A stretch of 64,000 nt of DNA from Halichondria panicea (lineage: Eukaryota > Porifera > Demospongiae > Suberitida > Halichondriidae): contig NC_087381.1 of NCBI RefSeq assembly GCF_963675165.1, forward strand, positions 1,240,001 to 1,304,000. Direction: 5' to 3'. The notes below the pieces were generated by a model. It searched no databases and was not told where the DNA came from. It worked only from the letters and a program-made list of their open reading frames with translations. The position numbers and the translations under genes are program-made. The first letter of the stretch is position 1. Each line of letters starts with the position of its first letter. Shown piece after piece: positions 1 to 64,000 of the stretch.

Positions 1-36
1 TTAGTAGAGCATTAACTTTGAACTGAGCAGCTACAC

Positions 37-2032
37 ATGTACAGCACAAATATGGGCTCGAATGTGAAGATTAATGTATTTGTGTTACTGACGATTTCAA
101 TGTATGGAGGTCTATTCCTTGCTGTGTGGAATCTACATACCCAAAGTGCAAGTCTGAAGTATGAGAATGTAAACCTACAGAATCAAATTTCTGAATTGCG
201 AGGCTTTGTCGGAGCTAATCCAAACCCCCACTCGAGTGATGAAGTCACGGTGATGGACACACTAAAGCGACTAACTCGACAATCCAGCTCCTCTCAAAGT
301 GCTACTGATCTACTTGCTGATGCTCTGGCAGAATTAATTGAAAAGAAACTCTACACTATAATGGACTGTGCTAGAGATGACGCTGATAATTTAACCGACT
401 GTTCGCTCAAGCCAGGCCCAAAGGGGGACAAGGGATGCCTGGGTGATCAAGGTAAAGAAGGCCCTCAGGGAATGAACGGAGAGCCTGGGGTCAAAGGACA
501 CATCGGCTACCCTGGTCATAAAGGGGAGGTGGGTCCAAAGGGTCCTACGGCGATCCCGGCCCAATGGGGCAAAGAGGGACTAAAGGAGATATGGGCGAGA
601 TCGGTCAACGAGGTGATACGGGTATTAAAGGCCAGCAAGGTTCGAAAGGACATTATGGTTTCCCTGGACACAAAGGCGAGAGTGGCGTTAAAGGAGATCG
701 AGGCTTTGGAGGCAATAATGGACAAAAGGGAGAGAAAGGAATGATGGGAGTGCAAGGTTCACCGGGAACAGATAATACAGCAGTGACTACGGTAACCACA
801 CAATCACCAACTACTGGAGCAATGACTACACAACCACCAACTACTGAAGCAATGACTACACAACCACTAACTGTTCCCTCTGAGAGGTGTGGTGGTTCTG
901 GATGGAGGAAGGTGGCATTCATTGATATGACTAATACTAGCCAAAACTGCCCTCAAGGACTAACACTGACTGGCTACTCAAAACAATCATGTGGTCGAAC
1001 AAATCTAAATTGGAGGGCTTGTTCATCAGTCATCGCCTTTCCTGTTGGTGGGGGACAATACAGTCGAGTGTGTGGGAGAGCTAAGGCTTATCACTGGGGG
1101 TCCCTGAATTCCTTTGATGGGTATAACCGTGACTCACGCGGTATCAATGAACAGTACGTTGATAGTCTCGAATACCCGCCTCAACCTAAAAGCTTGAGTC
1201 TGGTCAAACTCACATATAAACTTTGTTCTGCACAGTCAGCAAAGTCAAGTGGGCTACACGCCCACAAGCATAGTGATAAAGCCACAAGCCACCGCATGTT
1301 AGGGACAGAACATACACAGAGGGCTATATCAGACAGTGTATCAATTAAGGCTAGGAGTTGAAAGCCTACGAGAAAAACACTGAGCTTGAAGCCATCATTG
1401 CACAGAGCTAGAGGGCCATGAAACCATGGTCGACGGTCACATTCACATAAATGAGCATTTAGGCTGTTAATTTCGACAAGGTGTTCCAAAGGTCCTGTTG
1501 CTAGTCTGGAGATCGAGTTCTAGTATCACATCCTTACAACTTTCTCCATGAATTTTCCTACGTCGCCTTCTGTCAGGGGCTATTAGTAACAATCCATGCT
1601 GCCGTACCGTGGCGGTTAGCTATAATGATATTCATGTAGACTATAATTTTATTCATGTGTCACACCCACTGTGGTCAATTAAATGTCCAAGAAATTCCTG
1701 GACACACTTGAACCAAACCTCAATGTGAGTTTGACCAGACTCAAGCTTTTAGGTTGAGGCGGGTATTCGAGACTAGTACGTTGATGGACTAAGTTTCACT
1801 CATGGAACACCCAGGACACACATTTGGACATTTGCAGCTGGTCACTATCAAGGATTCACGGGTGGAACTTATCCTCGTAGCAACCAACATTGCCCTTGTA
1901 ACCAAGGTAACACATACGGCTCCCCTCCTTTTGTTGCAATTGCCATTGTATTTTGGACACTATTGTTCTAGCATCCTGTCTAAATATTTGTTCTATTTAT
2001 ATGAAAATTCAAATATTACTCAATCATTTTAA
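37..2032 (+). pseudogene. Collagen-like type II membrane protein, disrupted
   Basis: The frame opens at ATG 37 (a second ATG lies at 52) and encodes a short cytoplasmic end, a membrane helix at about residues 11-32 and a coiled-coil-like juxtamembrane stretch. A Gly-X-Y collagen run follows (about 410-760), then a Thr-rich linker (775-870) and a Cys-containing C-terminal domain with CGGSGW, SRVCGRAKAY and, downstream, VDGLSFTHG and HIWTFAAGH. That domain is the diverged counterpart of the ectodomain in the array at 13.7-62.5 kb. Three lesions are visible. A 1-nt loss near 549 shifts the Gly-X-Y frame. A 611-bp element splits the codons for QYVDG. About 19 extra nt at 1936-1954 separate PPFV from GHYC. 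The distal third of the domain is not recognisable. The gene is therefore a pseudogene unless the lesions are assembly errors. The collagen assignment is secure; a role in cell-surface adhesion is inference. Confidence 0.8.
1164..1774. mobile_element. 611-bp TIR element, 11-bp target duplication
   Basis: The ends are inverted copies of about 52 bp (1164-1215 and 1723-1774) starting AGTCTCGAATACCCGCC. The element is flanked by a perfect 11-bp direct repeat, AGTACGTTGAT (1153-1163 and 1775-1785). Removing it and one repeat restores the reading frame through QYVDGLSF in the collagen-like gene. No transposase is encoded, so it is non-autonomous. A target duplication of 9-11 bp suggests a Mutator-type element; that class call is inference. 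Confidence 0.88.
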
Positions 2033-2172
2033 CTACTGCGGAAATATTAATGCTATTATAGACTATTGTAGCTAGTGCGTGCGCAAGATCTTCGCTGAAC
2101 TAGCTACCTTCACTGCACTGGTGCTGGTGAGTAATATTATTGTTTACCTGTTGGTTGAGCTCATGTAGACTT

Positions 2173-2325
2173 CTGTGGTAGATTCTATCCTGTGGCAGAT
2201 CTCTCTAGTCACTGTTACAGGCCGGTACAAGTAACAACAAAATACTGAGCATGCAGTACTGCCAGCTCAGTATTTTGTTATTACTTGTACCGGCCTGTAA
2301 CAGTGACTAGAGAGATCTACCACAG
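2173..2325. repeat. Foldback (hairpin) element
   Basis: A near-perfect inverted repeat: CTGTGGTAGAT and the following sequence, including TCACTGTTACAGGCCGG, return in reverse complement at 2260-2325. The loop near 2250 is about 15-20 nt. The left arm carries about 16 extra bases after 2183. No coding capacity. It is a typical short foldback MITE. Confidence 0.8.
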
Positions 2326-2395
2326 TAAATAATTATATAGAACAGTACAGTATAGTAGTGAGTTCTCAGTCATATTCTTCTCAGTCCTGTTTTAG

Positions 2396-2668
2396 TTACA
2401 ATACTTTTACTAAATTAAATTTAACCTTCTTTCTTGGCTCTTTGTTGTCCGCTTCTTTTGTGCTTTCTTCTTTTGTTTTTTTGGCTCTAAATCCTAGCAA
2501 CGTGTAGTCTGGATTTAAAACTTCTGACACCTGGACATCGTATATTTGGCTGAGCCTCACAACTTTCTTTAAATAGTTCTGGGCCTTTTTCTGAGACCCC
2601 ATCGGAAAATAATGTGTTCCAGTATTGTCTGCTGTTGTAAAATAAAATTGTTTTCCCTCAGTTCCCAT
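2396..2668 (-). CDS. Unrecognised 90-residue ORF, possible last exon
   Basis: This minus-strand frame reads from ATG 2668 to a stop at 2396. It continues open a little upstream (RNSFPIGSIVK), so it may be the 3' exon of a longer gene rather than a complete one. The product has a mixed N-terminal half (EGKQFYFTTADNTG, YLKKVVRLSQIYDVQV) and a Lys/Glu-rich basic tail (KKTKEESTKEAD, PRKKVKFNLVKVL), as seen in many nuclear or nucleolar proteins. A second open frame at 2674-2925 on the same strand is out of phase and less protein-like. I do not recognise a family. Composition is the main support for coding. Confidence 0.3.
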   Translation of the reverse strand: MGTEGKQFYFTTADNTGTHYFPMGSQKKAQNYLKKVVRLSQIYDVQVSEVLNPDYTLLGFRAKKTKEESTKEADNKEPRKKVKFNLVKVL

Positions 2669-2940
2669 CTTTACTATCGACCCAATAGGAAAGGAGTTCC
2701 TGTGGTGCCTGATCTCTCATAAGTCGGAGTCGATGTAGTACGGGTACGGGTGGAAGTGGCAGCAATTTTCCATGACTCAATTCTTTCTCTGTTCTTTTTT
2801 GTATAGTAATTTACTGATTCACATGACAGTAATAGCATGCAATCAATGGTAGTAAAGTGTGTCAAATGAATAGAGATAAAATCTTTATGGTCACTAATTA
2901 TTAATCTTCCAGCAGACCTGTTCATGCAGATCGACCTGTT

Positions 2941-3135
2941 ATGGACTCGTCAAAGAGGCAACGACCTGAGAAAGGATACTATTCCTACCTCCATAATGTA
3001 AGCTCGGTTGACATGAACTTATCCAGCTTGCGGGAAGCACGAGATGTGAGAACCACTCTGAGCTGTAAGTCTGATGACAGTCTGCCAGAAGGGGTCTTCC
3101 TTGTTGAGAGGATAATTCATCATCGACTAACTAAG
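2941..3135 (+). CDS. First exon with chromodomain-like end, truncated gene
   Basis: ATG 2941 opens a 65-residue frame that runs into a good splice donor (AAG|GTACGT at 3136). The last 16 residues before the donor, EGVFLVERIIHHRLTK, resemble the first beta strand of a chromodomain (x-hydrophobic-x-VE-x-I/L-x-x-x-R). The rest of a chromodomain (the LVKW strand and C-terminal helix) would lie in the next exon, which I could not find before 5,200. The following 700 bp are repeat sequence, so the gene may be truncated by insertion or the exon may lie elsewhere. The short motif match makes the domain call weak. Confidence 0.35.
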
Positions 3136-3240
3136 GTACGTAACATTTTAAATTTTGGAATATATATATAGACCAGATCTTGTTGTTGTAGTTTTTCACG
3201 CTATTTGTTGTAGTTCACGTAAGCTCACGTGAAGTTTTGG

Positions 3241-3690
3241 CAAATAGTATTACTGTAAAATACAAAAAACCACTTGAGGTAAGTGTAACAGTTTACAGCT
3301 AAACCACAACTTGGCCAAATCTCTATCTATAAGTACTAAGTTTGGGCTGTAGGAGTAGCTTGATTATGACATAAACTGCCTGTTCGTCTAGCTATTTTTA
3401 AAATTGTTGACTGAGAAACAGCCTGCTGCTGAACCAGTCTCCAATTCTCTGCCACAATGACATAGTACGCCACTTAACTCCTCTTGATAAGGATTAGTTT
3501 TTCATGGTTACCCAAAAACTAGTAGTTTATGCTGAATACTGTACTAGGTATAGCTAGATCTATATATCCACATAAAGATCTGAATCTTCTGTTCCAAAAT
3601 TTAAACTTTGTCTCTTGCTCTATAGTATTGTGGTTTTCTTATGTAAACTGTTACACTTATCTCAAGTGGTTTTTTGAAATTTACTATTTT
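3241..3690. repeat. Inverted-repeat element, about 450 bp
   Basis: The stretch around AAAACCACTTGAGGTAAGTG (about 3241-3303) recurs in reverse complement at about 3630-3690 (CACTTATCTCAAGTGGTTTT). Shorter outer matches, AAATTTTGGAA at about 3150 and TTCCAAAATTT at about 3593, suggest a more complex foldback. No ORF of note lies inside. Boundaries are approximate. Confidence 0.5.
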
Positions 3691-3728
3691 CTCCAAACTT
3701 CCAAGTGAGCTGCAAAGGGCAGTAGCAA

Positions 3729-3897
3729 CCATGAGTATTTAGCCAATCAGATTTGAATGTTCTTATCTAAACTTTGCTACATGATTTTCTAAGTGAAGTA
3801 CATGATTTTCTATTGAAGTACATGATTTTCTAAATTGGATAGAACATTTCCTCTAACCAATCAGATTGCAGTATTTATGACAAACATGATCTAAGCT
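3729..3897 (+). mobile_element. Right half of the 340-bp foldback element family
   Basis: The block from AACCATGAGTATTTAGCC through two or three copies of TACATGATTTTCTAAG to CAAACATGATCTA matches the right half of the complete copies at 31203-31542, 32727-33066 and 63425-63774. The left hairpin half is missing. The end of this fragment overlaps the 3' end of the kinase frame on the minus strand. Confidence 0.75.
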
Positions 3898-5005
3898 AGG
3901 ACGGTCATGAGCATGATAAGAAAGACATTCCTTAATTACGTGGGCAAGTTCAGTTGACTTAATTACAATGGAGTTCATCTTCTTCATTATTCTACCTAAT
4001 GAGTATATATCGCTCTGTGTGCTCTGTGAAACAAGCCCATCGCGGAGGTCTGGAGCTACTTGAGTGTGTTCTTTTATGTAAATAACTTTCTGTTCCTCGG
4101 TCAGGCAGTACTTCTTAGCATGCTTTTCTTTACATGCCTTTCCAAAATCCACAATACATGGCCGGATACATTCTAACAAAGTAGTCCCTAATACTACGTT
4201 GTCTACTTTAAGATCATTGTGAAGAATACTCAGCTTGTGCATGTATGATAGACCATCACAAATTTGGATCAGTATTTGCATCCATGTCTTAGGGCTTAAT
4301 TTAATTTCGTTAGTCAAATACAAGGCAGAATATAATGAAACTTGTTGCTGCTTCACGCTTATATTAGACATTACTAAAGCTCTCCTGGTGGAACAAATAC
4401 CAAAACAGTGTGGTATAATTATAAGGGCTGGAATTTAATGTAAGTAATATACTGGCTTCATGCCTAATCGATTCGATTGAGGAGTCGGAAGTAAATGTTT
4501 TGACACAGACGTCAAAACACTCTTTAAAAATCATACGAGAGCATGTTCCAAACCGACCATTTCCTATATGAACATCACCACCCCCATCTGCTAAACATTT
4601 CTCACTTATCTCTGGAACTACAGTAACTCCTCGCATAATATCAGCATTCGTACACATTCTTGGAGTTGCCTTGGGTAGACTGATTGCACTCGTCTTCATG
4701 GCTGCTGTTAGCAACTTTAGTGGTCGTTGGTGACTGCAGGATGTTCCCAGAGTTCCTGTCCGTAATTGCTTAGCTCGATACACGTTGAGTTCCCTGTATG
4801 AACAATATTATTTTACTGGCTGTTAATCAGCAACTTACAGTTTATAATCTATTGCCTTCTTCTTCCAATTCTAAACATTTTTCTCGGCACATTCAAGGCT
4901 CTTCTTCTCCATACACAGCTGCTTGCCAATTTTGTCAACTCTAGCTTTTCGATTGAGCCTCTTGAGCTTGGATCTTGAGAATCTCTCTTTCTGCTGGTCA
5001 GCCAT
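3853..5005 (-). pseudogene. Protein kinase gene with stop and frameshift
   Basis: Exon 1 begins at ATG 5005 (MADQQKERFSRSKLKRL...) with a basic coiled-coil-like stretch. A donor (CT|GTAAGT, about 4840) and an acceptor (ACAG|GGAACTC, about 4800) join it in phase to exon 2. Exon 2 carries the kinase N-lobe: GNGRFG glycine loop, VCVK lysine and a helix-C Glu in RHEAS. The C-lobe follows, with HNDLKVDN in place of HRDLKxxN, DFG, an APE-like APDL and SDIYSLG. Two lesions are seen. An in-frame TAG sits in exon 1 (after ECAEKNV). A 4-nt ATTA insertion lies within ATAATTAT at 4415-4422; without it the frame reads SPYIPHCFGIC, a normal beta4-beta5 segment. The last 12 residues (DHVCHKYCNLIG) and the stop are encoded by the end of a repeat element. 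It resembles divergent tyrosine-kinase-like enzymes; the group is uncertain. Confidence 0.75.
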
Positions 5006-5221
5006 TTTGTAATAAGTCTAAGAGAACCAGAGGTCGCAAAATACCCGCCATAATGCGTCTGAGAAGTGTTATCATGTGCTATTGAATGAGTATTGTGGTT
5101 AATTTAGTGGGTGATAACACCGCAGCCTATTCACCCACCCACTCATATTGACATGGCTAATTAATTTTGTTACATAACAGCTCAAGGGACCTTTTGTTCC
5201 ATTATCCCGGGCCTCCTAGCT

Positions 5222-7801
5222 ATGGCAGTAAACAAGCAGTCCAGAAGAGCAGAGAGCCTGTCCATCACCATCTCAAATTCAGCAAAGAAGTACTCTGACT
5301 TCAGCCACACAGAACCACAAGTACAGCCAAACTTCTCTCTCTCTATTCCTATCGAGTTGCTGCATCATTGGTACATGAACAAGAAGGCAGAAGAGACATT
5401 CATTAGCTTAGTTAATAGCATGGTAACAATAGTTAAACTAGCACAAAGCGATCGTCTGGAGAAAAGGCTTGCAGAACAAGCTAGCAAGGTAGCAAGAAGG
5501 ATACGGGGGCTAAAAGGAAGAAGGAGGTATGCCGTACTTGCTGGAGAATACAACCTCTTCGTGCTTGATGGAGAAGCAGAATCGTATTCTGAAATTAAGC
5601 AGCAACTATCCACTGAATCTCCACAGCCAACAACGATCCCCGAAGCAAGTAGACCTACCACAGCACACATCAATAAAGGCAAAAAAGTTCACGAGGTATC
5701 ACCACAACAGGTAAAACGAAAGCTAGCACACTGTAAGAGCTCTGCAGAGCAAGCGCTTTGGTTTTGTGAATCATTCGGTCTTCAGCCAGAATCTTTAGAG
5801 CTACGCAAACAGACAGGATCTCCCATCAAATTCAATTTTTTATCTAGCCCATCTCACAAGCCACAACATCAAACGCCAGCTCTTTCACCAAGCGATTCTG
5901 CGAGGGTACAGCAAGCTCTTTATGTACTTGACAGGTTTGCTGTGAGTGATGAAGCTTATCATGAATTGAGCGTCGCATCTGATTTACCACCACTGTACCG
6001 AATCAAGGATGCTCGCCTCTCAATTAACAACTCTCTGGACATCCGGCATCTCGAAGGTCCTTATCCTGGTGCTTATAGACCACCGAAAGCTGCAATCCAG
6101 GAAGAGCTAGCTAAGATCGTAAGTAAAGAAGAAATTATACACTATTATTATGAATTATTTTAGGTTCATTCAGGGAAAGCTATCACCCAACCAGTAAAAG
6201 TAAAACTCAGTGGTGACGGAGCCAGATTCACAAGATCATCCAATATCATACTTCTCTCATTTGCATTTCCAGAAATTCAAGACAATGTTTTATCAGGCAT
6301 GGGTAAGCTTAACAATAAAAATATTAAACGAGAAAGTGGTGAAAATATTTTTATATTGACATTCATACAGGCAATCATACTTTTGCTGGCCTAAAAGCCG
6401 AAGAGTCGTGTGAAACAATTAGTTCAGGACTATCTGAGGTATTGAAGGAGTTGAACGACATCATTTCACACCCACTACTCACTGTTGATGAAACAGAGTA
6501 CCGCCTTGAGTTTTTCCTGGGTAGTGATTACAAGGTGAGAATGTATAGTTAATTACTGACTATAAAAATTACATTATTAGTTTCTTTTACTGAGTATGGG
6601 CCTCAACAAAGCAACCTCTATATGTACGCTTGTGTCTGGTGTATACCATCAAGAAGGATGAAAGGTATATCTATAATTATTATGCTTAAACCTAGCTTCC
6701 CCATTTGCCGCTATAGGTGGGATATGTCAAAGGATAGGGCTGACTACACCGTAACAAATGCAAGAACATTGAGTTCCCTACAAGCAAAAGGCGCACTTCC
6801 CAGCAGTAAACCAGCAAGTGTACGACTAGGATCAATTACAACACCACTACTGAACATAGAGCCAGACCATATAATACCCGATGAGCTACACCTACTCCTA
6901 CGTATAGCTGACGTTTTAACAAGAAATCTCATTCTAGAGATAGTGGCATCTGCTAAACAAGACAGACAAGGAAACGCACATATACTCACTCACCTACAAA
7001 CACTACAGACGATCGTTAAAGACTGTGGTATCACGTTCAGGGTATGGGAAGCAAGGGGTCCAGATGGCAAAGCTTCTGGACATTACGAATGGACATCACT
7101 GCAGGGGAACGACACCAAGAAGTTTCTGGAACGTCTCCCAGTGAGGTTTGCTGACCTACTGAAGGAAGAAATTCAAGCTAAAATGGCCCAACTTTGGACA
7201 GTGAGTACTAATTAAATCTCCCTTCGCATTTTACAAACATAATTATTTATATGGTCTGGCTCTATAGGAATTTCTCTCTTTGTATAATATGGTTTCTAGC
7301 TGGACTCCACCTCCCAGTGAAGTGGTTGAGCAAAAGGTATAGTGTTAGTTTACTAGTAGGGAGAACCATTGTATCTAATTTACTATAATCTATCATGATA
7401 GGCGAAAGACTGGATAAGGCTTTTCTTGAGCTTGAAGCACAAGTGTCAAGGGTTTCAGGAAAAGAATATTACGCCCTATATGCACACACTGGTCTTTCAC
7501 TTCCCTTACTTTATTTCAAAATACGGAAATGTCAAGATGTTTAGTGGACAAGGTGAGTTCAAGTGTAAAGAGATAACATTTTAATCACCTTTTTCTCTAG
7601 GGGTGGAGAAAAATAATGATGACGCCAAGAGACACTACTTCTCCAGTAATCTGCATGACCCAGTGGGGGAGGTTTCTGAAAGCTGAAGCGAGAATAGACG
7701 AGACATCACAATTTAAGCGAAAGAAACGAAAGTACATCCGAAAAACTCCATTAGATTTAGTAGACATGAACAAACAGCCACGACTTGACTCTGAATCATG
7801 A
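5222..7801 (+). pseudogene. Decayed multi-exon gene of a transposon-like family
   Basis: Eight exons can be joined by GT-AG rules: 5222-6118, 6164-6302, 6371-6534, 6581-6664, 6717-7200, 7268-7336, 7402-7552 and 7601-7801. The product has a Lys/Arg-rich N-terminal third, then conserved blocks: VKLSGDGARF, ILLSFAFPE, LEFFLGSDYK, YACVWC, KKDERWDMSK, IPDELHLLLRI, TPYMHTLVFH and GVEKNNDDAKR. I recall similar blocks in multicopy uncharacterised proteins of sponges and cnidarians that behave like mobile-element proteins. That is from memory, not a search. Exon 4 changes frame twice (around YACVWC and before KKDER), and exon 8 shifts near 7670 just before a stop. With three frame breaks it is probably dead. 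No inverted repeats bounding it were found. Confidence 0.6.
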
Positions 7802-8304
7802 TTAATTCTACCCAACATAATAATATAGTATACTATATATCCTGATAGATTGTAGACCTTTACTATCTTCAAGTAAATAACTGCTAGCCTATACTTACTT
7901 GCAGCCATATACACTCACTTTACATTGCTGGTACATTGCGATTAACAGGGAATTCCCCTAATTAGTGGCTCTACACAGCTCTTAGGTATGTGTAGATAAT
8001 GCGATAAGTCATTGATAATTGTGGATTTTTTGACAAAACTGGACACATTTTGGAACCGCTTAGTCCACTTTATATCGAGCAGCAGCCGCTTTAAGCAGCA
8101 GAGTAGGCCGTATATTTTTGCTGGCAATCGGCAAAAATGAAAATATATGTGTAAGAATGCCGCAAATCAAACACAAAAATACAAAATAATCAAATTTTAC
8201 AATACAATACACGAGACAAGCGCTGAAACATTGGTTGATGTCTCATGTAAGATGGATCCATAAAGAGTGAATAATTACAGAGTCCCACCTACGCAATAAT
8301 TACA

Positions 8305-10735
8305 TACAGTGTTTACAGTGATGCCAGTGTTCGCAGTGATGCCAGTGTTCGCAGTGCTGCCAGTGTTCACAGTGATGCCAGTGTTCACAGTGATCCCAGT
8401 GTTCACAGTGATGCCAGTGTTCGCAGTGATGCCAGTGTTCGCAGTGATGCCAGTGTTCGCAGTGATGCCAGCGTTCGCAGTGATGCCAGTGTTCGCAGTG
8501 ATGCCAGTGTTCACAGTGATGCCAGTGATGCCAGTGATTACAGTGTTTACAGTGATTACAGTGTTGCCAGTGTTCACAGTGATACCAGTGTTCGCAGTGA
8601 TGCCAGTGTTCACAGTGATGCCAGTGTTCGCAGTGATGCCAGTGTTCGAAGTGTTCGCCAGTGTTTACAGTGTTGCCAGTGTTCGTAGTGATGCCAGTGT
8701 TTCCAGTGATGCCAGTGTTCACAGTGATCCCAGTGTTCACAGTGACGCCAGTGTTCGCAGTGATGCCAGTGTTCGCAGTGATGCCAGTGTTCGCAGTGAT
8801 GCCAGTGTTCGCAGTGATGCCAGTGTTCGCAGTGATGCCAGTGTTCACAGTGATGCCAGTGATGCCAGTGATTACAGTGTTTACAGTGATGCCAGTGTTT
8901 ACAGTGATTACAGTGTTGCCAGTGTTCACAGTGATGCCAGTGTTCGTAGTGATGCCAGTGTTCACAGTGATGCCAGTGTTCGCAGTGATGCCAGTGTTCG
9001 CAGTGATGCCAGTGTTCGCAGTGTTCGCCAGTGTTTACAGTGTTGCCAGTGTTCGTAGTGATGCCAGTGTTTCCAGTGATGCCAGTGTTCACAGTGATGC
9101 CAGTGTTCACAGTGATGCCAGTGTTCGCAGTGATGCCAGTGTTCGCAGTGATGCCAGTGTTCGCAGTGATGCCAGTGTTCGCAGTGATGCCAGTGTTCGC
9201 AGTGATGCCAGTGTTTGCAGTGATGCCAGTGTTTACAGAGTTGCCAGTGTTCACAGTGATACCAGTGTTTACAGTGTTGCCAGTGTTCACAGTGATACCA
9301 GTGTTTACAGTGTTGCCAGTGTTCACAGTGACGCCAGTGTTCACAGTGATCTCAGTGATGCCAGTGATACCAGTGTTTGCAGTGATGCCAGTGTTTGCAG
9401 TGATGCCAGTGTTCACAGTGATACCAGTGTTTACAGTGTTGCCAGTGTTCACAGTGACGCCAGTGTTCACAGTGATCTCAGTGATGCCAGTGATACCAAT
9501 GTTTGCAGTGATGCCAGTGTTTGCAGTGATGCCAGTGTTCACAGTGATACCAGTGTTAACAGTGTTGCCAGTGTTCACAGTGATACCGGTGTTTACAGTG
9601 TTGCCAGTGTTCACAGTGACGCCAGTGTTCACAGTGATCCCAGTTATGCCAGTGATACCAGTGTTTGCAGTGATGCCAGTGTTCACAGTGATGCCAGTGT
9701 TTGCAGTGATGCCAGTGTTCACAGTGATGCCAGTGTTTACAGTGACGCCAGTGTTCACAGTGATCCCAGTGATGCCAGTGATACCAGTGATACCAGTGAT
9801 ACCAGTGATATGCCAGTGTTTGCAGTGATATCAGCGTTTCCAGTGATGCCAGTGTTCACAGTGATGCCTGTGTTTCCAGTGTTCACAGTGATGCCAGTAT
9901 TTCCAGTGTTTCCAGTGTTCACAGTGATGCCAGTGTTCGCAGTGATCCCAGTGATGCCAGTGATACCAGTGTTTACAGTGTTCACAGTGATGCCAGTGTT
10001 TGCAGTGATGCCAGTGTTTGCAGTGATGCCAGTGTTCACAGTGATACCAGTGTTTACAGTGTTGCCAGTGTTCACAGTGAAGCCAGTGTTCACAGTGACG
10101 CCAGTGTTCACAGTGATCCCAGTGATGCCAGTGATACCAGTGTTTCCAGTGATGCCAGTGTTCACAGTGATGCCTGTGTTTCCAGTGTTCACAGTGATGC
10201 CAGTGTTTTCAGTGTTCACAGTGATGCCAGTGTTCGCAGTGATCCCAGTGATGCCAGTGATACCAGTGTTTACAGTGATGCCAGGGTTTATAGTGATACC
10301 AGTGTTTACAGTGATGCCAGTATTTGCAGTGATCCCAGTGATGCCAGTGATACCAGTGATACCAGTGTTCACAGTAATACTAGTGTTTCCAGTGATGCCA
10401 GTGTTCACAATGATGCCAGTGTTCACAGTGATCCCAGTGATGCCAGTGATGCCAGTGATGCCAGTGTTCACAGTGATACCAGTGGTGCCAGTGTTCACAG
10501 TGATGCCAGTGATGCCAGTATTTGCAGTGATGCCAGTGTTCACAGTGTTCACAGTGATACCAGTGATGCCAGTGATACCAGTGATGCCAGTGTTTCCAGT
10601 GATGCCAGTGTTCACAGTGATGCCAGTGTTTCCAGAGATGCCAGTGATGCCAGTGATACAGTGTTTACAGTGAAGCCAGTGTTCATAGTGATACCAGTGT
10701 GATGCCAGTGCATGGATTACAGTGTTGTAGCTCAA
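8305..10735. repeat. 2.4-kb minisatellite, 9-bp base period
   Basis: The block is an almost unbroken array of 9-mers of the type CAGTGATGC and CAGTGTTCA/G, usually alternating to give an 18-bp unit. Higher-order copies are visible: a unit of roughly 375 bp repeats from about 8650 to about 9020. A 126-bp unit repeats at 9331/9457, and a 162-bp step separates 9457/9619. Because the period is a multiple of three, long open frames appear on both strands (up to 670 codons), as simple VMPVFA-, SDASVR- or NTGITV-type polymers. I read these as by-products of periodicity, not genes. Towards 10,600-10,735 the repeat degrades into unique sequence. Confidence 0.95.
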
Positions 10736-11960
10736 AACATATCCAGGGGTATTGCCAGTGTTTTAGTATTTACATGAATGCAGTTCACTGTTCACAGTGA
10801 TGCCATGGAGTGTTCTATACACATTCGATCACCAGTATATGTACTGAGTGTGTAATACTTTGCATGTATACATGCATTCACGAAAAATTAGCAATTAACT
10901 TCTATTCCACTTGTACGTCAGCATTACATTAAAAAGAGGAAATTCGACTTGATGAAGTATTGACTGGGCATCACATGGAATTGCTAACATTTGTAATAGA
11001 TTGTAGTTATGCTCTCGATCGCCGTTTCCCCAGCGAATCCCAGATTATTTTAGTGGGATGTCAAGTTTAAAAGCACTTTGTTGCAACCATGCAGAGCATT
11101 TGTGTATAGACTGTTGATATTGTCAGAATCAAGTGTCTGTGGGATACTACAACTTCATATAGGGTATAATTCAGGTCCCATGGGGACTACTCCAGATGGA
11201 AGCTATAAACTGTGAATTTCATAATGTTGATGCACAACACATGACTAAACTGATAAGGTACAAGATAAAAGACACACACCAATACACCCAATGGTTTTCC
11301 TGTGAGAGTGCTTTTTCATACTAATCTTATGAAGGGTGTGGTGTCCCTTCTAGGGCATAGGTAGACTTCTAGCAACTAGCATAATTGAGAATATAATAGA
11401 GCACTAAATTAGCATAAGTTGACCCTCAGAGTGTATACCTAATTTCACATCTTATAATGTAGCTATAGATAGACATCTATTACTGTACTGTATATAGCAC
11501 TATAGCCACTAGGCAGGCATGGAGGAATAATTTCTCTTTCGGCACTAGAGGATTATATTTCATGCACTTTCTGTATAAATGTTACCTCAATAGCCTCTGT
11601 TCTGGGCCAATTTTTTTTAATAGAACGAAGTTGAAGCTATATATAGAGACAACGAGGCTGGGAAAGAGGCTACCTCAGGTAGTGCTATCACAAATAAATT
11701 GATGTCTTTAAACTGGAATAATGGGTAGTGACACCGTACACCAAACAGGCTGACTTTTTGAGAATAGTCAATTATTATTATAGGCAAAATAAAAAGCATA
11801 ATTTGCCAGGGTGGTCATTGCTATCTTATGAAGGTGTGTTTTCATATAATTATATAGAGGGTATACTTTCAATTGCAATATTCTACTTTCTTAAGTAGAA
11901 GCTAGGTTCTACTGCAAGTCCTGCCTACTAGAAGTGATGTTTATTATAGTACAGTATTTG
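10736..11960. other. Gene-free AT-rich stretch
   Basis: No protein-like frame, RNA gene or clear repeat pair was seen. Short open frames here have no recognisable composition, codon pattern or splice sites. The first 100 bases contain decayed minisatellite units. Confidence 0.6.
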
Positions 11961-11963
11961 TTA

Positions 11964-12198
11964 TTGTTTATCACCTCAATGTTATTAGTTCATAATATCA
12001 ACTGCAGGCCTGTCCTCACACAGGGGCAAACACCAAACGCTACAAGAATATATTCTGGACAGGCAAACGCTACAAGAATATAATAATATATATATATTCT
12101 TGTAGCGTTTTGGTGTTTGCCCCTGTGTGAGGACAGGCCTGCAGTTGATATTAGGAACTAATAAACCACAGTTTTAATAACATTGAGGTGATAAACAA
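11964..12198. repeat. Foldback element, about 235 bp
   Basis: TTGTTTATCACCTCAATG at 11964 returns as its reverse complement ending at 12198. The arms include GCAGGCCTGTCCTCACACAG and CAAACGCTACAAGAATATA and meet in an AT-rich loop near 12,090. The left arm contains a short internal duplication of the AAACGCTACAAGAATATA segment, and the right arm has about 20 extra bases. Confidence 0.8.
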
Positions 12199-12324
12199 TG
12201 CTACAAGAATATACTACATTCGGTGTGCTATAGAATAATAGCTTGATCGATTTTCAAAGCCCTTTCAAGATAATCATATTTCGTTTACTTGGATCACGGT
12301 ACACATACATGCACAAGTCCAATA

Positions 12325-12524
12325 NNNNNNNNNNNNNNNNNNNNNNNNNNNNNNNNNNNNNNNNNNNNNNNNNNNNNNNNNNNNNNNNNNNNNNNNNNNN
12401 NNNNNNNNNNNNNNNNNNNNNNNNNNNNNNNNNNNNNNNNNNNNNNNNNNNNNNNNNNNNNNNNNNNNNNNNNNNNNNNNNNNNNNNNNNNNNNNNNNNN
12501 NNNNNNNNNNNNNNNNNNNNNNNN
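12325..12524. other. Assembly gap of 200 N
   Basis: Exactly 200 undetermined bases. The round number suggests a placeholder or estimated length, so distances across it are unreliable. Open frames spanning it are meaningless. Confidence 0.99.
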
Positions 12525-13722
12525 CCTCTCCCGATTGCCTATTTCTCACCCCGACATGAATGTCGCAGGAGAAGGGGAGAGGAATGTGGTGAACTAGAAC
12601 ATTCTGTGACTGGTTTAATTAAGAACTAGAACATTCCGTGGTAAAGGACCAGAACTTTATGTGTTAAAGAACCTTCCAGAGGTTCAGTATTCTAGAACTT
12701 TGTGGGTGTTGTAGAACAATCTAGATCTTTGGTGCATGTGTCTGTATAAAATAGCTAGAGAAGGAGTTATGTTCAGTTCTGTTCTCATGTTAAAGTTATA
12801 GAAGACTCCTATATACTTGGATCGTGTTCTGTTTAAGTCAACTGCGAGCCTTGGCGCAGCCGGGGGCGCATGACAACCCCAGTTACACGTGGGTTGCCAA
12901 TAACATTTGATCTTTGACCCCATTGCTGTCTGCATGATCATTGCTGCATAGACATACAAGCGTTTTGGAACTCCAACTTTGGGGGTTTTATTGTTTAGTT
13001 ATTGTCCTTACATAATTACTATGTGACTCCATATCCCCCTACAGAAGAAACGGTAGGTTATGTCTGATGATCGATTTTTTTGTCTGTTCTTACCATATTT
13101 TATTAGACACTAGCACATTTTCAGCTCTTGAATACTTAGTAGTCAATTCTTTTTGCATACATTCATAGTAACACATGCTTGATCAGATGGTGCAAAAGAA
13201 CATTTCTTATCACTGCATGCTTGTTTCCTTAGAATGAGTGTCTGAACATCCATTGTGGCTGAATATATAGATGCCTTACTCTACTATAGCTACTATAAAG
13301 CTAATACGTTTATTTGATTTTATACAGTTCAGCGGATTATATTTATTTTCTCTCCAAATTGTCTAATTTGAAGACAATGCATGGTTGTGTGTTATAAATG
13401 AAGTGTGGGAGGCTGCCCATTTTAAGTGCTTTGTGGTGATGAGGTCATTAGTAGTACGACATACCCATTTAGATAGTTGATAATTATGTACATACACTGA
13501 AACACTTATATTCAATTTTTTGTTCACATTATTGCATTGAGCACGCTTGTAAGCAGAAGAATCGTGCAAGCCTCTTATAACATAACTTGTAACTGTTGGC
13601 GTCAATGACTTGAGACAAACCTAGAAGGAAATGCATGTATACCGATCGAGTGTTGCACTTACCAACATTCAGCTAAGTCTATATAGTAACAGCCCCTCTA
13701 TTTCAAGCCAGTGGTAGAGTTT
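12525..13722. other. No gene seen; scattered repeat pieces
   Basis: The first 400 bases contain repeated TAGAACATT/TAGAACTTT motifs, a TATAAAATAG box near 12,747 and a GC-rich TTGGCGCAGCCGGGGG near 12,855. Together these recall an LTR followed by a primer-binding site, but no partner LTR is visible and the gap lies close by. Around 13,405 is a GTGGGAGGCTGCCCATTTTA segment shared with hairpins elsewhere in the window. From about 13,560 the sequence is the conserved upstream region of the array genes, with the GTTGGCGTCAATGACTT and CCTCTATTTCAAGCCAGTGG blocks. Confidence 0.5.
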
Positions 13723-13967
13723 TGTGGTATCCTTACCATATGGAACTAACATTAAGATAAAGACTGTGATTCCGTGACTGTGATTCCGTAAATACTGTAT
13801 TGTACCTGTTGTGTTATAGTTCTAGTGGTTCCTTTCTAGTTTCATGTCCTTATTTAGTCATTTCTGTACCACAAGTACCACTAGTGTTCTAGAAGGTTCT
13901 TTCTAGTATTGTAAATAACCTGTGTATTTTTTACATATCAGAGTTCTGAATTATTGAAGTTATTTCA
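13723..13967. mobile_element. Solo LTR in the 5' leader of a receptor gene
   Basis: A 245-bp block starts TGTGGTATCC, ends TTATTTCA and is flanked by a perfect 5-bp direct repeat AGTTT (13718-13722 and 13968-13972). This is the classic signature of an LTR reduced by recombination. It splits the conserved leader GTAGAGTTTCAACnGTGAATTATGG that is uninterrupted in other array members. It ends 17 bp before the ATG at 13985. A copy in opposite orientation sits at the same place in the paralogue at 41964. Confidence 0.85.
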
Positions 13968-13984
13968 AGTTTCAACAGTGAATT

Positions 13985-15336
13985 ATGGATCCAAATGTTG
14001 CCTACAATGTTGTGCATGCTAACAACAGAAGAGACACACAAGCTCCCATATCGCAGGAAAACATCGCTTACAATATCCACCAGAGAAGTCTCACCCAAAC
14101 AGATAATGAGTACAGTACCATTGAGAACACTGGATACATAGAGCATAATACTGCTGGAGATACTAAATCTACCGAAAGTAGTGTCCTGGACAACAAAAGC
14201 AACACAAAGAGAATAAGGCAAAAAGTGGCTAAAAATGAATCTGGTAAAAAATGGTTTGCAATTCTTGTCGTCGTAGCTTTTGTTCTGTCTCTGTTGGTAG
14301 CTGTGGCAGCACTGGTGTACACCAATATAGAGTTGAAGAACCAGATGATTAGTACTAATAAGCAAGTACAGTCTACCAATGAGCAACTGAACAACCAATC
14401 CAGTCAACTCAGCAATTCAATCGTAGCTCTTTCAAGCAAGATTTCCGAGCAAAACAAACATATTTTTAAAAATCTCAATGATGCACAGTCTGTCCTTGAA
14501 GAACTGGAGCCACTTTATCTTGGAACAATCAACAACCCAGCTAGCTCTTGCAGTGATATCCCTCAAGACCGACCATCTGGAAAATACTGGATTGCCACTG
14601 ACAGTACTAGCTCTCCTGTTCAGGTCTACTGTGACATGAATCGAACAAGCTGTAGCTGCAACACTGCAGGAGGATGGATGAGGGTAGCCAACCTTGACAT
14701 GACCGATCCCAACCAAAACTGCCCAGAGGGATTGAGACTGGTAACCAGGACAGAACCACCACTGCGTACTTGTGGCCGAGTAGAAGAACCAGGATGTACT
14801 TCCACTACCTATTCAACGTATGGGGTGGAGTATTCGAAAGTGTGTGGTCGAATCATTGCATATCAAAATAGGACTCCGGATGCTTTCAATTCATATTTCG
14901 ACAACATATACTTTTATCTATTGATGATGTTTACGTTGATGGTGTGAGCCTAACCCATGGACAGTCGCCTCGTCAGCACATCTGGACATTTGCTAATGCA
15001 ATCGATGAAACTCAATCCGATTCCGAGGTATGTCCTTGTACAAGTTCTGACCTCCCCTACACTGGAGTTTTACCTCCCTTCATTGGTCAAGACTACTTCT
15101 GTGAAACTGGAAGCCGACAAGCATTTAGTCATAATACCTTCTACCCTGATGATCCACTCTGGGACAGTCAGGGATGCGGGGGTACCAGTACTTGCTGTGA
15201 GTTCAACAATCCTCCGTGGTTCTGCAAGCAACTCCCTCAACCAACTACAGACAATATCGAGTTGAGGCTTTGTTCTGATCAAGACATTGATGATGAAGAG
15301 ACACCCATTGAGATAATAGAGATGTACATACGCTAA
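13985..15336 (+). pseudogene. Array receptor copy 1 (MDPN type), frameshifted
   Basis: ATG 13985 follows the family leader. The frame encodes the cytoplasmic tail (AYNVV, EYSTI and GYIEH tyrosine motifs), the membrane helix (about residues 92-115) and a short stalk (ISTNKQVQSTNEQLNN). The ectodomain starts at NNPASSCSDI. At 14904-14915 the sequence ACATATACTTTTATC replaces the family AGAGCTTTATC, a net +2 change. It drops the frame to a TGA at 14947. The remainder (YVDGVSLTHG to IEIIEMYIR) continues open in another frame to TAA 15336. It is a pseudogene or an assembly artefact; the rest is well preserved. No introns. AATAAA lies at 15375. It is the inverted sister of the locus at 40655-41964, with which it shares the solo LTR and the MDPN start. 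Confidence 0.85.
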
Positions 15337-15590
15337 AATAGACATATCAAATCATTTTTAGAACTGAAGACATTAATAAATATTCTGTACAGCCGTTTGT
15401 AAGGCATATACATGTACAATGTACTGTAATCTCAAATTTAAATGATCATAACTTGAGTGCTGGTGGTCTTAGAAAGATCTGACCTCAAATATCCAATTAG
15501 CGCATCCAAAATTGAGAGCTAAGCACATGCACGATTTGAAATGGCTTCTTTTAAACTGAAAAAATAGTAATTTCAGCTCAACATGTATTC

Positions 15591-15918
15591 TAGTTGGGCG
15601 TGGCCCGACCATCCCTGACGGGAGGTCGGGTTTCAAGCCTATATGTAAGGATTTGTGTTGCTGGATTATGTAACACGCTGATAGCAGTGACAAAAAACCG
15701 AAAGTGACATCACTAGTATAGTATAAATATTCTTATTCTGAAGTGGGTGTTAAATAATTTTACCTTGCTTGCGGTTGCGCACTGGCCTGGACGTGACACA
15801 GACCACATTAGAAATGCTGCAATCTGATTGGGCTGCAAGTATAGTTGCAGCAAAGACAAATCCCAGATTGGCTTGAAACCCGTCTTCCCATCAGGGACAA
15901 TCGGGCCACGCCCAACTA
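15591..15918. mobile_element. TIR element, about 330 bp, copy 1 of 3
   Basis: The ends are inverted repeats TAGTTGGGCGTGGCCCGA ... TCGGGCCACGCCCAACTA, continuing into GGTTTCAAGC and its complement. The GC-rich tips contrast with the AT-rich interior. Other copies are 24319-24639 and 44440-44764. No coding capacity. This copy lies in inverted orientation relative to the two duplicated downstream blocks. Confidence 0.85.
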
Positions 15919-16334
15919 CATGTCTCAACATAATTATACATGTCTGTCTGCATATATACACTGGCAAGACAATAATTAATACAGGGAAGTGCAATTTTTA
16001 GAACAATAATTTGGAACCCCACCTGGGTGTTTATAGCAGAAACTATGAGCCATTTAGTTCCCCCAATAACTATTCTTGAGAATACAAGTTTTGTAATGAT
16101 GCTAGCTCTAGTCAACCAATGAAGTAGACCATGTGCCTTCGTGTCAGAAGTACCACATTCCCATGACATCATCGACTTCAGATCGTTTCATCATAGGTGT
16201 ATAGATACATAAAGTAGCCAGTTAAATGTGCCTGAGCACTACTAGCATGCATGCATGCAGGCACACTGAATTAAACACGCTTAAGAGGCTGATGCGATGT
16301 TCTGAATGTATTTAAGTCATCTGATGCCAAGATG

Positions 16335-16418
16335 AGTGGGAGGCTGCCCATTTTAGGTATATTCTTATTTGGGATTCATAATAATGCACCTGCGTACTAA
16401 AATGGGCAGCCTCCCACT
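16335..16418. repeat. Hairpin repeat (GTGGGAGGCTGCCCA), copy 1
   Basis: AGTGGGAGGCTGCCCATTTTA and its reverse complement face each other around an AT-rich loop. Longer copies are at 23791-23900 and 43894-44003. Single arms of the same motif occur upstream of several array genes. Confidence 0.75.
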
Positions 16419-16609
16419 CCTCTAACTGTAATCTTGGACTTAAAAACAAGAGACGATACCAATTATACTCATGCAGGACCCAGGGTATTTTGCCTGCTCT
16501 ATTCACATGTAGTATGTACATGTACGGATTTGTGTTCAACCAAAAGAAGTATGTAAACTCAAAAGAAAGGCCAAGAGAATAATATCACCAAACTGTAACT
16601 CACTCACAG

Positions 16610-16935
16610 ATGATTAGTACTAATAAGCAAGTACAGTCCATGAGGGAACAACTAAACAACCAATCCAGTCAACTCAGCAAATCCCAACTCTTTCAAGCAG
16701 CATTTCTGAGCAAGATAAAAATGATAAATATCAGTCTAGAGCATCCTATCTCAATGACGTATACAGTCTAACTGGAGCCATGCACTTTATCTTGGAACAA
16801 TCAACAAACCAGCTAACTCTTGCAGTAAGCTCCCTCAAGGCTGACCATCTGGAGAATACTGGATTGCCACTGACACCACTATAATATTATAGCTCTTCTG
16901 TTCAGGTCTACTGTGACATGAATCAAACAAGCTAC
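16610..16935 (+). pseudogene. Receptor relic: stalk and start of ectodomain
   Basis: Sequence from ATGATTAGTACTAATAAGC to GAATCAAACAAGCTAC matches the stalk (STNKQVQS, EQLNNQSSQLS), the stalk/ectodomain junction and the fibrinogen-like opening up to CDMNQTS of the array family. It carries several indels and lacks both the N-terminus and the rest of the ectodomain. The same truncated relic occurs on the minus strand at 22882-23203 and 43310-43672, so it was copied along with its flanks. Confidence 0.75.
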
Positions 16936-17558
16936 AACATAAACATAGAGTACTGCAGTCAGAATTCCCGATTCTATAAAATTCGTACTTAAGCACTTAA
17001 AATGGGTAACCTTCCACACCACATTATAACAACCTGTAACTTTGTCTTCAAATGGGTTGTTGATTGTTCCAAGATAAATTTGTAGAGGAAATTAATCTAA
17101 TGCTGAACTGTATAAAACCATAATTATCAGCGTATCACTATGAGAACTACCGTTGTCGTAAACTAGCCGGGTGTGGTCAACTCTCCTGACTCCAAGAAAT
17201 TCAGTGCCCCCTCAAGGTATATTGAATATTGCATAGCTAGCTACATTTATACTAGCACTACAGGGATCAATAATTATGGTTGCCACATAATAATTATGTG
17301 AAACCACTATGGTGTGCATGTTAAAAGTTCCAAATGAATGAATCATCAAGCTGTCAGAACAATCATGCAAGATGCAAGCTTCCCACAATTCTCTTATAAC
17401 ATAACCTGTAACGGTTGGCGTCGATGACTTAAACACCTATATACGTAGAACGGAAATGCATGTATACGTACCGATTGAGTGCTGCACTTACTATAAAACA
17501 TATTCAGCTAAGTCTATATATAGTAGCAGCCTCTCAATTTTGAGTCAGTGGCAGAATT

Positions 17559-18015
17559 ATGGAGCTAAACGTTGCCTATATACGATGTGCATGAATTATT
17601 TTACATTACGTTGATGGTGTGAGCCTAACCTATGGACAGTCGCCTCGTCAGCACATCTGGACATTTGGGAATGCACTTAATGAAACTCGCTCCCATACAG
17701 CGGCATGTCTCTGCACAAGACCTGACCATTCCTACACTGGAGTTGGACCTCCCTTCATCGGTCAAGATTACTTCTGTGAAACTGGAAGCCGACAGTACAT
17801 TAGTTATAATAACGGTATCTTCTACTGATGATCCACTCTGGGACGGTCAGGAATGCGGGGGTACCAGTACTTGCTGTGGGTTCAACAATCCACCGTGGTT
17901 CTGCAAGCAACTCCCTCAACCAACTACAGACGATATCGAGTTGAGGATTTGTGGTGATGACGACATTAGTAATAAAGACACACCAATTGAAATAGTTGAG
18001 ATGTACATACGCTAA
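17559..18015 (+). pseudogene. Receptor copy with large internal deletion
   Basis: The family leader and ATG 17559 (MELNVAY) are followed almost directly by the distal ectodomain from YVDGVSLTYG, so about 0.85 kb (rest of the tail, helix, stalk and first half of the ectodomain) is missing. The first frame ends early (IRCA, stop). The ectodomain part is open from 17619 to 17828. It then loses 2 nt at TTCTACTGATG (family TTCTACCCTGATG) and continues in a second frame from DDPLWDG to IEIVEMYIR and TAA 18015. Well-preserved sequence suggests recent inactivation. An upstream TATAAAA near 17,492 and leader show that the promoter was retained. Confidence 0.85.
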
Positions 18016-19849
18016 AAGTACTCACATTAAACACTCAACACAACGCATGTTCTTGTTATTGCAATAGAAAACGCTTAAGTCACTAAGAGCACTCGTTCTC
18101 GTTATATAAGTATTAATTTTTAGCTATAGCATGATTATTATGCTTTACATTGAATGGTTTTCTCATATTAAATACAAACTGACACACATAGTAAGAAACC
18201 ATCTTGCATCTATGCAAGATGGTTTCTTACTATATAGAGTACAATAATTATTACTATATAAACTAGTTATTTGTACCATGATGTGCTGTGACACTAAGGA
18301 ATATCCATTGAAACTCTCAGGATACTCCAGGGTACAAATCCCATGTACACTGCTAGGGTGTACATTCATATAGGGTACATTGGCTGTGGTCAGCCTGAAT
18401 CCTTCTCTTAAACATATAACCTGTAAGTACTTACCAAATAAAGAAAGAAAAAGAAACGAATCTATAAAGTCTATTTGTGTTGAAAATGCCCTGGAAGTTC
18501 TTCATCAATGCATGCTACAATAATTATGTGGTTAACTGGTATGCTATTACATTATTTCTGCTTGGAGCTTATCACCTCTAAAGCATATACCGTAATATGC
18601 AGGTAATTTTTGGGGGAGCAAACATTTCATTGTTTTCGTTGTTGAAGCCCGGAACGCGAATATTTTACCGACAACTGAAGAGATTATTGACCACCTTTAC
18701 CTGCAGTGCAAACAGTAACCAAAATAATATCCACGTACTAACTAACCCGCTATATATACGGTAGATATATAGATAGAAGTGATTTTTTAATTTACTTATT
18801 ATTTTATATTTTTATATTTTTACTACATTAAGAAGACTAGTCTCAGACCTTAGTGCTGCAATTGCTGTAATAATTATAACCAGAGCAAATGAGAAGATGT
18901 TACTACAAGCAATCAATATCCAATCATCCTACTCCGTGTACGAACATTGCCACACATGTAATAATTATGTCAAACAACTAAATATGGTGTGAACAGTGAC
19001 TAAATGAAAGAATCATCATTCAAGGGGGTCAGAACAAACATGCAAGTGGTAGAATCATCACACAAGCCTCCCACAATTCTCTTATGCCACAACTTGTAAC
19101 TGTTGGTATCAAATGACACGAACACTTACTGAATATAGGGAGATACCACTGGAATGAAACCATACTTAGCTAGCCGAGAATTCATTTGAGCGCACAGCTG
19201 AACATGTTAAACTATTTACTGTTCTCATGAAAAATACAAGCAAATTGAATAAAATGCAGCAAGGTAGAAAACTGGTCAAGTTGTATAACCAATGTGACAG
19301 CACTAAATCCTTCACTGAGAACTAGCTAGCCAAAATCACGTATTTTAATGCTGGTGCACTTAGATGAACTCTTGGTTACGCAATGCACTCGGCAGGCGGC
19401 ATAAAGATTAAAACCTAGTCTTGGCTAAGTGTGTTGTGTTCTAAGCACCATCCACATGCATGCACCTTACAAAACTTCCTATATAAGTACAGGATTGTAT
19501 ACACATGCAGCAAATATCGAAGTTTCTGCAAGAAGAGCATCATTAATTTTGACAGCCAAGGTATATAATTATATATGCAACTGATCTTTGGTGAAACCAT
19601 GGTAGAAGGTGTTGTGTTATCATGCGCATGCAGTGCCAAATGAATGAATCATCATGCAAGCAGTCAGAACAAACAAGCAAGCAGTAGAATCATCATGCAA
19701 GCAGTCAGAACAAACAAACAAGCAGTAGAATCATCATGCAAGCCTCCCATGCATACTTCTCTTGTAACAAGTTACACAACAACCTGTAACTCATCGATGC
19801 ATTAGATAAATCTGAAAGGGAAATATTTACCGAGTGCTGCACCGCTTAG
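18016..19849. other. Intergenic, copies of upstream and flanking blocks
   Basis: No gene seen. A hairpin around ACCATCTTGCATAGATGCAAGATGGT lies near 18,190-18,235. A TIR element is at 18588-18763. From about 18,770 to 19,640 the sequence is an inverted copy of blocks found at about 36,200-36,600, 38,600-39,240 and 48,600-49,480. From 19,640 on it is the usual upstream region with tandem AATCATCATGCAAGCAGTCAGAACAAAC-type units and the GATTCTACCACTTGC-related segment. Confidence 0.55.
18588..18763. mobile_element. Short TIR element, TACCGTATATATAGCGGGT ends
   Basis: The right end (AACCCGCTATATATACGGTA) pairs with the left TACCGTAATATGC. The interior has TTTTGGGGGAGCAAACATTTC and CCGGAACGCGAATATTTTACC. 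A second, inverted copy lies at 40185-40366, and partial copies begin near 36,605, 49,477 and 54,000. About 176 bp, no coding capacity. Confidence 0.65.
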
Positions 19850-19937
19850 TATAAAACATGGGAACTACATGAACCCCATGCATGCACAGTAACAGCCTCT
19901 CTATTTCAAGTCAGTGGTAGAGTTTCAACTGTGAATT
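19850..19937 (+). promoter_or_regulatory. Conserved TATA box and leader of the array genes
   Basis: TATAAAA at 19850-19856 lies 88 bp before the ATG and just after GAGTGCTGCAC. The leader then reads AGTAACAGCCTCTCTATTTC, AAGTCAGTGGTAGAGTTTC and AACTGTGAATTATGG. The same arrangement, with TATA 80-91 bp before the ATG, is found on the minus strand at 29035-29041, 48409-48415 and 53490-53496. The match across paralogues supports a shared core promoter. It may equally reflect recent duplication. Confidence 0.6.
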
Positions 19938-21188
19938 ATGGAGCTAAACACTGCCTACAAAGTTGCGCACTCCAGCAAGAGAAGAGAAACACAAGCCATT
20001 GCATTGCAAGGAAACACTGCCTACAATATCTATCCTACCCAAGATAATGGCTACACTATGGTTGAGAACAATGAGAGAGAAACGTTTGCATCGAAAAATA
20101 ACACAGCCTATGCAATAAACAGAGAAGTGTTTACAACAGAAACTAATTCCACCTCCGACGTTCTGAGCAATACAAACAAAAAAAGGCAAGGATGTGCTAA
20201 AAATGGATGTACTAAGAAGTGGTTTGCAATCTTTACCGTCCTAGCTATTGCTTTTTCGTCTCTGTTAGTAGCTGTGGCAGCACTTGTGTACACCAATATA
20301 GTGTTAAAGAACCAGGAGGATCAGTCAATGACGGAACAACTAAATAACCAATCCAGCACAATTGAGCCTTTTAATCTTGGAACAATCAACAACCCAGCAA
20401 GCTCTTGCAGTGACATATCTCAAGATCGATCATCTGGAGAATACTGGATTTCCCCTGACACTAGCTCTCCTGTTCAGGTTTACTGTGACATGAATCGAAC
20501 AAGCTGTAGCTGCAACACTGCAGGAGGATGGATGAGGGTAGCCAACCTTGACATGACTGATCCTAACCAAAACTGCCCAGAGGGATTGAGACTGGTAACC
20601 AGAACAGAACCACCATTGCGTACTTGTGGCCGAATAGAAGGACCAGCACGATGTGTGTCTACTACCTATTCAACTTATGAGGTGGAGTACTCAAAAGTTT
20701 GTGGTCAAATCATTGGATATCAAAGTAGTACTTCAGATGCTTTCGATCAATTCTTCAAAAACAGATCTTTATCTATTGATGATGGTTATGTTGATGGTGT
20801 GAGCCTAACCCACGGACAGTTGCCTCGTCAGCACATCTGGACATTTGTTAATGCAATCGATGAAATTCACTCCAATGAATTAGTATGTCCTTGCACAAGA
20901 CCTGACCTCCCCTACACTGGAGTTGTACCTCCCTTCATCTGTCAAGACTACTTCTGTGAAACTGGAAGCCAGCAAAAACATACATTTACTTTCTACCCTG
21001 ATGATCCACTCTGGGACGGTCAGGGATGCGGGGGTACCAGTACTTGCTGTGAGTTCAACAATCCACCGTGGTTCTGCAAACAACTTCCTCAACCAACTAC
21101 AGACGATATCGAGTTGAGGCTTTGTTCTGATCAAAGCATTTATGATGAAGAGACACCCATTGAGATAATAGAGATGTACGTACATTAA
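19938..21188 (+). CDS. Array receptor, intact, 416 residues, short stalk
   Basis: An intact single exon. Residues 1-94 are a cytoplasmic tail with tyrosines 7, 29, 32, 39 and 58 (TAYKVA, TAYNIY, NGYTMV, TAYAIN) and a basic KKRQGCAKNGCTKK before the membrane. The helix is at about 95-118. There is no Leu before it that could act as a signal cleavage site, so type II topology is expected. The stalk is only about 25 residues (NQEDQSMTEQLNNQSSTIEP). The ectodomain (about 150-416) opens with a fibrinogen/COLFI-like NNPASSC...SGEYW...VYCDMNRTSCSC. It continues through GGWMRVANLDMTD, CGRIEG, VDGVSLTHG, HIWTF, DYFCETGS, DPLWDG, TCCEFNNPPWFCKQLPQPTT and IELRLC to an acidic tail. It differs from paralogues at short loops (for example KHTFTFY after ETGSQQ). 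A cell-surface recognition or adhesion role is inference. Confidence 0.85.
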   Translation: MELNTAYKVAHSSKRRETQAIALQGNTAYNIYPTQDNGYTMVENNERETFASKNNTAYAINREVFTTETNSTSDVLSNTNKKRQGCAKNGCTKKWFAIFTVLAIAFSSLLVAVAALVYTNIVLKNQEDQSMTEQLNNQSSTIEPFNLGTINNPASSCSDISQDRSSGEYWISPDTSSPVQVYCDMNRTSCSCNTAGGWMRVANLDMTDPNQNCPEGLRLVTRTEPPLRTCGRIEGPARCVSTTYSTYEVEYSKVCGQIIGYQSSTSDAFDQFFKNRSLSIDDGYVDGVSLTHGQLPRQHIWTFVNAIDEIHSNELVCPCTRPDLPYTGVVPPFICQDYFCETGSQQKHTFTFYPDDPLWDGQGCGGTSTCCEFNNPPWFCKQLPQPTTDDIELRLCSDQSIYDEETPIEIIEMYVH

Positions 21189-21226
21189 AATAGACATATT
21201 GAATCATTTCTAGAACTGAAGACATT

Positions 21227-21232
21227 AATAAA
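21227..21232 (+). terminator. Polyadenylation signal AATAAA
   Basis: AATAAA lies 39 bp after the stop at 21188. The equivalent position after copy 1 is AATAAA at 15375-15380, and after the minus-strand gene 45040-46287 it is at 45002-45007 (complement). Conservation across paralogues supports use. Confidence 0.55.
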
Positions 21233-21677
21233 TAATGTACAGCCACTTATACATTGTGAGTTAACTTCATTAATAGTATAAGTAATAATTGTACCATGGT
21301 GCGCCCTCGGGGAATACATAGAACTGCCCTCGGTATAGTACAAATCCAATACATCCTTGATATCCACTTACAGGTAGCTTGTACTATGAACACATATTGA
21401 TTAGAAGCAATTAGAAGCTGTTATCGGCATTTACAACTGAGTATAGTAGTAAACACTCTTTGTTGTGTGTGCGTGTGCATGCACTGTGCACATTTTGTGT
21501 GGGTGTGCTTGCACTTGACAAACCACATTTACAACTTCAGACAACCCAGTCCGTAGTTTCAGTGAATCTGGATACTGAAGAATTTATCTTCACAATGTGA
21601 TCAAAGTGTGTCACAGTAGTGTTCTATAAAAGAGAAGCTGGGCTGTAGGCTGACCACAGCCAATGTACCCTAGCAGG

Positions 21678-22534
21678 TAGCCTCGATTCCAGGCCGATTA
21701 AAATACGGCCTGGTACCTATTGCAGGGGTGATAGTGCGCATGCGTTAGTTTATTCTCCAGAATCTGGGGAATCCCCTTTTTCTTTCTCTCATCTATTTTC
21801 TATCTTTGTACATCAGCTTAGCTCTCTATTGCGTTGTTCCAGAAGGCTTTCACACTAGTCTGAAGCCAGAAGAGGCTCTCATCTACCTCTATGACAGTTG
21901 TATGGTCAGGATGTCTTACCTTGGATCTGTACAGGCTATGGGAAGTGTATGATGCCTCAAACTGCTACTTGCGAAGACAACCCGGCTATAGGACCATCCT
22001 AGACGTAGATATCAAATCGCATATTTGCAGCAGGCCATTAATTTCATTTTCATGACGGCCCTTGGTAGTTAATTATCCTGTTCCCTCATTGTGCAGTTGT
22101 ACAGAGTGGAGAGGTTACAAGCACGACTGAATGTGATGATCTTCATGGGCAACTTTGAGGAGGACATTGGTATTCTAATCCCTGTGAGTTGAGCATAATA
22201 ATTATACATGTGTTAGTAGTACTTGTGCGGCTTCCCCTGCCTTGTGGGTTGCCTAACAACTATTGATGAGAGCCTCTTCTGTCTTAAAACTAGTGTTCAA
22301 GCCTTCTAGACCAACGCAATAGACGGCATAAGCCACAGCTTTACAGAACTCAGTTATAGAGATAAAGTATTACGGAACATATTTTTAGTAAACGGACTAA
22401 TTTCCTGTGTAATTTACTATGGTTTTACGTTCGTAGTACGATTACCCATATTCTGGGTAATTTGAAGCGCATGCGCACTATCACCCCTGCAATAGGTACC
22501 AGGCCGTATTTTAATCGGCCTTGAATCGAGGCTA
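21678..22534. mobile_element. 857-bp TIR element with exon-like cargo
   Basis: Inverted ends begin TAGCCTCGATTCCAGGCCG, extend past GTGATAGTGCGCATGCG and continue with decreasing similarity to about 200 bp per side. A perfect 9-bp direct repeat CCTAGCAGG flanks it (21669-21677, 22535-22543). An empty site is visible in a paralogous stretch near 54,347. The centre is unique and holds an exon-like unit at 22099-22183 bounded by TGTGCAG and CTGTGAGTTG splice-like sites. It reads ERLQARLNVMIFMGNFEEDI, similar to a helix of formin FH2 domains. The TIR family also includes 51226-52313. A Pack-MULE-like element is inferred. Confidence 0.75.
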
Positions 22535-22881
22535 CCTAGCAGGATACATGGGATTTGTACTCTGGAGTATCCTGAGAGTTTCAATGGATATTCCTTAGTG
22601 TCAGAGCACATCATGGTACAAATGCAGCTATATAGCTATGTAATACTCAATATACCTTGTGAATTTCTTGGAGTCAGGAGAGTTGACCACACCCATTAGT
22701 TTACGACAATGGTAGTTCTCATAGTGATATGCTCATAATCACAGTTCAGCATTAGATTCAATTCCTCTATAAATTTATCCTTATTTGAAGAGGTTGTTAT
22801 AATGCAGTGTTGGAGGTTACTTATAGAATTGAGAATTCCTATTAGTTGACTGCAGTACTCTATATATGTTTATGCTATAGC

Positions 22882-23203
22882 TCATGTCACAGTAGACCTG
22901 AACAGGAAAGCTAGTATTGTCAGTGGCAATCCAGTATTCTCCAGATGCTCAGCCTTGAGGGAGCTTACTGCAAGAGCTGGCCGGTTTGATTGTTCCAAGA
23001 TAAAGTGGCAGACTGTATACGTCATTGAGATAGGATGCTATTGGACCTAACTCAGCAATAACGGACTGATATTTCTCATTTTTATCTTGCTTAGAAATGC
23101 TGCTTGAAAGAGTTGGAATTTGCTGAGTTGGCTATATTGATTGGTTGTTTAGTTGCTCCCTCATGGGGACTGTACTTGCTTATTAGTACTAATCATCTGT
23201 GAG
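22882..23203 (-). pseudogene. Receptor relic: stalk and start of ectodomain
   Basis: The reverse complement of the relic at 16610-16935: stalk remnants (STNKQVQS-type codons, EQLNNQS), the NNPAS junction remnant and the fibrinogen-like opening with multiple indels. It ends near the CDMN codons at about 22,885. It lies inside duplication copy 1 and corresponds to 43310-43672 in copy 2, where one short segment is tandemly repeated. Not expressible as a receptor. Confidence 0.75.
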
Positions 23204-23315
23204 TGAGTAACAGTTTGATGGTATTATTCTCTTGGCCTTTCTTTTGAGTCTACATGCTTCTTTTGGTAAAAGTATCACGTATTTCTGAACACGAATCCAT
23301 ACATGTACATACTAC

Positions 23316-23695
23316 CGTATATCTTCTAATTTATCGGACACTTTTAATTACCCCGGACACTCTTTTGGGCAATTTTCGCTGTTCTAATACAACAGACACT
23401 CTAGTGCTTTAATATTACATTCGTTCTAAATATCCGGACAATATCTTGAGTTACATTCATAGACGGCAAGTAAGACTTAGAGTGGTGCAGTTAGATAGCT
23501 TTGAGTAGCTAGTTTTAGATAGCTAGTGCAACTATTCAGTCACACATTGTAGCTATTAAACTTAGCTAGCTCGCATGCAGTTGCATGCTTGCTTGTTCTA
23601 ATTATTCCGGACACTTCGCATGATCTGTTCCAATTATACCCGGACAATTTCCAAAATAATTATTTTTTGCTGTCCGATAAATTAGAAGATATACG
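23316..23695. mobile_element. 380-bp TIR element with empty site elsewhere
   Basis: Ends are CGTATATCTTCTAATTTATC and the complementary GATAAATTAGAAGATATACG. The interior repeats CCGGACA motifs in both orientations. The flanks carry TAC on each side. The paralogous block near 43,797 reads CATACTACATGCATTG with no insertion, so the element arrived after the duplication or was lost there. Confidence 0.85.
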
Positions 23696-23790
23696 ATACA
23701 TGCATTGTTTTGTAAATAGAGCAGGAAAAAATACCCTGGGTCCTGAGTATAATTGGTATCGTCTTGTTTTTAAGTCCAAATTACAGTTAG

Positions 23791-23900
23791 AGATGAGTGG
23801 GAGGCTGCTCATGTTAGTATGCAGGTGTATTGTTATTAACTAAGAACCCCAAATAAGAATACACCTACGTATACTAAAATGGGCAGCCTCCCACTCATCT
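23791..23900. repeat. Hairpin repeat (GTGGGAGGCTGC), copy 2
   Basis: AGATGAGTGGGAGGCTGCTC and its complement at the far end (GCAGCCTCCCACTCATCT) enclose arms that include GCAGGTGTATT and AATACACCTACGTATAC. It matches 43894-44003 and, inverted and shortened, 16335-16418. Confidence 0.75.
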
Positions 23901-24318
23901 TGGCATCAGATGACTCAGAACATCGCATTAGCCTCTTAAGCGTGTTCAATTCAGTGTTCCTGCATGCATGCATGCTAGTAGTGCTCAAGCACATTTAACT
24001 GGCTACCTTATGTATCATGTATCTATACACCTATGATGAAACGATCTGAAGTCGATGATGTCATGGGAATGTGGTACCTCTGACACGAAGGCACATGGTC
24101 TAGTTCATTGGTTTAATAGAGCTAGCATCATTATAAAAGTTGTATTCTTAAGAATAGTTATTTGGCTCATAATTTAATAATTCCTGTTATATACACACCA
24201 TCCCAGGTGGGGTTCCAGCTCTAAAGATTGTCATGCCTGCCCTGTATTATCTTGCCAGTGTATATAATAATTATAGTGCAAACAGATATGTATAATTATG
24301 TTGAGTCAGGAATACATG

Positions 24319-24639
24319 TAGTTGGGCGTGGCCCGATCGTCCCTGACGGGAAGACGGGTTTCAAAGCCAATCTGGGATTTGTCTTTGCTGCAACTATACT
24401 TGCAGCCCAATCAGATTGCAGCATTTCTAATGTGGTCTGTGTCACGTCCAGTTGCACAACCGCAAGCAAGGTAAAATTATTTAACACCCACTTCAGAATA
24501 AGAATATTTATACTACTAGTGATGTCACTTCCGGTTTTTTGTCGCTGCTATCAGCGTGTTACATAATCCAGCAACACAAATCCTGACATAAGCTTGAAAC
24601 CCGACCTCCCGTCAGGGACGGTCAGGCCACGCCCAACTA
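24319..24639. mobile_element. TIR element, about 320 bp, copy 2 of 3
   Basis: Inverted ends TAGTTGGGCGTGGCCCGA and GGCCACGCCCAACTA. The interior matches 44440-44764 closely and 15591-15918 in reverse. The stretch TCTTCCCGTCAGGGACG-type arms flank a unique core containing CTGCAACTATACTTGCAGCC, itself a small hairpin. Confidence 0.85.
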
Positions 24640-24909
24640 TAATACATGTTGAGCTGATATTACTATTAATTTTCAGTTTAAAAGAAGCCATTTCAAATCG
24701 TGCATGTGCTTAGCTCTCAATTTTGGATGCGCTAATAGGATATTTGAGGTCAGATCTTTTTAAACTTTCCAAAAACAATCTGGACCACCAGCACTCAAGT
24801 TATGATCATTCAAATTTGAGATTACAGTACATTGTACATGTATATGCCTTACAAACGGCTGTACAGAATATTTATTAAGTTTTCAGTTCTAGGATTTGAT
24901 ATGTCTATT

Positions 24910-25315
24910 TTAGCGTATGTACATCTCTATTATCTCAATGGGTGTCTCTTCATCATCAATGTCTTGTGTACACCAGTGCTGCCACAGCTGCTAACAGAGA
25001 CAGAACAAAAGCTACGACGGCAAAAATTGCAAACCACTTTTTAGCACATCCTTTCCTTTTTTTCTTTGTATTGCTCAGAACGTTGGAGGTGGAATTACTT
25101 TCTGTTATATTCGTTTCTCCGCTTATTGCATAGGCTGTGTTAATTTTTGATGCGAACGTTTCTCTCCCATTGTTCTCAACGACACTGTAGCCATTATCTT
25201 GGGAGGAATATCTCTCATCTCGAGAAATTTTGTCGTTATTGTAAGCAGTGTCTTGTGTTTCTCTTTCTCTTCTGTTGTTAGCATACACAACATTGTAGGC
25301 AGTGTTTGGTTCCAT
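24910..25315 (-). pseudogene. Receptor copy reduced to tail plus membrane helix
   Basis: ATG 25315 opens a 119-codon frame ending at 24956. It has the full cytoplasmic tail (tyrosines at 7, 25, 36, 43 and 62 in MEPNTAYNVV, DTAYNND, ERYSSQD, NGYSVVE and TAYAIS contexts), KKRKGCAKK, a complete membrane helix, and then YTRH and a stop. The next bases are the very end of the family gene (complement of GATGATGAAGAGACACCCAT to TAA at 24910-24912). One deletion of about 0.87 kb relative to 45040-46287 therefore removed the stalk and ectodomain, with TTG/TG at the joint. The promoter and leader are kept. It is listed as a pseudogene, but a 119-residue membrane-anchored tail with no ectodomain could still be made. 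Confidence 0.8.
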
Positions 25316-25829
25316 AATTCACTGTTGAAACTCTGCCACTGACTTGAAATAGAGAGGCTGTTACTGTATAGACTTATTGTAGTTGCTGTGTGTTATACAG
25401 TGCAACATGCCCTCGGTGCATTTCCCTTCTAGGTTTGTCTAATTGATATCTCCTTATTCAGTATGTGTTTAAATTATCAATGCCAACAGTTACAGGAGAA
25501 TTGTGGGAGGCTTGTGGTATAATTTATGGTGATTCTACCACTTGCATGTTAATTTGTTTGGACCCCTTGCTCATTTTGGCACCTATAACACACCATAATA
25601 TGCAATGTTTGTACAGAGCAGGACGATATTGATTCCTCGTATCGCCATAATTATGATAGAGAGAGAGTATTGAACGTAGGCATACTGTGCTATCAGATGT
25701 ATGCGGAGAGTAACGTGACTTCCTGTATCTGTTACAAGCTTGAAATTTGCACACTGACCAATCCAAGCGTGGGTGATGTCATCTATCAAGAAAGTAGATT
25801 ATGTCACCCACACTTGGATGGGTTGATAG

Positions 25830-25894
25830 ATTACATCTTCTCTTTCTCTTCTGTTGTTAGCGTGCACAACATTGTAGGCAATGTTTGGATCCAT
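25830..25894 (-). pseudogene. 5' relic of a receptor gene
   Basis: The leader and ATG 25894 are followed by codons for MDPNIAYNVVHANNRRERE. The sequence then runs into unrelated repeat (the GATTACATCACCCACAC palindrome arm) and soon reaches a stop. Only the promoter, leader and first 20 or so codons survive. It begins MDPN, like 13985 and 41964. Confidence 0.7.
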
Positions 25895-26395
25895 TAAATT
25901 CACTTAAAACTCTACCACTGACTTGAAATAGAGAGGCTGTTACTGTATAGAGTTGCTGTGTTAATTAAGTACAGCACTCGGTACACTTCCCTTTAATTGA
26001 CCTTATTCAGTATGCGTTTAATTTATCGATGCCAACAGTTACAAGAGAATAGTGGGAGGCTTGTATGATGATTCTACCACTTGCAATTGCATGTTTGTTC
26101 TAACCCCTTGCATGATGAGTCTTTCATTTTGGCACTGTTAACACACCATAAATGGTTGACATAATGTTCTCATTTGCTCCTGGTTTTATATACCAATTGC
26201 AGTACTTACATTAAGAATGGCCCTCTTAATATATCATAATTTACTCCATTAAAATGCAGTGCTGAACATTGAAAGTGTCCTGCATGTTATTATGTTATGT
26301 CAGTCTAATGCCAGAGGGACGTTTTGTGGTTAGTGTATTATGACTTTGCGGTCAGTGCATTATGACTTTGACTTTGTGGTTAGATTTCGTCCTTA

Positions 26396-26484
26396 TTGTA
26401 AGCAGTGGCTTGTGCATGTTTCTCTAAATTTCCCTTCTGTTGTTAGCGTGTGCAACATTGTATAGGGAACGTTTGAAACTCCAT
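26396..26484 (-). pseudogene. Second 5' relic of a receptor gene
   Basis: Complementary sequence from CCATAACATTCACTACTGAAAC (leader) through the first codons of the family (equivalent of TAYNVVHANNRR, now frameshifted and with a stop after about 13 codons) to AAGCCACTGCTTACAATAAG. Downstream gene sequence is absent. An upstream leader with GAGAGGCTGTTACTATATAG is retained to about 26,550. Confidence 0.6.
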
Positions 26485-26924
26485 AACATTCACTACTGAA
26501 ACTCCACCACTGACTCAAAATAGAGAGGCTGTTACTATATAGATATATAGACTTATCATAAAGTAGCTGAATGCGCAAAGTGTAGCGCTCGATCGGTATA
26601 TACATGCATTTCCCTTCTATAGGTTGTCTAATTGTTATCTCCTTATTCAGTATGTGTTTAAGTCATCGATACCAACAGTTATACTAAGAGAGTTCTATAG
26701 GAGACTCATATGATTCTTCCACTTGCATGATTGTTCTGACAGATGATTGGAACTGTTAACATGCACACCATAATATAGTGGTTTGACATAATTATATTGC
26801 ATGGCAACGATAGATCCCTAATACGCTCATAATTATGGCAGTTCAGCAGATTAGATTTATAATCTCTCGAAGACAAAGTTACAGGTTGTGTTAGTGAAGT
26901 GTGGAGGCTATGTACCCATTTTAA

Positions 26925-27234
26925 AGAGTTCATTAGGAAGAGTACGCAACTGCACTTAAAACCATAGGAGACGTTTCTCCAATCTTACGTCGCAACCACA
27001 TGCTGCTGTATAAACTAATTTACAATGAATAACATAGTGATGATTGTGATAATTATCACTCATGTTATTCATTTACAACTGCCAGTAGGAAAGGCAATGA
27101 ATAACATAGTTACTAATTTTATTCATTGCCTTTCCTGCTAGTTGCGGTTACTACAGACAGTCTGTGCCGTAAGATTGGAGGAATGCTTTTTGTGTACAGT
27201 CTATTGGAGTTGCGTACTCTTCCTAATGAACTCT
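26925..27234. mobile_element. 310-bp TIR element, TAA target duplication
   Basis: Ends AGAGTTCATTAGGAAGAGTA and the complementary TACTCTTCCTAATGAACTCT are flanked by TAA (26922-26924, 27235-27237). Inner arms pair again (AATGAATAACATAG repeated in both orientations; GCAATGAATAA and TTATTCATTGC). A 3-bp TAA target site suggests a Harbinger-type MITE; that class call is inference. Confidence 0.8.
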
Positions 27235-27594
27235 TAATTGTATTATTATCTTGATTATGGTATAGTGTATTGTTGCATTTTGACCCCATTACTCCCATGT
27301 ATAATTATAGCTATGCATGCATGTACACAATGGTAGGTTTGACGTACATGATTATGTACAAGTTTGTTCAATATAGTTGGACGAATGCTCTAAATAAACA
27401 TATGTATCAAACTTCTACTATTATATAATTATACGCTTTCTTAATTAAGAACATGCTTACACGATTAGTGTCCTTACTTTGTAGATAATTGCTACAGCTA
27501 TCATGTTCATAGCATTTATTAAATAGCTGCTATATTATTCAGTTTCTACTCTTGGTTCTAAAGCTAGCTACAGTGTGTAAAAACAAAAACCTGT

Positions 27595-28944
27595 TCAGCG
27601 GATGTATATTTCAGCAATCTCAATCGGTATGTCTTCATCATCTATGTCTTGATTGAAACAAAGCCTCAACTCAATATCGTCTGTAGTTGGTTGAGAAAGT
27701 TGCTTGCAGAACCACGGTGGATTGTTGAACTCACAGCAAGTACTGTTACCCCCGCATCCCTGACCATCCCAGAGTGGATCTTCAAAATAGAAGGTATCAT
27801 TAAAGAGCTGACGGCTTCCAGTTTCACAGAAGTAGTCTTGACGGATGAATGGAGGTACAACTCCAATTTCGGGACGGTCACTTATTGTGCAGGGACATAC
27901 CGCTAAATCCATAGAGCTATCTTCGTGAAGTGCACCAGCAAATGTCCAGATGTGCTGACGAGGCAACCGTCCATGGGTTAGGCTCACACCGTCAACGTAA
28001 CCATCATCAATAGATAAATTTCTGTTATTGAAATATTGAGCGAAAGCATCTGGAGAACCATTTTGATATGCAATTATTCGACCACAAACTTTTGAATACT
28101 TCACCCCATACGTTGAATAGGTAATAGAAATGTTACAGTAGCTTCCTTCCATTCGGCCACAAGTACGCAGTGGTAGTTCTTCCCTGATTACCAGTCTCAA
28201 TCCAGCTGGGCAATTTTGGTTTGGATTGGTCATGTCAAGGTTGGCTACCCTCATCCATCCTCCTGCAGTGTTGCAGCTACAGCTTGTTCGATTCATGTCA
28301 CAGTAGACCCGAACAGGAGAGCTAGTACTGTCGGTGGCAATCCAATATTCACCAGATGGTCGGTCTTGAGGGATGTCACTACAAGAGCTTGCTGGGTTGT
28401 TGATTGTTCCAAGATAAAGTGGCTCCAGTTCTTCAAGAATAGACTGTATGTCGTTGAGATTTCTCAAAGTATATTTGTTTTGCTCGGAAATGTTGCTTGA
28501 AAGAGCTAGGATTGAATTGCTGAATTGACTGGATTGGTTGTTCAGTTGCTCGTTCATGGACTGTAATTGCTTATTGGTACTGATCATCTGGTTCTTCAAC
28601 TCTATATTGGTGTACACCAGTGCTGACACAGCTACCAACAGAGACAAAACAAAAGCTACGATGACAAGAATTGCAAACTGTTTTTTGCCATATTCATTTT
28701 TCTCCAATTCTTGCTTTATTCTCTTTGTGCTGCTTTTGTTTTCCAAAACACTGTCCGTAGATTTAGTATCTTCAGTAGTATTATGCTCTATGTATCCAGT
28801 GTTCTCAACGGTACTGTACTCATTATCTGTTTGGGTGAGACTTCTCTGGTTGATATTGTAAGCAGTGTTTTCCTGCAATGCAGTGGCTTGTGTTTCTCTT
28901 CTTTTGTTAGCGTGCACAACATCGTAGGCAGTGTTTAGCTCCAT
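27595..28944 (-). CDS. Array receptor, intact, 449 residues
   Basis: Single exon from ATG 28944. The cytoplasmic tail (1-88) has tyrosines 7 (TAYDVV, a TxYxxV switch-like pattern), 29 (TAYNIN), 43 (EYSTV) and 51 (GYIEH). A basic stretch (KRIKQELEKNEYGKK) precedes the helix at about 89-111. The stalk (112-175) is a single STNKQLQSMNEQLNN-type unit followed by FSNSILALSSNISEQN and RNLNDIQSILEELEP. The ectodomain (about 180-449) has the NNPASSC and SGEYWIATDS opening, cysteines at 188, 215, 222, 224, 245, 262, 270, 287, 350, 352, 373, 397, 403, 404, 413 and 429, and the acidic DIDDEDIPIEIAEIYIR end. Its variable loops read GSYCNIS, HEDSSMDLAV and RQLFNDTFYFE. NRT at 218 could be glycosylated. 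Family function is unknown to me. Confidence 0.85.
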   Translation of the reverse strand: MELNTAYDVVHANKRRETQATALQENTAYNINQRSLTQTDNEYSTVENTGYIEHNTTEDTKSTDSVLENKSSTKRIKQELEKNEYGKKQFAILVIVAFVLSLLVAVSALVYTNIELKNQMISTNKQLQSMNEQLNNQSSQFSNSILALSSNISEQNKYTLRNLNDIQSILEELEPLYLGTINNPASSCSDIPQDRPSGEYWIATDSTSSPVRVYCDMNRTSCSCNTAGGWMRVANLDMTNPNQNCPAGLRLVIREELPLRTCGRMEGSYCNISITYSTYGVKYSKVCGRIIAYQNGSPDAFAQYFNNRNLSIDDGYVDGVSLTHGRLPRQHIWTFAGALHEDSSMDLAVCPCTISDRPEIGVVPPFIRQDYFCETGSRQLFNDTFYFEDPLWDGQGCGGNSTCCEFNNPPWFCKQLSQPTTDDIELRLCFNQDIDDEDIPIEIAEIYIR

Positions 28945-29041
28945 CTTAATTCACTATTGAAACTCTACCATGCATTGACTCGATATATAGTTACTCTACA
29001 TAATTATACAGACTTTGCTGTGTGTTTTATACATTCCAGAC
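28945..29041 (-). promoter_or_regulatory. TATA box and leader of the 27595-28944 gene
   Basis: TATAAAA on the minus strand at 29035-29041 lies 91 bp before the ATG, and the GTAGAGTTTCAATAGTGAATT leader follows. A near-identical leader precedes the gene at 60925-62534, including the extra AAG before the ATG. Confidence 0.5.
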
Positions 29042-29139
29042 ATGCAGCACTCGATCAAATTGTTTGTCTTTCCTTCCTTATACAGTGTATGTCTTCAAAT
29101 AGTTGATACAGGCTGCTATGTTGAGAATTGTATGCGGGA

Positions 29140-31170
29140 GGCTGCCTGTTTGTTTAACTAGGCGTATTGTTTGTGAATTAATTCATAAATTCATAGGCCG
29201 GGGATTCTTAGCTATTAACGTTAGCCAATACATCAGTAAAAACACATTCGTTACAGTAACGTAAATAATATAGAAATGACGTCATTTTAACATTAAAATA
29301 CGATGATGCGTCTCATTATTATAACATACGTGTTTTGCTGTGTAGAGGGAAAAGGAATTACCTTGTATACACATGTTATTGCCTAAAATCTGAGGCTGTT
29401 GCAGTTCATTAATTTACTACTTAAGCTTAGCCTGCTAGCATCTATATACGGAGTTCCAGCCATGTGGCACCGCATTGAGCTACTACCAGCCCCTCCCCCT
29501 AGGGGTTGCATAGCATTTGTATGGGTACACAGATATATGCATGAGGCCAGAGGCTATCAGGAGCCCATATTTATGATAGATCTATAATTATATAGACAGG
29601 TCCGTCTAGATCTAGATGTGAATCGAAGCTATATAATACGTATGTCGGTCCTACAATTATGCATATTATAGAGATCTTAACTTTTGCTTGTAATTACACA
29701 ATGCAGGACATAAAATTCGCAACTTTTTCATGAGCAAACAGTAAACACTAATTTTGTTATCCAAGCAGTTTGGAATCAAGGCTAAAATTTACCAGTTGCC
29801 TTCTATAATACCAAATAATCAGTGAGAAATTAAACAATCTAAACGCACGCCTATACACTATATTCATTGTATCAGCCTTTAAACACAGATTGAGCTATAG
29901 TTTTACAATAGAGTCTGTCAATAAGCTGCTCGAGGTCTTGACCCACACGTCCAGGTGGGTCTTGAGAACCTTGCCATGCACCAGGGGGTGGCCGGGAGGA
30001 ACATTTCGGCACATAATTATACCCTCAACACCTAGACGAGGAAGAGAAGAGGTTTGAGGGAGGTATACTTGATTATACAACATTGGTTACAGAGAGGTGG
30101 CCGGCCTGTTAGGTACAAACTGGTTTTATAGCGCGGGGGTTGTTTAGGTACATGTTACTTAACTGCATCACATATGGAAGACTGTGGTAAGGGAGGCACA
30201 TACTCTACCTATAATGTGCATAATTATAGTGAACACATGCTATACGGATATATGTTGGGACGTATTAACCTGGCTGTATTATAGAGACATATTTGTAAGG
30301 TGACCACAATCGACATAATTATGCACTGCAATTGTAACCTCAGTCAAATCTAGAGATGTAATAATTATGTATGCATCATACGACACGAAAAGTTTTTAAA
30401 TATTTTTAACAAAAACACACGTATACAACTGTATACAGCTGAACTCAACGACTAACTAACACAAGGGACTCATATACACGTACCTATAATTTCAACTGGA
30501 TTGAAGTTGAGCTTCTCTTTCATGGCTGCCATAAATTCAGCTGGTTTCTTGATGGAACTCTGTGGTAGCTTCAACTTCTTCTCGTGAGTGAAACTGCCCC
30601 GTTTTTTGCCAAACTCTGCAGTGGTAATTTACTGGAAAGAGGAGGGGCCAAATACATGTGTAAAATTGTTGCAACAACAAAGAGATAGATTATCGATTTT
30701 AATTCGAGATACATTTTTTTAAACGGGAGAACATTTCGTAATCACTGATCGAATGATAGGTCTTTCAAGCGGCTACAAAATGCATATTTTAATTGTGAAA
30801 TCCACAAAGTTATGCATGATAAACACTCATGAGTTCATAATACTCTATCTTTGTTTGCCTTTGCTTTTACTGCCTCCCTCCCTTGTTTCGTTAGGGCGGT
30901 ATGAAACACCTCTTTCCTAGGTCTGGGGTTAACAGACTACTCAGTTGTGGTTGTGGAATTCCCCTTGTTAGTTAGCGAAGGCAAACACCTTCCATTAGCA
31001 AGACCGTGCCCTCTTGCATGTATGGCCTAGGAACTTATAATAGTTATTTGATCAGCGGTTTATGCACTCCTTTCCCCTATATTGGCTAACGTTAATAGCT
31101 AACGGCCCACGCATGCATTCACAAACAATACGCCTAGTTAAACAAAATAATAGGCAGCCTCCCACATCCA
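29140..31170. other. 2-kb block bounded by inverted repeats
   Basis: GGAGGCTGCCTGTTTGTTTA, ACTAGGCGTATTGTTTGTGA and TTAGCTATTAACGTTAGCCA at 29,140-29,235 recur in reverse complement at about 31,080-31,170. Inner pieces (ACACATTCGTTACAGTAAC, AAAATACGATGATGCGTCTC) recur again near 31,610-31,700 and 62,820-62,920. Apart from one exon-like stretch (30484-30615) I see no coding sequence. It may be a large TIR element or two copies of a smaller one in opposite orientation. Confidence 0.5.
30484..30615 (-). other. Isolated exon-like sequence
   Basis: On the minus strand a 132-bp open segment lies between a good acceptor (CCACTGCAG|AGTTTGGC) and a good donor (ATTATAG|GTACGT). It would encode a Lys-rich peptide containing KKRGSFTHEKKLKLPQSS and KKPAEFMAAMKEKLNFN. 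No neighbouring exon is visible within several kb. It could be a captured exon inside the inverted-repeat block or the relic of a host gene. I do not recognise the family. Confidence 0.4.
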
Positions 31171-31202
31171 CATACAATTCTCAACCTGTATCAACTATAT
31201 GA

Positions 31203-31542
31203 TAGTTAGACACTGTTTAGGAAGTTTCTACATGATTTGGAAGCCCAAAGGGCTGGTTGTAGTATCCCGAACGCAGTGAGGGTTCTACTAGCCCTGAGGA
31301 CTTCTAAATCATGTGAAAACTTCCTAAACAGTGTCTAAGCATTTTAGATCATAGCAACCATGAGTATTTAGCCAATCAGATTTGAATGTTCTTATCTAAT
31401 CTTTGCTACATGATTTTCTAAGTGAAGTACATGATTTTCTAAGTAAGCACATGATTTTCTAAATAAATACATGATTTTCTAAGTTGGATAGAACACTTCC
31501 TTTAGCCAATCAAATTGCAGTATTTATGGCAAACATGATCTA
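31203..31542 (+). mobile_element. 340-bp foldback element, copy A
   Basis: It starts TAGTTAGACACTGTTTAGG and first forms a hairpin (31203 to about 31343, arms ACACTGTTTAGGAAGTTT and complement, loop near CCCGAACGCAGTGAGGG). It then has four near-tandem TACATGATTTTCTAAG units and ends GGCAAACATGATCTA. The length equals that of copy B at 32727-33066. Confidence 0.85.
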
Positions 31543-32044
31543 ATTGAAGACATACACTGTATAATGAAAGACAAATATTGTATGGTTAACGTTAGCCAAT
31601 ACACAGTAAAATCACATTCGTTACAGTAACATAAAACATGTTAAATAAAACGCATAGAAATGACATACACTTCTGAACACTAAAATACGATGATGCGTCT
31701 CATATACATAATTATGTGTTTTTTACTGTGTAGAGGGGAAAGGAGTGCATAACTGCTGATAGAACAATTTGGGCCCAATTCATAAAATAATTCCTAAACC
31801 ATACAAGAGGGCACGCACGGTCTTGCTAATGGAAGGGGTTTGCCTTCGCTAACCAACAAGTGGAATTTCCCCAACCACAACTGAGTAGTTAGTACGTGAT
31901 GATGCACTGTTATCAATTGATAAATGATCTGTATAACATCTGCTCAGTGTGTTAACATGATAGTGCATGCATGAGAGGGAATATCATAGGTTTATCGACC
32001 TATATAGTTTATTTACTGATTCAGTCCGTATCCTAGGTGATTTC

Positions 32045-32108
32045 CAGTGAATATGAGCCATATTTTACTTCCCCCAGGGAAGTATATGGAATATGGCTCA
32101 TATTTTTA
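32045..32108. repeat. Small hairpin
   Basis: AATATGAGCCATATT and AATATGGCTCATATT face each other, with ACTTCCCCCAGGGAAGT nested at the tip. Probably a foldback MITE remnant. Confidence 0.6.
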
Positions 32109-32726
32109 CTTCCTACAAGCACTATTCAACTTTTGAATCATCTTGACAATAATATTTTTACACAGCAATACAGCACGCAAACAGTTTTTGTAGACTATGT
32201 TTTGTGCTATTGTCATATTGACCTGAGCTAGCTAGCAGTCTAAGCTACTTATTACATGTTCATGAGGCTTGAAACACTGCAGTTCAATTCTTGCTCTGTG
32301 TTTCTAGTCAAGGCTGTGGCTCAGAGGTAGAGGAGTACAGTGCAGTTGTGGTAGACTTGTGTAATGCAAATTGAAAACGGCAGCTGCTGATATTGGTGGG
32401 CGGGTCTGGTCAAAGTTTACGGCTTCCAGTAGAACCTACATGTAGCTGCTTGGTTCTAGCTACGTAGGCAAGCTCTCATACTTGACAGCTGTAACTGTTA
32501 TAACTGCATATTCTGAGGCACAAGTGGCTGTGAGAGCAAGCTTAACTGTCTCCATTGATGTTCAAATGACTGTTTTGCTGTTTTTGCAGTAAATAAATCA
32601 GTTGTTGACTGGTTGCCTAGTACTTATGGCTTATAACCAACCAATGCAGGGCGTAGTCAACCACTATAACATAATCTTTGTGTGCATTTCAATGTCATAA
32701 AATTTTCGGGCGACTGCTGTATATAA

Positions 32727-33066
32727 TAGTTAGACACTGTTTAGGAAGTTTCTACATGATTTAGAAGCCCAAAGGGCTGGTTGTAGTATCCCGAACGCAG
32801 TGAGGGTTCTACTAGCCCTGAGGACTTCTAAATCATGTGGAAACTTCCTAAACAGTGTCTAAGCATTTTAGATCATAGCAACCGTGAGTATTCAGCCAAT
32901 CAGATTTGAATGTTCTTATCTAATCTTTGCTACATGATTTTCTAAGTGAAGTACATGATTTTCTAAGTAAGTACATGATTTTCTAAATAAGTACATGATT
33001 TTCTAAGTTGGATAGAACACTTCCTTTAGCCAATCAAATTGCAGTATTTATGGCAAACATGATCTA
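32727..33066 (+). mobile_element. 340-bp foldback element, copy B
   Basis: Nearly identical to copy A in sequence, length and arrangement: hairpin, then four TACATGATTTTCTAAG units, then the GATCTA end. It ends 128 bp beyond the 3' end of the receptor gene 33194-35419. Confidence 0.88.
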
Positions 33067-33193
33067 AATATATATAAACGTCAGGCTATATACGATTATT
33101 ATTCTAGGGAATTGTTAGAGCTATCATGTTTCTATAGCACTGCTATTATTCAGTTTCTATGTTTGATCTAACTATAATTAAAACAAAAAGTGT

Positions 33194-35419
33194 TTAGCCA
33201 ATGTATAGTTCGGCAATCTCAATGGGTGTGTCTTCATCAACAATGTCTTTATTACCACAAAGCCTCAACTCAATATCGTCTGTAGTGGGTTGAGGGAGTT
33301 GCTTGCAGAACCACGGTGGGTTATTGAACTCACAGCAAGTACTGTTACCCCCGCATCCCTGACCGTCCCAGAGTGGATCATCATGGTAGAAGATATACCT
33401 CAATATTTCTCGGCTTCCAGTTTCACAGAAGTAGTCTTGACCGATGAAGGGAGGTACAACTCCAGTATAGGGACGGTCAGATCTTGTGCAGGGACACGCA
33501 AAATTATTGGAGCGAGTTTCATCGAGTGCATTAGCAAATGTCCAAATGTGCTGACGAGGCGACTGTCCGTGGGTTAGGCTCACACCATCAATGTAACCAT
33601 CATCAATAGATAAAGCTCTGTTTTCGGAATAGGGTCGAAAAGCATCTGGTGAAATGCTTTGATATGCAATAATTCGACCACAAACTTTCGAATACTCCAC
33701 CCCATACGTTGAATAGGTAGTAGACAGACATCCTGCTAGTTCTTCTATTCGTCCACAAGTACGCAATGGTGGTTCTGTCCTGTTTACCTGTCTGAATCCA
33801 GCTGGGCAGTTTTGGTTGGAATCGGTCATGTCAAGGTTGGCCACCCTCATCCATCCTCCTGTAGTGTTGCAGCTACAGCTTGTTCGATTCATGTCACAGT
33901 AGACCTGAAGAGGAGAGCTAGTATCGTCAGTCGCGATCCAATATTCTCCAGATGGTCGGTCTTGAGGGATGTCACTGCAAGAGCTAGCTGGGTTGTTGAT
34001 TGTTCCAAGATAGAATGCCATTGGACCTAACTCAGCAATAATGGACTGTACGTCATTGAGGTCTCGAATAATAATTTCATTTTGCTCGGAAATGTTGCTT
34101 GAAAGAGCTAGGATTGAATTGCTGAGTTGACTGGATTGGTTGTTCAGTTCCTCGTTGGTAGACTGTACTTGCTTATTAGTACTGCTCAGCTGCTCAGAAA
34201 AGTTGTTTTGAAGGAGTAAAATTGAATGACTGAGTTGAGCTTGTAGGGTTTGAATCTGTTGACTGGATTGGTTGTTCAGTTGTTCGTTCATGGACTGTAC
34301 TTGCTTATTAGTACTGCTCAGCTGCTCAGAAAAGTTGTTTTGAAGGAGTAAAATTGAATCACTGAGTTGAGCTTGTAGGGTTTGAATCTGTTGACTGGAT
34401 TGGTTGTTCAGTTGTTCGTTCATGGACTGTACTTGCTTATTAGTACTGCTCAGCTGCTCAGAAAAGTTGTTTTGAAGGAGTAAAATTGAATCACTGAGTT
34501 GAGCTTGTAGGGTTTGAATCTGTTGACTGGATTGGTTGTTCAGTTGTTCGTTCATGGACTGTACTTGCTTATTAGTACTGCTCAGCTGCTCAGAAAAGTT
34601 GTTTTGAAGGAGTAAAATTGAATGACTGAGTTGAGCTTGTAGGGTTTGAATCTGTTGACTGGATTGGTTGTTCAGTTGCTCGTTCATGGACTGTATTTGC
34701 TTATTAGTACTGCTCAGCTGCTCAGAAAAGTTGTTTTGAAGGAGTAAAATTGAATGACTGTGGTTGTTCAGTTGTTCGTTCATGGACTGTACTTGCTTAT
34801 TAGTACTGTTCAGCTGCTCAGAAAATTTGTTTTGAAGGAGTAAAATTGAATCACTGAGTTGAGCTTGTAAGATTTGAATCTGTTGACTGGATAGGTTGTT
34901 CAGTTGCTCGTTCATAGACTGTACTTGCTTATTAGTACTGTTCAGCTGCTCAGAAAATTTGTTTTGAAGGAGTAAAATTGAATCACTGAGTTGAGCTTGT
35001 AGGGTTTGATTCTGTTGACTGGATTGGTTGTTCAGTTGCTCGTTCATGGACTGTACTTGCTTATTAGTACTGATCATCTGGTTCTTTAACTCTATATTGG
35101 TGTAGACCAGTGCTGCCACAGCTACCAACAGTGACAGAACAAAAGCTATGATGACAAGAATTGCAAACCGTTTTTCACCACATTCATTCTTAGCCACTTC
35201 TTGCCTTATTCTCTCTGTGTTGCTTTTGTTGCCCAAAACACTAGATTTAGTATCTCCAGCAGTATTGTATCCAGTGTTCACAATGGTACTGTACTCATTA
35301 TCTTCGTCTGTTTGGGTGGTACTTCTCTGGTTGACATTGTAGGCAATGCTTTCCTGCAAATCAATTGCTTGTATTTCTCTGTTAGCATGCACAACATTGT
35401 AGGCAGTGTTTAGCTCCAT
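33194..35419 (-). CDS. Array receptor, intact, 741 residues, extended stalk
   Basis: Single exon from ATG 35419. The cytoplasmic tail (1-84) has TAYNVV (Y7, TxYxxV pattern), IAYNVN (Y27), EYSTIV (Y43) and GYN (Y51). The membrane helix is at about 85-107. The stalk (about 110-470) is built of repeats of a 44-residue unit, STNKQVQSMNEQLNNQSSQQ followed by IQTLQAQLSDSILLLQNNF and SEQL. There are six full-length units, one shortened by 12 residues, and a last diverged half. Period 44 equals four 11-residue turns, as in hendecad coiled coils. The ectodomain (about 475-741) is complete, from NNPASSCSDI to the acidic KDIVDEDTPIEIAELYIG end. Variable loops read ELAGCLS, RSNNFA and REILRYIFYHD. The stalk would probably oligomerise and hold the ectodomain well away from the membrane; this is inference from sequence. 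Confidence 0.87.
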   Translation of the reverse strand: MELNTAYNVVHANREIQAIDLQESIAYNVNQRSTTQTDEDNEYSTIVNTGYNTAGDTKSSVLGNKSNTERIRQEVAKNECGEKRFAILVIIAFVLSLLVAVAALVYTNIELKNQMISTNKQVQSMNEQLNNQSSQQNQTLQAQLSDSILLLQNKFSEQLNSTNKQVQSMNEQLNNLSSQQIQILQAQLSDSILLLQNKFSEQLNSTNKQVQSMNEQLNNHSHSILLLQNNFSEQLSSTNKQIQSMNEQLNNQSSQQIQTLQAQLSHSILLLQNNFSEQLSSTNKQVQSMNEQLNNQSSQQIQTLQAQLSDSILLLQNNFSEQLSSTNKQVQSMNEQLNNQSSQQIQTLQAQLSDSILLLQNNFSEQLSSTNKQVQSMNEQLNNQSSQQIQTLQAQLSHSILLLQNNFSEQLSSTNKQVQSTNEELNNQSSQLSNSILALSSNISEQNEIIIRDLNDVQSIIAELGPMAFYLGTINNPASSCSDIPQDRPSGEYWIATDDTSSPLQVYCDMNRTSCSCNTTGGWMRVANLDMTDSNQNCPAGFRQVNRTEPPLRTCGRIEELAGCLSTTYSTYGVEYSKVCGRIIAYQSISPDAFRPYSENRALSIDDGYIDGVSLTHGQSPRQHIWTFANALDETRSNNFACPCTRSDRPYTGVVPPFIGQDYFCETGSREILRYIFYHDDPLWDGQGCGGNSTCCEFNNPPWFCKQLPQPTTDDIELRLCGNKDIVDEDTPIEIAELYIG
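34171..35071 (-). repeat. 132-bp coding minisatellite in the receptor stalk
   Basis: The marker GCTTATTAGTACT recurs at 34171, 34303, 34435, 34567, 34699, 34795, 34927 and 35059. That gives six 132-bp steps and one of 96 bp, all multiples of three, so reading frame and coiled-coil register are kept. Neighbouring units are almost identical, which points to recent expansion or homogenisation. Confidence 0.92.
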
Positions 35420-35845
35420 AATTCACAGTTGAAACTCTACCACTGACTTGTTATAGAGAGGTTGTTATTATATATAGACTTATCGTATAGTTGCTGAACG
35501 TATGTTTTACTAGTGCAGCAATCGTTTCCCTTCTAATTGTTGTTTCCTTTCAGTAGGTGCATGTTTAAGTCCTCGATACCAATAGTTACAGGTTATGTTA
35601 TAAGAGAATTACAGGAAGCTTGCATGATTCTTTTGCTTACATGATTGTTCTGACAGCTTGCATGATTGTTCTGACTGATTGTTCTGACAGCTTGTATGAT
35701 TGTTCTGACAGCTTGCATGATTGTTCTGACTGATTGTTCTGACAGCTTTTATTCTTCCGCTTGGTTAATGGTTCTGACAGCTTTTATTCTTCCGCTTGGA
35801 TGATGGTTCTGACAGCTTGCATGTTGTTAGAACTGTTAACTTATT

Positions 35846-36150
35846 AATGTTATTGGTACTGATCATCTGGTTCTTCAACTCTATATTGGTGTACACCAGT
35901 GCTGCCACAGCTAGCAACAGAGACAGAACAAAAGCTATGACGGAAAAAAATTACAAGCCACTTTTTAGCACATTCATTTTTAGCCAAGCCTTGCCTTGTT
36001 CCACTATTGGTATTGCTCAGATGTATGCCAACCACTTCTTATCACATTCATTTTTAGCATATCCTTAATTGCCTTTTTTTCTTTGTATTGCTCAGAACAT
36101 CAGAGGTAGAATTAGGTTTTGTTGTAAACACTTCTCTGTTTATTTCTTGT
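35846..36150 (-). pseudogene. Receptor relic: tail and membrane-helix region
   Basis: Complementary sequence for the helix (ALVYTNIELKNQMIS-type codons at 35850-35930), the basic juxtamembrane segment and a tail part (TTKPNSTSDVLSNTKKK-type) with frameshifts. A roughly 60-bp stretch around KKWLAxFF is partly duplicated. No ATG or ectodomain. A tiny inverted fragment of the same segment (AAAAAAGGCAATTAAGGATA) sits at about 37,288-37,316. Confidence 0.65.
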
Positions 36151-39100
36151 ATTTTTCCATGAGAACAGTAACTGGTTAACAGGTTCAGATAAACTCTCGA
36201 CTAGCTAAGTATGGTTTCATTCCAGTGGTATCTCCCTATATTCAGTAAGTGTTCATGTCATTTGATACCAACAGTTACAAGTTGTGGCATAAGAGAATTG
36301 TGGGAGGCTTGTGTGATGACTCTACCACTTGCATGTTTGTTCTGACAGCTTGAATGATGATTCTTTCATTTAGTCACTGTTCACACCATATTTAGTTGTT
36401 TGACAGAATTATTACATGTGTGGCAATGTTTGTACACAGAGTATGATGATTGGATATTGATTGCTTGTAGTAACATCTTCTCATTTGCTCTGGTTATAAT
36501 TATTACAGCAATTGCAGCACTAAGATGTGAGACTAGTCATCTTAATGTTGCTAAAACTTTGTCATAGTTTACTCAAATTAAAAAATCACTTCTATCTATC
36601 TATCTACCGTATATATAGCGGGTAAGTTTCGATTAGTTAGTATGTGGATATTATTATTGGGGTTGCTGTTTGCAATGCAGGTAAAAGTGGTCAATAATCT
36701 CTTCTCTTTTGGTGGGAGGTGGGGCACTTTACCGAAAGTTCAAATTTTTGTATGTCATAATAATGGCACTGCTATATTCCTTTGATCTCAGAGATCAAAA
36801 GGCAACAAGTATAAGAGAAGTATGAATTTACTAACAAATTAAGACTGATAAAATTAATAGGCATGCTTTTCTTGATTATTATAATTATACCAGGTAACCA
36901 TATTATCTTAGCTTTTAGCCTTGATTCCAATTCGCTTGGATTACTTAACTGTATGGTGTTTACTGCTTACTCATAAAAAAAGTTGCGAGCTTTCAGCAAA
37001 ACTATAAGTTCATTGCATGCTTAAGATAGTTTCATTGCTAGTTTGTGTGTTACATGCAGTAGATACATTTCAATGGAACCAAAAGTGTATAATGAAAACC
37101 TAGTTTGGGGCAGCCAGCATACGGAATAGCGACAGTGGCCATACTTCAGAGAGCCGGAATACACAGTCTACTGCATATATGCTTTATAGAGGTGGTAAGC
37201 TCCAAGCAGCAAAAAATTCATTAATATATTCAGTAAGTGTTCATGTCATTTGATACCAACAGTTACAAGTTGTGGCATAAGAGAATTGAAAAAAAGGCAA
37301 TTAAGGATATGCTAAAAAAGAGTATATAGTGTGGGGTGTGGGAGCAGCTATAGGCTGCACATCATTTTTAGTGTGCTTATAATTAAATTTGGAATCGAAA
37401 TAGACACTAGTTGATAAGATCATAGATAGTAGAGGAAGGGGATTGGAAACGGGATCACGTGAGCTTATGCTTGCAACGTAAGGCCTCTGGGACCGTGCGC
37501 GTGGCAACCTATGACACCTTGAGGTGTGATTTTACTGGTTTTGAGGTCAAGAGAAGCTTTTGAAAAGAAGCAAATGAGAGGATACTAGGTAAGTAAATGT
37601 ATGAATAGCCCTAAAATTTGTCTTGAGGTATGGCTAGGTACAAAATGAAACATTATTATCTAGCTAGAAGTCATGTTCACTCTTGGTAGCACACAAAATT
37701 TGAAGATTTTACAACACTTAGCTTCTTCTTTTTATTTGTGGGATAAGAACTGACTTATGAATTGCATCTATTGTAAATGAATGGTCACAGTAGTAGTACA
37801 TGATGGTACTTTATTGCTTCAGCTATATATTGGAAGTGGGGATATCATACTTCTTGAGTTATTGACCGATTTGTTGATTTCCACTAGCCATCTTTGCGGG
37901 GTAGCATCTCCATAACTAAGTTGAGTTTATATTCGAGACTCGGCAATATTAAAGATCAATGTCCATATTATTGCTTCCAATCCATTAAATTTTGAAAATC
38001 ACTATTCATGCTCTGATTTTGTCACCGCAGTGTCGATGTGTGGCAAGAACTTGGACTGAGAAATCACTGGAAGAACATTGATAATTTATGTATAATTATG
38101 TTTAGATCATGCTTATACCTTTTGTTCATTGTTCATTGTTGTCTATGCTTGCTTAAGCTTTTAGTTTAGCATAAAATGCCATTAGTGCACAAAAAGTTTA
38201 TTGCAAGCTCAGCACTTTAAGCTGCATCCATGGTCGCGGCTATAATTGAGGACGGTCCGTGTGAAATAGTGTTAATTGCCTGTGTTTCCAATCCCCTTCC
38301 TCTACTATCTATGATAAGATCTACATGGGAAGTACATGGGAAGTACATGAGAAAAGTGCCTCAGAGCAGGTATACTATGGGACTTAGTGTACCTTCAACT
38401 TACTTATATATACCTAGTGTTCTGTTGCCAAGTAATTGTAGTGTAGTCAAGTATCGAGGGCAAGGTTTGAGCATGCACACTAGTCTAAATGAGTTAGACA
38501 CTATGTGATTTAGAAGCCCTTAGCCACTTTAGTACCCTCGCTACGCTCGGGATACTAAATCAGTGCCCTTCGATATTTGCTGTGTATATACATTCCTGTA
38601 CTTTTATAGGAAGTTTTGTAAGGTGCATGCATGTGGATGGTGCTTAGAACACACCACACTTATCCAAGACTAGGTTTTAATCTTTATGCCGCCGAATGCA
38701 TTACGTAACCGAGAGTCCATCTAAGTGCACCAGCATTAAAATACGCAGTTTTGGCTAGCTAGTTCTCAGTGAAGGATTTAATGCTGTAACATTGATCTCT
38801 ATATATATAGTTATACAACTTGACCAGTTTTCTACCTGGCTGCATTTGAGTCCAATGTCTCAATTTGCTTGTATTTTTCATGAGAACAGTAACTAGCTTA
38901 ACAGGTTCAGCTGTGCGCTCAAATGAATCTCGGCTAGCTAAGTATGGTTTCATTCCAGTGGTATCTCCCTATATTCAGTAAGTGTTCATGTCATTTGATA
39001 CCAACAGTTACAAGTTGTGGCATAAGAGAATTGTGGGAGGCTTGTGTATGATGATTCTACCACTTGCATGTTTGTTCTGACCCCTTGAATGATGATTCTT

Positions 39101-39240
39101 TCATTTAGTCACTGTTCACACCATATTTTGTTATTTAACATAATTATTACATGTGTGGCAATGTTCGTACACAGAGTATGATGATTGGATATTGATTGCT
39201 TGTAGTAACATCTTCTCATTTGCTGGTTATAATTATGCCT

Positions 39241-40080
39241 CGAGGCGTAGCCGCACAAGGGATACGGTAAAGCTGACTGTGTGTGTGTCTGTGTGTGTGT
39301 CTGTGTGTCTGTTCCAGCTGTAACTGCTCAACGGTTGCAATGCGACGAAAACTAACAGCTTCTATAGGCTTCTAGCCACGTTCTCTTGGATTTTGATTCG
39401 TGGATTTGCAAACTAAAGCTTCTTTCTCGAGTTATGGCTATAGTTTGACTCACATTGAAGGCTGTTGCAGTCTCTTCAGAATCTTTCATAGCATCATCTG
39501 TCCGCACAAACTTTCTATTCAACATATGAGTTAGCCTTGCACTAAAGCGCTAGCTTTTTGTTAGCTACAATACTCAGAAAATATCTGTTAAAACAGCTAG
39601 CTAGCAGTAGCCATTTGTGAAATTGATCTCTTTGGACACACCCTTTAATTATTCCTGTGTATGTAATGCGCATGCGCGCTCATTCCCCACGTGTGAGAAA
39701 ATAATAATATCCAAGATCCAGATCCAGATCCTCCTGGCAGAATCATCTTTGTCTTGAAGGCCTGGTAAGCCACAAAACACTACCATATAACAATATAGAT
39801 AACAATATGCATGTACACAGGTCTTTTCTTCTTAGATATTATATACACTGAACTACAGATCTTGGAAGAATCAATTTTCTTCTTTCTTGAGGTCCTAGTA
39901 AGCCACATAATACAACAATAGATGCATGTAAATAAGTCTTTTCTTCTCAGTGACTTTATATAGATAAGCTAACTTTAATATAAAATTCATTATAGAAACT
40001 AATATAACACTCTAATACTTTTCAGCGAAAGCAAAAACATGGCGAGAGGCATTAGCACAGCGCCAGCTTGAACACTAGTT
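39241..40080. mobile_element. Inserted element, about 840 bp, related to 63100-63296
   Basis: Comparison with 36,480 and 49,365 shows a continuous sequence there (TTTGCTCTGGTTATAATTATTACAGC). Here it is interrupted between GGTTATAATTAT and TTATTACAGC, so TTAT may be a target duplication. The insert starts GCCTCGAGGCGTAGCCGCAC, carries a (TG)n run at about 39,280-39,312 and CTTCTATAGGCTTCTAGCCA, and ends CAGCTTGAACACTAG. Its first 200 bp recur in reverse at 63,100-63,296. No ORF was found. The CTAG end recalls Helitrons, but no clear 3' hairpin is visible, so the class is open. Confidence 0.6.
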
Positions 40081-40184
40081 ATTACAGCAATTGCAGCACT
40101 AAGGTCTGAGACTAGTCTTCTTAATGTTGCCAACACTTTGTCATAGTTTACTCAAAATTAAAAAAGCACTTTTATCTATCTATC

Positions 40185-40366
40185 TACCGTATATATAGCG
40201 GGTTAGTTAGTACGTGGATGTTATTTTTTAGGTTGCTGTTTGCACTGCAGGTAAAGGTGGTCAATAATCTCTTCTGTTGTGGGTAAAATATTCGCGTTCA
40301 GGGCTTTAACCACGAAAACAATGAAATGTTTGCCCCCCCGAAAATTACCCGCTAATAATATGGTTA
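40185..40366. mobile_element. Short TIR element, copy 2
   Basis: TACCGTATATATAGCGGGTT at the left; ACCCGCTAATAATATGGTTA at the right, an imperfect complement. The interior matches 18588-18763 in reverse (GCAAACATTTC, GGTAAAGGTGGTCAATAATC). Confidence 0.6.
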
Positions 40367-40654
40367 TGCTTTAGAGGTGATAACACCTGCAAATTGGCCA
40401 ATTTTTGGCTCTAAAATATTATTCGATGATAATTATACTTATTTCATGGCGGCACGATTTCAATGAAAATATTGTGCAGGCTTTGAATTAATTGTGCTAT
40501 GGCAAATGAAAGCCACTCGCATAAATAGTATAATAATCACACAGTTAATAAGAGATAGAAAACACATGTGCATGGACTAACTACTGAACAGTATACTATT
40601 CTGGGTGTTGGTTCTAGTAGTACATATACTGTCTAATTGCCTTGTGCGTGTGAT

Positions 40655-41964
40655 TCAACGAACGTAGATCTCAACTAGCTCAATGGGTGTGTCTTCATTA
40701 CTAATGTCCTCATCACCACAAAGCCTCAACTCGATATCGTCTGTAGTTGGTTAAGGAAGTTGCTTGCAGAACCACGGTGGATTGTTGAACTCACAGCAAG
40801 TACTGTTACCCCCGCATCCCTGACCATCCCAGACTGGATCATCAGAATAGACGATACGAGTATTAGTAATAATGAGCTGTCGACTTCCAGTTTCACAGAA
40901 GTAGTCTTGACCAATGAAGGGAGGTACAACTCCAGTGTAGGTGAGGTCAGGTCTTGTGCAGGGACATACTGGAGCAGAGGATCGAGTTTCATCAAGTGCA
41001 TTCACAAATGTCCAGATGTGCTGACGAGGCGACTGTCCATGGGTTAGGCTCACACCATCAACATAAACACGATCAATAGATAAAGCTCTGTTGTAGAAAT
41101 AAGCTTTGAAAGCTGGAGTACTATTTTGATATGCAATGATTCGACCACAAACTTTCGAATACTCCACCCCATAAGTTGAATAGGTGGTGGAAATACATCC
41201 TCTTTGTCCTTCCACTCGACCACAAGTACGCAATGGTGGTACTGTTCTGGTAAGCAGTCTCAATCCAGCTGGGCAATTTTGGTTGGAATCGGTCATGTCA
41301 AGGTTGGCTACCCTCATCCATCCTCCAGTAGTGTTGCAGCTACAGCTTGTTCACCAGATGGTCTGTCTTGAGCAATGTCACTACAAGAGCTAGCTGGGTT
41401 TCCTATTCTTGTTCCAGGATAGAATGCCATTGGAACTAACTCAGCGATAATGGACCATAGGTCATTAAGGTCTCGAATAATAATTTCATTTTGCTCAGAA
41501 ATGTTGCTTGAAAGAGCTAGGATTAAATTGCTGAATTGACTGGATTGGTTGTTCAGTTGCTCGTTCATGGACTGTACTTGCTTATTAGTACTAATCATCT
41601 GGTTCTTCAACTCTATATTGGTGTACACCAGTGCTGCCACAGCTACCAACAGAGACAGAACAAAAGCTACAACGACAAGAATTGCAAACCATTTTTTACC
41701 AGATTCATTTTTAGCCACTTTTTGCCTTATTCTCTTTGTGTTGCTTTTGTTGTCCAGGACACTACTTTCGGTAGATTTAGTATCTCCAGCAGCATTATGC
41801 TCTATGTATCCAGTGTTCTCAACTGTACTGTACTCATTATCTTCGTCTGTTTGGGTGAGACTTCTCTGGTGGATATTGTAAGCGGTGTTTTCCTGCGATA
41901 TGGGGGCTTGTGTGTCTCTTCTGTTGTTAGCATGCACAACATCGTAGGCAACATTTGGATCCAT
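40655..41964 (-). pseudogene. Array receptor copy (MDPN type), two lesions
   Basis: ATG 41964 begins the inverted sister of the 13985 gene: the same MDPN start, AYDVV, EYSTV and GYIEH motifs, membrane helix and single-unit stalk, then the YPGTRIGNPASSC type of junction. A deletion of about 61 nt removes the codons between RPSGE and SCSCN, shifts the frame and ends it at 41314. Distal sequence is open from 41317 to 40751, where CAA has become TAA (KQLP, stop). The remaining family codons continue to TGA at 40655-40657. PAFKAYF lacks one residue of the family DAFxxYF. Two independent lesions make this a firm pseudogene. Variable loops include RQLIITNTRIVYSD and RSSAPV. Confidence 0.88.
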
Positions 41965-41981
41965 AATTCACTGTTGAAACT

Positions 41982-42224
41982 TGAAATAACTTCAATAATT
42001 CAGAACTCTGATACGTACAAAATACACAGGTTATTTACAATACTAGAAAGAACCTTCTAGAACACTAGTGGTACTAGTGGTACAGAAATGACTAAATAAG
42101 GACATGAAACTAGAAAGGAACCACTAGAACTAACACAACAGGTACAGTACAGTATTTACGGAATCACAGTCACGGAATCACAGTCTTTATCTTAATGTTA
42201 GTTCCATATGGTAAGGATACCACA
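41982..42224. mobile_element. Solo LTR, inverted sister of 13723-13967
   Basis: TGAAATAAC ... GGATACCACA is the reverse complement of the LTR at 13723. It is flanked by the 5-bp repeat AAACT (41977-41981, 42225-42229), at exactly the same place in the leader. Shared position and target repeat mean that the insertion preceded duplication of the two genes. Confidence 0.87.
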
Positions 42225-43309
42225 AAACTCTACCACTGGCTTGAAATAGAGGGGCTGTTACTATATAGACTTAGCTGAATGTTGGTAAGTGCAACACTCG
42301 ATCGGTATACATGCATTTCCTTCTAGGTTTGTCTCAAGTCATTGACGCTAACAGTTACAGGTTATGTTATAAGAGGCTTGCACGATTCTTCTGCTTACAT
42401 GATTGTTCTGACAGCTTGCATGATGATTCGAACTGTTAACATGCACATTATAGTGGTTTGACATAATTATTATGTGGCAACCATAATTATTGATCCCTGT
42501 AGTGCTAAATCTTAATAGTATAAGTAATAATTGTACCATGGTGCGCCCTCGGGGAATACATAGAACTGCCCTCGGTATAGTACAAATCCAATACATCCTT
42601 GATATCCAGGCACAGGTAGCTTGTACTATGAACACATATTGATTAGAAGCAATTAGAAGCTGTTATCCACACATTTACAACTGAGTATAGTAGTAAAACA
42701 CTCTTTGTTGTGTGTGGTGTGCATGCACTGTGCACATTTTGTGTGGGTGTGCTTGTACTTGACAAACCACATTTACAACTTCAGACAACCCAGTCATAGT
42801 TTTAGTGAATCTGGATACTGAAGAATTTATCTTCACAATGTGATCCAAGTGTGTCACAGTAGTGTTCTATAAAAGAGAGGCTCCTTTAATGGAGGCTGGG
42901 CTTTAGGCTGACCACAGCCAATGTACCCTTGCAGGGTATATATACATGGGATTTGTACCCTGGAGTATCCTGAGAGTTTCAATGGATATTCCTTAGTGTC
43001 AGAGCACATCATGGTACAAATGCAGCTATATAGCTATGTAATACTCAATACAGTTCAGCATTAAATTCATTTCCTCTATAGATTCATCCTTTAATATTTG
43101 AAGAGGTTGTTATAATGCAGTGTTGGAGGCTACCCATGACCCCCCTTTCATTTTTTCTGGATCCGCCACTGAGCAAGGAGTATAGTCTAACTAGCTACTA
43201 CCTAAAACTTATTTTCTTCACTAAAATATAGTTAATTTTTTAAATGCTTAAGTACGAATTTTATAGAATTGAGAATTTCTATTAGTTGACAGCAGTACTC
43301 TATGTTTAT

Positions 43310-43672
43310 GCTATAGCTCATGTCACAGTAGACCTGAACAGGAAAGCTAGTATTGTCAGTGGCAATCCAGTATTCTCCAGATGCTCAGCCTTGAGGGAGC
43401 TTACTGCAAGAGCTGGTCTGGTTTGATTGTTCCAAGATAAAGTGGCAGATTGTATACGTCATTGAGATAGGATGCTATTGGACCTAACTCAGCAATAATG
43501 GACTGTACGTCATTGAGATAGGATGCTATTGGACCTAACTCAGCAGTAATGGACTGTACGTCATTGATATTTCTCATTTTTATCTTGCTCAGAAATGCTG
43601 CTTGAAAGAGTTGGGATTTGCTGAGTTGACTGGATTGGTTATTTAGTTGCTCCCTCATGACTGTACTTGTTT
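43310..43672 (-). pseudogene. Receptor relic: stalk and start of ectodomain
   Basis: Paralogue of the relics at 22882-23203 and 16610-16935. It differs by a tandem duplication of about 60 bp (ACGTCATTGAGATAGGATGC ... at 43,456 and 43,509), giving repeated NDVQSITAELGPIASYL-type codons. An open frame of 85 codons remains but has neither helix nor ectodomain. Confidence 0.72.
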
Positions 43673-43893
43673 ATTAGTACTAATCGTCTGTGAGTAACAG
43701 TTTGGTGGTATTATTCTCTTGGCCTTTCTTTTGAGTTTACATGCTTCTTTTGGTAAAAGTATCACGTATTTCTGAACACAAATCCGTACATGTACATACT
43801 ACATGCATTGTTTTGTAAATAGAGCAGGCAAAAATACCCTGGGTCCTGAGTATAATTGGCATCGTCTTGTTTTTAAGTCCAAATTACAGTTAG

Positions 43894-44003
43894 AGATGAG
43901 TGGGAGGCTGCTCATTTTAGTATGCAGGTGTATTGTTATTAACTAAGAACCCCAAATAAGAATACACCTACATATACTAAAATGGGCAGCCTCCCACTCA
44001 TCT
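43894..44003. repeat. Hairpin repeat (GTGGGAGGCTGC), copy 3
   Basis: Near-identical to 23791-23900, as expected for the duplicated block. Confidence 0.75.
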
Positions 44004-44439
44004 TGGCATCAGATGACTCAGAACATCGCATCAGCCTCTTAAGCGTGTTCAATTCAGTGTTCCTGCATGCATGCATGCTAGTAGTGCTCAGGCACTTTTA
44101 ACTGGCTACTTTATGTATCTATACACCTATGATGAAACGATCTGAAGTCAATGATGTCATGGGAATGTGGTACCTCTGACACGAAGGCAGTTCATTGGTT
44201 TAATAGAGATAGAATCATTACAAAAGTTATATTCTCAAGAATAGTTATTAGGAACTAAATGGCTCATAGTTTCTGCTATAAAGTGGGGTTCCAAATTATT
44301 GCTCTAAAGATTGTCATGCCAGGTAGGGTTCCGCTCTAAAGATTGTCATGCATATATGCCTGCCCTGTATTAATTATTGTTTTGCCAGTGTATATAGTGC
44401 AGACAGACATGTATAATTATGTTGAGTCAGGAATACATG

Positions 44440-44764
44440 TAGTTGGGCATGGCCCGATTGTCCCTGGTGGGAAGACGGGTTTCAAGCCAATCTGGGATTT
44501 GTCTTTGCTGCAACTATACTTGCAGCCCAATCAGATTGCAGCATTTCTAATGTGGTCTGTGTCACGTCCAGGCCAGTTGCGCAACCGCAAGCAAGGTACA
44601 ATTATTTAACACCCACTTCAGAATAAGAATATTCATACTACTAGTGATGTCACTTCCAGTTTTTTGTCACTGCTATCAGCGTGTTACATAATCCAGCAGC
44701 ACAAATCCTGACATAAGCTTGAAATCCCGATCTCCCTTCAGGGACGGCCGGGCCACGCCCAACT
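44440..44764. mobile_element. TIR element, about 325 bp, copy 3 of 3
   Basis: Ends TAGTTGGGCATGGCCCGA and GGGCCACGCCCAACTA. Close match to 24319-24639, with a CAGGC duplication near 44,570. Confidence 0.85.
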
Positions 44765-45039
44765 AGAATACATGTTGAGCTGATATTACTATTAATTTTC
44801 AGTTTAAAAGAAGCCATTTAAAATTGTGCATGTGCTTAGCTTTTAATTTGGATGCCCTAATTGCATATTTGATGAGGTCAGATCTTTCTAAACTTTCCAA
44901 AAACAATCTGGACCACCAGCACTCATCAAGTTATGATCATTCAAATTTGAGATTACAGTACATTGTACATGTATATGCCTCACAAACGGCTGTACAGAAT
45001 ATTTATTAAGTTTCAGTTCTAGGATTTGATATGTCTATT

Positions 45040-46287
45040 TTAGCGTATGTACATCTCTATTATCTCAATAGGTGTCTCTTCATCATCAATGTCTTGATCA
45101 GAACAAAGCCTCAACTCGATATTATCTGTAGTTGGTTGAGGGAGTTGCTTGCAGAACCACGGTGGATTGTTGAACTCACAGCAAGTACTGGTACCCCCGC
45201 ATCCCTGACCATCCCAGAGTGGATCATCAGTGTAAAAGGTATTATGACGAAATGCTTGTCGACTTCCAGTTTCACAAAAGTAGTCTTGACCGATGAAGGG
45301 AGGTACAACTCCAGTGTAGGGGAGGTCAGGTTGTGTGCAGGGACAAACCTCGGCATCGGATTGAATTTCATCGATTGCATTAGCGAATGTCCAGATGTGC
45401 TGACGAGGCGACTGTCCATGGGTTAGGCTCACACCATCAACGTAAACATCATCAATAGATAAAGCTCTGTTATTGAAATATGGAGTGAAAGCATCCGGAG
45501 TACTACTTTGATATGCAATGATTCGACCACAAACGTTTGAGTACTCCACCCCATAAGTTGGAAAGATAGTGGAAGTACACACTGCTCGTCCTTCCATTCG
45601 GCCACAAGTACGCAATGGTGGTGTTGTCCTGGTTACCAGTCTCAATTCAGCTGGGCAGTTTTGGTTGAGATCGGTCATGTCGAGGTTGGCTACCCTCATC
45701 CATCCTCTTGCAGTGTTGCAGCTACAGCTTGTTCGATTCATGTCACAGTAGACCCGAGCACGAGAACTAGTGTGAGGGGCCATCCAGTATTCTCCAGATG
45801 GTCGGTCTTGAGAGATATCACTACAAGAGCTTGCTGGATTGTTGATTGTTCCAAGATTAAAAGACTCAATTGTGCTGGATTGGTTATTTATTTGTTCCCT
45901 CATTGACTGATCTTCCTGGTTTTTCAACTCTATATTGGTGTACACCAGTGCTGCCACAGCTACTAACAGAGACAGAACAAAAGCTACGACGGCAAAAATT
46001 GCAAACCACTTTTTAGCACATCCTTTCCTTTTTTTCTTTGTATTGCTCAGAACATTGGAGGTGGAATTACTTTCTGTTATATTCGTTTCTCCGCTTATTG
46101 CATAGGCTGTGTTAATTTTTGATGCGAACGTTTCTCTCCCATTGTTCTCAACGACACTGTAGCCATTATCTTGGGAGGAATATCTCTCATCTTGAGAAAT
46201 TTCGTCGTTATTGTAAGCAGTGTCTTGTGTTTCTTTTTCTCTTCTGTTGCTAGCATGCACAATATTGTAGGCAGTGTTTGGTTCCAT
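45040..46287 (-). CDS. Array receptor, intact, 415 residues, short stalk
   Basis: Single exon from ATG 46287. The cytoplasmic tail (1-92) has tyrosines 7 (TAYNIV, TxYxxV pattern), 25 (TAYNND), 36 (ERYSSQ), 43 (NGYSVV) and 62 (TAYAIS), then KKKRKGCAKK. The helix is at about 93-116. The stalk is short (NQEDQSMREQINNQSSTIES). The ectodomain (about 145-415) is complete: PASSCSDI, SGEYWMAPHT, VYCDMNRTSCSC, GWMRVANLDMTD, the Cys-rich core and the DIDDEETPIEIIEMYIR end. One change from the family is ARGWMR in place of AGGWMR. Variable loops read GRAVCTS, QSDAEV and RQAFRHNTFYT. It is the intact counterpart of the truncated copy at 24910-25315. AATAAA (complement) lies at 45002-45007. With 19938 it forms the short-stalk subclass. 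Confidence 0.86.
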   Translation of the reverse strand: MEPNTAYNIVHASNRREKETQDTAYNNDEISQDERYSSQDNGYSVVENNGRETFASKINTAYAISGETNITESNSTSNVLSNTKKKRKGCAKKWFAIFAVVAFVLSLLVAVAALVYTNIELKNQEDQSMREQINNQSSTIESFNLGTINNPASSCSDISQDRPSGEYWMAPHTSSRARVYCDMNRTSCSCNTARGWMRVANLDMTDLNQNCPAELRLVTRTTPPLRTCGRMEGRAVCTSTIFPTYGVEYSNVCGRIIAYQSSTPDAFTPYFNNRALSIDDVYVDGVSLTHGQSPRQHIWTFANAIDEIQSDAEVCPCTQPDLPYTGVVPPFIGQDYFCETGSRQAFRHNTFYTDDPLWDGQGCGGTSTCCEFNNPPWFCKQLPQPTTDNIELRLCSDQDIDDEETPIEIIEMYIR

Positions 46288-46669
46288 AATTCACTGTTGA
46301 AACTCTACTACTGGCTTGAAATATAGAGGCTGTTACTGTATAGACTTATTGTAGTTGCTGTGTTATACAGTGCAACATGCCCTCGGTGCATTTCCCTTCT
46401 AGGTTTGTCTAATTGATATCTCCTTATTCAGTATGTGTTTAAGTTATCAATGCCAACAGTTACAGGAGAATTGTGGGAGGCTTGTGGTATAATTTATGGT
46501 GATTCTACCACTCATATGTTAATTTGTTCAGACCCCTTGCTCATTTTGGCACCTATAACACACCATAATATGCAATGTTTGTAAACAGAGCAGAACGATT
46601 TGATTCCTCATATCGCCATAATTATGATAGAGAGAGAGTATCAAATATAGGCGTACTGTGGTATCAGAT

Positions 46670-46893
46670 GTATGCAGAGAGTAACGTGACTTCCTGTATC
46701 TGTCACAAGCTTGGAATTTGCACACTGACCAATCCAAGCGTGAGTGATGTAATCTATCAAGAAAGTAGATTACATCACCCACACTTAGATTAGTTGATAG
46801 ATTACATCACCCACGCTTGGATTGGTCAGTGTGCAAATTCCAAGCTTGTGACAGATACAGGAAGTCAGGTTACTCTCCGCTTACATCTGATGT
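46670..46893. repeat. Palindrome, about 110-bp arms
   Basis: The run from CAGATGTATGCAGAGAGTAA through CTGTATCTGTCACAAGCTTG and GACCAATCCAAGCGTGAGTG returns in reverse complement from about 46,800. The arms meet around AGATTACATCACCCACAC. The single left arm alone is present at about 25,690-25,800, so this copy has gained a second arm by inverted duplication. Confidence 0.75.
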
Positions 46894-47066
46894 ACAATAG
46901 TAGATTATGCTCAAGACGATTGTTACCTTTCTTTTATGCTCAAGTCCACAGCCTAGTCAAATTGCCTATTATTCTTTTCATGTTTAATTGCAAAATACGT
47001 ATAATTTATACAGAATTTGTGTTATGTTGGTATTTAATGTGTTTAGTTCTATGATTGACTAAGTGT

Positions 47067-48327
47067 TCAGCGTATGTACATCTCAACTATCTCAATGGGT
47101 GTGTCTTCATTACTAATACGCTCATTTCCACAAAGCCTCAACTCTATATCGTCTGTAGTCGGTTGAGGGAGTTGCTTGCAGAACCACGGTGGGTTGTTGA
47201 ACTCACAGCAAGTACTGTTACCCCCGCATCCCTGACCATCCCAGAGTGGGTCATCATGATAGAAGGTATTATATCTAAATTTCTCTCTGCTTCCAGTTTC
47301 ACAGAAGTAGTCTTGACCGATGAAGGGAGGTACAATTCCAGTGTAGGTGAGGTCAGGTCGTCTTGTGCAGGGACATGCATAACCAGTGGATTGAGTTTCA
47401 TCGACTGCATTAGCAAATGTCCAGATATGGTGACGAGGCGACTGTCCATGGGTTAGGCTCACACCATCAACGTAAACATCATCAATAGATAAAGCTCTGT
47501 TGTAGAAATATGGAGCAAAAGCATCCGGTGAAGCAATTTGATATGCAATGATTCGACCACAAATTTTTAAATACTCCACCCCATACGTTGAATAGGTAGT
47601 GGACACACATCGTGCTGGTTCTTCTATTCGGCCACAAGTACGTAATGGTGCTGTTTTCCTGTTCATTAATCTGAGTTGGACTGGGCAGTTTTGGTTGGGA
47701 TTGGTCATGTCAAGGTTGGCTACCCTCATCCATCCTCCTGCAGTGTTGCAGCTACAGCTTGTTCGGTCCATGTCACAGTAGACCTGAACACGAGAGCTAG
47801 TGTCAGTGGCAATCCAGTATTGTCCAGATGGTCGGTCTTGAGAGATGTCACTACAAGAGCTAGCTGGGTTGTTGATTGTTCCAAGATTAAAAGGCTCAAT
47901 TGTGCTGGATTGGTTATTTAGTTGTTTTGTCATTGACTGATTATCCTGGTTCTTCAACACTATGTTGGTGTACACCAGTGCTGCCACAGCTACTAACAGA
48001 GACAAAAAAGCAACAACTAGGACAGTAAAGATTGCAAACCACTTCTTAGTACATCCATTTTTAGCACATCTTAGACTTTTTTTGTTTGTATTGCTCAGAA
48101 CGTTGGAGGTGGAATTAGTTTCTGTTGTAAACACTTCTCTGTTTATTGCATAGGCTGTGTTATTTTTCAATGCAAACGTTTCTCTCCCATTGTTCTCAAC
48201 CATAGTATAGCCATTATCTTGGGTAGAATAGATAATTATTGTAAGCAGTATTTTCTTTCAATGCAATGGCTTGTGTTTCTCTTCTCTTGCTGGAGTGCGC
48301 AACTTTGTAGGCAGTGTTTAGCTCCAT
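47067..48327 (-). pseudogene. Receptor copy with 4-nt insertion near the start
   Basis: The leader and ATG 48327 give MELNTAYKVAHSSKRRETQ. In the codons for TAYNxYSTQD the sequence AATAATTATCTATTC replaces the family AATATCTATCC/AATAACTATTC. The extra ATTA creates ATAATTAT at 48232-48239 and ends the frame within a few codons. From an in-frame ATG at 48203 (MVENNGRETF) a 378-residue frame is fully intact. It has the rest of the tail (TAYAIN), a helix at about residues 52-76 of the shorter form, a short stalk (NQDNQSMTKQLNNQSS) and the whole ectodomain to NEDTPIEIVEMYIR. It could be expressed from the internal ATG without its first three tyrosine motifs. Loops: EPARCVS, QSTGYA and REKFRYNTFYH. 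Confidence 0.82.
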
Positions 48328-48415
48328 AATTCACCGTTGAAACTCTACCACTGACTTGAAATAGAGAGGCTGTTACTGTGCATGCATGGGGTTCATGTAG
48401 TTCCCATGTTTTATA
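48328..48415 (-). promoter_or_regulatory. TATA box and leader of the 47067-48327 gene
   Basis: TATAAAA (complement) at 48409-48415, 82 bp before the ATG. The leader is GTAGAGTTTCAACGGTGAATT. Confidence 0.5.
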
Positions 48416-50590
48416 CTAAGTGGTGCAGCACTCGGTAAATATTTCCCTTTCAGATTTGTCTAATGCAGCATCGATGAGTTACAGGTTGTTGTGTAACTTG
48501 TTACAAGAGAAGTGTGCATGGGAGGCTTGCATGATGATTCTACTGCTTGCTTGTTTGTTCTGACTGCTTGCATGATGATTCATTCATTTGGCACTGCATG
48601 CGCATGATAACACAACACCTTGTACCATGGTTTCGAATTCACCAAAGATCGGTTTTAATTACATGCATATAATTATTATACCATGGCTGTCACAATAATG
48701 CTCTTCTTGCAGAAACTTCGATATTTGCTGTGTATACATTCCTGTACTTTTATAGGAAGTTTTGTAGGGTGTATGCATGTGGATGGTGCTTAGAACACAA
48801 CACACTTAGCCAAGACTAGGTTTTAATCGTTGTGCCGCCAAGTGCATTAGGTAACTGAGAGTCCATCTAAGTGCACCAGATTAAAATATGCGATTTTGGC
48901 TAGCTAGTTCTCAGTAAAGGATTTAGTGCTGTCACATTGATCTCTATAGTTATACAACTTGACCAGTTTTCTACCTGGCTGCTTTTGAATCCATTTCATT
49001 CAATGTCTCAATTTGTTTGTATTTTTCATGAGAACAGTAAGATTCAGCTGTGCGCTCAAATGAATCTCGGCTAGCTAAGTATGGTTTCATTCCAGTGGTA
49101 TCTCCCTATATTCAGTAAGTGTTCGTGTCATTTGATACCAACAGTTACAAGTTGTGGTATAAGAGAATGGTGGGAGGCTTGTGTGATGATTCTACCACTT
49201 GCATGTTTGTTCTGACCCCTTGAATGATGATTCTTTCATTTAGTCACTGTTCCTACCATATTTAGTTGTTTGACAGAATTATTACATGTGTGGCAATGTT
49301 CGTACACAGAGTATGATGATTGGATATTAATTGCTTGTAGTAACATCTTCTCATTTGCTCTGATTATAATTATTACAGCAATTGCAGCACTAAGGTCTGA
49401 GACTAGTCTTCTTAATGTTGCCAACACTTTGTATAGTTTACTCAAATTAAAAAAGCACTTCTATCTATCTATCTACCGTATATATAGCGGGTAAGTTCTG
49501 ATTAGTTAGTACATGGATATTATTTTTGGGGTTGCTGTTTGCAATGCATGTAAAAGTGGTCAATAATCTCTTCTCTTTTGGTGGGAGGTGGGGAACTTTA
49601 CAGAAAGTTCAAATTTGTGTATGTCATATAATGGCACTGCTATACTCCTTTGATCTCAGAGATCAAAAGGCAACAAGTATAAGAGAAGTATGAATTTACT
49701 AACAAATTAAGACTGATAAAATTAATAGGCATGCTTTTCTTGATTATTATAATTATACCAGGTAACCATTATCTTAGCTTTTAGCCTTGATTCCAATTCA
49801 CTTGGATTACTTAACTGTATGGTGTTTACTGTTTACTCATAAAAAAGTTGCGAGCTTTCAGCAAAACTATAAGTTCATTGCATGCTTAAGATAGTTTCAT
49901 TGCTAGTTTGTGTGTTACATGCAGTAGATACATTTCAATGGAACCAAAAACGTACATTGAAAACCTAGTTTGTGGCAGTCAGCACTGGCCAGTATATGGA
50001 ATAGCGAGTGGCCGTACTTCAGAGAGCTGGAATAGCGACAGTCTACTGCATATATGCTTTATAGAGGTGGTAAGCTCCAAGAAGCAATTTTGAAGTACAT
50101 GGGAAGTACATGAGAAAAGTGCCTCAGAGCAGGTATACTATGGGACTTAGTGTACCTTCAACTTACTTATATAATTATACCTAGTGTTCTGTTGCCAAGT
50201 AATTTATTGTAGTCAAGTATCGAGGGCAAGGTTTGAGCATGCACACTAGTCTAAATGAGTTAGACACTATGTGATTTAGAAGCCCTCAGCCACTTTAGTA
50301 CCCTCGCTACGCTCGGGTTACTAAATCAGCCCTTGCGCTTCTAAATTCCATAGACACCTCCAAAACAGTGTCTAACTATTATATAGTTGATGTTGTACTA
50401 TGAATTGTACTCTATGCAAGATGGTTTCTTGCTATGCTTGCATGTGTCAGTTTGTATTTAATATGAGAAATGTAAAGCAATAATTATGCTAGCTAAAAAG
50501 TATAGCATGTGATCTTGGTGACTTAATATTGCAATAACTAATACGTACAGAACATGCGTTAGTTGAGTGTTTAATGTTTATAATAAGTAT
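48416..50590. other. Intergenic duplicated flank, no gene seen
   Basis: Contains the upstream tandem-type segment (to 48,600) and copies of 38,600-39,240 and 36,200-37,200. At about 50,258-50,390 a hairpin-like GTTAGACACTATGTGATTTA ... ACAGTGTCTAACTATTATAT is a relative of the 340-bp foldback elements. The segment near 50,420 shares the TGCAAGATGGTTTCTT arm seen at 18,200. Confidence 0.55.
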
Positions 50591-50950
50591 TTTCAGCGTA
50601 TGTACATCTCAACTATCTCAATGGGTGTGTCTTCATTGCTAATAAACTCATCACCACAAAGCCTCAACTCGATATCGTCTGTAGTTGGTTGAGGGAGTTG
50701 CTTGCAGAACCATGGTGGATTGTTGAACTCACAGCAAGTACTGGTACCCCCGCATCCCTGACTGTCCTATCATCAGAATAATAGACGATACGCTTACTAC
50801 GAATAATGAACAGTCGGCTTCCAGTTTCACAGAAGTAGTCTTGACTGATGAAGGGAGGTACAACTCCAGTGTAGGTGAGGTCAGGTCTTGTGCAGGGACA
50901 TCCCTGTCTATTGGATTGAGTTTCATCATGTGCACCAGCAAATGTCCAGA

Positions 50951-52500
50951 TTTTTTTATTTTTTTTTATTTTTTTTTTTATTAAAGATTTAGCAATTAAT
51001 TGCAAGGATACACAAATAGCTACAAAGCTAGGGTGAAGTGAGTCCTATAACATACGTTTTAATAGTTACAACATGTCAACTAAATGTGAATACAGATGTG
51101 ACTTAAATGAACTTATACTAGTACAGTCTACTAAAGTAAAGTCCTTGTGGCTAACCAGCCTATTCCATATTGTGATTGCATGCGGAAAAAATGAGAATTT
51201 GTAAAAGAATGTTCTACATTGGTAGTAGCCTCGATCCCAGGCCGAGTTTTCGCTTTTATAACGGTTAGGCGAACAACTGGGCCTGGTACTAGTTGTCTGC
51301 GCATGCGTCAGTCGTTCGTCAGATTCTGACGAATGGATATTCTCGTTCACTTTCGTGACATTTATATTCGTGTACTATCGTGTACTAGAAGTCAGTTCCC
51401 GTTTTATCATTATTGGAATCGATTGGAATGGCTCTTAGCTGAAGCTTCTCTCTTCTCTGAAGCTTATTCTGAAGACTGAACAACAAGTGAAGAGGTATAA
51501 AGCTTTGTCAAGCTTGTTAAGGTCAGATATTTTTGTGTGGGCCCTATGGCCGGCTATGCTATCAAGTCTTGTTCATGTTTGGCAAGAATGTAGGTAGACT
51601 ATAGTTTCATCATTAATATGGTGGATCAAGTGAAGAGTGTGAGCTAGAGAACTTGGTGCTGCCATCATCAGCTCGTCGACAATGACACTATAACCGAGAA
51701 ATTTAATATGTATAGATCTACACGTATTTAAAATGTCTACTTCTCTGTACAGGAGCAATGGCTAATATCCAGCTATCCCAACAGTGCTCCTCTTGGCTAT
51801 ACTAACGGACGAGACTGGACAGTTTGAGGTAAGGGTTTAACCGTCTTTGGTTTCTTTTAATATTGTCCTATACTCACAGACACAGGACTGGAGTATGACC
51901 TGCTCATTCGAGCGTTGCTGGGTAGCTCAGAGACATCAAGAGAATCTACGTTTTCTCAAGCAATGAGTTACGAGTTGGGGCCTAGAATCAGAGAAGTCCA
52001 GCAGCCTGCTAAATCTTTTTGAAACGTAATTTGAAGGCATTCAATCATCCTGAAGTTGCCCTGGGTCACTGTAATTGTGCTGCAGCACAACTGGCAACTC
52101 CCCAGGCCTTTTTGAAGCAGCTCCCTATGTCCATCTTTTGTGTACTCACTCTGTGCATTTTCTGTGTACAAATTTCTATTATTGATTTATTAAATATTTT
52201 TGCCGACCACAAATATACAATGAAAATTTGACGCATGTGCAGACAACTAGTACCAGGCCCAGTTGTTCGCCTAACCGTTATAAAAGCGAAAACTCGGCCT
52301 GGGATCGAGGCTACATTGGTAGGGGACCAGAGTAAAACAGTTAACAGTTCTACTACTGTACGTCATATTTCTCTTGGTTGCTGGGTTGTTTGGGAAGTCA
52401 GTTAGATTGTGTAGTATTTTGAAAAGGTGGCATAGCACCGCAGCAAGGCGCCTCAGCTGCAGAGAAGGAAGCCTGGTCAAGGTGAGCAATTCTTCACTTT
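50951..52500 (-). mobile_element. 5'-truncated LINE fragment with poly(A) tail
   Basis: On the minus strand the insertion enters the receptor after GTCAGCACAT and ends in an A/T-rich tail with long A runs (complement of 50,951-50,985) before TCTGGACATTTG of the receptor resumes. Joining 52,500-52,323 to 51,225-51,066 gives one frame: LPSLQLRRL, LCHLFKILHNLTDF, FTLVPYQC|RTFFYKFSFFP, HAITIWNRL, SFKSHLYSHL and a stop. This matches the C-terminal segment that follows reverse transcriptase in many non-LTR retrotransposons (FFP...WNxL...FKxxL). No reverse transcriptase core is present, so the copy is 5'-truncated. It is interrupted by the element 51226-52313. Confidence 0.8.
51226..52313. mobile_element. 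1,088-bp TIR element with captured exons, nested
   Basis: Inverted ends start TAGCCTCGATCCCAGGCCGA and extend about 85 bp (through GTTAGGCGAACAACTGGGCC). A perfect 9-bp direct repeat CATTGGTAG flanks it (51217-51225, 52314-52322). The first ten bases and the 9-bp duplication match the element 21678-22534, so they are one family. The centre has two exon-like pieces. One ends PTVLLLAILTDETGQFE before GAG|GTAAGG (about 51,834). The other starts after ACAG near 51,890 and reads GLEYDLLIRALLGSSETS, then SQAMSYELGPRIREVQ. A second copy of this cargo lies at 60165-60575 without these ends. It has no transposase, so it is non-autonomous. Confidence 0.8.
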
Positions 52501-53410
52501 TCAAATGTGCTGACAAGGCGACTGACCATAGGTTAAGCTCACACCATCAACGTAAACATCATCAATAGATAAAGATCTGTTGGAGAAATATGGTGTAAAA
52601 GCATCCGGAGTACTACTTTGATATGCATTGACTCGACCACAAACTTTTGAATATTCAACCCCATAATGTTGAAAAGGTAATAGACACACATCCTGCTTGT
52701 CCTTCCACTCGGCCACAAGTACGCAATGGTGGTTCTGTCCTGGTTACCAGTCTCAATCCCTCTGGGCATTTTTGGTTGGGATTGGTCATGTCAAGGTTGG
52801 CTACCCTCATCCATCCTCCTGCAGTGTTGCAGCTACAGCTTGTTTGATTCATGTCACAGTAGACCTGAACAGGAGAACTAGTACGGTCAGTGGCAATCCA
52901 GTACTCTCCAGATGGTCGGTCTTGAGGGATGTCACTGCAAGAGTTTGCCGGGTTGTTGATTGTTCCAAGATTAAAAGGCTCAATTGTGCTGGATTGATTA
53001 TTTAGTTGTTCCGTCATTGACTGATCTTCCTGGTTCTTTAACTCTATATTAGTGTACACCAGTGCTGCCATAGCTACTAACAGAGACAAAAAAGCAACAG
53101 CTAGGATGGCAAGGGTTGCAAACCACTTCTTATCACATTTATTTTTAGCACATCCTAATTGCCTTTTTTTGTTTGTATTGCTCAGAACGTCGGAGGTAGC
53201 ATTAGTTTCTGTTGTAAACACTTCTCTGTTTATTGCATAGGCGGTGTTATTTTTCGATGCAAATGTTTCTCTCCCATTGTTCTCAACCAGAGTGTAGCCA
53301 TTATCTTGGGTAGAATAGTTATTGTAAGCAGTGTTTCCTTGCAATGCAATGGCTTGTGTTTCTCTTCTCTTGCTGGAGTGCGCAACTTTGTAGGCAGTGT
53401 TTAGCTCCAT

Positions 53411-53496
53411 AATTCACTGTTGAAACACTACCACTGACTTGAAACAGAGAGGCTGTTACTATGCATGAGGTTAATGTCTAGTTCCCGTGTTTTATA
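53411..53496 (-). promoter_or_regulatory. TATA box and leader of the split receptor copy
   Basis: TATAAAA (complement) at 53490-53496, 80 bp before ATG 53410, preceded by CGAGTGCTGCAC. The leader has GTAGTGTTTCAACAGTGAATT. Confidence 0.5.
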
Positions 53497-53499
53497 CTA

Positions 53500-54900
53500 A
53501 GTGCAGCACTCGGTAAATATTTCCTTTCCAGATTTTCTAATGCATCAATGAGTTACAGGTTGTTTTGTAACTTGTTTACTAGACTGAGAAGTGTGCATGG
53601 GAGGCTTGCATGATGATTCTACTGCTTGCTTGTTTGTTCTAACTGCTTGCATGATGATTCATTCATTTTACACTGCATGCACATGATAACACAACACCTT
53701 GTATCATACTTTCACCAAAAATCAACGTTTTTAGTATGTGCATATAATTATAATACCTTGGCTGTCATAATAATGCTCTTCTTGCAGAAACTTTGATATT
53801 TGCTGTGTATACATTCCTGTGCTTTTATAGGAAGTTTTGTAGGGTGTATGCATGTGGATGGTGCTTAGAACAAAACATTTCTTGGTGATCTAAAGCGTGC
53901 TCAATGCAATAATGTGAACAAAAAATTAATGATTGAATAAGTGTTTCAGTGTATGTACATAATTATCAACTATCCACTAATGACCTCAGCAGAAAGTAAT
54001 TTAGTAATTCGCGTTCCGGGCTTCAACAACGAAAACAATGAAATTTTTACTCCCCTAAAAATTACCTGCTATATTACGGTATATGCTTTAGAGGTGATAA
54101 GCTCCAAGCAGAAATAATGTAATGGTATGCCAGTTAACCACATAATTATATATAATTATTGTAGCATGCATTAATGAAGTTAATGACAGAACTTCCAGGG
54201 CATTTTCAACACAAATAGACTTTATAGATTCGTTTCTTATTTCTCTCTTTATTTGGTAAGTACTTACAGGTTATAATTATGTTATAAGAGAAGGCTTCAA
54301 CAGCCAATGTGTCCTAAGGTACATGAATGTACACCCTAGCAGGGTACATGGGATTTGTACCCTGGAGTATCCTGAGAGTTTCAATGGATATTCCTTAGTA
54401 TCAGAGCACATCATGGTACAAATAACTATAGCTGCAAAATCCGGCATAGTCTTGTTCTTTTTTGCAGGTCTGCATCGTGGATTGAATTGTTGCTAGGGGG
54501 AGGTTCTTTTATAGTGCTGCGGTCAACGTGGTATAAGTCAGATATGCCACACCTACTCAGAGGATATGCACCCCATATATTCTCCTCTTAGGTGTGGTAT
54601 ATCCTATACTTAGTCATTTGTTATCGTCATTTGTCATATAATTATTGTATCTTACATACCAATGTTGCGGTTAATTATAATAATTATGTGATACGTACAT
54701 GACTCCATTGCTAACAGAAAGAGAACATTACTACACTGACTCTGTCAGAACTATAATGTGCATTAATGTATATAATTATGTGTAACTAATTATTCAATAA
54801 TAGCTAAAAGTTATGATTGATAAAATCAAAAAATGGTGCATGTACCCGGGTCTCGGCTCTAATACTGTCTATTTGCATTTAATTGTCTTGCATGAGCGTG
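53500..54900. other. Intergenic, no gene seen
   Basis: The upstream tandem-type segment reaches to about 53,700. A partial TACCGTATATA-type element (GCGTTCCGGGCTTCAACAAC ... TTACCTGCTATATTACGGTA) lies at 54,005-54,083. The segment CACCCTAGCAGGGTACATGG at about 54,346 is the empty site for the element at 21678. An imperfect hairpin (AGATATGCCACACCTACTCA and complement) lies at about 54,545-54,605. From 54,640 the sequence is the 3' flank shared with 57,370-57,650. Confidence 0.55.
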
Positions 54901-54904
54901 TAAT

Positions 54905-56379
54905 TCAACGAACATAGATGTCAACTATCTCAATGGGTGTGTCTTCATTGCTAATACCCTCATCACCACAAAGCCTCAACTCAATATTGTCTGTAGTTGG
55001 TTGAGGGAGTTGCTTGCAAAACCACGGTGGATTGTTGAACTCACAGCAAGTACTAGTACCCCCGCATCCCTGACCATCCCAGAGTGGATCATCAGGGTAG
55101 AAGGTATTATGAATAATGAGCTGTCGGCTTCCAGTTTCACAGAAGTAATCTTGACCAATGAAGGGAGGCACAACTCCAGTGTAGGGGAGGTTAGGTCTTG
55201 TGCAGGGACACGTATAATTATCGGATCGAGTTTCATCAAGTGCACTAGCAAATGTCCAGATGTGCTGACGAGGCGAGTGACCATGGGTTAGGCTCACACC
55301 ATCAACGTAACCATCATCAATAGATAAATTTCTGTTAAAGAAATATGGAGCAAAAGCATCTGGAGTGCTACTTTGATATGCAATGATTCGACCACAAACT
55401 GTTGAATACTTTACCCCATACGTTGAATAAGTAGTGGACACACATCCCGGTGCATGTTTGCCACAAGTACGCAATGGTGGTTCTGTCCTGGTTACCAGTC
55501 TCAATCCCTCTGAGCAGTTTTGGTTAGGATCAGTCATGTCAAGGTTGGCTACCCTCATCCATCCTCCTGCAGTGTTGCAGCTACAGCTTGTTTGATTCAT
55601 GTCACAATAGACCTGAACAGGAGAGCTAGTACTGTCAGTGGCAATCCAGTATTCTCCAGATGGTCGGTCTTGAGGGATGTCACTGCAAGAGCTTGCTGGG
55701 TTGTTGATTGTTCCAAGATAAAGTGGCTCCAGTTCTTCAAGAATAGACTGTATGTCGTTGAGATTTCTCAAAGTATACTTGTTTTGCTCGGAAATGTTGC
55801 TTGAAAGAGCTAGGATTGAATTGCTGAATTGACTGGATTGGTTGTTCAGTTTCTCGTTGGTAGACTGTACTTGCTTATTGGTACTGCTCAGCTGCTCAGA
55901 AAAGTTGTTTTGAAGGAGCAAAATTGCATCATTGAGTTGAGCTTGTAGGATTTGAATCTGTTAACTGGATTGGTTGTTTAGTTGCTCGTTTATGGACTGT
56001 ACTTGCTTATTAGTACTGATCATTTGATTCTTCAACTCTATATTGGTGTACACCAGTACAGCCACAGCTACCAACAGAGACAGAACAAAAGCTACTATGA
56101 CAAGAATTGCAAACCGTTTTTACCATTTTCATTTCTAGCCACTTCTTGCCTTATTCTCTTTGTGTTGCTTTTGTTGTCAATACTTTCGGTAGATTTATTA
56201 GTATCTCCAGCAGTATTATGCTTTATGTGTCCAGTGTTCTCAATGGTACTGTACTCATAATCTGTTTGGGTGAGACTTCTCTGGTTGATATTGTAGGCAG
56301 TGTTTTCCTGCAATGCAGTGGCTTGTGTTTCTCTTCCTTTGTTAACGTGCACAACATCGTAGGCAGTGTTTAGCTCCAT
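54905..56379 (-). pseudogene. Array receptor copy with frameshift and stop
   Basis: ATG 56379 begins MELNTAYDVVHVNKGRETQ with EYSTI and GHIKH motifs. In the codons before the helix, GGTAAAAACGG has one A fewer than the family GGTAAAAAACGG, so the frame ends at 56095. In the stalk, CAA has become TAA (SS, stop, QIQ) at about 55,962. From 55921 a 338-codon frame is intact through part of one 44-residue stalk unit and the whole ectodomain to NEDTPIEIVDIYVR. The ectodomain carries the short KHAPGCVS loop in place of RVEGxxGC, a form shared only with 60925-62534. Other loops: RSDNYT and RQLIIHNTFYP. The homopolymer loss could be a sequencing error, but the nonsense codon is independent evidence. 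Confidence 0.85.
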
Positions 56380-57650
56380 AATTCACTGTTGCCACTGACT
56401 CAAAATAGAGAGGCTGTTACTCTACATAAAGACTTTGCTATGTGTTGTATACATCCTAGACAGCACTCGGTACATTAACCATAAATGATTTGTCTTTCCT
56501 TATATACAGTGTATGTCTTCAAATAGTTGATACAGGCTATGTTGAGAATTGTATGTGGGAGGCTGCCTATTTGTTTAACTAGGCGTATTGTTTGTGATGC
56601 ATGGGCCGGCTATTAAATGGCCCTCGACCACTCATCACTACTCTCGCCAATATATGGCATATTTCACTCGTGCTCATACAAAAACTATTCTTGCTGTGCA
56701 TCAGCGCATCAGTGCATGGCGTCGATTTTCATTTTTTATGTTTTATGGGGGGCACCAAATTAAAAAAGGGAGGGGCGAAGCCGCCAGGTGAGACAGTGCT
56801 TGTGCCGCCACGGGGTGGGTCCGGGAGGGGGATGTTATCTCTTCGACGCAACATTTTTTCTTTTTATGCTCTCAGAGACAGTTGTTAGATCAATTTTTAT
56901 AAGTGATATAGTCTGCATGCATATGTATTACGGTCAGAACATACACACACACACAAACCGACACGCACATGCACCAATCACTCTACCCCTGCTGCGCACA
57001 CACACGGGGTAATGATCAGTCTGCTCCAGCTTCCCTGTTTCTTACATTTCCCCTCCAAATTTGTCTAATTAATCCTTGTACGTATTTCATTCATCTGCAT
57101 AATTAGGAGGCTGCATGCACATTCATTTTAGGGTGCTTAACTACGAATTTAGTAGTAGATTGTATTTAGGATGTGTTTCTCGTATTGCGCGTGTTATTTT
57201 CATGATTGTAATTATCTCTTCATCATAATTATTACTACAATGTTTTGTTGCGAGCTTTGCGCAAATTCTTACAAATCGCAAATTTTGTATTTGATGAATT
57301 ACTTAATGTGTGTCAAGTGTCAAGATCATTATTATTGTATTTACTGTAGATTATTACAAGTACATGCATATTATCATCATTTGTCTTTTATCTTGCACGC
57401 AATTTTTGCGGTTGGAATAGCTATATAGAGTGGTAAAAGCGTGATAATTATAATATGTAGTACGTACGTAACTCCATTGCTAACAGAAAGAGAACGTTAC
57501 TATATAAATTATACTGACTCTGTCAAAACTAAAATGTTCGTATTAATGATTAGTGTGTATAACTAATTATTATGCTAGCATGCCACACCAGATTAGATAA
57601 GCTTTAATTGAACGTGGTCTCGGCTCTAATACTGTCTAATTGTCTTAAGT
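56380..57650. other. Intergenic, unusual composition at 56,600-57,010
   Basis: 56,400-56,600 is the usual upstream region ending in GGGAGGCTGCCTATTTGTTT. 56,600-57,010 is less AT-rich, with GGGGGGCACC, CCGGGAGGGGGATG and a (CA)n run near 56,945. The open frames there have no protein-like features. 57,170-57,650 matches 54,580-54,900 loosely. Confidence 0.5.
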
Positions 57651-57657
57651 GTGTAAT

Positions 57658-59022
57658 TCAGCGTACATAGATCTCAACTAGCTCAATGGGTGTGTCTTCA
57701 TTACTAATTCCCTCATCACTACAAATCCTCAACTCGATATCGTCTGTAGTTGGTTGAGGGAGTTGCTTGCAGAACCACGGTGGATGGTTGAACTCACAGC
57801 AAGTACTGGTACCCCCGCATCCCTGACCGTCCCAGACTGGATCATCAGGGTAGAAGATGCTAAATTTAAACGTTTGTCGGCTTCCAGTTTCACAGAAGTA
57901 ATCTTGACCAATGAAGGGAGGTACAACTCCAGTGTAGAAGCGGCTAGGTCTTGTGCAGGGACATGCCCGTCTATCGAAAGCAGTTTCATCGATTGCATTA
58001 ACAAATGTCCAGATGTGCTGACGAGGCGACTGACCATGGGTTAGGCTCACACCATCAACGTAAACATCATCAATAGATAAAGTTCTGTTATAGATATATG
58101 GAGTAAAAGCATCCGGAGTGCTATTTTGATATGCAATGATTCGACCACAAACTTTTGAATACTCCACTCCATATGTTGAATAAGTAGTGGAAGTACATCC
58201 TGCTGGTCCTTCCACTTGGCCACAAGTACGCAGTGGTGGTGTCGTCCTGGTTACCAGTCTAAATGTTTCTGGGCAGTTTTGATTGGGATCGGTCATGTCA
58301 AGATTGGCTACCCTCATCCATCCTCCTGCAGTGTTACAGCTACAGCTTGTTCGATTCATGTCACAGTAGACCTGAACAGGAGAGCTAGTACTGTCAGTGG
58401 CAATCCAATATTCACCAGATGGTCTGTCTTGAGTAATGTCACTACAAGAGCTAGCTGGGTTTCCTATTCTTGTTCCAGGATAGAATGCCATTGGACCTAA
58501 CTCCGCAATAATGGACTGTACGTCATTGAGGTCTCGAATAATGATTTCATTTTGCTCAGAAATGTTACTTGAAAGAGCTAGGATTGAATTGCTGAGTTGA
58601 CTGGATTGGTTGTTTAGTTGTTCGTTCATGGACTGTATTTGCTTATTGGTACTGATCATCTGGTTCTTCAACTCTATATTGGTGTACACCAGTGCTGCCA
58701 CAGCTACCAACAGAGACAGAACAAAAGCTATGACGGCAAAAATTGCAAACCATTTTTTACCATATTTATTTTTAGCCACTTCTTGCCTTATTCTCTTTGT
58801 GTTGCTTTTGTTGTCCAAAACACTTTCAGTAGATTTAGTATCTGCAGCAGTATTATGCTCTATGTATCCAGTGATCTCAATGGTACTGTACTCATTATCT
58901 GTTTGGGTGAGACTTCTCTGGTTAACATTGTAGGCTATGTTTTCCTGCAATGCAGTGGCTTGTATTTCTCTTTCTCTTCTGTTGTTAGCGTGCACAACAT
59001 CGTAGGCAGTGTTTAGTTCCAT
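57658..59022 (-). CDS. Array receptor, intact, 454 residues
   Basis: Single exon from ATG 59022. The cytoplasmic tail (1-90) has tyrosines 7 (TAYDVV, TxYxxV pattern), 31 (IAYNVN), 45 (EYSTI) and 53 (GYIEH), then KRIRQEVAKNKYGKK. The helix is at about 91-113. The stalk has one STNKQIQSMNEQLNN unit, LSNSILALSSNISEQN and RDLNDVQSIIAELGPM. The junction is of the YPGTRIGNPASSC type, which it shares with 41964 and 62534. The rest is complete, from SGEYWIATDS to GISNEDTPIELVEIYVR. FNHPPW replaces FNNPPW. Variable loops read GPAGCTS, TAFDRRA and RQTFKFSIFYP. Its leader (GTAGAGTTTCAACAGTGAATT) is uninterrupted. Like the other intact members it is predicted to be a type II surface protein; ligand and pathway are unknown. 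Confidence 0.86.
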   Translation of the reverse strand: MELNTAYDVVHANNRREREIQATALQENIAYNVNQRSLTQTDNEYSTIEITGYIEHNTAADTKSTESVLDNKSNTKRIRQEVAKNKYGKKWFAIFAVIAFVLSLLVAVAALVYTNIELKNQMISTNKQIQSMNEQLNNQSSQLSNSILALSSNISEQNEIIIRDLNDVQSIIAELGPMAFYPGTRIGNPASSCSDITQDRPSGEYWIATDSTSSPVQVYCDMNRTSCSCNTAGGWMRVANLDMTDPNQNCPETFRLVTRTTPPLRTCGQVEGPAGCTSTTYSTYGVEYSKVCGRIIAYQNSTPDAFTPYIYNRTLSIDDVYVDGVSLTHGQSPRQHIWTFVNAIDETAFDRRACPCTRPSRFYTGVVPPFIGQDYFCETGSRQTFKFSIFYPDDPVWDGQGCGGTSTCCEFNHPPWFCKQLPQPTTDDIELRICSDEGISNEDTPIELVEIYVR

Positions 59023-59029
59023 AATTCAC

Positions 59030-60160
59030 TGTTGAAACTCTACCACTGGCTTGATATAGAGAGGCTGTTACTGTATATACAGACTTTTCTGTTACTATAA
59101 TACTGCATGGATACATACTTTACTGTGTTCTATATACATTTCAGTGCAGCACTCGGTATACATTCCTTTCCATGCTTGACTAATTGCATGGTATTTCCGA
59201 CCTCATCTTAAGTGTGCATGGGAAGCTGCCATTAAGAATTCTTAGCTAATTGAGTATTTGGGCGTATAGTCAATCTCATCTGATACATGATAGCGAGTGT
59301 GCATGGGAGGTGTGTGTGCATGTGTCTCAGTGTAGCAGGTGCTGCATGGGTTGGTTCCCAAGCTGACCTAGACCATATGCTAAGAAGACAAGATCATCAA
59401 CAGTTCAAACATCATTGTAATCAGTCTCATGTATAGATGCACGCATGCATGAACTGCACATTATACCTGTCGTAGTATATACCATGTAATCAAAATTTAT
59501 ACCTGTCATAGTATACCATGTAATCAAATTTGTGCTGAAGACTGGATGGCGAGAAACTCATCCATATTAATATTAATCTAACATTTCTGTGGGGTTTAGG
59601 TGGATACTCCTATATAATTATAGGTCCTCACTTCTATAATGGTAATTTTTTTCTTGGCTGCAGGGATTCTTTTAGTTCTGTCCGTTGCACTATAGTATTA
59701 TAGCTAACTGTTGTTTCCTCAATTCTTTACATTTCTTCACATTAATTACCTGATTATGTGATCATGTACCATCTGCTGTTGTAAGGATATTACGTTTTAT
59801 GGCGGGGATTGGAGAAATGGATACTAATGTCTGATATCATTATATAGCAGTGTTCAAAGGGGGTTGCATTCCTCACATGCATGCATGCCTCCAAACATGT
59901 GTGTTCTGTCTGCATATAATTATGTGTGTGTTCCACTGTTTCCTCAAAATATGAAATTTAATCTCGTATATTGCCCTACATGTATGCATCTTCTGTTCAG
60001 TGGTTCAACTGCATGATAATTATGTTTCTCCTCACATATATTTAAGAAATCATGTATGCATGCATGGAATTGAGTATCACATGCACTGTTGCTAATGCAC
60101 ATTTGTCGTTATTCCGTAGTCATATTTAACAATTCATGCACACCTGTGACGTACATCCGT
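59030..60160. other. Intergenic, no gene seen
   Basis: The upstream region of the 57658-59022 gene ends about 59,200. Beyond it I see only short duplicated phrases (ATTTATACCTGTCATAGTATA near 59,465 and 59,505) and ordinary AT-rich sequence without splice sites or protein-like frames. Confidence 0.5.
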
Positions 60161-60164
60161 TATC

Positions 60165-60575
60165 TCTTAATTAGGGCCCAAATTATTCGATCAGCAGTTA
60201 TCGAAATGAAAATGCACAGAGTGAGTACACAAAAGATGCACATAGGGAGCTGCTTCACAAAGGCCTGGGGAGTTGCCAATTGTGCTGCAGCACGATTACA
60301 GTGACCCAGGGCAACTTCAGGATGATTGAATGACTTTAAATTACGTTTCAAAAAGATTTAGCAGGCTGCTGGACTTCTCTGATTCTAGCCAACTCGTAAC
60401 TCAGTTATATTTTGCTTGAGAAAACATAGATTCTCTTGATGCCTCTGAGCTACCCAAAAATGCTCGAATGAGCAGGTCATACTCCAGTCCTGTGAGTATT
60501 CCAAAGACGATTAACCCTTACCTCAAACTGTCCAGTCTCGTCCGTTAGTATAGCCAAGAGGAGCACTGTTGGGAA
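60165..60575 (-). repeat. Second copy of the captured exon cargo
   Basis: In reverse complement this block matches about 51,772-52,150, the interior of the nested TIR element: the LTDETGQFE exon end and donor, the intron, LEYDLLIR and the CACAAAAGATGGACAT-like downstream part. The TAGCCTCGAT ends are absent here. It may be a decayed element, a different carrier or the remains of the source gene. At 60,500 the ACTCCAGTCCTGTGAGTAT stretch contains the exon 2 start. Point differences and small indels are scattered throughout. Confidence 0.7.
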
Positions 60576-60577
60576 GA

Positions 60578-60765
60578 GGGTATATTTCAAGGGTATAAAT
60601 GTTTGTGGTTTTTGCGGATTAGGCATGAACCGCGAACATTTATAACCGCGAATTTAATATTCCATGCATGCATGCTGCAAAAAAGGCGCTATTCCACGAA
60701 AATTAAATCCGCGAAAACCTTTCTAAAGGCACATCTGCGAAAATTTATACCCTCGAAATATACCC
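60578..60765. mobile_element. 188-bp TIR element
   Basis: GGGTATATTTCAAGGGTATAAATGTT and the complement of AAATTTATACCCTCGAAATATACCC form the ends. The interior contains several GCGAAAA/TTTCGC-type short repeats (CCGCGAACATTTATAACCGC, CGCGAAAACC). It abuts the cargo copy at 60165-60575. No coding capacity. Confidence 0.7.
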
Positions 60766-60924
60766 GCTATACGGTACGCTTTCTTAAGCGTGCACAGGTT
60801 ACACGATTAGTGTTCTTTGTAGGGGATTGCTACAGGTGTTCATATCAATACAACTGCTATATTATTCAGTTCTACTCTTGGTTCTAGAGCTAGCTACATG
60901 CAGTGTGTAAAAATGAAAAAGTGT

Positions 60925-62534
60925 TCAGAGGATGTATATTTCCACAATCTCAATTGGTATGTCTTCATCTGGAAGAGGTTGATTAGCACAAAGTCTCAAC
61001 TCGATATCGTCTGTAGTTGGTTGAGGGAGTTGCTTGCAGAACCACGGTGGATTGTTGAACTCACAGCAAGTACTGTTACTCCCGCATCCCTGACCATCCC
61101 AGAGTGGATCATTAGGGTAGAAGATACTAGCAATTTCCTGTCGGCTTCCAGTTTCACAGAAGTAATCTTTACCAATGAAGGGAGGTACAACTCCAGTGTA
61201 GGGGAGGTCAGGTCTTGTGCAGGGACATACCTCTGTATCAGAGCGAGTTTCATCGATTGCATTGATAAACGTCCAGATATGCTGACGAGGCGACTGTCCA
61301 TGAGTTAGGCTCACACCATCAACGTAAACATCATCAATAGATAAAGATAAATGAAGAGCATCTGGAGAACCACTTTGATATCTAATGATTCGACCACAAA
61401 CTTTTGAATACTCCACCCCATACGTCGAATAGGTAGTGGACACACATCCCGGTGCATGTCTGCCACAAGTACGCAATGGTGGTTCTTCCCTGGTTACCAG
61501 CATCAATTCCTCTGGGCAGTTTTGGTTGGGATCGGTCATATCCAGGTTGGCTACCCTCATCCATCCTCCTGTAGTGTTGCAGCTACAGCTTGTTCGATTC
61601 ATGTCACAGTACACCTGAACAGGAGAGCTAGTACTGTCAGTGGTATTCCAGTATTCTCCAGATGGTCGGTCTTGAGGGATGTCTTTGCAAGAGCTTGCTG
61701 GGTTTCCTATTCTAGTTCCAGGATAGAATGCCATTGGACCTAAATCCGTAATAATGGACTGTACGCCATTGAGGTCTCGAATAATAATTTCATTTTGCCC
61801 GGAAATGTTACTTGAAAGAGCTAGGATTGAATTGCTGAGTTGACTGGATTGGTTGTTCAGTTGCTCGTTGGTAGACTGTACTTGCTTATTAGTACTGCTC
61901 AGCTGCTCAGAAAAGTTGTTTTGAAGGAGTAAAATTGAATGACTGAATTGAGCTTGTAGGATTTGAATCTGTTGACTGGATTGGTTGTTCAGTTGCTCGT
62001 TGGTAGACTTTACTTGCTTATTAGCACTGCTCAGCTGCTCAGAAAAGTTGTTTTGAAGGAGCAAAATTGAATGACTGAATTGAGCTTGTAGGATTTGAAT
62101 CTGTTGACTGGATTGGTTGTTCAGTTGCTCGTTCATGGACTGTAATTGCTTATTGGTACTGATCATCTGGTTCTTCAACTCTATATTGGTGTACACCAGT
62201 GCTGCCACAGCTACCAACAGAGACAGAACAAAAGCTATGACGGCAAAAATTGCAAACCATTTTTTACCATATTCATTTTTAGCCACTTCTTGCCTTATTC
62301 TCTTTGTGTTGCTTTTGTTGTCCAGGACACTACTTTCGTTAGATTTAGTATCTCCAGCAGTATCATACGTTATGTATCCAGTGTTCTCAACGGTACTGTA
62401 CTTATTATCTGTTTGGGTGAGACTTCTCTGGTTGATATTGTAGGCAGTGTTTTCCTGCAATGAAGTGGCTTGTGTTTCTCTTTCTCTTCTGTTGTTAGCG
62501 TGCACAATATATCGTAGGCAGTGTTTAGCTCCAT
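60925..62534 (-). pseudogene. Array receptor copy, 2-nt insertion near start
   Basis: ATG 62534 gives MELNTAYD. The family GATGTTGTGCACGC then reads GATATATTGTGCACGC (about 62,508-62,513), two bases longer, so the tail frame is lost after codon 8. From that point a 526-codon frame is intact but lacks its own ATG until after the helix. It has HANNRRERETQ, TAYNIN, KYSTV, GYITYDT, a helix, and a stalk with one starter unit plus two full 44-residue repeats (SEQLSSANKQVKSTNEQLNN and similar). The YPGTRIGNPASSC junction and the complete ectodomain follow, to PLPDEDIPIEIVEIYIL. The loops are HAPGCVS, RSDTEV and RQEIASIFYPN, and DALHL is a shortened form of DAFxxYFxNR. The single small lesion may be recent, polymorphic or an assembly error. 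Had it been intact, this would be the second-longest stalk in the array. Confidence 0.82.
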
Positions 62535-62539
62535 CTTAA

Positions 62540-63424
62540 TTCACTGTTGAAACTCTACCATGCATTGACTCGATATAGAGATGTTGTTACTCTACATAGT
62601 TATACAGACTTTGCTGTGTGTTGTATACATCCCAGACATGCAGCACTCGATCACATTGTTTGTCATTCCTCAGTTATACAGTGTATGTCTTCAAATAGCT
62701 GATACAGGCTGATATGTTGAGAATTGTATGTGGGAGGCTGCCTATTTGCTTAACTAGGCATATTGTTTGTGAATTAATTCATAGGCCGGGGATTCTTAGC
62801 TATTAACAATACACAGTAAAAACACATTCGTTACAGTAACATAAAACATGTTAAATAAAACTCATAGAAATGACATAAATTTCTGTCATTTAACACTAAA
62901 ATACGATGATGTGTCTCATAAAACATAATTATGTGTTTTTGCTGTGTAGAGGTGAAAGAGGTGCATAACTGCTGATCGACCCAATTAATAAAAATAATTC
63001 CTAAACCATACATGCAAGCTAGAAGACACGGTCTTGCTAATGGAAGGGTTTGCCTTCGCTAACCAACAAGCGGAATTTCCCCAACCACAACTGAGCAGTT
63101 AGTACGTGATGATGCACTGTTATAACTAAAGAAAAAATTTGTTTGCAAATCCACGAATAAAAATCCAGAGAACGTGGCTAGAAGCCTATAGAAGCTGTTA
63201 GTTTTCATCGCATTGTGAGAAGTTACAGCTGGAACAGACACACATACACACACACTTACCGTATCCCTCGTGTGGCTACGCCTCAAGGCATAATTAGTGT
63301 ATATAAAACTAATTATGGTAACCCTTTTATGTTATAGATAGTACATGGGCATGAAGTATCTATGTGTTATAGTGTCCCATATCACGAGGGCTTTGCCCGA
63401 GGGATAAGGGACACTATATAACCT
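62540..63424. other. Upstream region and repeat pieces
   Basis: The leader and upstream region of the preceding gene extend to about 62,770. 62,800-63,120 repeats the ACACATTCGTTACAGTAAC / AAAATACGATGATG segments of 29,240 and 31,610. 63,100-63,296 is an inverted relative of the start of the insert at 39241. Around 63,385 is a hairpin-like GTGTCCCATATCACGAGGGC ... AAGGGACAC. No gene seen. Confidence 0.55.
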
Positions 63425-63774
63425 TAGATCATGTTTGCCATAAATACTGCAATTTGATTGGCTAAAGGAAGTGTTCTATCCAACTTAGAAAATCATGTAC
63501 TTATTAAGAAAATCGTGTACTTACTTAGAAAATCATGCACTTCACTTAGAAAATCATGTAGCAAAGATTAGATAAGAACATTCAAATCTGATTGGCTAAA
63601 TACTCATGGTTGCTATGATCTAAAATACTTAGACACTGTTTAGGAAGTTTCCACATGATGTAGAAGTCCTCAGGGCTAGTAGAACCCTCACTGCATTCGG
63701 GATACTACAACCAGCCCTTTGGGCTTCTAAATCATGTAGAAACTTCCTAAACAGTGTCTAACTATTATATAGAT
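63425..63774 (-). mobile_element. Foldback element (340-bp family), copy C
   Basis: Reverse-complement copy of 31203-31542: TAGATCATGTTTGCCATAAA at one end, the TACATGATTTTCTAAG units in complement, and the CTAAACAGTGTCTAACTA hairpin end. 350 bp. Confidence 0.85.
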
Positions 63775-63843
63775 ACCGAATGCACATGTGCTAACTGATT
63801 TAGATTCCACTTTTCATTGGCTGCCTCAGGCAAGAAGTGTATC

Positions 63844-63850
63844 TATAAAA
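63844..63850 (+). promoter_or_regulatory. TATA-like box before the right-edge ORF
   Basis: TATAAAA lies 35 bp before the ATG at 63885. The surroundings (CTATAAAAGCAGCAAGCC) are less AT-rich than is usual here. Confidence 0.3.
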
Positions 63851-63884
63851 GCAGCAAGCCTTAGCAACAGCTTTATTTTTGAAA

Positions 63885-64000
63885 ATGTCCTGTTCTGATA
63901 AGCTAGATGATTTCTGCTTCTCTGCTAAAAAACCTTTGCATTGGCCTTGCTTCAATATTAGAATGGACAAACTAGTGACTCCACCTTGTGCAGGAAGCGC
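63885..64000 (+). CDS. Start of an unidentified gene, cut by the window end
   Basis: ATG 63885 opens a frame that stays open for 38 codons to the window edge (MSCSDKLDDFCFSAKKPL, then HWPCFNIRMDKLVTPPCAGS). Four cysteines occur in about 35 residues. The upstream TATA-like box and the position just outside a repeat support a real start, but the piece is too short to identify. Confidence 0.3.
   Translation, partial: MSCSDKLDDFCFSAKKPLHWPCFNIRMDKLVTPPCAGS

Follow-up and report, generated by a model that had tools for sequence, protein, structure and literature searches.

In Hydractinia (Alr) and Botryllus (FcoR/fester), which are among the closest described systems, putative allorecognition receptors are clustered and diversified, their tails carry ITIM, ITAM/hemITAM or Y-x-x-I/L/V motifs and SH2 machinery is present in the genome, while the FcoRs are type I proteins with Ig and sushi domains (PMC12065747, available portion of the text). 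The sponge family analyzed here shares with both the clustering, the diversification and the SH2 machinery in the genome, and its tails bear candidate tyrosine motifs. Unlike the FcoRs, the sponge receptors are type II and their heads have no Ig or sushi match; a role in allorecognition is a candidate one. Sponges reject foreign grafts, many host dense microbial communities and, to our knowledge, their surface recognition receptors are poorly known; the sponge aggregation factor is one of the families proposed for immunity or allorecognition. This factor is mentioned in PMC5450542, and large SRCR and NLR families of sponges have been proposed to serve the same functions (PMC10855680, PMC12909245; available portions in all cases).

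The analyzed window was a stretch of 64,000 nucleotides from Halichondria panicea. The host genome comprised 131 Mb, and silicatein-like exons were present in it, as would suit a siliceous sponge. A preliminary description of this DNA had proposed about 17 loci of one family, five of them intact and two nearly so. A single family was indeed recovered from 13985 to about 62532, yet the count was revised to 15 loci (50596-53410 being counted as a single split copy that could be scored twice) plus two short fragments, at 25823-25894 and 35846-35947. The five intact copies (416, 449, 741, 415 and 454 aa) and the two near-intact ones (47067-48327 and 60928-62532) were borne out, the others ranging from one frame break (13985-15333) to relics. 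The features of the window were:

37..1965, + strand: membrane-collagen pseudogene with the same C-terminal module, its collagen frame broken, with a TIR element within the module and an early end
13985..15333, + strand: copy 1, one frame break, mosaic
16592..18012, + strand: copy 2, pseudogene with several lesions
19938..21188, + strand: copy 3, intact, 416 aa, short-stalk subfamily
22880..23119, - strand: copy 4, relic, profile positions 145-219
24965..25315, - strand: copy 5, 5' relic, positions 1-112; another 5' piece at 25823-25894
27595..28944, - strand: copy 6, intact, 449 aa; by residue of the product, tail 1-91, TM about 92-110, stalk to ~180, ectodomain ~184-449
33194..35419, - strand: copy 7, intact, 741 aa; its stalk is long and contains 132-bp (44-aa) repeats
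35846-35947: TM piece from another copy, near copy 7
40658..41964, - strand: copy 8, pseudogene, frame break and stop
43310..43661, - strand: copy 9, relic
45040..46287, - strand: copy 10, intact, 415 aa, short-stalk subfamily
47067..48327, - strand: copy 11, open ectodomain, tail with one frame break
50596..53410, - strand: copy 12, pseudogene interrupted by ~1.5 kb of inserted sequence (50960-52504)
54905..56379, - strand: copy 13, open ectodomain, tail frame broken
57658..59022, - strand: copy 14, intact, 454 aa
60928..62532, - strand: copy 15, long ORF of 536 codons between stops, with which the conserved ATG is not in frame

The array passed the window edge and reached ~1.373 Mb of the contig (C5), with five further intact copies at positions 1304619, 1312326, 1328320, 1334903 and 1371969. 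Six other aligned window proteins were 71-79% identical to the 449-aa product and the sponge's own genome held 111 matching places, several per gene; on both grounds the family lies far beyond chance.

Each intact copy was a single uninterrupted ORF whose product carries a Cys-rich ectodomain on a Q/N/S stalk, joined through one hydrophobic helix to a tyrosine-bearing tail. This layout agreed with the preliminary description, as did type II topology and the tyrosine tail by sequence; the single exon claimed there is presumptive. Stalk periodicity was 3.65 residues (0 of 300 shuffles were equally strong), and the stalk, a hendecad-type coiled coil of variable length, probably trimerizes. The C-terminal module was found on at least three kinds of stalk, namely the type II coiled-coil receptors of the window, an array with apparent signal peptides and one-frame type II membrane collagens, and it was also located after a CUB domain. 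The membrane-collagen type, to which the pseudogene at 37-1965, L039-L041 and other, intact relatives belong, showed a signal-anchor helix, judged by eye, followed by Gly-X-Y repeats. The collagen-stalked form was a single 499-codon frame, its short N-terminus lacked the tail tyrosine motifs, and it had no COLFI-like part, the Collagen repeat being its only Pfam match (PF01391 in L039, E 1.1e-18).

For the ~220-residue C-terminal module there was no matching Pfam family, and only the ~45 residues preceding it were fibrinogen-like (YCD..GGW motif). NF040941 matched all 15 A2 members (the member shown scored 29.7, the cut-off being 30), 42 columns of the strip were aligned by hhalign to ten FReDs of the same genome (probability 91.6%), and the strip matched the fibrinogen beta chain with an E of 0.002. 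The whole ~220-residue FBG fold (B and P subdomains) was not recovered in comparisons with PDB, Pfam and hhalign, all of them sequence-based, in which the alignment ended by about 60 positions, and Fibrinogen_C matched just one of 15 members (E 0.0076). COLFI (PF01410) matched weakly the first ~60 residues of 10 of the 15 members (best E 1.2e-7), covering about positions 3-78 of 233 and not most of the profile. Beyond COLFI and Fibrinogen_C, no Pfam lectin family was detected in the collagen-type head tested or in the 15 aligned heads, and Pfam scans of the heads returned no Ig, sushi, SRCR or C-type lectin match. The earlier statement that the C-terminal domain is not a named Pfam family was correct for the ~220 residues; the ~45 before them match YCD..GGW and, weakly, COLFI.

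Family copies recombine. Four contiguous segment trees gained 260, in comparison with 149 at most for eight random codon partitions, and copy 1 changed partner within the gene: its 5' flank and tail/stalk resembled the 41964 copy, while the end of its ectodomain and its 3' flank resembled the 46287 copy. The near-identical flanks described previously were limited to one pair, the copies starting at 13985 and 41964 (5' flanks 98% identical over 437 bp), whereas the remaining aligned flanks of at least 100 bp were 67-88% identical (11 copies compared).

Strong diversifying selection acted on the head module, and the loop positions affected overlapped between separate arrays (omega2 3.5-18). For 14 intact TM-receptor ectodomains, the comparison of M1a and M2a gave 2dlnL values of 110 (one tree) and 73 (four segment trees), and of 53 and 38, respectively, when codons at two positions or fewer from any gap were masked (P 7e-9 for the value of 38, chi-square); M8a-M8 values for this set were 98/68/48/35. 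The 10 cluster-B copies alone, masked and with three trees, gave 33 (M8a-M8 15), and the 19 domain-complete copies together 141 and 90. When the M1a null was simulated on four trees (12 replicates), values were at most 5.2 with four trees and at most 33.1 with the wrong single tree. Collagen-stalked heads yielded 214/189/154 for 11 genes (simulated null at most 6.9, 10 replicates) and 227/224/183 for 12 genes, with omega2 of 7.2-9.6 on 8-13% of codons, and the seven heads of the array at C5:0.88-0.95 Mb yielded 33/25. Per-site omega was correlated between TM and collagen arrays (Spearman 0.449 across the 216 columns shared, a value reached by none of 206 circular shifts), which had 10 high-omega columns in common (circular shifts: mean 2.7, maximum 7). 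A conserved framework presents five to six hypervariable loops that may form a ligand-binding face; the location of the loops on one face was inferred from sequence, since the predicted structure was unusable (pLDDT 39).

Two tyrosine columns were kept in all 14 near tails and a third in 13 of them. Three remote paralogues retained 7 of 9 near-consensus tyrosine cells vs. 39 of 164 other cells (Fisher P 0.0015; the test left out L034, whose tail has zero tyrosines). Tyrosines aside, the whole tail evolved almost neutrally (tail and TM of 12 copies: M0 omega 0.95, M2a 2dlnL 16). Among the tail tyrosines in the 449-aa product, Y7 and Y29 alone looked constrained (constrained-class posterior 0.70 each; mean of other residues 0.31), and Y43, Y51 and Y85 did not (0.26, 0.02 and 0.00, respectively). 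Single-tail shuffles showed an excess of Y-x-x-hydrophobic (P<0.02) for just five tails out of 18, and no window copy was among these five. A strict ITIM/ITSM ([ILVS]xYxx[ILV] or TxYxx[VI]) occurred in 11 of the 18 tails, with a per-tail excess over chance that was not significant for window copies, and was absent from the other seven; among intact window copies it was present in four (33194, 27595, 45040 and 57658, all of ITSM type) and not in 19938. The AYN[IV][IV] motif was repeated four times in two of four cluster-C tails. Individual SHP-2-like exons, two of SH2 and one of PTP type, were located at C3:8.4046-8.4063 Mb, and the best match of the C-SH2 exon was PTPN11 (E 4e-58). Under the best reading, the receptors would probably signal through SH2 proteins.

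The best reading of the locus, which we consider reasonably probable, is that its genes encode recognition receptors, type II proteins of the cell surface, that form a diversified repertoire. Each chain has a cytoplasmic tail with conserved tyrosines, one helix, a coiled-coil stalk that would trimerize and a head made of the ~45-residue fibrinogen-like strip and the unnamed Cys-rich module, whose hypervariable loops would form the putative ligand-binding face on the conserved framework. A candidate ligand, on microbes or other sponges, would cluster receptor chains, leading to phosphorylation of tail tyrosines and recruitment of SH2 proteins, the SHP-2-like phosphatase being one candidate. The repertoire is renewed by tandem duplication, by recombination among the copies and by pseudogenization, and the secreted and collagen-stalked forms bear the same kind of head. 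The preliminary description had advanced recognition receptors evolving by birth and death; although not supported in full, the recognition reading passed a test that it could have failed, given the site-specific positive selection concentrated in loops separately in three arrays. That description had also held that a link to structural matrix proteins would speak against recognition. Such a link was found in part, as the same module terminates membrane collagens, but by itself it is no argument against recognition, because the collagen heads show even stronger diversifying selection.

A substantial chance, somewhat short of even, was assigned to an innate lectin-like repertoire (ficolin-, collectin- or scavenger-receptor-like) whose heads would recognize sugars on the surface of microbes or symbionts, with membrane forms for capture and uptake and with the Y-x-x-hydrophobic motifs of the tail acting in endocytic sorting instead of phosphotyrosine docking. 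The fibrinogen-like strip agrees with it, as does the existence of heads that are soluble (apparent signal peptide) or collagen-stalked, forms that ficolins and scavenger receptors have likewise, and Y-x-x-hydrophobic is compatible with AP-2 signals; however, phosphotyrosine docking suits the conserved positions and the AYN[IV][IV] repeats of two tails at least equally well, and the scanned heads lacked a Pfam lectin family beyond COLFI and Fibrinogen_C. A purely structural family for adhesion or matrix building, in which coiled-coil proteins and membrane collagens turn over in copy number and have no part in recognition, could account for the module on collagens and behind a CUB domain and for the weak COLFI similarity in 10 of 15 members, but the omega2 values at overlapping loop positions are unexpected for such a head, and this already disfavored reading seems improbable. 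That relaxed pseudogenes, indel misalignment or recombination misled the codon models is very improbable: dead copies are many, loops contain indels, recombination is present and a wrong single tree raises the statistic up to 33 by itself, yet the value of 38 persisted with intact genes, gap masking and segment trees against a simulated null of at most 5.2, and the collagen replicate was far stronger (null at most 6.9).

We regard it as rather unlikely that the arrays linked within the first 1.62 Mb of C5 (membrane collagens, secreted heads and tyrosine-tailed receptors) constitute an allorecognition complex of polymorphic histocompatibility ligands and receptors. Among the matches listed (150 of 216 candidates scored), all 32 that were at least 69% identical to the collagen head were on C5, with 26 falling at 0.21-0.58 Mb, and receptor clusters lay on the same contig at 0.88-0.95, 1.25-1.37 and 1.59-1.62 Mb; the selection on the ectodomain and the tail motifs of Hydractinia and Botryllus candidates (PMC12065747, available portion) point in the same direction. 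Diversified paralogues were nevertheless also present on other contigs (C13, C17, C9 and C15), and the available text of an Amphimedon grafting paper (PMC5450542) has "fibrinogen" and "receptor" 0 times and "collagen" once. Unlikely, in our estimate, is a self/non-self recognition complex in the first ~1.6 Mb of C5 with one head domain and SH2/SHP signaling. If true, membrane collagens and secreted heads would form one complex together with the tyrosine-tailed type II receptors, all with CDR-like hypervariable loops, cell-surface collagens would be polymorphic identity tags, and the SH2/SHP logic of cnidarian, tunicate and vertebrate recognition receptors would extend to sponges with an unrelated binding domain.

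Regarding known head domains, the FReD proteins (Fibrinogen_C; for example FIBCD1, ficolins and snail FREPs) have the YCD..GGW strip in common with the sponge heads, and FIBCD1 likewise combines type II topology with a coiled coil; the FReD proteins differ in that the remaining ~220 residues do not align with them, and the sponge genome carries a separate array of true FReDs. The likeness to the C-terminal domain of fibrillar collagens (COLFI) is weak and limited to the first part of the head, and the SRCR and NLR expansions and the aggregation factor have domains that differ from the head module. A survey of listed Pfam domains, as in the available portion of PMC12909245, would presumably miss this module. 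The family provides concrete candidates, with a head that has no Pfam model and positively selected loops mapped per residue. Macrophage scavenger receptors, MARCO and collectin-12 are type II membrane proteins whose C-terminal binding head sits on a stalk of coiled-coil or collagen type. The sponge family, too, joins both stalk types to one kind of head, but its heads gave neither an SRCR nor a C-type lectin match in Pfam scans and belong to a large, positively selected paralogue array. The loop-bearing head is common to membrane, secreted and collagen-stalked proteins, and membrane collagens may accordingly act in diversified recognition and not just as scaffold. Arrays of related stalked surface proteins that differ at a few fast-evolving loops of the tip are what one would expect of self/non-self or microbe recognition, here in one of the earliest-branching animal groups.

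A single family of tandem type II proteins, each consisting of a tyrosine tail, one helix, a stalk and a Cys-rich head, was represented in the window by 15 loci and two small pieces between 13985 and ~62532, with five intact and two nearly intact copies. The array runs on past the window to ~1.373 Mb of the same contig (C5, NC_087381.1), where five more intact copies were found. When the Halichondria panicea genome (131.5 Mb, 39 contigs, designated C followed by a number) was searched with the 449-aa product, at least 111 matching places were obtained, several per gene, forming clusters on C5, C13, C17 and C9 together with scattered singles. Within the reach of pattern scans, no relatives were detected in viral contigs or in the prokaryote genome collection. 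No description of the family was found in a literature search, covering few subscription journals and preprints, that dealt with allorecognition, collagen, fibrinogen-like proteins, diversifying selection and ITIM in sponges; the family may therefore already be published. The ~220-residue C-terminal part of the head is referred to below as the module.

Features of the window
37-1965 (left edge): dead membrane-collagen-type gene with the module; collagen frame broken, terminal-inverted-repeat (TIR) element in the module
1164-1774: the TIR element inside this pseudogene, with an 11-bp direct repeat on either side (1153-1163 and 1775-1785; by eye)
3853-4371 (-): 172-aa ORF that matches one portion of the protein kinase domain (Pkinase, E 3.3e-15)
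5222-6163 (+) and 6622-7215 (+): ORFs of 313 and 197 aa, no Pfam match at E 1
8307-10710: 18-bp repeat array of 2.4 kb giving long repetitive ORFs; unlikely to be a gene
27595-28944 (-): receptor copy, 449-aa product
33194-35419 (-): receptor copy, 741-aa product
50960-52504: insertion splitting copy 12; it has a T-rich end and, by eye, a long inverted repeat pair at ~51225-51310 and ~52230-52314

Of the 14 intact copies, 12 had a tail of 86-104 residues; in two of the four copies that make up cluster C (C5:1.59-1.61 Mb) it reached 124. A single hydrophobic window (mean Kyte-Doolittle 2.6-3.3) came next, and then a stalk, which spanned 33 to 369 residues in the eight copies measured. The stalk of the 741-aa copy showed a hydrophobic period of 3.65 residues, near 11/3, equalled in power by none of 300 shuffles, a pattern that fits a putative hendecad coiled coil made of 132-bp repeats. 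Since coiled-coil and collagen stalks of this type usually trimerise, the head would probably be trimeric.

Seventeen tails were aligned, leaving out L034, a receptor locus with no tail tyrosine. All 14 near tails kept two of the tyrosine columns, and 13 of them kept a third. Three remote paralogues from other contigs retained 7 of 9 near-consensus tyrosine cells, compared with 39 of 164 cells of other kinds (Fisher P 0.0015). At the first tyrosine, 11 of the 17 tails had V or I as the +3 residue; at the third, all 17 did, and at the second this residue was mostly polar. AYN[IV][IV] occurred four times in each of two cluster-C tails. Other observations speak against such conservation: the rest of the tail was near neutral (M0 omega 0.95), Y7 and Y29 were the only tyrosines in the tail of the 449-aa product to exceed average constraint, and shuffling of single tails reached significance (P<0.02) in no more than 5 of 18, all from copies outside the window. 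SH2, SH2 and PTP exons lie consecutively on C3, the C-SH2 exon matching PTPN11 (E 4e-58); an SHP-2-type effector is therefore available, through which the tails may signal. Protein tyrosine phosphatase exons also form a very large tandem expansion on C4, mainly at 0.04-2.6 Mb (PF00102, 176 matches in the genome, most of those listed being on C4), possibly a receptor-PTP repertoire.

The head begins with a fibrinogen-like YCD..GGW strip of ~45 residues. NCBIfam NF040941 matched all 15 aligned members, COLFI ten and Fibrinogen_C one. A solved fibrinogen beta chain aligned over 48 positions only, and hhalign against ten FReDs fetched from the same genome as a comparison set covered 42 columns only. 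The ~220 residues after the strip, tested with the collagen-type head L040, matched no Pfam family at E 0.01. On these sequence comparisons, the family is neither a FReD nor a COLFI. A cnidarian skeletal organic matrix protein presumably carries a similar domain. True Fibrinogen_C domains form a separate tandem array at C6:4.16-4.21 Mb (22 of 32 genome matches).

Besides the tyrosine-tailed type II receptors, the module forms the C-terminal end of several other proteins. It ends those of an array at C5:0.88-0.95 Mb (apparent signal peptide in five of seven by eye, two without a visible start), and type II membrane collagens, which are encoded in one open frame and arrayed at C5:0.21-0.24 and 0.43-0.47 Mb. 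It was also seen at the end of a CUB protein and of short proteins that apparently bear signal peptides. All 32 sequences with at least 69% identity to the collagen head among the matches listed were on C5, 26 of them at 0.21-0.58 Mb. Further module-bearing genes, with 50-59% identity to the collagen-type head, were found at C15:0.98-1.00, 4.85-4.86 and 5.48-5.54 Mb, one of them within a 1472-codon open frame. An intron supposed within the module of the window collagen gene was rejected, the sequence being the TIR element in a pseudogene, and for this reason a retrocopy origin of the tandem family was dropped. Elsewhere in the genome, three silicatein-type active-site sequences lie inside 11 kb of C2; the one peptide tested had silicatein alpha as best match (E 1.4e-11), which makes a siliceous sponge the most likely host.

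Diversifying selection was evaluated with site codon models implemented in our own scripts rather than a standard package, with FastTree branch lengths fixed in proportion and scaled jointly. For the 14 intact receptors (every gapped codon removed, 254 kept), M1a vs. M2a gave 2dlnL of 110 on one tree and 73 on four segment trees; masking every codon up to two positions from a gap (212 kept) lowered these values to 53 and 38. The ten cluster-B copies alone, masked, gave 33 (M8a-M8, 15), and 19 domain-complete copies (codons gapped in more than five sequences removed, 265 of 280 kept) gave 141 and 90. Among 12 replicates simulated under the null on four trees, none exceeded 5.2 in fits with four trees or 33.1 in fits with one wrong tree. 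The collagen set comprised 12 loci, excluding L042, a collagen ORF whose head is not in frame; the unbroken L065 was included in the 12-head fit and absent from the 11-gene fits, null, column comparison and mosaicism test. Eleven collagen heads gave 214, 189 and 154, and twelve 227, 224 and 183 (null maximum 6.9 in ten replicates, simulated for the 11-gene set), while the seven heads of the C5:0.88-0.95 Mb array gave 33 and 25, without a simulated null. Between receptors and collagens, high-omega positions were correlated (Spearman 0.449 over 216 columns, 11 collagens; none of 206 circular shifts as high), with ten columns common to the 23 of the receptors and the 27 of the collagens (shift mean 2.7, maximum 7). 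Recurrent sites lay near 247-249, 267-268, 302-306, 343-348, 380-384 and 430-435 of the 449-aa product; A348 and L380 were the only ones that remained above 0.9 with the strictest masking. As structure prediction was too poor (mean pLDDT 39, 17 window rows), it is from the sequence that these loops are suggested to form a surface patch of the head.

Segment trees also pointed to mosaic copies. With 14 copies, four contiguous segment trees raised lnL by 260, compared with a maximum of 149 among eight random codon partitions; with 19 copies the corresponding gains were 363 and 179. For the collagens the gain was 81.6 vs. a random maximum of 75.8, a weak test of mosaicism. Between ~13.6 kb and the stalk (~14.4 kb), the 13985 copy shared ~98% identity with the 41964 copy, and from ~14.9 kb its nearest relative was the 46287 copy, in the 3' part and 3' flank. 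It combines the tail and stalk of one subfamily with the head end of the other.

A diversified repertoire of recognition receptors is the best explanation of the family, and one we hold to be fairly probable, because several features combine: a conserved framework whose few positively selected loops recur from one separate array to another, birth and death within clusters, mosaicism of copies, stalks of the trimer type, and tails with tyrosines. What the heads would bind divides this reading. The existence of soluble and collagen-stalked heads favours microbial ligands, as in a microbe-binding, lectin-like repertoire, while linkage and tails of the phosphotyrosine type would also be compatible with conspecific ligands, as in an allorecognition complex on the first part of C5. 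Both are versions of the recognition repertoire, and their probabilities therefore overlap with that of the main reading. Candidate allorecognition receptors of Botryllus and Hydractinia carry ITIM, ITAM/hemITAM or Y-x-x-I/L/V motifs on unrelated ectodomains, as described in PMC12065747. If the sponge case is true, this pattern of tyrosine-motif tails on unrelated ectodomains would be widened to sponges.
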